Shown here one piece after another: positions 1 through 24,041 of a stretch of 24,041 bases of DNA. Where the stretch lies: positions 1 through 24,041 of IMG/VR virus record IMGVR_UViG_3300045135_001984; one strand, 5' to 3'. How positions within the stretch are numbered: the first letter of the stretch is position 1; each line of letters begins with the position of its first letter. Under the pieces are notes generated by a model that worked only from the letters and a program-made list of their open reading frames with translations, had not been told where the DNA came from and did not search any database. A program made the position numbers and the translations under genes. This DNA is from a virus.

Positions 1-900
1 GGAAGATACCTCATATTCAATCCAGATACTGAACAACTCGAAGAAGCTTTGGGACATCCTACAATTTTAGATGATTGCTTAGTAGCATACATATATTGGG
101 ATGGGTCTCGTGCAATAATAGTGGGAGATGAAAGACATGGAGTGGAGAGAGATACTACATGGCATCTAGCTCAACATTTAAATGTTGGTGCAGTGTGGAG
201 AACTGGTGGAGATTTAACGTATACTTTATTAGATCAAGATAATATTAGTATAGGTATAGAAAATACTGTATTTGCGGATGAAGATTTAATTCATACTATT
301 ACTCATAGTAATGCTCCTTCGGAGCCATATCAACAGATTTTAAGCCCCGCTGCAAGCTTACCAGTTTTATATTTAAATGGAACTACATATACTGAAAGCA
401 CACCGAATACAGTTCCATGGTTAGTTGGAACAAATACCGCTTATTATAATTTTATAACTTCTGGTAGTGGGTCATTAGTAGAAATGTCAAACGGACACTT
501 TGTCACTTATTGGCTACTCGCCACAAATGACAGCAGAAACCCAATGAAATTACTTTTAGGTTCGGTAGATCATAGCTCCGAGAAAGATGCAGAAGCAGAA
601 ACTTTTCAAAACTATGGATTATCCTTTCCAGAAATAGTTCCAATGTATAAAATAGTTTTAGAGACTAAAATAGGCTATACCAATAAAGTTCGTCTAGTGT
701 CTGTAAGTAAAATTATCTCTCGACTTTCTTCGTCTTATAATTTGACTGAAGTAGCTTCTGGAACTTTTGCAACAATAACGAATCCTCCAGTAACAGCTAC
801 ATCTCCAGGACTTACAGGTCAGATAGCTTATGATTCAAACTATTTTTATGTTTGTGTCGCTTTAGATACCTGGAAAAGAACACCTTTAGCGAGTTGGTAA
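1..900 (+). CDS. Phage tail/virion structural protein, 3' part only
   Basis: The frame is open from base 1, so the gene begins before the window and the TTG at 49 is not its start. About 299 codons are visible, rich in T, S, N and Y with short beta-strand-like stretches and no enzymatic motif. The end, with an IAYDSNYFYVCVA-type segment followed by a TWKR element, matches the C-terminus I know from tail-fibre and other virion proteins of many phages. The middle part (IADED/ITHS-like segment, then a proline-rich PVLYLNG segment) resembles virion proteins of marine phages. It is the only substantial + strand gene here and converges on the - strand replication block, as expected for a late structural operon. 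Which virion part it forms cannot be told from this fragment. Confidence 0.7.
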   Translation, partial: GRYLIFNPDTEQLEEALGHPTILDDCLVAYIYWDGSRAIIVGDERHGVERDTTWHLAQHLNVGAVWRTGGDLTYTLLDQDNISIGIENTVFADEDLIHTITHSNAPSEPYQQILSPAASLPVLYLNGTTYTESTPNTVPWLVGTNTAYYNFITSGSGSLVEMSNGHFVTYWLLATNDSRNPMKLLLGSVDHSSEKDAEAETFQNYGLSFPEIVPMYKIVLETKIGYTNKVRLVSVSKIISRLSSSYNLTEVASGTFATITNPPVTATSPGLTGQIAYDSNYFYVCVALDTWKRTPLASW

Positions 901-901
901 A

Positions 902-1000
902 ATGAAAAAAATTGATAATATTACTGTTAAAAAACAAATAAATGGAATAACAATAAAAAAGCCTATAGAAACAATAAAAATAAGGGTTTTAAGATTGTAA
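902..1000 (+). CDS. Possible 32-aa basic peptide
   Basis: An ATG one base after the TAA of the tail gene opens a 32-codon frame that ends just before the terminator stem. The peptide is very Lys/Ile rich with an internal repeat-like pattern (VKKQINGITIKK). The 4-base stop/start spacing would allow re-initiation by ribosomes leaving the tail gene, but no good Shine-Dalgarno sequence lies upstream. It may be a real small late protein or merely AT-rich sequence; I recognise no family. Confidence 0.3.
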   Translation: MKKIDNITVKKQINGITIKKPIETIKIRVLRL

Positions 1001-1027
1001 AAAAGGGGCTTTACGCCCCTTTCTTTT
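999..1027. terminator. Bidirectional intrinsic terminator between convergent operons
   Basis: An 8-bp perfect stem (AAAGGGGC at 1002-1009 with GCCCCTTT at 1015-1022) closes a 5-base loop. On the + strand it is followed by a T-rich tract (to about 1027); on the - strand the complement of 999-1004 gives six Ts. It sits between the + strand tail gene and the last - strand gene, so it can end transcription from both sides. Confidence 0.85.
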
Positions 1028-1256
1028 ATTGAATTACTTCTGTATGCTCTGCAGGCTTTAGTGACGCTCGAAGGAGGTCTTCAAAACCTTTTCGAGACAT
1101 TTCAAGCTGATCCAGCTTAGCTCTTACACCTCCAATCTGTTTTGATAGATCCTGAATCTGCGATACAAAGTATTTTTCTTGGTCGCTCAGGTCTTCGATA
1201 TTGTGTGTAGTTCCTTCAAAAGTAATAGTTGGTTTTTCTTGCTGTTGGTCTTCCAT
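1026..1256 (-). CDS. Small DUF6447-like protein
   Basis: A 76-residue protein with an AGGAG ribosome site 6 bases before its ATG. After a Q/E-rich start it has a T-I-T-F-x-G-x-x-x-x-I-E-D-L-S segment (residues 10-24), then one long amphipathic helix with heptad-like spacing (about 25-68). This pattern of a short strand pair followed by a coiled-coil helix is what I recall for the DUF6447 family, found in marine phages and bacteria with unknown function. It is the last gene of the recombination/nucleotide operon, 9 bases after nrdB and directly before the terminator. Confidence 0.6.
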   Translation of the reverse strand: MEDQQQEKPTITFEGTTHNIEDLSDQEKYFVSQIQDLSKQIGGVRAKLDQLEMSRKGFEDLLRASLKPAEHTEVIQ

Positions 1257-1265
1257 ATAGTTCTC

Positions 1266-2228
1266 CTATTTAAAAATGTCTTGCCAGTTTCCTGTAGTGC
1301 TCGCACGAGCATACTCAGTGGCTCTGTTTTCGAAAAAGTTTGTGTGCTCTACTGCGTTGAGCATATAGTCTAGCCAAGGAAGGGGATTTTGGTCACTGCC
1401 AAAAATCTTTTTCATTCCAAGACCAAGAAGTCTACGGTCTGCAATATAACGAATATATTCTTTCACTTCTTCCGCAGTAAGATCAGGTATTTCCGCACCT
1501 TCAAAGCACAAGTCAATAAAAGCGTCTTCAAGCTCTACTGTGCGTTCTGCAGCACAATAAATCTCATACTTTAGCTCGTCATTCCATAGCTCTGGATTCT
1601 CCTGTATAAAAGTTCGAAATAGCTTACTCATTCCTTCGACATGAAGAGTTTCATCTCGAATAGACCAAGTTACAATCTGCCCCATTCCTTTCATTAGGTT
1701 GTGGCGAGGAAAGTTCAGTAGAATAGCAAAAGAACTAAACAACTGCACACCTTCTGTAAATCCAGAGTAAATTGCCATAGTCTTTGCAATATTCATTTTA
1801 GTATCCATTCCAAAGTTGGAAAGATACTCATGCTTATCCATCATTGCTTTGTGTTCCATGAATTTAGTGTAAACATCGTCACTAAATCCAAGAGTTTCGA
1901 GGAGTAATGAATAGGCTTCTTGATGCACTGCTTCCATTGCAGCAAAAGCAGATAACATCATGCGAACTTCTGGTTGCTTAAATGTTGGTAGATAGTGCTT
2001 TGCATATCCACAGCAAACATCAACATCCGCTTGAGTAAAGAACGTAAACAAAGAGTTAATTAACTTTTTGTTTTGCGGACTTAGCTTTTCTCGATAATCT
2101 TTCAAATCATCCGCAAGATTGACTTCATCGGGAAGCCAATGCATATGCTGCTGGGTTTTGTAGTGTTCAAAAGCCCATGGATAATTAAATGGCTTATAGT
2201 ATTCTCTTTCTGACAATAAGTTACTCAC
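1266..2228 (-). CDS. nrdB: Class I ribonucleotide reductase, small (radical) subunit
   Basis: A protein of 320 residues, a normal length for the R2 subunit, which houses the di-iron/tyrosyl radical needed by NrdA to reduce ribonucleotides. By position against E. coli NrdB the metal ligands are D68, E99, H102, E159, E193 and H196. Y106, four residues after H102, occupies the place of radical Tyr122, so this is a tyrosyl-radical (class Ia-like) enzyme rather than a tyrosine-free class Ic one. The start is GTG at 2228 with GGAG 7 bases upstream, overlapping the thioredoxin-like gene by 8 bases. It lies in the same operon as the large subunit, which ensures coupled supply of dNTPs for phage replication. 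Confidence 0.96.
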   Translation of the reverse strand: MSNLLSEREYYKPFNYPWAFEHYKTQQHMHWLPDEVNLADDLKDYREKLSPQNKKLINSLFTFFTQADVDVCCGYAKHYLPTFKQPEVRMMLSAFAAMEAVHQEAYSLLLETLGFSDDVYTKFMEHKAMMDKHEYLSNFGMDTKMNIAKTMAIYSGFTEGVQLFSSFAILLNFPRHNLMKGMGQIVTWSIRDETLHVEGMSKLFRTFIQENPELWNDELKYEIYCAAERTVELEDAFIDLCFEGAEIPDLTAEEVKEYIRYIADRRLLGLGMKKIFGSDQNPLPWLDYMLNAVEHTNFFENRATEYARASTTGNWQDIFK

Positions 2229-2466
2229 CGATCCACTCCTTTAACTCTTGGGCTGACATTAGCCCAACAAATCTTTTTAGCTCATTTCCTTCATCGTCTA
2301 CACTAATTAGTGTAGGAAAACCCCTTACTGCATACTTTCTTACAGAGTCAAAATCTTCGTCTACGTTGATATCCGTAAAGTCAACACCAAAATCATTCTC
2401 TTGAATAATCTTTTTTAAGGTTTGACAAGGATTACACCACTCTGCACTAAACTTTAATACTTTCAT
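2221..2466 (-). CDS. Thioredoxin/glutaredoxin-like reductant
   Basis: An 81-residue thioredoxin-fold protein. The redox site is W10-C11-N12-P13-C14, preceded by a strand ending in FSAEW, and the cis-proline segment GFPTL follows near residue 50. It lacks the N-terminal extension of full-size thioredoxin. I chose the ATG at 2466 over the GTG at 2478 because an AGGG site lies about 6 bases before it and the fold begins directly there. It is placed between nrdA and nrdB, 1 base after the nrdA stop, so it is most likely the electron donor that re-reduces the RNR cysteines. Whether it is better called glutaredoxin- or thioredoxin-like cannot be settled by eye. Confidence 0.88.
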   Translation of the reverse strand: MKVLKFSAEWCNPCQTLKKIIQENDFGVDFTDINVDEDFDSVRKYAVRGFPTLISVDDEGNELKRFVGLMSAQELKEWIGE

Positions 2467-2467
2467 T

Positions 2468-4243
2468 CTATCCCTCACACGCTAAACAAGCGCCTTCATC
2501 AACACTTTCTACAACCATCTGCCGAAGTGCAGCATCTGATACTTTCTCTGCTCTTTTGTAGGCTTCTGATCGTAAATAGTATAGAGTTTTTACTTTCTTT
2601 TTCCAGGCCATCATATGCACAGCGTGTAATTCTTGCTTTGATACGTTTGCAGGAAAAAACACATTAAGAGACTGGCTTTGACAAATCTCTTTTTGTCGAT
2701 CAGCTGCCATATCAATGACCCAACGCTGATCTATTTCTACTGCAGTTTTAAAGACTTCTTTTGTCCACTCATCAAGAAACTCAAGATGCTGAACTGAGCC
2801 GCCGTTTGTTACAATACTCTTCCACACTTCATCATTATCCATCTCTAGGTCTTGAAGAATCGCTTCCAAATATTCATTTTTTTGAAGACTTGTGCCGCTT
2901 TTAGTTTTCTGAGCATACGCATTAGCACGATATGGCTCGATACTAGGAGAAGTATTACCGCAGATAATACTAGAACTAGCATTTGGAGCAACAGCCAAAA
3001 GATGGCAGTTACGAACTCCAGTGCCAACAGCATCAGGTGCTTCGCCTCGTTCTGTGGCCAATTGTCTTGTAGCTTTGAGTGCCTGAGACTTAATATGCTT
3101 GAACATAGCCATGTTACGACTCTTTGCGATCGCACTCTCAAAAGGGATAAGATGTCTTTGTAGGTACGCATGAAAACCCATTGCTCCTAAACCGATACTT
3201 CGTTCTCGCTCTGCACTGAATACAGCTTTTGCAAGCTGAGGCGGAGCATTTCGTATAAAGTGTGTTAATACATTATCAAGCATTCTTACTAGATCAGGAA
3301 TAAAGTTTGGGTCATTACTCCACTCATCGTATTCTTCTAGATTTACGCTCGATAAACAGCACACCGCTGTTCTTTCTTCATTTGTTGGCAGTGTAATCTC
3401 ACTACAAAGATTTGACTGTCGAGCAACTAAGCCTAAATCTTTTTGACAGTCTGGAAGTGCTTCCTGGACTGTATCACCAAACATAATGTAAGGTTCGCCA
3501 GTTTCTACACGATTTTGAATAAGTTTTACCCATAATGCTTTCGCAGAAACTGTTTTTGTTACTTTTTTACTGTGTGGATCAACTAAAGGCCATGAGTCGT
3601 CTACGCCTTCTTCAACTGTGCAACGTTCAATCAGCTCCATAAACTCGTCAGAAAGAACGATGCCGTGGTGTAGGTTAGTAGACTTACGGTTAATATCACC
3701 GCCCGTAGGCTTACGTATATCCAAAAACTCTTCCACTTCTGGATGAGATATGTCCAAATATGCCGCATAACTACCTCGTCTAGTTACGCCTTGAGAAAAC
3801 GCAAGCATCTCTGCATCAACTACTTTCAGAAAAGGAATTACTCCAGTGCTTTCAGAACCAGCAGAAGTTTTACTTCCTACTGATCGCACATCATTCCAAG
3901 AACCGCCAATACCACCCCCGACACTGCTAAGAAAAGCATTTTCAGTGTAGTGGTCGGTGAGTCCTTGCCTTGAATCGTCCACATAATTAAGAAAACAGCT
4001 AATAGGAAGGCCTCTGCTTGTGCCACCATTAGAAAGAATTGGGGTGGAGAACATAAACCATAATTTACTAGCATAATCGTATAACCTCTGTGCGTGTTCT
4101 TGATCATCCGCAAAAGCTATCGCCGCACGTGCGAAAGCGTGTTGAGGCGATGTTTCGCCCTCTACCATGTATCTATCTTGTAAAGTTTGAATACCAAACT
4201 TAGATAGTAGCTTATCTCTTTTTAGATCAACTTCAACCTTCAC
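2468..4243 (-). CDS. nrdA: Class I ribonucleotide reductase, large (catalytic) subunit
   Basis: A 591-residue R1 subunit. The active site shows N278-L-C280-S-E282 (thiyl Cys with its Asn/Glu partners), the redox pair C83 and C295 or C296, the radical-transfer tyrosines Y555-Y556, and a C-terminal swinging CLAC pair (C586, C589). The protein is shorter than the host-type enzyme and begins directly with the ten-helix domain. The N-terminal ATP-cone is absent, so dATP feedback inhibition through that site would be lost. Start is GTG at 4243 with GGAG 8 bases upstream, overlapping the flap-nuclease gene by 11 bases. Its product works with nrdB and the thioredoxin-like protein downstream. Confidence 0.96.
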   Translation of the reverse strand: MKVEVDLKRDKLLSKFGIQTLQDRYMVEGETSPQHAFARAAIAFADDQEHAQRLYDYASKLWFMFSTPILSNGGTSRGLPISCFLNYVDDSRQGLTDHYTENAFLSSVGGGIGGSWNDVRSVGSKTSAGSESTGVIPFLKVVDAEMLAFSQGVTRRGSYAAYLDISHPEVEEFLDIRKPTGGDINRKSTNLHHGIVLSDEFMELIERCTVEEGVDDSWPLVDPHSKKVTKTVSAKALWVKLIQNRVETGEPYIMFGDTVQEALPDCQKDLGLVARQSNLCSEITLPTNEERTAVCCLSSVNLEEYDEWSNDPNFIPDLVRMLDNVLTHFIRNAPPQLAKAVFSAERERSIGLGAMGFHAYLQRHLIPFESAIAKSRNMAMFKHIKSQALKATRQLATERGEAPDAVGTGVRNCHLLAVAPNASSSIICGNTSPSIEPYRANAYAQKTKSGTSLQKNEYLEAILQDLEMDNDEVWKSIVTNGGSVQHLEFLDEWTKEVFKTAVEIDQRWVIDMAADRQKEICQSQSLNVFFPANVSKQELHAVHMMAWKKKVKTLYYLRSEAYKRAEKVSDAALRQMVVESVDEGACLACEG

Positions 4244-5084
4244 CCAAGTAACTCCTAATTCTATCGTCTATTTCTTCTAGACTATGCCCTGGACACTCTA
4301 TAGCTTCTTCACAGTAGCTTAAAAGGTCCATAAGTTTGTAATTACGAAGAATTAAGTCTCCGCTTTCATTCAATGTTTGAATATATTTATACTTACTATC
4401 TATTGGTAGAGCATCATACACATCAAAAGCACTACCATAAGTTTTTATTAGCTCTGAAGCTTTTTTAGGTCCAACTCCAGAAACTCCAGTAATGTTGTCT
4501 CCAGAATCGCCTGTAAGAACTTTGTAGCTAATATATTCTTCCTGAGGAAAATCAAAAAACTCGTCCCAGTTCAATACAGTAGTTTCTTTTCTAGTGACGG
4601 TGGAGAATCTAGAAACATTATCGTTTACTAGTAAATCCCAGTCCCTATCGCTTGAAATCATCCATATATCGTCAATTCCAAACTCTTCTCTCTTCTTCGT
4701 AATATAAGCAGCTAAGTCGTCTGCCTCTACTTGCTTATATCTTAGAACAAGAAATCTTTCAGCTAAAGATTGGCAAGTTCTTTCATACTCTTCGAAGAAC
4801 TTTTCCATTTCTTCTTTTTCTTTTGCTGTTTGATCTTTAAACCTTTCTTTTCGGTTTTCTTTATATTCAGGATACTCGTCTTTTCTCATTTTACTACTGC
4901 CAGCATCTGCAGTAATTATTATATTAGAACACTCATATGATTGTGCTAAACTCTCTACTGTTCTAATATATTCGAGTTCAAAGTCCAGCTTTCCTCGATG
5001 TTTCCACCTGAATGCCAGGTTCATCGCATCGACAACTAGAACATTTTTATTTGGCTCTAGTATCTTGTCTTTAAATGCTGCCAT
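4233..5084 (-). CDS. 5'-3' exonuclease / flap endonuclease (T5 D15-like)
   Basis: A 283-residue structure-specific nuclease that removes 5' flaps and RNA primers. Acidic metal ligands appear in the family order: D19 (VVDAMN), D60, E120-A-D122-D123, D146 and D148 (SSDRD), D193 and D196 (GDSGDN). A helix-three-turn-helix (GVSGVGPKKA, residues 200-209) binds DNA behind the nick. A charged K/E-rich stretch (about 65-100) corresponds to the helical arch. GGAG lies 7 bases before the ATG, and the gene overlaps its neighbours by 14 and 11 bases. Its position after the SbcCD-like pair and a PD-(D/E)XK gene matches the D12-D13-D14-D15 order of T5. The separate polymerase gene here has no such domain, so this protein supplies it. 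Confidence 0.93.
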   Translation of the reverse strand: MAAFKDKILEPNKNVLVVDAMNLAFRWKHRGKLDFELEYIRTVESLAQSYECSNIIITADAGSSKMRKDEYPEYKENRKERFKDQTAKEKEEMEKFFEEYERTCQSLAERFLVLRYKQVEADDLAAYITKKREEFGIDDIWMISSDRDWDLLVNDNVSRFSTVTRKETTVLNWDEFFDFPQEEYISYKVLTGDSGDNITGVSGVGPKKASELIKTYGSAFDVYDALPIDSKYKYIQTLNESGDLILRNYKLMDLLSYCEEAIECPGHSLEEIDDRIRSYLGEG

Positions 5085-5514
5085 CTACAAACTCCTCTTT
5101 TTCGTTTTGTAACCAATCTTCAGCAAGCATTACATAACAATTTAACCAAGAAATATACATATAGTCCGTTTTTTGTGGTAATATGTCGGTAACGACAAAT
5201 AGTTTTGATCTTGAATACTTAAAAAATAGCAAAGGTCTTTGATTCTTTAAGCTTGCCTGAGATACAATTTTATCCCACCACTGAACTAAATAATTTGTTT
5301 TGTTAGTAAATACTTTATCTGTTAAAGGAGAGTTTTCGTAGTTCTTAACTTCGATGCAAAATAAATTTTTTGCGTCAGGAACATACAAGTCGCCCTTTAA
5401 ATAGGAGAGAGCTCCCGAAGAAGGAACTCTCTCAAACTGTAGATTAGTATGTTTTCTCAGTAGATCGCGAACTAAATATTCACCTCTAGCTCCCTTCATT
5501 CTTGAATCGACCAT
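5071..5514 (-). CDS. PD-(D/E)XK nuclease, Holliday-resolvase-like
   Basis: A 147-residue protein with the core of small archaeal-type resolvases: an N-terminal KGARGEYLVRDLL helix carrying E12, a PSSGA turn, GD at 41-42, then IEVK at 54-57. E12, D42, E55 and K57 are the expected catalytic set of the PD-(D/E)XK fold. It sits between the SbcC-like and flap-endonuclease genes, where T5 has D14, so a role in resolving or trimming recombination intermediates is likely. The precise substrate is inferred. The ATG at 5514 starts 2 bases after the upstream stop with a weak ribosome site; M6 is an alternative start that keeps every motif. Confidence 0.72.
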   Translation of the reverse strand: MVDSRMKGARGEYLVRDLLRKHTNLQFERVPSSGALSYLKGDLYVPDAKNLFCIEVKNYENSPLTDKVFTNKTNYLVQWWDKIVSQASLKNQRPLLFFKYSRSKLFVVTDILPQKTDYMYISWLNCYVMLAEDWLQNEKEEFVDGSI

Positions 5515-5516
5515 TA

Positions 5517-7310
5517 CTAAATTAACCTACTTATGTTTTTCTCCTTGACTATCTCTACTTTTTCTAGTAATGGATGAGACCACCCGTGATTTACTAGATA
5601 AGTATTTAAGTCTTCTTCTAATAAAACTTCTACTAATCTTTCTTTGCCTTGCTCATCTAAGACAGTCATTACTTCGTCCAAAAACAAAACATTAATTCTA
5701 GTAGAAGATAAACTACTCATTAATTTTCGTATCGCTAGAAGAGTGGCTGTATTTACCCTAGCTAACTCTCCACTCGATAAAGCCAAGATATCAATTACAT
5801 TTCCATTATCTGTAATTTCTACATTTAGCCTATCATTATTAACAGCAAAATTTAGTGTAAATCTACCGTCAGAAAGTTCTGCTAAGTATTCTCCAGTTAA
5901 ATCTTCTAACTCCTTTACAAGATTTTCTATCTTGTAGGCTATTAAGCCATTAGTGCTGAAAGCTTTTTTCAGAATTTCAAGATTACCTTTCTTTCTCGCT
6001 ATAACTGAACATTTTTCTGTAAGTTCATTAAGCTGAGAAATAAACTCATCCGTCTGGCTTACAATAACTTCAATTTTAGCGTTATGTGCTGCTTTCGCTT
6101 CATTCTCTTTCTGTATTCTTCGAATCTCTGCTTGCTGCTGAGCAACTCTAGCCTTTACTTCGGCTAGTCTTGTTTGCAGGTCATCTTCGTCTACTATTGA
6201 GCTAGGAAGACTATCGTCTATAGATCTATAAAGATCTTCCCACTCTTTTTGTTTTCGAGCCTTTAGCTGAAAGTTTGCATTGTTTTCTTGAATTTCTTTA
6301 ATTTTCTTCTGCAAATCAGCATACTTACTTTTATTGGCTTCAATCTTTTGCGTCTCTTTCGAGATGTGCTCGTCTTTGAAGTCTTCTGATATTGGTTGTT
6401 CACATGTTGGGCAGACATTATCAAGTTTCTCCATTTTTTCAATCGTTTTTTTGGAGAGACTGATTGACCCCGTTATAGCCCCTAGCTCAGACTGTAAATC
6501 GTCATAAGATAGGAGTTTTTCAGCATCAATACTATTTACTTCTGCTATATTAATACTTTTCAACAACTTTTTGTATTCGTTATTTTGAGAAATTTGGCGA
6601 TTCGTCGAAGAAATATTTCGAATTTCACCCATCAGATAACTGATTTGTTCCTCATCTTCTTCCGATATTTTCGGAATATTTTCAAGTTGTTGTGGGGTAG
6701 TATCAGTCAGTTTGTGATTTTCTAACCATTTTTCAATTGTTAAAATACGACCCTGCATTTGGGAGTATTCTTGTTCTACCTCTTTTGAAGCTTCTTTAAA
6801 AACTTCAAATAAGCCAACATACTTTTCTAGCCCCAAAAGATCAATAAGAAACTTTTTCCTATTAGCATCTGTGGCTGTAAGAAAATTAAGGCTGGTATTA
6901 GTGTTTTGGTATACAACTTGTGTAAAAGTTTTAAAGTCAAGACCTAATACTTCCTGGATAGATTTGTAGGTATTAGTTGCTGTATGGCTACTAATATCTT
7001 CTCCATTCTTTAAAAATTTTACTTTTAAAGAGGATTTTCTATTTAAATCTATCTCGTAGTCATCACCCCCACAAGAAAACGTAAGATTAATAGTGTATCC
7101 ACTATTTAGTTCTCTATTAGGAATATCTGCCTTTTTAATTCCTTTTGAATTTTTGTTAAAAAGTATTTCTTCTAGAATTAATGGGATTGACGATTTGCCA
7201 ACCCCATTAGTTCCCAGAATTTGAGTTAGCTTTGTAGAGGAGAGGTCTAAAGTATTATTTTCTCCGTAAGAAAAACAATTACTCCATTTCAAAGTTTTTA
7301 GCGTAATCAT
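5517..7310 (-). CDS. SbcC/Rad50-like recombination ATPase (T4 gp46-like)
   Basis: A 597-residue SMC-type ATPase, compact compared with cellular SbcC. The N-terminal Walker A is GTNGVGKSS (33-41). Two coiled-coil arms (about 165-290 and 310-435) surround a zinc hook C300-P-T-C303. The C-terminal lobe has the signature LSSGE (511-515), Walker B VLFLDE (541-546) and the His switch VNHG (573-576). With the SbcD-like nuclease it would form the complex that processes double-strand ends for recombination-dependent replication, as gp46/gp47 do in T4 and D12/D13 do in T5. AGGA lies 7 bases before the ATG, and the 5' end overlaps the nuclease gene by 32 bases, which suggests coupled translation. Confidence 0.94.
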   Translation of the reverse strand: MITLKTLKWSNCFSYGENNTLDLSSTKLTQILGTNGVGKSSIPLILEEILFNKNSKGIKKADIPNRELNSGYTINLTFSCGGDDYEIDLNRKSSLKVKFLKNGEDISSHTATNTYKSIQEVLGLDFKTFTQVVYQNTNTSLNFLTATDANRKKFLIDLLGLEKYVGLFEVFKEASKEVEQEYSQMQGRILTIEKWLENHKLTDTTPQQLENIPKISEEDEEQISYLMGEIRNISSTNRQISQNNEYKKLLKSINIAEVNSIDAEKLLSYDDLQSELGAITGSISLSKKTIEKMEKLDNVCPTCEQPISEDFKDEHISKETQKIEANKSKYADLQKKIKEIQENNANFQLKARKQKEWEDLYRSIDDSLPSSIVDEDDLQTRLAEVKARVAQQQAEIRRIQKENEAKAAHNAKIEVIVSQTDEFISQLNELTEKCSVIARKKGNLEILKKAFSTNGLIAYKIENLVKELEDLTGEYLAELSDGRFTLNFAVNNDRLNVEITDNGNVIDILALSSGELARVNTATLLAIRKLMSSLSSTRINVLFLDEVMTVLDEQGKERLVEVLLEEDLNTYLVNHGWSHPLLEKVEIVKEKNISRLI

Positions 7311-8232
7311 TATAAATTCCTACAATTTCTGGTATTTTATCTTCTGTTATCTGAAGTATGTAAGTTAGATACTCTACTAATTCTTCACCTACAGTCATCT
7401 CTTTTTCAAGCACTAGTGAAGCTTCATTACTTCTTTTAACAACCTTTTTATCCAAAAGACCAGAAGTATTGACTTTAGCCAAATCTCCTAGATCTCCCTC
7501 TAACTCATAAATGATATGGTCGTAATCTCCTGGAACCATATCTTCTGTGTTATTTACCGTTTTTCTTATAAGCTGTGGTAGCTGTAGCTCTCTCCACTGC
7601 CAGCTATCGTCTTCTATTATTAATACACCAGTTGACACTTTTGACCGATGAAAACTGGTAGTCATAGGACTACCCGGGTATACTAAATTTCGTTGGCAGT
7701 TTGAGTGAGAGTGAAGATCTCCAGTATACACAATAGGAAAAGGACTAAATCTGTCTAAATCTACTTCTGGAGATACGTGTGGAGGTATTTCTCCTCGCAC
7801 ATGTGTAAATACAGGTAGTTTGTTATTTAGAGTTTCAATAGAACCCTTTTTGTGTAGCTGGCAATACGGTAAAATACTAAAGCCTCTATCGTCTTCTACA
7901 ATCTCGTCTACTATATTAATATAACTATTAAGACTAGTAGTTACTTCCTTTAAGGCTGTAAAGAATGTTTTATTTTTCTTAGTAGCCTCATGGTTCCCAT
8001 CATAGATTATAGTTTCTATAGAGCATCCTTTCACAAAAGAAAAATAAAGTTCCAACTCGTCTAAAGTTGGAACTCTATCAAATAAGTCCCCGCCTATAAT
8101 GTGTAGATCTACTTCACTTTCTAGATCGTGTATTTGCTTAAAAAAGCTTTTATATCTAGCTTTAGCCCAATCAACGGGGACATTTTTCTGTCCCAGTTTA
8201 ATGTGCCAATCAGCGGAAAACATTATTTTCAT
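7279..8232 (-). CDS. SbcD/Mre11-like nuclease (T4 gp47-like)
   Basis: A 317-residue metallophosphoesterase. The metal-binding motifs of the Mre11 family appear in order: D8-W-H10, G48-D49-x-x-D52, G79-N80-H81-E82, H144 and G171-D-L-H174-S-H176. The C-terminal third lacks motifs and probably contacts the SbcC-like partner encoded immediately downstream with a 32-base overlap. It acts on double-strand ends and hairpins as the nuclease half of that complex. AAGG lies about 7 bases before the ATG; a second in-frame ATG at codon 4 is less well placed. Confidence 0.93.
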   Translation of the reverse strand: MKIMFSADWHIKLGQKNVPVDWAKARYKSFFKQIHDLESEVDLHIIGGDLFDRVPTLDELELYFSFVKGCSIETIIYDGNHEATKKNKTFFTALKEVTTSLNSYINIVDEIVEDDRGFSILPYCQLHKKGSIETLNNKLPVFTHVRGEIPPHVSPEVDLDRFSPFPIVYTGDLHSHSNCQRNLVYPGSPMTTSFHRSKVSTGVLIIEDDSWQWRELQLPQLIRKTVNNTEDMVPGDYDHIIYELEGDLGDLAKVNTSGLLDKKVVKRSNEASLVLEKEMTVGEELVEYLTYILQITEDKIPEIVGIYNDYAKNFEME

Positions 8233-8241
8233 AACATAACC

Positions 8242-8886
8242 TTAAGAAATGTCAAAATCATCGTCAATAGAAGAATCTACTTCATCAGCTCCATTACCTC
8301 CAGCAAAGATTCGCTCTAATAGCTCTTTCTGTGCGTCTGGTGTTGGACGAGGAAGCAACTCATCAATTGGAGTAGCTTCAGCAACTACTGCTTTTTCTTC
8401 TGCGGTTAAAGGACGAATACCTTTCTGACACTTTAGAGTTTGCAGTGTGTATTCTACGTTATAAACATTTGGTCCAGTCTTCACTCGTTTAAAGTGAATG
8501 TCCCATCCAGTTTCGGGATCTGTTGGGTCACCTAAATCTTCTGCAGCTACCAGGATCTGATCCATTAACTTTTTCTTCAGGTTAAATACTTTAGCCTTAC
8601 CGTCTGCGGGGTCGATACACTGAACAGAGTAAGACCAACCACATTTCAGGTCTGGAAAGTATTCTCGAACCCAATCTTTTTCTTGGTTAATGAATGCTTC
8701 TTTCTGACGATCAAAAGATAAACACTCCATAGGAATGTTCTTATCGTTGTCGCCTTTTACCCAGTAAATATAGCGGGGCAACAAATCTCCAAACAAACGA
8801 ACACAGTTGTCTCCGTTTTTGTAAGTATACTGCTCAAGATTTGATTTTTTAGCGCCGCCAGAAGATGATGTAAATTTAATACCCAT
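8242..8886 (-). CDS. Single-stranded DNA-binding protein
   Basis: A 214-residue protein with the layout of phage ssDNA-binding proteins: a K/S-rich basic start, a central body rich in aromatic and basic residues (Y-W-V-K, C-L-S-F-D-R, Y-F-P-D-L-K-C), and an acidic tail (last 14 residues D/E/S rich) as used by gp32 and T7 gp2.5 to recruit partners. The body resembles SSBs I recall from marine phages; I see no complete CxxC zinc site. It is encoded just before the SbcD/SbcC genes, with GGAG 8 bases upstream of the ATG. It would coat single strands during replication and recombination. The family assignment rests on recollection and layout. Confidence 0.78.
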   Translation of the reverse strand: MGIKFTSSSGGAKKSNLEQYTYKNGDNCVRLFGDLLPRYIYWVKGDNDKNIPMECLSFDRQKEAFINQEKDWVREYFPDLKCGWSYSVQCIDPADGKAKVFNLKKKLMDQILVAAEDLGDPTDPETGWDIHFKRVKTGPNVYNVEYTLQTLKCQKGIRPLTAEEKAVVAEATPIDELLPRPTPDAQKELLERIFAGGNGADEVDSSIDDDFDIS

Positions 8887-8901
8887 AATATTTTCTCCGT
8901 T

Positions 8902-9291
8902 TTAATGAGTGACTTCTTCCCAGCAGAAGTAGATTTCTCCATTCTGAAAGGTAAGTAGCCTATTGTTTTTTAAGTCGTTTAATTTGACTGGACAAAGAAG
9001 TTCTGATAGAGTTCTTTTGCCAGTTGTTACATATTCCGCATAGCTGCGAAAACTTGCAAGAGCAATATACTCTGCTAGCTCTGTATCATTGAACTTCGAA
9101 CGGTTACTAAGAATCTTTTCTGGGTGTAGTAGAAAACTATCTCCAGACCAGTCTTCGTAAGAGAGGTGATAGGTAGGGTCATACCTATTTTTAGGAAGAG
9201 AGGGGAAAGTTATATATGCTACTGTTGTAACAATACTCGAAGCACTTCCTTCGGTTTTTCTGTATAGCTTAGCCCAATCGTAAAAAATCAC
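8902..9291 (-). CDS. Unknown protein, first gene of the recombination operon
   Basis: A 129-residue soluble, aromatic-rich protein that I do not recognise. It begins with FYDWAKLYRKTEGSAS and has a helical middle (about 65-100). I see no signal peptide, membrane segment or catalytic motif. It starts at GTG (9291) about 19 bases after the predicted start of transcription of a perfect-consensus promoter and is followed after 15 bases by the ssDNA-binding protein gene. This makes it the first and presumably strongly expressed product of the SSB-gp47-gp46-nuclease-RNR operon. A role linked to replication or recombination is only a guess from position. Confidence 0.7.
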   Translation of the reverse strand: MIFYDWAKLYRKTEGSASSIVTTVAYITFPSLPKNRYDPTYHLSYEDWSGDSFLLHPEKILSNRSKFNDTELAEYIALASFRSYAEYVTTGKRTLSELLCPVKLNDLKNNRLLTFQNGEIYFCWEEVTH

Positions 9292-9316
9292 GGTTTTCTC
9301 TCGAAGTCAATAACAT

Positions 9317-9345
9317 ATTATAAAGGAAAAGTGTTCTAATGTCAA
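9317..9345 (-). promoter_or_regulatory. Sigma-70-type promoter for the recombination/RNR operon
   Basis: On the - strand: TTGACA (9345-9340), 17-base spacer, TATAAT (9322-9317), both perfect. The A-rich box AAAAATAGTTC lies directly upstream and touches the stop codon of the helicase gene (9358-9356). Transcription should begin near 9310 and read gene 9291 onward. It shares the 15-base string AAAAATAGTTCTTGA with the promoters at 17847 and 19683. Confidence 0.92.
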
Positions 9346-9355
9346 GAACTATTTT

Positions 9356-10648
9356 TCACATGTCTTTAAAATAAACATTATATTTCTGCTGCATATAATG
9401 CCCCATTCTAAGCGTTGCCTGTTTTTCCGCTGTTTTACCTTTTAAGTTAATATCCACAACTACAGGCGATTTCTTTCCTGGAAATTCTCTTACTACGCGC
9501 CCAATAAGCTGAGTAAGTAGCGGAGTGTTGTTTACTGGAGTAGCTAGAATTAAACAGCTAAGAGGGTTTACGCTTATTCCCTCAGAAAAAATACTCTGAG
9601 TTCCGAGCAGTATATCTACTTGCCCGTCTTGAACTCTTTGAATTCTTCTATCCCTCTCATCCCCAGTAACCTCACCTGTTACTAGCTCACAATGATCCCC
9701 TAAAGTTTCTTTTATTCGCTTTAGAAATTGCACTCTGTCCGATAGTAACAATACTTTGTGTCCACGACTTTTGTAGGCAGCAGCTAGAAAACACACTAGT
9801 TTTCCATACTCTTCCTGACCTACCAAGTCATTTACTCTGTTAGCCCAAGGTATCTTAGCCCCATCCATAAAACGGATTTTAGTTCTAATAATATCTACCG
9901 AAGGCTCCATATAGTTTTCTTTGGGTGGAGTAAACTTTGTATGTCCAAAGTAATCTGGTAGTAAAACATGTTTTCCATCTTTTCTTTCAACAGTTCCAGA
10001 TAGTCCTATTTTGTATCGAGCGTAGCTAGCATCTACCAATTTACTAAAAGTGTTTGCTGGTATATGATGGCACTCGTCTACAATCATAGTTCCAAATTCT
10101 TTCTCTATCCTACCACGCATCTTATATAATGTTTGAACGTTGCCAACAACAATGTCAGCATCAACATTATATTTTCCAGAACCAATAATTCCTGGACTAA
10201 TACCAAAAACTTTTTTTACTTCTTTTACCCACTGATCGCGAAGAGCGACGTTATGTGTAACTATAAGTGTTTTTTGTTTTAGCTTTGATGCGATCGCAAG
10301 GGATGTAAACGTTTTACCCCAGGATACAGAAGCATTAATAACTGCATTATCCTCTATTTTGTCAAAGACTTCCTGTTGGCTTTCTCGGAGAGTAAACTTA
10401 AACTCAGGAAAATTTACTGGAATAGATACTCTCTTATCAACTATCTCATACCCTTCAGGTATAAGATCTGTGCGTCCAGCAGGAATAGAAATAATACCGT
10501 TTTTAACCCTTCGAAGATTCTTTATGATTTTTGGGGGATCATCTCGCTTATATGAATCTATCTTATAGGTCAAAGCCTTGTCAAAAAAAGACATTTGCTC
10601 TGGATCTATATTTAGATAGATTCTATTTGAGATTACCGCTTTTTTCAT
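9356..10648 (-). CDS. DEAD/DEAH-type DNA helicase (T5 D10 / T4 UvsW-like)
   Basis: A 430-residue superfamily 2 helicase. Motifs: Q/R-E-S-Q before motif I; an atypical Walker A (NASVSWGKT, 105-113, with S-W in place of the usual G-S or G-x); motif II DECHH (191-195); motif III LSGT (216-219); and a C-terminal RecA lobe ending in the arginine-finger motif TQLIGRVVRE. About 85 residues precede the helicase core, as in UvsW-type enzymes. It probably unwinds branched recombination and replication intermediates and would fit the role of D10 in T5. It overlaps the PhoH-like gene by 4 bases (ATGA) and is the last gene of the replisome operon. Confidence 0.9.
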   Translation of the reverse strand: MKKAVISNRIYLNIDPEQMSFFDKALTYKIDSYKRDDPPKIIKNLRRVKNGIISIPAGRTDLIPEGYEIVDKRVSIPVNFPEFKFTLRESQQEVFDKIEDNAVINASVSWGKTFTSLAIASKLKQKTLIVTHNVALRDQWVKEVKKVFGISPGIIGSGKYNVDADIVVGNVQTLYKMRGRIEKEFGTMIVDECHHIPANTFSKLVDASYARYKIGLSGTVERKDGKHVLLPDYFGHTKFTPPKENYMEPSVDIIRTKIRFMDGAKIPWANRVNDLVGQEEYGKLVCFLAAAYKSRGHKVLLLSDRVQFLKRIKETLGDHCELVTGEVTGDERDRRIQRVQDGQVDILLGTQSIFSEGISVNPLSCLILATPVNNTPLLTQLIGRVVREFPGKKSPVVVDINLKGKTAEKQATLRMGHYMQQKYNVYFKDM

Positions 10649-11313
10649 AAATTCTCTTTGTATTTCTCTATTAAATAATTTTTAACGAAATCGCTTCTTA
10701 CAATATCAGAAATTCCAAACTCAATGAAATCAAACTCGTTCATTCGCTTGATAATGTTGATAAATTGTTTTATGCCATTTCCTTTTAGATCTGCTTGGAA
10801 AAAATCCCCGCAAAATATGATTCTACAGTTATGCCCTACTCTAGTAATAATACTGTCTAGCTCGTGAAAAGTCATATTCTGGCACTCGTCTACGATAATG
10901 ACTGTATCCTGAAAAGTAACACCTCGTATATAAGAAGTAGTAATAAAGTTAATAATACCCTTTTGCTTTAGCTGACCGTAAGGATTGTCCCCTCTTGAAA
11001 ACAGCTCTTGCAAAATATTTACATAAGGATTCTCATACACCTTTGATTTTTCTTCTTCAGTTCCAGGTAAGAATCCCATCTCTCTAGTAGGGACTGCACT
11101 TCGGACAATTACTATCTTGTCGTATTCACCTTTCTGCATATCGTCTAAGGCTAAATACAGAGAGATGTATGTTTTACCTGTTCCAGCACATCCGTGAAGC
11201 ATTAAATTCTTATTAGATTCAAATACTTCAAGCTGTGATTTTGTTAGCGGTTCTATCTCCTTTAAGTAAAAGTTAAGAGAATTAAGTATGTCTCTCTGCT
11301 TTTTCTTTGCCAT
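10645..11313 (-). CDS. PhoH-like P-loop ATPase
   Basis: A 222-residue PhoH-family ATPase. Walker A is G41-C-A-G-T-G-K-T48; the characteristic VRSAVPTREMGFLPG stretch follows (about 70-84); Walker B is IIVDECQNM (139-147); and the sensor segment is FCGDFFQ. PhoH-like genes are very common in marine phages and T5; the protein is a predicted RNA/DNA-dependent ATPase or helicase of unclear role. Here it lies within the replisome operon with a one-base TAATG overlap upstream and a 4-base overlap with the D10-like helicase, so a role in nucleic acid processing is more likely than in phosphate response. Confidence 0.92.
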   Translation of the reverse strand: MAKKKQRDILNSLNFYLKEIEPLTKSQLEVFESNKNLMLHGCAGTGKTYISLYLALDDMQKGEYDKIVIVRSAVPTREMGFLPGTEEEKSKVYENPYVNILQELFSRGDNPYGQLKQKGIINFITTSYIRGVTFQDTVIIVDECQNMTFHELDSIITRVGHNCRIIFCGDFFQADLKGNGIKQFINIIKRMNEFDFIEFGISDIVRSDFVKNYLIEKYKENL

Positions 11314-11810
11314 TAAATTTTCCTTTTTACCTCTTCTTGCTTCTCTTCAGAAAAGCTATAAAGCAGCCATGGGCGATTGTCTAAGTGTAATACTTGTGCC
11401 CAGCTTTTTCCAAGTGGAGGGGATTTTACTATGAAACCAAAGTTTACCCCATCCAACCAAACTCTGGTGTGTGTTTCTTTTAACTCTTTTTTCTTAATTT
11501 TATAGGATTTAACAGACTGAAAAGTAGTTTTTTCGTATTTAAATATCTTTCCATTATTGTCGATAAGAGTTCCAGGATTTTCAATTACAATATCAAGAAA
11601 TTCTTCGTAGACTCTACGTAGCTTTTTTAACTTGTGTGGAGTCTGTAATCTTCTCTTTCCTAGTGTATCTCCAGGCTGATTCTTATCGTCTACAATTTCT
11701 TCATTTACTATCAGTAATCCGTCCTGAAGATAAAAATCTTCGTAAGGAAAAGCATAAACTGGAAACTTAACCTTACGTAATATTTGTTTATAGGTTAACG
11801 AAACTACCAT
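11313..11810 (-). CDS. Conserved phage protein of unknown function, polymerase-adjacent
   Basis: A protein of 165 residues when started at ATG 11810, which overlaps the polymerase 3' end by 23 bases. The longer frame to 11894 would run 107 bases into the polymerase gene and add an unrelated hydrophobic leader, so I rejected it. The sequence has a segment VDDKNQPGDTLGKRRLQTPH (about 43-62), a YEKTTF element and a C-terminal WAQVLHLDNRPWLLYSFS stretch. From memory, similar proteins of similar length occur in many marine phages, but I know no function. No catalytic motif is evident. Location between polymerase and phoH suggests a replication accessory role. Confidence 0.75.
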   Translation of the reverse strand: MVVSLTYKQILRKVKFPVYAFPYEDFYLQDGLLIVNEEIVDDKNQPGDTLGKRRLQTPHKLKKLRRVYEEFLDIVIENPGTLIDNNGKIFKYEKTTFQSVKSYKIKKKELKETHTRVWLDGVNFGFIVKSPPLGKSWAQVLHLDNRPWLLYSFSEEKQEEVKRKI

Positions 11811-14070
11811 ACTTATCTGCGAACTTACCCATTGAGTAATCATCGCCCACTTCAAAGTCACAACCAACAGGAGCGCCAGGTATATAGATACCACGATCTT
11901 TTTGAATCTCCTCTTTTAGAATTTCTGAGTATCTGTCAACTTCATCAAGAGGAACCTCTGCTAACACAGAGTCATGCACTAGAGCAAAGATTCGACTTTT
12001 TAGTCCTTCTTGTTTGATACGTGCATGAGCTTCAATAGCCCCGATTAAGTTAATATCAGAAGCAGCTGATTGAACTAAGAAGTTGAGTCCAGATCGAATA
12101 GCATGACCCTGAACACCTTTGTTGTCTGATTTTACATCTGGCAATCTTCTTTTTCTGCCAAAGTGAGAGTAGATACTCGCATTTTTCATAATCAGTTTTT
12201 TCTGGTTCTCAATCCACTCTTCAAGTTTCCAGAAAGCTGCAAAGTATTCTTTGATAACAGCCCCCGCTTCTCTTACACTCATTTTACCGCCATCTTTCGT
12301 TACCTGCTCGGCAATCTTGTTTGCTCCAGCACCATACATAATACCAAAGGTAACGGCTTTTGCAGCCTGTCGGTAAGTAGAGTATTTCTCTGCTACTTCT
12401 TCTACAGGGCAGTCTAGTTTAAATACTTTGTGTGCAATCGTAGAGTGAAAGTTTCCTCCGCTACGAAACACATCCTGTAGCTCTATATCATCTGCTAGCA
12501 CAGCAGCCACATAAACTTCTGCAGTTGTTAAGTCCATCGCAACAATCTTGTGTCCTGGAGCCGCTTTAATACATCCTTTAACAATAGGGTTGTCACGGGG
12601 CAACTGCTGCATATTTAACTTGCCGCTCGAAGACAAACGTCCAGAAGTAGTTCCGTGTAAGTTAAAGTTAGTTCTTAATCGACTATCTCTATCCAACTGA
12701 GGGATAATCTTATCAAGATAAGTATTCTTAATCTTAGTTTTCTTTCTAACGTCTAAAATCAGTCTTGGAATCTCATGTTGAAGGGATAATTTTTCTAGCA
12801 CCTCCGAGTTTGTAGAGTGCTCGCCTTTTTCTGTCATAATTCCTGTAGGCTGTAAGCCAACATAGTCAAAAAGTAACTTACGAAGCTGTAATACGCTATT
12901 TGGGTTAAACTCTTTTTCTTGTTCCTGTTGAAACTTCTGTACAGCTTCATGGTTTTGAAGTGTTTCTACAGCAGCAGAAATTTCTTCAAGCATAAGATCC
13001 TGACTAGCAATAAGACGATCCTTTGAAAAGGGAACGCCATTATCTTGAACACTCATTAGGAATCTGCATCCAGGAAGTAAAATAGTTTTATATACTTTCA
13101 TTAGGTTTGGATTCCCCTTTTTCAGGGCATTCTCAAACTTCTGAAAAAGCATAAAGGTAACGCACGCATCAATAGCGGCGTAAGTTTTCATAACGTCAAA
13201 AGGAATCCACTCCCATTTAAACTGATCTTTCAATATACCGTGTTGCTTTCTATATTCTTCCATCCAAGTATACATAGGTTTTTCATAGTCACCATAGTCT
13301 GTATACTTCATAGCTAGAGTTTTTAGGCCGTGAGTGCCTGGATTCTCATCAATCACATAATGCATAAGCATAGTATCCTCGAACTGAGGAACAGTTACAT
13401 TGAAGTGATACTCAAACATTGGAATATCGAACTTAGCGTTGTGGAATACCATACGCTTTTTGTCGAAAAGTTCCTGTAGTTTTTCTTCCATCGCTTCATC
13501 AATTACATTTGCATCTATGTAAGCGCCACTATCGTTCTGATAGCAAAGACTGATGCCAAGAATATGCCCGTTTCGAGGATATAGGCCGGTAGTCTCTGAG
13601 TCAATACCGATAAAATCGTGTGGTGAATCAATACACGCTTGAACATAGGCTAGCGCCTCCTCTGTTGTAGTAATACCGACAAACTTCTCTTCAGATATAT
13701 CAGCTTTTTTCTTGTTACCGCTGATATATCCAAGGATATTGTCTTTTGAATCGTCCCATACTTTTTTAGCTTCAGGCTTAAATGCAAGCATGGCGGGGTT
13801 AATTGTTGGAAGAAACTTATCATCCACAATAGTTCCTGCATACTGCATAACCTGAGATACTTTTGTAAAATACTTTAGAGGTTCTGACCCCACTAAAATT
13901 ACCCACTCATACGCATCGGGATCGAACTCAAGATCTACGTCTTTTTTCAAAACCTTGGAGAGAGTCGGATCAGATGCCAAAGAAAAACGATCAAACTCAA
14001 AGGAATTATCAAAGAGTCTTACATAATCATTTTTACTTGGCTTTGTTTCAATCAAAGCTACACTAGCCAT
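11788..14070 (-). CDS. DNA polymerase, family A, with 3'-5' exonuclease
   Basis: A 760-residue replicative polymerase. The DnaQ-like exonuclease has D157-x-E159, D215 and D301 with Y297, so proofreading should be active. The polymerase domain shows TTSGRLSS (474-481), motif A D513-L-T-T-A-E518, motif B R567...K571...F575-G-x-x-Y579-G, and motif C H699-D700-S701. The position equal to E. coli Phe762 is Phe (F575). Motif C has Ser where E. coli Pol I has Glu883. There is no 5' nuclease domain; that activity is encoded separately at 4233-5084. The N-terminal 130 residues are not recognised. It overlaps the primase gene by 8 bases. Confidence 0.96.
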   Translation of the reverse strand: MASVALIETKPSKNDYVRLFDNSFEFDRFSLASDPTLSKVLKKDVDLEFDPDAYEWVILVGSEPLKYFTKVSQVMQYAGTIVDDKFLPTINPAMLAFKPEAKKVWDDSKDNILGYISGNKKKADISEEKFVGITTTEEALAYVQACIDSPHDFIGIDSETTGLYPRNGHILGISLCYQNDSGAYIDANVIDEAMEEKLQELFDKKRMVFHNAKFDIPMFEYHFNVTVPQFEDTMLMHYVIDENPGTHGLKTLAMKYTDYGDYEKPMYTWMEEYRKQHGILKDQFKWEWIPFDVMKTYAAIDACVTFMLFQKFENALKKGNPNLMKVYKTILLPGCRFLMSVQDNGVPFSKDRLIASQDLMLEEISAAVETLQNHEAVQKFQQEQEKEFNPNSVLQLRKLLFDYVGLQPTGIMTEKGEHSTNSEVLEKLSLQHEIPRLILDVRKKTKIKNTYLDKIIPQLDRDSRLRTNFNLHGTTSGRLSSSGKLNMQQLPRDNPIVKGCIKAAPGHKIVAMDLTTAEVYVAAVLADDIELQDVFRSGGNFHSTIAHKVFKLDCPVEEVAEKYSTYRQAAKAVTFGIMYGAGANKIAEQVTKDGGKMSVREAGAVIKEYFAAFWKLEEWIENQKKLIMKNASIYSHFGRKRRLPDVKSDNKGVQGHAIRSGLNFLVQSAASDINLIGAIEAHARIKQEGLKSRIFALVHDSVLAEVPLDEVDRYSEILKEEIQKDRGIYIPGAPVGCDFEVGDDYSMGKFADKYGSFVNL

Positions 14071-14893
14071 ATAAATTACTCCGAATTCTGTCTACCTGTT
14101 GTTGTGTTAGTGCCCCTGGGTCTTGTCCGTTCTTTAACTTAATAGACCGAACAGGGAAATCTTTTGCAATTGCTTTTACTTTTTCTGCTCCGGCTTGTCC
14201 AGCATCGTCAGGATCGAAAAATATATCGAGTCCAGACACTCCAGAGATTTTTAGATAATTTAGTTTTTCTTCGGTAAAGTTGTTCACTCCGAAACAGCAA
14301 ATAGAGTTTTCTAGCCCTTTATCATGAAGGTTGAGCATATCAAATATTCCTTCAACTAGAATGACTCGGCCCTGTAGTGGCCTTACCTGTGGAAACATTG
14401 GTAACTTAGTTCCTGTAGGGTAAAACATATACTTTTGATCTAAAGTTCCAAACTCGTCCCTTCCTTGGAATGCTACTATTCTACCACTAGTATCTGTTAT
14501 TGGAAAGTTAATTCTGCCCTGAAAATGCGTGTCATGGTGACGAAAAGCTTTAAACTTTTTATATGTTTCAGGTTTGATTCCTCTCCAATTCCCAAGATAA
14601 GGAACATAACTTTCTGGCATTTGTAAACCAACTCCAGAAGATCTAAGGTTAGAAATTATTCTTTTTAGTTTTTCTCTTTTTACTTCTACAGCACTATAAT
14701 CTACATTGTAGTATTTGAATAGACTGCCTTTGTAGCCGCAAGAAAAACAGTGGAACACTCCAAGCACTTTATCAATTCTCATGCTCGGTTTTCTATCGTC
14801 ATGGTCTGGATTAAGACATCTAATAAGCACATCTTTACCAGAGAGACGATAATAAACACCTCTTTCTTCTAGTAAATCAATTACTGCGCTCAT
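14063..14893 (-). CDS. DnaG-type DNA primase
   Basis: A 276-residue primase that makes RNA primers for the replisome. It has a CHC2 zinc-binding domain (C26, H31, C49, C52), then the RNA-polymerase basic stretch (GRINFPI, FQGRD) and a TOPRIM core with E180 (ILVEGIFD) and D226/D228 (FDPDDAG). It is short compared with cellular DnaG: the C-terminal helicase-binding domain is missing, as is common for phage primases. It overlaps the helicase gene by 4 bases (ATGA) and the polymerase by 8, so helicase, primase and polymerase are translated from one message. Confidence 0.94.
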   Translation of the reverse strand: MSAVIDLLEERGVYYRLSGKDVLIRCLNPDHDDRKPSMRIDKVLGVFHCFSCGYKGSLFKYYNVDYSAVEVKREKLKRIISNLRSSGVGLQMPESYVPYLGNWRGIKPETYKKFKAFRHHDTHFQGRINFPITDTSGRIVAFQGRDEFGTLDQKYMFYPTGTKLPMFPQVRPLQGRVILVEGIFDMLNLHDKGLENSICCFGVNNFTEEKLNYLKISGVSGLDIFFDPDDAGQAGAEKVKAIAKDFPVRSIKLKNGQDPGALTQQQVDRIRSNLYG

Positions 14894-16224
14894 ATTTCGT
14901 AAACATCCTCATCAGGTTCGTCTTTATCTTTAATATATCCAGTTTCTGGGCCTATTCTTAAGGAAGCCCAATCCATTGTAGAAGTGAAACTTGTTTCATC
15001 TGAGTTTCTCATCTTAACACAATTAAAGGTAATAATATTATCTTCTTTATTGTGTGCGTCAAGAGTAAATGCGGCATCGGCAGCGTCTAGAATACCCTTA
15101 GCAAAACGAGCTTCTCCTGAAGCATCAATTTGATAAGGAGACACCATCAATACACCATAGTCTTGGGCGTAAGTTTTTAATGCTTTACTTACTTCAATCT
15201 GTTCTGTCCAGTCATACTGACCCATTCTACCAGAGTTCATCATTGATCTTTTAACCTGGTTGATATAGTCTACTACTACAACTCTTGGCTCTAGTTTATT
15301 TACTAGCTTATCAAGAGTAGTTCTAATATTTGCTAGCGTAAGGCTAGGAGTATATTCTATGTGTAACTGCTTTTCTCTCAAAGGTCTAGATGTGAGATCT
15401 TCGTGATACTTTGTAAAATCTCTGTGTTGTAAATATCTTGAAAGTGCCCGCTCACCGTCTTCAAAGCGAGTTGACCACCAACGGGCAACTTGCTCCCATT
15501 CACCAATAGACAGATTTCTGTTTCTTAGTGCGGCGGCGGGAACTCCTGTAGAGATAGAACAACATCTCTGCATGATAGATCTAGCTGTCATTTCGATAGT
15601 AAAGTAGATCACAGACTGACCCCCATCAAAAACGCTAGATGCAATGTTTGCACAAGTTACTGATTTACCAGCACCTCGTCGACCCCCAACCAATACTAAG
15701 TCAGAAGGTCCGAAGGTTTGTATACGGTCAAAGTCATTATTTAATCCAAGAGCGACATTCTTCTGTAAGTCTTCTTCTGGATCAAACAATTCCATTTTTC
15801 TCATATTGGTTTCATTAGTCTTTAACTCTACCTTTTCTTCTAGATCTAGAACTATGTTCTGCAAGTGCTCGATATTCTCTTGCGCAGATTCCATAGCAAT
15901 AGAGTCACTTAGATAGGTTTCTAACTGACCCATAATTTCAATTTGAGTATACTCGTTTTTGAGATACTCTAACAGAGTTTTGCCATCAATATCAACATCT
16001 TCAACACTTTCTAGCGCCAAGAATCTTTCGCGCAGAGAAGCGTCTCTTACTGATAGCTTAAGATCATCAAAGGAGGGAAGTATGCTATGTTCAACAACAT
16101 ACTTATTGAGATACGACCAGAGACCGGAGTATTCAGAGGGGAAATAGTGTTTTTGACAGTTAGCCCAAGTGTCCATATCGCATTCAGCGATAATTGTTTT
16201 TAGCAGGACACTCGACAGGTTCAC
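14890..16224 (-). CDS. Replicative DNA helicase, DnaB-like
   Basis: A 444-residue RecA-fold hexameric helicase. The N-terminal helical domain (1-145) precedes the motor: Walker A GGRRGAGKS (180-188), FTIEM (208-212), Walker B VVVVDY (315-320), and a late SPYQIDASGEARFAKG segment with the arginine-finger region. It should move on the lagging strand and work with the primase directly downstream. It starts at GTG 16224 with GGAG 9 bases upstream. The gene begins 29 bases after the U-tract of a strong terminator and has no recognisable promoter of its own. Confidence 0.93.
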   Translation of the reverse strand: MNLSSVLLKTIIAECDMDTWANCQKHYFPSEYSGLWSYLNKYVVEHSILPSFDDLKLSVRDASLRERFLALESVEDVDIDGKTLLEYLKNEYTQIEIMGQLETYLSDSIAMESAQENIEHLQNIVLDLEEKVELKTNETNMRKMELFDPEEDLQKNVALGLNNDFDRIQTFGPSDLVLVGGRRGAGKSVTCANIASSVFDGGQSVIYFTIEMTARSIMQRCCSISTGVPAAALRNRNLSIGEWEQVARWWSTRFEDGERALSRYLQHRDFTKYHEDLTSRPLREKQLHIEYTPSLTLANIRTTLDKLVNKLEPRVVVVDYINQVKRSMMNSGRMGQYDWTEQIEVSKALKTYAQDYGVLMVSPYQIDASGEARFAKGILDAADAAFTLDAHNKEDNIITFNCVKMRNSDETSFTSTMDWASLRIGPETGYIKDKDEPDEDVYEI

Positions 16225-16252
16225 TTATATATACTCCGTAACAATATTCATG

Positions 16253-16290
16253 CAAGAAAAAGCAACTACTGGGATTGCCCCAGTAGTTGC
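16253..16290 (-). terminator. Strong intrinsic terminator after the D5-like gene
   Basis: A perfect 12-bp stem (GCAACTACTGGG at 16262-16273 with its complement at 16279-16290) with a 5-base loop. In the - strand direction it is followed at once by TTTTTCTT (16261-16253). It lies between the HTH-repeat protein gene and the replicative helicase gene on the same strand, so unless it is bypassed it separates the replisome operon from all upstream promoters. Confidence 0.88.
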
Positions 16291-16299
16291 GAGGTGAAA

Positions 16300-16329
16300 T
16301 CCTACACAGCCTAAGGTAAGTGTGTAGGA
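16300..16329 (-). other. Second hairpin upstream of the terminator
   Basis: A 9-bp inverted repeat (TCCTACACA at 16300-16308 with TGTGTAGGA at 16321-16329) closes a 12-base loop. It is read just before the terminator stem on the - strand and begins 9 bases after the stop codon of the 240-residue protein. There is no U-tract behind it, so it is not itself a classical terminator; it could be an RNA-stability element, a protein-binding site or part of an antitermination switch. Confidence 0.6.
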
Positions 16330-16337
16330 CGTATTAA

Positions 16338-17060
16338 TCAACCAGCAGCTTTTGCGGCTTTAGCAGCGCCGTCGTAGTTAGAAGCAGCAAGACCTCTACG
16401 AGTCAGCATAGTCTTAACACCACGAGCAGTTTTGCCAATTGCTTCTGCAATTTCTTCAACAGTCATTGCAGCAACATCAACGCCTTCTAAAGGATCTACA
16501 CGACCTGAAGCCTTGCTCTCTTTCTGAGAAGGAATAGATTCGATAGAACCTTGACGAAGCAATGACAATGCTTTACCACGGATTTGATTAACAGTGCGTC
16601 CAAGAGAATCAGCGATGTCTTCTAGGAAACTGCCCTGATTAGCCATATTGATGAAAGTAGCTTCTTCAGCTTCAGAGAAAGTGCGAACAGTCTCTACTTT
16701 CGGAGTAGGCTTAACGTGTTCAGTTAACTGCATAGACAGCAATTTACCTTGAATTTGCTTAGATGAAAACTCACCACCTTCAAAAGCTTCAGCGATTTGG
16801 CCATAAGTAAATGCGCCTGAGTTTTCCGTAACGAAGTTACGAAGAGTTGCTTCTTGAGCGTCAGAAAACGCACGAGTAGCTGTAGAAGTAGAAGATTCTA
16901 CTTCATGACCCATCTTACGGAGCTTAGAAGCTACCGAACGGGGAGAAGTGTCAAGCTGATCAGCAGCTTCAACAACAGTAGAGTATGAAACTGGAGCTTC
17001 ATCGCCTACGAAAGATACAAGAGCGGCGGTGCGCTCGTCAGTCCACTTTGGAATTGCCAT
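16338..17060 (-). CDS. DNA-binding protein with four HTH-like repeats (T5 D5-like?)
   Basis: A 240-residue protein built from repeated SANT/Myb- or HTH-like units at about 6-50, 65-112, 128-170 and 195-224. The first three begin W-T-D/F-S-D/F-S-E followed by an acidic E-A-T helix, and each ends with a helix of the type S-V-A-S-K-L or Q-I-R-G-K. The tail is A/K rich. Such tandem units suggest sequence-specific or cooperative DNA binding. In T5 the abundant DNA-binding regulator D5 is of about this size and lies near the replication genes, so it may be the counterpart; this is inference. It is the last gene before the terminator that guards the replisome operon, a fitting place for a regulator. 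A weak AGGA site overlaps the upstream ligase stop. Confidence 0.72.
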   Translation of the reverse strand: MAIPKWTDERTAALVSFVGDEAPVSYSTVVEAADQLDTSPRSVASKLRKMGHEVESSTSTATRAFSDAQEATLRNFVTENSGAFTYGQIAEAFEGGEFSSKQIQGKLLSMQLTEHVKPTPKVETVRTFSEAEEATFINMANQGSFLEDIADSLGRTVNQIRGKALSLLRQGSIESIPSQKESKASGRVDPLEGVDVAAMTVEEIAEAIGKTARGVKTMLTRRGLAASNYDGAAKAAKAAG

Positions 17061-17067
17061 AATAAAA

Positions 17068-17820
17068 TTATCCTATTAATTGAGAAAGGTTAGAAATAAT
17101 GGAGATGCCACTCTCCTTTGCTTTTTTAGTTTTTGAGGACTCAATGCCACTTTCATTTACTAGAATAGTTACTTCCTTTGTAATAGAGTTTTTAACTATA
17201 TAACCAGCAGATAAAAGGGCTGACTCCGCTTCTGACTTAGTTTTAAAACTTGTTAGTTTTCCAGAAATACATACAACTCCTTTGACAGTATTTTCGGACT
17301 TCTTGTCAGAAGAAGACTCAAAAGAAAAAGGAAGCCATTTATATTCAGTTAAGAACTTAGTTTTATACCACTCCAACAAATTATTTGTTGCTTTTGGGCC
17401 AACGCCGGCTTCTTTACATACTTCTTCGTTTAAGTCATAGATAGAACTCACCAAAGGACAAATCTTAGAGGCTACAGAATTCCCTACCAAAGGTATGGAA
17501 AATGCAGGCAACAATATCTCCAGAGTAGCTTTTCTGGATTCTTGTATCTCTTGAAATAGTTTATTGGCGAGCTTTTCTGAATTAAGAGCTACGACCATCT
17601 CATCTAAACTCAATTCGTATATTTGAGGTATTGTAGTAATGTTGAGTTTTTGGATTGATGATGGCCCTAACCCCTTAATTTTCAATGTCTTGGAGAAATG
17701 TTCGATAAGTTTTTGAGTTTTGCTACCACACGAAGGGTTGTAGCAAAATAGCTGATCGTTTTCCCACTCAAGAGGAAACTCACAACTAGGACAGCTTGTA
17801 GGAGCTATAATTTTAATCAA
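17068..17820 (-). CDS. ligB: NAD-dependent DNA ligase, C-terminal subunit (zinc finger, HhH, BRCT)
   Basis: A 250-residue protein that corresponds to the second half of bacterial LigA. It begins with the four-Cys zinc finger C10-x2-C13-x12-C26-x4-C31, continues with the helix-hairpin-helix region (about 45-150, including GLGPSS and GVGPKA), and ends in a BRCT domain (about 172-250, with GVVCISGKL). It has no adenylation site. The other half is encoded at 18737-19657, so the two must assemble into one ligase, as with the ligase A/B subunits annotated in T5. The start is TTG at 17820 with GGAG 7 bases upstream, about 20 bases after the predicted transcription start of its own promoter. Confidence 0.9.
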   Translation of the reverse strand: MIKIIAPTSCPSCEFPLEWENDQLFCYNPSCGSKTQKLIEHFSKTLKIKGLGPSSIQKLNITTIPQIYELSLDEMVVALNSEKLANKLFQEIQESRKATLEILLPAFSIPLVGNSVASKICPLVSSIYDLNEEVCKEAGVGPKATNNLLEWYKTKFLTEYKWLPFSFESSSDKKSENTVKGVVCISGKLTSFKTKSEAESALLSAGYIVKNSITKEVTILVNESGIESSKTKKAKESGISIISNLSQLIG

Positions 17821-17846
17821 AGCCTTTCTCCAACGATTGAATAGAT

Positions 17847-17875
17847 ATTATACGACGTTCGAGTTGAAAAGTCAA
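17847..17875 (-). promoter_or_regulatory. Sigma-70-type promoter for the ligase C-subunit operon
   Basis: On the - strand: TTGACT (17875-17870), 17-base spacer, TATAAT (17852-17847). The upstream box AAAAATAGTTC contains the TAG stop (17881-17879) of the GIY-YIG-like gene. The transcription start is expected near 17840, 20 bases before the TTG start of the ligase subunit. Confidence 0.9.
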
Positions 17876-17878
17876 GAA

Positions 17879-18241
17879 CTATTTTTGTGTTGGTATAGCT
17901 AAAATAATTTCTTTCTTTATTTCGAAACACTCTGTATATCCTCCGAAGCTTTCCTTCGGTATATAACTATATTCTTTAAACTCTTCGTGCAATGCCTGCT
18001 CTAGTTTCCAGACATTAAAAAGGGTATCCCTGTAAGTCTTTTGAATACGAATTTCGTATCCGTTAAATCCCCTACTTCTTTTTAAGACATCTTTCCAGTT
18101 TTTGCCAGCAGCAATGCCTATCTTTAGGCACTCCCTTTTCATAGTCTTTTTATTAACTAGAATAACGCAGTATAAAACTCCGTCTTTCTGTGCTTCTTCA
18201 GGATGATTCTTAAAGTAGGTAAGATTATATACACCAGACAC
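17879..18241 (-). CDS. GIY-YIG-like protein (T5orf172/MUG113 type)
   Basis: A protein of 120 residues if it starts at GTG 18241, which overlaps the upstream TAG by one base (TAGTG); a longer GTG start at 18274 is possible but has no ribosome site. The core reads G21-V-L-Y-C-V-I-L, then L39-K-I-G-I, a basic helix, L80-E81-Q-A-L-H-E-E-F and a final GGYTECFEI. This order (strand with G-x-Y, K-I-G strand, Arg/Lys helix, conserved Glu81, C-terminal ECF) is that of the T5orf172-type GIY-YIG superfamily. It may be a nicking or flap nuclease, or an inactive relative. It lies between the two ligase subunit genes and its stop codon is inside the next promoter's upstream box. Confidence 0.62.
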   Translation of the reverse strand: MSGVYNLTYFKNHPEEAQKDGVLYCVILVNKKTMKRECLKIGIAAGKNWKDVLKRSRGFNGYEIRIQKTYRDTLFNVWKLEQALHEEFKEYSYIPKESFGGYTECFEIKKEIILAIPTQK

Positions 18242-18423
18242 TAATCTACCGTTCCGTCTTCTTTCTGGCCACACCAGTCACAAGGCTTTCCAGCTTCTAT
18301 AGACATCTGGCCATTATTCTTACAGTTATGTTCCCACATATCCTTTTTGTTTTTAAAAATATTTTCCCAGTTACTATCAAATTTTTCTCGATTAACTGGT
18401 CGATATTTTGATCCTTTAGACAT
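18241..18423 (-). CDS. Small CxxC protein of unknown function
   Basis: A 60-residue basic/polar protein. The N-terminal part (SKGSKYRPVNREKFDSNWENIF) resembles a short protein I recall from many phages; the C-terminal part has C34, then C48-D-W-C51-G, a possible half zinc site. It is linked by one-base overlaps to both neighbours (TAATG upstream, TAGTG downstream), so it is translated as part of the ligase N-subunit operon. Function unknown. Confidence 0.65.
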   Translation of the reverse strand: MSKGSKYRPVNREKFDSNWENIFKNKKDMWEHNCKNNGQMSIEAGKPCDWCGQKEDGTVD

Positions 18424-18740
18424 TAATCTTTCCTCCTGAAAGGAACAACATTGTTCGTAAAAAACTCTTTAACTTTAGCTGTCTTCTCTTCAACAGCTCC
18501 CGCCTCAGAAACAACTAGATTTCCTTCTGCGATTTCAGTTTCAGCCATCATCTCTTCTACGTCTGCTTCCAGATAGTATTCGAGAGCACTGATCCACTCT
18601 TCTATTATTCGTATACGAGTTTCTGCTTTGAGTGCCCAGAAGTAGTCGTATACACCAACAACTGCAGAGTAGTAATCTTCATTTTCCTGAAGACCCATAA
18701 CTCCAAAGATGCTTTCTTCTGAAGAAAAATATTCTTTCAT
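18423..18740 (-). CDS. Unknown acidic protein in the ligase operon
   Basis: A protein of 105 residues when started at the ATG (18740) that overlaps the ligase stop as ATGA, with AAGG 5 bases upstream. The longer frame to 18797 only reads through the ligase 3' end. It is mainly helical: a Tyr/Trp-rich first half (DYYSAVVGVYDYFWAL), an acidic Glu-rich middle, and a basic end (VVPFRRKD). No motif is recognised. The tight coupling with the ligase adenylation subunit hints at co-expression rather than proving a shared function. Confidence 0.65.
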   Translation of the reverse strand: MKEYFSSEESIFGVMGLQENEDYYSAVVGVYDYFWALKAETRIRIIEEWISALEYYLEADVEEMMAETEIAEGNLVVSEAGAVEEKTAKVKEFFTNNVVPFRRKD

Positions 18741-19657
18741 AAACGCCTTACTACTCTTGGTATGATTTCTCCGGAACGGATAACTTCTACCATACAACCT
18801 ATCTCTAGGTTAAGATCATTTATATACTTCATATTGTGGAGTGTGGCTCTACTGACTATAGCTTCTCCTACTGTCACAGGCTCTAGAATTGCTACGGGTG
18901 ATACTACTCCCGACTTTCCTACTTGCCATACAACATCCAGGAGTTTAGTTACTACACCAGCTTTCTGCTCTTTAAGAGCATATGCACCACGAGGATGGTG
19001 TGCTGTGTAGCCTAGGTCTTCAAACCTCTCTACACTGTTAAGTCGAAATACTTTACCGTCGTGAGGATACTCACTCCAGTCTTTGTCGATTACAGTAGAA
19101 AACCCAAAACTCTTTAGCTCTTTTAGCTCATCTGTCCAAAAGTTATGCACTTTCGGAAATACATCATAAGCAATAAAAGAAAGAGGTCGAGAATGAAACT
19201 CCTCTATACTTTTTAGATTTAAAGATCCTGAAGCTACATTTCGTGCGTTTGGAACTATAGAAGGACAAACTACTTCTCCAGTAATTTGAACTTCCCCTTC
19301 ACAATCTATAGTTGTAGGAACTAGGAGTTTCATCTTTTCTGTGATGTCTAAACCCTTCTTGCCGTCTCCACGAGTAAGTGCGAGAACAAGTTCTCCTTCT
19401 GAGTATCGGAGAGATACTGCGGCACCATCCAACTTTGAAGTCACTACAACTTCGCTGTTGGTAGGAAAAGGAGGCTCTTCACCTTCAAATACTTTCTGAA
19501 GGCTATACATAGGGTATAGATGAGAGAAACGAAAATCAGATCTGTAGCCTACGTCATCATACCCTGCCTTCTCAGCAAGAGCATCAAACTCAGCATCTGA
19601 TATAATAGGATTTCCTTCGTAATATGCTTTTGCAGCTTTTTCAAGGAAGTTTTGCAT
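18737..19657 (-). CDS. ligA: NAD-dependent DNA ligase, N-terminal adenylation subunit
   Basis: A 306-residue protein that equals the first half of bacterial LigA. A shortened domain Ia (YYEGNPIISDAEFD, 12-25) binds NMN. The nucleotidyltransferase domain has the AMP-accepting K75-L-D-G78, then TRGDG, GEVV and ASGSLN. The OB domain (about 240-306) carries WQVGKSGVVSP and ends with the GEIIPRV segment that in whole ligases comes just before the zinc finger. The break is thus at a domain border, and the zinc finger, HhH and BRCT parts are encoded at 17068-17820. It starts about 19 bases after the transcription start of its own promoter. It seals nicks in replicating phage DNA. Confidence 0.93.
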   Translation of the reverse strand: MQNFLEKAAKAYYEGNPIISDAEFDALAEKAGYDDVGYRSDFRFSHLYPMYSLQKVFEGEEPPFPTNSEVVVTSKLDGAAVSLRYSEGELVLALTRGDGKKGLDITEKMKLLVPTTIDCEGEVQITGEVVCPSIVPNARNVASGSLNLKSIEEFHSRPLSFIAYDVFPKVHNFWTDELKELKSFGFSTVIDKDWSEYPHDGKVFRLNSVERFEDLGYTAHHPRGAYALKEQKAGVVTKLLDVVWQVGKSGVVSPVAILEPVTVGEAIVSRATLHNMKYINDLNLEIGCMVEVIRSGEIIPRVVRRL

Positions 19658-19682
19658 TTAGTATTCCGCTAATTAAAAGTAT

Positions 19683-19711
19683 ATTATACACGCAAAATAA
19701 AAATAATTCAA
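19683..19711 (-). promoter_or_regulatory. Sigma-70-type promoter for the ligase N-subunit operon
   Basis: On the - strand: TTGAAT (19711-19706), 17-base spacer, TATAAT (19688-19683). The -35 box is the weakest of the six. The upstream box AAAAATAGTTC is identical to two other copies and contains the TAG stop of the PC4-like gene (19717-19715). Predicted start near 19676. Confidence 0.85.
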
Positions 19712-19714
19712 GAA

Positions 19715-19996
19715 CTATTTTTGGTAAAGGTCTCTAATTATTTCTGAAAAGAATTGCTCAAGAACTTGTTTATTCTCTGCAAGAGATAATATCTCCGATA
19801 GGGCTATAAAAAGTTCTTTAGAAGTGTCTAGCTCAAGTGCAATTGCTATACCCTTATCGGATGGTAGCCAATCTTCGTCAAACCCAAGATAATACTCACG
19901 TAAATGTAAATACTCTTCACCTCTGAACTCATTTATAGTTAGTCTGATTTGTTTGAATTCGTTCTCATAAATTATTCTAGAATATACATCGGTCAT
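19715..19996 (-). CDS. PC4-like ssDNA-binding / transcription coactivator protein
   Basis: A 93-residue protein with the strand pattern of the PC4/p15 family: F14-K-Q-I-R-L-T-I-N-E-F-R-G-E-E-Y, then L-H-L-R-E-Y-Y, a turn with W43-L-P-S-D-K-G-I-A-I, and a C-terminal helix. The N-E-F-R-G and P-S-D-K-G-I elements are the family hallmarks. PC4-like proteins form dimers that bind single-stranded or unwinding DNA; T5 encodes one linked to recombination-dependent replication. It starts in an ATGA overlap with the upstream gene. Its last codons and stop are within the upstream box of the ligase promoter. Confidence 0.75.
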   Translation of the reverse strand: MTDVYSRIIYENEFKQIRLTINEFRGEEYLHLREYYLGFDEDWLPSDKGIAIALELDTSKELFIALSEILSLAENKQVLEQFFSEIIRDLYQK

Positions 19997-20259
19997 TCCT
20001 CATTCCTCAAGATTGAGGATAAAGGGACTACAGAAGTAACATTCTGTGCTTTCATAAGACGAAAAGAATCAGTATCCCAACAAAACATTAGGACAGTAGA
20101 CTCATCTTCTTTCGCTCTGTTCTTTTTACTTTGAATATACTTAGTATCAAAGTCTACAGTGCAAACATTATACTTCGTTTTTTTCGAGTTAGGGCTTTTA
20201 TACGTTATAATAGCATCCCCATACTCTTCTATTTTAGATTTTAAATCTTTTTTATTCAC
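19993..20259 (-). CDS. Unknown small protein upstream of the PC4-like gene
   Basis: An 88-residue protein starting at GTG 20259 with GGAG 7 bases upstream. It looks like a small beta-rich domain: basic N-terminal helix (1-14), strands around IITYKSP, YNVCTVDF, VLMFCWDTDSFRLM and a final VTSVVPLSSIL. I have the impression that similar proteins occur in other phages but know no function. The 4-base overlap with the PC4-like gene suggests joint expression. A 113-base gap before it contains a GC hairpin but no consensus promoter. Confidence 0.68.
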   Translation of the reverse strand: MNKKDLKSKIEEYGDAIITYKSPNSKKTKYNVCTVDFDTKYIQSKKNRAKEDESTVLMFCWDTDSFRLMKAQNVTSVVPLSSILRNEE

Positions 20260-20326
20260 TTTACAACTCCAAGTTTATTTTGAGCAAAACCTCTTTTGTC
20301 GTAATAAACTTTTGAGTGTAAAAGTA

Positions 20327-20364
20327 ACCCCCCGGTTTGAGCATTGTAAAGAGGCTTGGGGGGT
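20327..20364 (-). other. GC hairpin in the gap between two co-directional genes
   Basis: ACCCCCC (20327-20333 on the + strand) can pair with GGGGGGT (20358-20364) around a 24-base loop, in an otherwise AT-rich region. On the - strand it lies 10 bases after the stop of the 149-residue protein and is followed by only a weak T-rich stretch (TTACTTTTAC). It may be a leaky terminator or attenuator that lowers expression of the two following genes; the large loop makes this uncertain. Confidence 0.4.
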
Positions 20365-20373
20365 GTTGTTGAA

Positions 20374-20823
20374 TTAGTTATTAATCGCTGTGATTATAGT
20401 AGTGAAGTATTGTGCTGCTTTACCAGTCAATTTGCTAACGATTTCTTCGTCAACTTCTTGACCAGCGTCTTGGATAGCTGCAGTAAGAGCTTCTACTGCC
20501 GCTGCTTTTGATACGCGAGTGCCGCCAGTTGATTTGCTAGCACCGCCTGCAGAAGAAGCTGCAGGAACTTTTTTGACATACACATCAGCTTTCGTAAGAA
20601 TCATGCGAACACCGTTAGGTGATTGACCCATATCTTCTGCGATTGCTTTTACAATCTCCATAGAAGTTTCTGGGGTAGGGTTCTCTGCAAGGTATGCTTC
20701 GATTGCTTGTTGTTTGTCTTCGTCTGTCCACGCCATTTTTCGTTTCCTTTTGGTTTGTGAAATTGTAGCTCCAGGGCAATTACCTGTAGCTTCTAGTTGT
20801 TGCCTGTAAAATCGTTCGCCCAT
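20374..20823 (-). CDS. HTH/SANT-like DNA-binding protein
   Basis: A 149-residue protein. A basic start (1-30, with KRKRK at about 25-29) leads to a W-T-D-E-D-K unit (32-75) resembling the repeats of the 240-residue protein at 16338-17060 and containing GQSPNGVRMILTKADV as a likely recognition helix. A low-complexity A/S/G linker (about 88-105) and a C-terminal helical domain (108-149) follow. It has a good site (GGAG, 5 bases) before ATG 20823, 14 bases after the predicted transcription start; a second ATG at 20736 (codon 30) also has an AGGA site and could yield a shorter form. Likely an early regulator or architectural DNA-binding protein. Confidence 0.72.
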   Translation of the reverse strand: MGERFYRQQLEATGNCPGATISQTKRKRKMAWTDEDKQQAIEAYLAENPTPETSMEIVKAIAEDMGQSPNGVRMILTKADVYVKKVPAASSAGGASKSTGGTRVSKAAAVEALTAAIQDAGQEVDEEIVSKLTGKAAQYFTTIITAINN

Positions 20824-20843
20824 ATGCTCTCCGATAAAAGTAT

Positions 20844-20872
20844 ATTATAGAGCTTTCAGCAAAATTTGTCAA
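20844..20872 (-). promoter_or_regulatory. Sigma-70-type promoter for the DNA-binding/PC4 operon
   Basis: On the - strand: perfect TTGACA (20872-20867), 17-base spacer, perfect TATAAT (20849-20844). The upstream box is AAAAATAAATC. The TGA stop of the methyltransferase gene (20871-20869) is inside the -35 hexamer itself. Predicted start near 20837, giving a very short leader before ATG 20823. Confidence 0.92.
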
Positions 20873-21639
20873 GATTTATTTTTAAGGTATCTAGTGTAAA
20901 TCTCGACTAGTTCACCTTTTCCAAGTGAGGGGTTTCCTGCAGTATCTCGACTAGCCTCTTGAAAGTCTTTTTCGAGAATTCGAAAAGTTTCAATGACCCC
21001 GCTGTGGGCTTGTTTAATAAAGTAATTTGATGCTGCTGCAAAGTTATTATGCGGGTTTATTTTTCCAGCATTTACACCTACCCTACGCAAACTAAAATCA
21101 CAGCTATCAGCATCTACAAAGCTGAAATCTTCGTGTGTAGTGTTTAATATAACCTTCTTTCGAGGAACCTCGCTATACTTCCAAACCTGAAAGACACAAG
21201 GAACAGAGTAATTCTTTCCATCTAAAGTAAAGCTATCAGAAGGAAGATTTACTTCTTTAATTAAAATAAAGTTAAGGTCTAGCGAATTCTGAACTGACAC
21301 TTTTCGAAAAGTTCGAGGCACAATAAATCCAATCACACCTTTTCCTTTTGCGGCATGATTAAAGAATGCTTTAGCTAAAGAACTGTTCTTTCCGAAAGGC
21401 GGATTCCCTAAGTAATATTTATACTTAGTAGTATCAAAAGTCAGAAAGTCTTGTTCAAGTATTCCTGGAGCTTCTGGAACTAAGTCTAACATTAGCGTTA
21501 CATAGTCTTTAAAAGCTCCTGCGCCTGCAGAAGGCTCTACTACTTCTTGTCCAGGCTCTACATAATTATAAAAAATATCAGAGACAAGACGAACTTGCTC
21601 TGATTTTGTGTAGAACTTATCTAAGCTTTTACTATCCAA
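20869..21639 (-). CDS. N6-adenine DNA methyltransferase
   Basis: A 256-residue methylase of the type with SAM motif before catalytic motif: motif I V34-E-P-S-A-G-A-G-A-F43 binds S-adenosylmethionine and N79-P-P-F82 is the adenine-N6 catalytic motif. An IGFIVPRTF strand follows. The end of the protein (160-256) is probably a small target-recognition region. It overlaps the putative nuclease gene by 8 bases, so both come from one transcript and translation is likely coupled. It may protect phage DNA from the partner nuclease or from host restriction. The recognition sequence cannot be read from the protein. Confidence 0.88.
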   Translation of the reverse strand: MDSKSLDKFYTKSEQVRLVSDIFYNYVEPGQEVVEPSAGAGAFKDYVTLMLDLVPEAPGILEQDFLTFDTTKYKYYLGNPPFGKNSSLAKAFFNHAAKGKGVIGFIVPRTFRKVSVQNSLDLNFILIKEVNLPSDSFTLDGKNYSVPCVFQVWKYSEVPRKKVILNTTHEDFSFVDADSCDFSLRRVGVNAGKINPHNNFAAASNYFIKQAHSGVIETFRILEKDFQEASRDTAGNPSLGKGELVEIYTRYLKNKS

Positions 21640-22180
21640 AGTTTTCTCCCACCAACTTTTCGAAAGTGCTACAGGTCTCTAACTCGAACAGTTTTTCTAG
21701 GTTAGTTCTGTTGATTCCGCACTGAACTCTGCGTTGGTTCTTACTGTCAATTTTAGGCTGAATTGTGAGCATACCCATCTTATGTTTATTTTCTTCTTTC
21801 CATGCCTTTGCGTATGCTCTAGCTTCGTTGTGTTTTCCAGGCCCAAAGCTTTTAATAGCATTGTCAAACTCTACCACATCCTGTAGAGTAAGATCGCCCA
21901 TTAATTTTTTGCAGATTTCTTCAGTAAAGAAAAGCTCATATACAGCATCACAGACTTTATCTGTATGCCTTCCAAGTATCATAGTCCAGTTGCCCCGCTC
22001 AAGGGCTTCAAAAATGCGAACTACAGATCCCATATCTATAGTTCCTCTGGAAGAGATAAACTTAATGGAAATACTATCGCCAATATCCCATTTAGAGGTA
22101 TAGCTTTTAACCTCATTAACGTCAAGAATATCTTTTATTTTTTGCTCGAATCTAAATCCGTGCGCTTGTCTTTCTGCCAT
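21632..22180 (-). CDS. Putative type II restriction-type endonuclease
   Basis: A 182-residue protein. It begins with an H-G-F-R-F-E-Q-K-I helix (E12), then Y-T-S-K-W-D32-I and S-I-S-I-K40-F, followed by G-T-I-D-M-G-S. This resembles a PD-(D/E)XK centre in which the usual D/E-x-K is S-x-K, a layout I recall in small nucleases encoded next to adenine methylases. A later P-K-I-D-S-K-N-Q-R-R-V-Q-C segment (152-164) may contact DNA. AGGAG sits 5 bases before the ATG and a near-consensus promoter lies just upstream. The neighbouring methylase gene is the strongest argument for a restriction role; the enzyme activity is unproven. Confidence 0.6.
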   Translation of the reverse strand: MAERQAHGFRFEQKIKDILDVNEVKSYTSKWDIGDSISIKFISSRGTIDMGSVVRIFEALERGNWTMILGRHTDKVCDAVYELFFTEEICKKLMGDLTLQDVVEFDNAIKSFGPGKHNEARAYAKAWKEENKHKMGMLTIQPKIDSKNQRRVQCGINRTNLEKLFELETCSTFEKLVGENFG

Positions 22181-22201
22181 AGCTTCTCCTAATATTTGTA
22201 T

Positions 22202-22230
22202 ATTATACTTGAATGGGATGAAAAAGTCAA
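22202..22230 (-). promoter_or_regulatory. Sigma-70-type promoter for the nuclease-methylase pair
   Basis: On the - strand: TTGACT (22230-22225), 17-base spacer, perfect TATAAT (22207-22202). The upstream box GGAATAATTTC contains the TAA stop of the membrane protein gene (22237-22235). Predicted start near 22195, 15 bases before the ATG at 22180. Confidence 0.9.
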
Positions 22231-22234
22231 GAAA

Positions 22235-22486
22235 TTATTCCTCTTCTTCCTCTTCATTCATACTAGCTACAAGGCCCTCATAATACAGTTCTGCGTTCAT
22301 AATAAACACAAGAAAATGCATTGGGGCCATGACAAGATTAATTAATATGTTTAGAAATAGATATATTACCCAGCCTTTAAAGGCCAGGTTAAGTGTAGAG
22401 TCTAATACTGCTCGTATCTGTAAGTGCAACATACAGATACAAGTAGTTATGCAAAAAACTGCATACCATTGGAAAAATGTTTCCAT
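22235..22486 (-). CDS. Small membrane protein with poly-Glu tail
   Basis: An 83-residue protein with two probable membrane helices (about 6-26 and 39-62) and a C-terminus that ends in a run of six Glu after Met-Asn. AAGGA lies about 6 bases before the ATG. It is 11 bases downstream of the HTH/AT-hook gene and its stop is inside the next promoter. It could sit in the inner membrane, with the acidic tail in the cytoplasm. Function is unknown; superinfection exclusion or membrane anchoring are only possibilities. Confidence 0.65.
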   Translation of the reverse strand: METFFQWYAVFCITTCICMLHLQIRAVLDSTLNLAFKGWVIYLFLNILINLVMAPMHFLVFIMNAELYYEGLVASMNEEEEEE

Positions 22487-22497
22487 AAAAGTCCTTA

Positions 22498-23142
22498 TTA
22501 GATTTTGGAAACATTAACTCCGAACTGTTTCAGATGTTCCAACTTGCCTAAATCATACGACGGAGCTGCAGCACAAAATCCTGCAATTCTATCAGTTTCT
22601 GAAGGCTCTTTAACATAGATTTCATAGCACTTTGTGCCATACTTCTCAGTATACTTTTCTGGAAGTTGCTTCGTAATAATACAGGCACTATGGTATTTAG
22701 CAGACCAGGCTATCTCATCTACTGAAAAATCTTCCGACAAGCACTCGTCAGGCAGATATGCCATCTCAAGCTTATCGTCTCCTGTAGCCCTTTCTGGAAC
22801 ACCAATACGTTCTAGGCATGATTTTACAAAAGCCGTAGATCTGTATACTGATCTAGAAATATCTGCTATAGGTTCTCCAGATAGAAAAGCTTCTATCATT
22901 TCTTTCAGTTCAGAATTGTCTGCAGGCCGTCCACGTTTTTGAGACATACGAAGTTTTCTATAGGCTACGTTTTCATTGTAGTCATCTATAATTTTTTGCA
23001 GACGAGTTGTATTATACGAGATATTTAGTATCTCGCAGGCTTCTTTCTTGGTAATAGGGTTTTCTGCTAATAGCAGTGCGATCACTTTCTTAATGTTTGT
23101 ATCGGAAAGATCTTCATAGTCCTTTTTCTTTACTCTCGCCAA
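22498..23142 (-). CDS. DNA-binding protein: two HTH segments with an AT-hook-like linker
   Basis: A 214-residue protein starting at TTG 23142, chosen because GGAGG lies 6 bases upstream; the longer frame to 23181 has no such site. Residues 18-56 hold an HTH (T-K-K-E-A-C-E-I-L-N-I-S-Y-N-T-T), residues 66-74 the basic Q-K-R-G-R-P-A of an AT-hook type, and 78-115 a second HTH (I-A-D-I-S-R-S-V-Y-R-S-T-A-F-V). The C-terminal 95 residues form a separate domain with strands (CYEIYVKEP) that I do not recognise. It overlaps the pyrophosphohydrolase gene by 29 bases. A transcriptional or replication regulator is likely but untested. Confidence 0.68.
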   Translation of the reverse strand: MARVKKKDYEDLSDTNIKKVIALLLAENPITKKEACEILNISYNTTRLQKIIDDYNENVAYRKLRMSQKRGRPADNSELKEMIEAFLSGEPIADISRSVYRSTAFVKSCLERIGVPERATGDDKLEMAYLPDECLSEDFSVDEIAWSAKYHSACIITKQLPEKYTEKYGTKCYEIYVKEPSETDRIAGFCAAAPSYDLGKLEHLKQFGVNVSKI

Positions 23143-23413
23143 GTTTAGCCTCCAATTTAAATAGTAAACAGCAAATAGCATGGGCTAAATGATCTAAATC
23201 TGTTTCTGGATCTAGATCTTCCCCATCCATATGTGCAAATATATGTCTAAGAGCAGCACCAGTATAACGATTCTGAAGATTATCTAATTTAGACCAGTTA
23301 TTCTCGTCATACTTTGAAGCTCCAAAAGTAAGAACTTTTGATACTTCAATAAGTGCCTTTGGAGGAAGCAAATACATTCTTGGCTTCTCTCCATCATATT
23401 TCTTACCTTCCAT
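23114..23413 (-). CDS. dATP/dGTP pyrophosphohydrolase-like protein (DUF5664 type)
   Basis: A 99-residue all-helical protein. The family hallmarks are K5-Y-D-G-E-K-P-R12 at the start, L-L-P-P-K-A-L, V-L-T-F-G-A-S-K-Y with N-N-W, R49-Y-x-x-A-A-L-R-H, and G-E-D-L-D-P-E-T-D-L-D-H-L-A-H-A near the end, which carry the acidic metal ligands. Members of this MazG-related group hydrolyse dATP/dGTP and may adjust nucleotide pools. The ATG at 23413 follows AGAGG by about 8 bases; a longer frame from 23455 only adds residues read from the thyX end. The start codon overlaps the -10 box of a promoter, so a transcript from that promoter would lack this ATG. Confidence 0.8.
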   Translation of the reverse strand: MEGKKYDGEKPRMYLLPPKALIEVSKVLTFGASKYDENNWSKLDNLQNRYTGAALRHIFAHMDGEDLDPETDLDHLAHAICCLLFKLEAKLGESKEKGL

Positions 23414-23440
23414 TATAAGACCTCTAGAAACTAATGTCAA
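23412..23440 (-). promoter_or_regulatory. Sigma-70-type promoter overlapping the start of the pyrophosphohydrolase gene
   Basis: On the - strand: perfect TTGACA (23440-23435), 17-base spacer, perfect TATAAT (23417-23412), upstream box CCAATAAATTC with the thyX TAA stop (23447-23445). The TTCTTGACATTAG string equals that of the promoter at 9317. Transcription would begin near 23405, inside the pyrophosphohydrolase reading frame, and would in any case serve the HTH/AT-hook and membrane-protein genes. Confidence 0.8.
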
Positions 23441-23444
23441 GAAT

Positions 23445-24041
23445 TTATTGGCCATCTACAGCTTCTGCTATATCAGGAAAATGCTGACGAATAATATCCC
23501 AGCACTTATTAGCAACAACCATGTGCTCTTTCTGCGTCCCATTTTCTCTACGTAACTGGCAATAGTGAACCCAACTCCGAAGAGATCCAGCCATGTAAAG
23601 AGTTGTTTCTGTGTTTCCTTCTGGCAAGACTGCTCTTGCTTGTTCTTTTGCGATTCCATTTGCGATTGCCCACTGATAAGTATCACGAGCAGCGTTAATT
23701 ACCTCTCGCTGTTTCATGTGCCATTGTTCTGCGAGTCGCTCTGCCTTCGTCTTTTCTGATCCCTCTCCGCCTTTACCATAATCTGATAGTTCCAGTTCGA
23801 TGCTGTTTTGGCGATTCTTTGGATCTTGCAGACGAGCTTCTCGTCCAATAAAACTTGTTGCTTGTGCATAACGCTGACTAAACTCCTGAAATGAGAAGGA
23901 GCGATGTCGTATGATTTGACGAGAAATGTCACGAGTAGTAACAATCTCCATAGTTATGCTGACCATCTCTAACGGGCTCCAGTGTGCGTGATTAATTAAA
24001 TAACGCAACAACCGAGGTGCCGTTTCTTTACTGTTTTGATT
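23445..24041 (-). CDS. thyX: Flavin-dependent thymidylate synthase ThyX, 5' end missing
   Basis: The frame is open to the window edge (198 codons seen), so the TTG at 24011 is not the true start. The signature R-H-R-S-F-S-F-Q-E-F-S-Q-R-Y is the ThyX motif that binds FAD and dUMP, and T-A-P-R-L-L-R-Y-L-I-N-H-A-H-W-S-P-L-E at the left is the usual sequence near the N-terminus, so only a few dozen residues are missing. The enzyme converts dUMP to dTMP with methylene-tetrahydrofolate and FADH2. It complements the RNR genes in supplying dNTPs. A segment rich in K/E/G (about 75-92 of the visible part) is a variable loop. Confidence 0.94.
   Translation of the reverse strand, partial: NQNSKETAPRLLRYLINHAHWSPLEMVSITMEIVTTRDISRQIIRHRSFSFQEFSQRYAQATSFIGREARLQDPKNRQNSIELELSDYGKGGEGSEKTKAERLAEQWHMKQREVINAARDTYQWAIANGIAKEQARAVLPEGNTETTLYMAGSLRSWVHYCQLRRENGTQKEHMVVANKCWDIIRQHFPDIAEAVDGQ

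Follow-up and report, generated by a model that had tools for sequence, protein, structure and literature searches.

What kind of promoter serves the early region of an uncultivated T5-like phage, and does the promoter itself carry the mark that separates early from late genes? The window analyzed here (the whole stretch of 24,041 bases, 62% AT) is a fragment of a T5-like (Demerecviridae-type) marine phage without a close cultured relative. A nucleotide search with the window gave no near match among known phage records; its DNA polymerase is about 44% identical to those of cultured T5-like phages and its D5 protein at most about 52% identical, and many relatives in IMG/VR are closer to it than the cultured phages are. 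By PHROG matches, the gene set is that of the T5 D region, including genes for thymidylate synthase, a MazG-like enzyme, a D2-like helicase, a D3-like DNA-binding protein, a split NAD ligase, a D5-like regulator, a DnaB-like helicase, primase, DNA polymerase, PhoH, a D10-like helicase, a single-stranded DNA-binding protein (SSB, in the D11 position), SbcD/SbcC, RusA, an exonuclease, and ribonucleotide reductase (RNR). The window contains no clear late operon.

Promoter layout and conservation

A first-pass annotation made from the sequence had described six near-identical promoters, and all six are present on the - strand, each with TATAAT exactly 17 bp from a near-consensus -35 hexamer (Table 1). 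The A-rich box adjoining the -35 was likewise found, the site at 23412 being an outlier without the A-tract, and the 15-mer AAAAATAGTTCTTGA is common to the sites at 9317, 17847, and 19683. A search of the window for TTGANW-N17-TATAAT gave six matches, all of them on the - strand. The form TTGA[CA][AT]-N17-TATAAT, which fits all six sites, is expected 0.03 times per window on both strands in first-order Markov shuffles, with a maximum of 1 site per shuffle in 400 shuffles. Chance matches in AT-rich DNA, which a window of 62% AT might be thought to favor, are thus refuted as an explanation for six sites on one strand that are also kept in relatives.

A weight matrix was built from 90 dereplicated sites of related contigs, with the window sites not used. 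A scan of the whole window with this matrix placed the six sites as the top six, with scores of 42.5, 42.3, 41.6, 38.4, 26.4 (22202), and 14.3 (23412) bits; 95% of the shuffle maxima fell below 12.9 bits, and the next window match scored 8.5 bits, so that the scan revealed no missed promoters of the same type in the window. Five sites are strong and the one at 23412 is weak; at the five, the next start codon lies 20 to 26 nt beyond TATAAT. The discriminator begins with AT in five of the six and is ATATT in none. The spacers do differ, as had been noted, but they are not free to vary, since relatives share a weak spacer pattern in which positions 10 to 12 are A/T-rich and positions 13 to 16 are mostly pyrimidines.

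Table 1. Promoters and other features of the window and of related loci. Genes listed as served are putative assignments; G and L numbers designate related contigs and loci.
Feature	Position	Strand	Elements	Genes served	Kept in; T5 counterpart
Promoter 1	9317..9356	-	Box AAAAATAGTTC 9346-9356; TTGACA 9340-9345; TATAAT 9317-9322; discriminator ATGTTA	8902-9291 (phrog_4258), ssDNA-binding protein (T5 D11 position), SbcD/SbcC (D12/D13), RusA-like, exonuclease, RNR	G1, G2, G6, G7, G9, G13, G14 (same gene); P31A/P31B
Promoter 2	17847..17886	-	Box AAAAATAGTTC 17876-17886 (contains TAG stop of 17879-18274); TTGACT; TATAAT; discriminator ATCTAT	T5-ligB homolog 17068-17820, D5 homolog 16338-17060	G1, G2, G6, G7, G9, G10, G12, G13, G14; P-K28a/b
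Promoter 3	19683..19722	-	Box AAAAATAGTTC 19712-19722 (contains TAG stop of 19715-19996); TTGAAT; TATAAT; discriminator ATACTT	T5-ligA homolog 18737-19657	G1, G2, G9, G12, G14; annotated promoter before ligA
Promoter 4	20844..20883	-	Box AAAAATAAATC 20873-20883; TTGACA (contains TGA stop of 20869-21639); TATAAT; discriminator ATACTT	D3-like DNA-binding protein 20374-20823, two small genes (one regulator-like)	G1, G2, G6, G7, G10, G12, G13, G14; P-N26 before D3
Promoter 5	22202..22241	-	Box GGAATAATTTC 22231-22241 (contains TAA stop of 22235-22486); TTGACT; TATAAT; discriminator ATACAA	21632-22180, 20869-21639	
Site 6 (doubtful)	23412..23451	-	Box CCAATAAATTC; TTGACA; TATAAT; discriminator GGAAGG		L073 (near-match)
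D5-like DNA-binding regulator	16338..17060	-	phrog_323, E=4e-44; in promoter 2 operon		
Intrinsic terminator	16262..16290	-	Between D5 and DnaB-like helicase, upstream of replisome operon		
parS-like palindromes	L473:2215-2230; L177:1509-1524; L480:11530-11545; L478:5611-5626; loci L481-L559		TGTTNCACGTGNAACA		
TGTGGATAA repeats	L470:3292; L495:12479; L532:10782; L554:13718				
PPK2-like genes	L177:879-1487; L470:2242-2859	+; -			
tmRNA genes	L177:11772-12115; L464:15471-15894	-; +			

The sixth site lacks both the A-tract and an AT discriminator. Its TATAAT overlaps ATG 23413, where the homology of a gene encoding a MazG/dATP-pyrophosphohydrolase-like protein begins; a transcript from this site would miss that ATG, and its role as promoter of this nearest gene is doubtful. 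A single relative (L073) carries TTGACA-N17-TAGAAT in the corresponding position, so the site may still serve the genes below.

The description of the sites as conserved regulatory sequence holds well beyond the window, the element being found at the same positions before the same genes in many relatives, including contigs whose polymerase identity is as low as 58%. Raw sites in loci carrying the polymerase or D5 gene number 313 on the coding strand versus 7 on the other, and those in terminase loci number 131 versus 5. Between the -35 and the homologous coding region lie mostly 29 to 64 nt. Among the IMG/VR matches listed, AAAAATAGTTCTTGA is followed by TATAAT at exactly 17 in 126 of 153 copies, and 77 of the 120 contigs that carry it match a window-region protein, most of them matching several. 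ACC(T) is weakly enriched at -20 to -18 before the -35, where about one-quarter of the sites start with ACC; at the peak position, ACC is found in 12% of dereplicated sites versus a background of 1%, and it is also seen in noncoding DNA.

The early promoters of T5 (PN25, PN26, PH207, P-K28, and P31A/B; AY543070) resemble these sites in having an A-rich box adjoining the -35 and a spacer of 17, in being host sigma-70 promoters (putatively so in the clade) of the D region with TATAAT mostly followed by AT, and in their compact placement at gene ends before the same genes; four window sites occupy T5 promoter places (before D3, ligA, ligB, and D11). The elements themselves differ. The -35 of the clade is TTGACW, with 14 to 19 spacer-17 sites bearing TTGAC per long relative contig, whereas that of T5 is TTGCTN, found in 26 of 37 spacer-17 sites in T5 and in 0 of 6 sites in the window. 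The clade box is AAAAATARTTC and the T5 box is AAAAATTCAT-like, and the TTCATAAATTG conserved after the -10 in T5 is missing in the clade. Judged by these elements, the clade shares the plan and the places of the T5 promoters and not their exact sequences, and it is a variant of the T5 promoter set rather than a member of it.

By position, the sites fit the first-pass proposal that they are promoters for early (D-region) operons, but the six alone do not define those operons, because the replisome operon (9356-16224), which has no promoter of the same type and lies behind an intrinsic terminator, presumably relies on read-through or antitermination for its expression. In relatives, the gap between D5 and the helicase (16225-16337 in the window) contained a terminator under a strict test in 18 of 26 diverged gaps, versus 4% of shuffles, and no promoter was found in any of the 26; phage PR1 has a terminator annotated at the same place. 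Retention of a terminator without a promoter suggests attenuation or antitermination.

The discriminator and gene class

The terms early and late are used here for gene content by homology to T5, not for measured timing. In two long relatives, G1 (91.8 kb) and G2 (88 kb), the same element also stands before late operons; relatives carry the box, the -35, the 17-bp spacer, and TATAAT ahead of the portal operon and of a tail operon. A late set of 32 dereplicated sites from terminase loci was compared with the early set of 90. The A-tract is stricter at the late sites (AAAAAT in 32 of 32), and G is found at -14 in 75% of them. The two sets diverge directly after the -10 hexamer. The base following TATAAT is A in 87 of 90 early sites, with T next in 84%, versus 3 of 32 late sites, which carry T or G instead (Fisher p=2e-21, with 24 of the 32 late sites coming from one orthologous place, the terminase-portal gap, and thus being less independent than this value suggests); among the 8 late sites from a second place, A follows TATAAT in 3. 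Across 13 long contigs, A was found in 43 of 43 early versus 1 of 11 late sites (p=5e-10; sites within 1.5 kb of a recognized same-strand gene, near-identical contigs not collapsed). At the level of sequence, the core is general, and it is the discriminator that tracks gene class.

It could be argued that the discriminator difference reflects the ancestry or leader needs of particular genes instead of timing, as the late sites come mostly from a single orthologous place and some far sites in the neighborhood of late genes carry A. We consider this explanation rather unlikely, though it is the strongest of the alternatives, since the early A is found before at least six different genes in many diverged contigs and since this region also distinguishes the T5 classes (PMC7472727). 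The early and late promoters of T5 are reported to differ mainly in the discriminator, with ATATT as the early form (Klimuk et al., PMC7472727), and gpT5.026 to weaken the contact of polymerase with the discriminator (PMC7472727). The bases used by T5 and by the clade differ while the place is the same: after TATAAT, late sites of the clade have T or G and those of T5 have A or G (PG25 A, PJ5 G). Because T5 late promoters lack T after TATAAT, the clade discriminator rule is not the T5 rule. A phmmer search of the relatives, whose contigs are incomplete, gave no homolog of gpT5.026.

The first-pass annotation had taken the box and hexamers together as an early-specific promoter class. All six window sites do precede early-type genes, and the late use was hidden from that reading because the window holds no clear late operon. 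With the same box, -35, spacer, and -10 before portal and tail operons in relatives, the claim as stated is refuted, and an early-specific class is very improbable; since late genes use the core as well, it does not set timing.

Our preferred explanation, which takes layout, conservation, position, and the discriminator split from the sequence and infers where transcription starts, that the box acts as a UP element, when the genes are expressed, and how polymerase is switched, is held with good confidence: these are probably strong promoters of T5 layout for the host housekeeping polymerase, with a shared core and a discriminator that tracks class, and a change made by the phage would switch the polymerase from early to late genes. 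The sites lie in the short intervals between the early D-region genes and overlap those genes; there, a sigma-70-type subunit would read the near-consensus -35 and -10 across the 17-bp spacer. Placed at -46 to -36, the box would act as a proximal UP subsite for one alpha C-terminal domain, and the adjoining TTC would extend the -35. Through this core, unmodified host polymerase could start the early operons at once. The discriminator differs by gene class, with AT at early genes, T or G at late genes, and a GC-rich form beside putative pre-early genes. Most likely, a change of the polymerase by the phage, through a functional counterpart of gpT5.026, D5 (required for late transcription according to the T5 record), or both, would alter the tolerance for discriminators and so shift the polymerase from the early promoter class to the late one.

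The way in which T5 redirects host polymerase from one gene class to another has been described as unknown (PMC7472727). A stricter and more tentative version of the preferred explanation, to which we give somewhat less than even weight, is that a single near-consensus host promoter serves all phases, that temporal class lies only in the discriminator (AT early, T or G late, CGGCGC as a third class), and that the switch acts on the contacts between polymerase and discriminator. With near-constant core and box and differing discriminators, the clade offers natural, well-controlled promoter pairs for testing such a switch, as well as a simple candidate rule by which early and late operons could be assigned in T5-like genomes from metagenomes.

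The A-rich box as a probable UP-like element

The box had also been read as a UP-like element for the alpha subunits of host polymerase. The position fits this reading, in which alpha would bind the box. The box covers -46 to -36, its A-tract (-46 to -42) keeps register with the -35, and the proximal UP subsite has been placed at -45 to -37 (PMC2613000) or -46 to -38 (PMC5664571). Six successive positions (-45 to -40) are 92 to 100% A/T, compared with a background of 61%. A distal UP tract (about -58 to -47) was not found, AT content there being around or below background; the proximal subsite acts without the distal one (PMC4390567), and half UP elements changed transcription little in a study of E. 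coli (PMC5664571). The box is thus like a proximal UP subsite in its register and in standing without a distal tract and is unlike one in having T at -41 and, at early sites, a conserved TTC at -38 to -36. Its putative role as a UP-like element for host polymerase is well supported by position.

A scan for box, core, and spacer in one genome per species from 84,980 bacterial and archaeal species returned 111 stretches. Among the 80 listed, most are in Clostridia, several directly before tRNA genes; about ten matches are phage contigs binned into metagenome-assembled genomes (MAGs). The strong tRNA promoters of Clostridia have the identical box, -35, spacer of 17, and -10, but they are cellular, and their discriminators are not of the phage early type. 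From these cellular sites before tRNA genes, the ordinary housekeeping polymerase evidently uses the element, which makes a phage-specific factor at the box unlikely. Ribosomal RNA promoters were considered as the model copied by the phage and rejected, as tRNA genes and other loci were found and no rRNA gene in the 18 loci examined.

The box might alternatively be an operator for an activator or repressor encoded by the phage, given that its sequence is less variable than is usual for UP elements (R at -39 and C at -36 in early sites) and that the phage encodes D5 and other DNA-binding proteins. This is improbable in view of the same 11 bases and core in front of tRNA genes of Clostridia and elsewhere in cellular genomes, the sharing of the box by early and late sites, and a register that fits the proximal alpha site. 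Retention of the box as the carrier of the stop codon of the upstream gene is rejected as highly implausible: that stop overlaps the box or the -35 in 49 of 73 early sites, most often with the TAR in the box (17) or the TGA in TTGA (17), but TAR is present in 42 of the 73 though it is not the stop there, and it is found in nearly all late sites, where the terminase stop lies upstream and the box is kept without such use.

A third, GC-rich discriminator class and its neighbors

At some sites in the neighborhood of T5 dmp homologs, TATAAT is followed by CGGCGC. The form TTGACA-N17-TATAAT-CGGCGC was found in 81 IMG/VR stretches, and three or more proteins of the phage clade are encoded in 74 of 80 loci. 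In the loci read, these promoters point into a noncoding stretch. The class is putatively pre-early, a label taken from the dmp-like neighbor alone.

Palindromes resembling the canonical chromosomal parS (TGTTNCACGTGNAACA) are present in 27 of 80 loci on the downstream side of CGGCGC promoters, 212 to 498 nt away, and all 27 parS in 756 kb adjoin such promoters. T5 contains no parS-like palindrome. A host-type ParB site beside the putative pre-early region of a lytic T5-like phage merits a study of its own. In other members, the CGGCGC promoter is followed by TGTGGATAA repeats in place of parS. On the opposite strand, these repeats read as DnaA boxes (TTATCCACA); this stretch may be a counterpart of the T5 injection stop signal. 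The putative pre-early region of two relatives also encodes a protein resembling polyphosphate kinase 2 (Pfam PPK2; E=3e-42 and 1e-44).

Two relatives carry tmRNA genes. The one in L177 matches the permuted and the alphaproteobacterial families of tmRNA, as well as a short stretch of a Pelagibacter phage SsrA, which gives a hint of alphaproteobacterial hosts.
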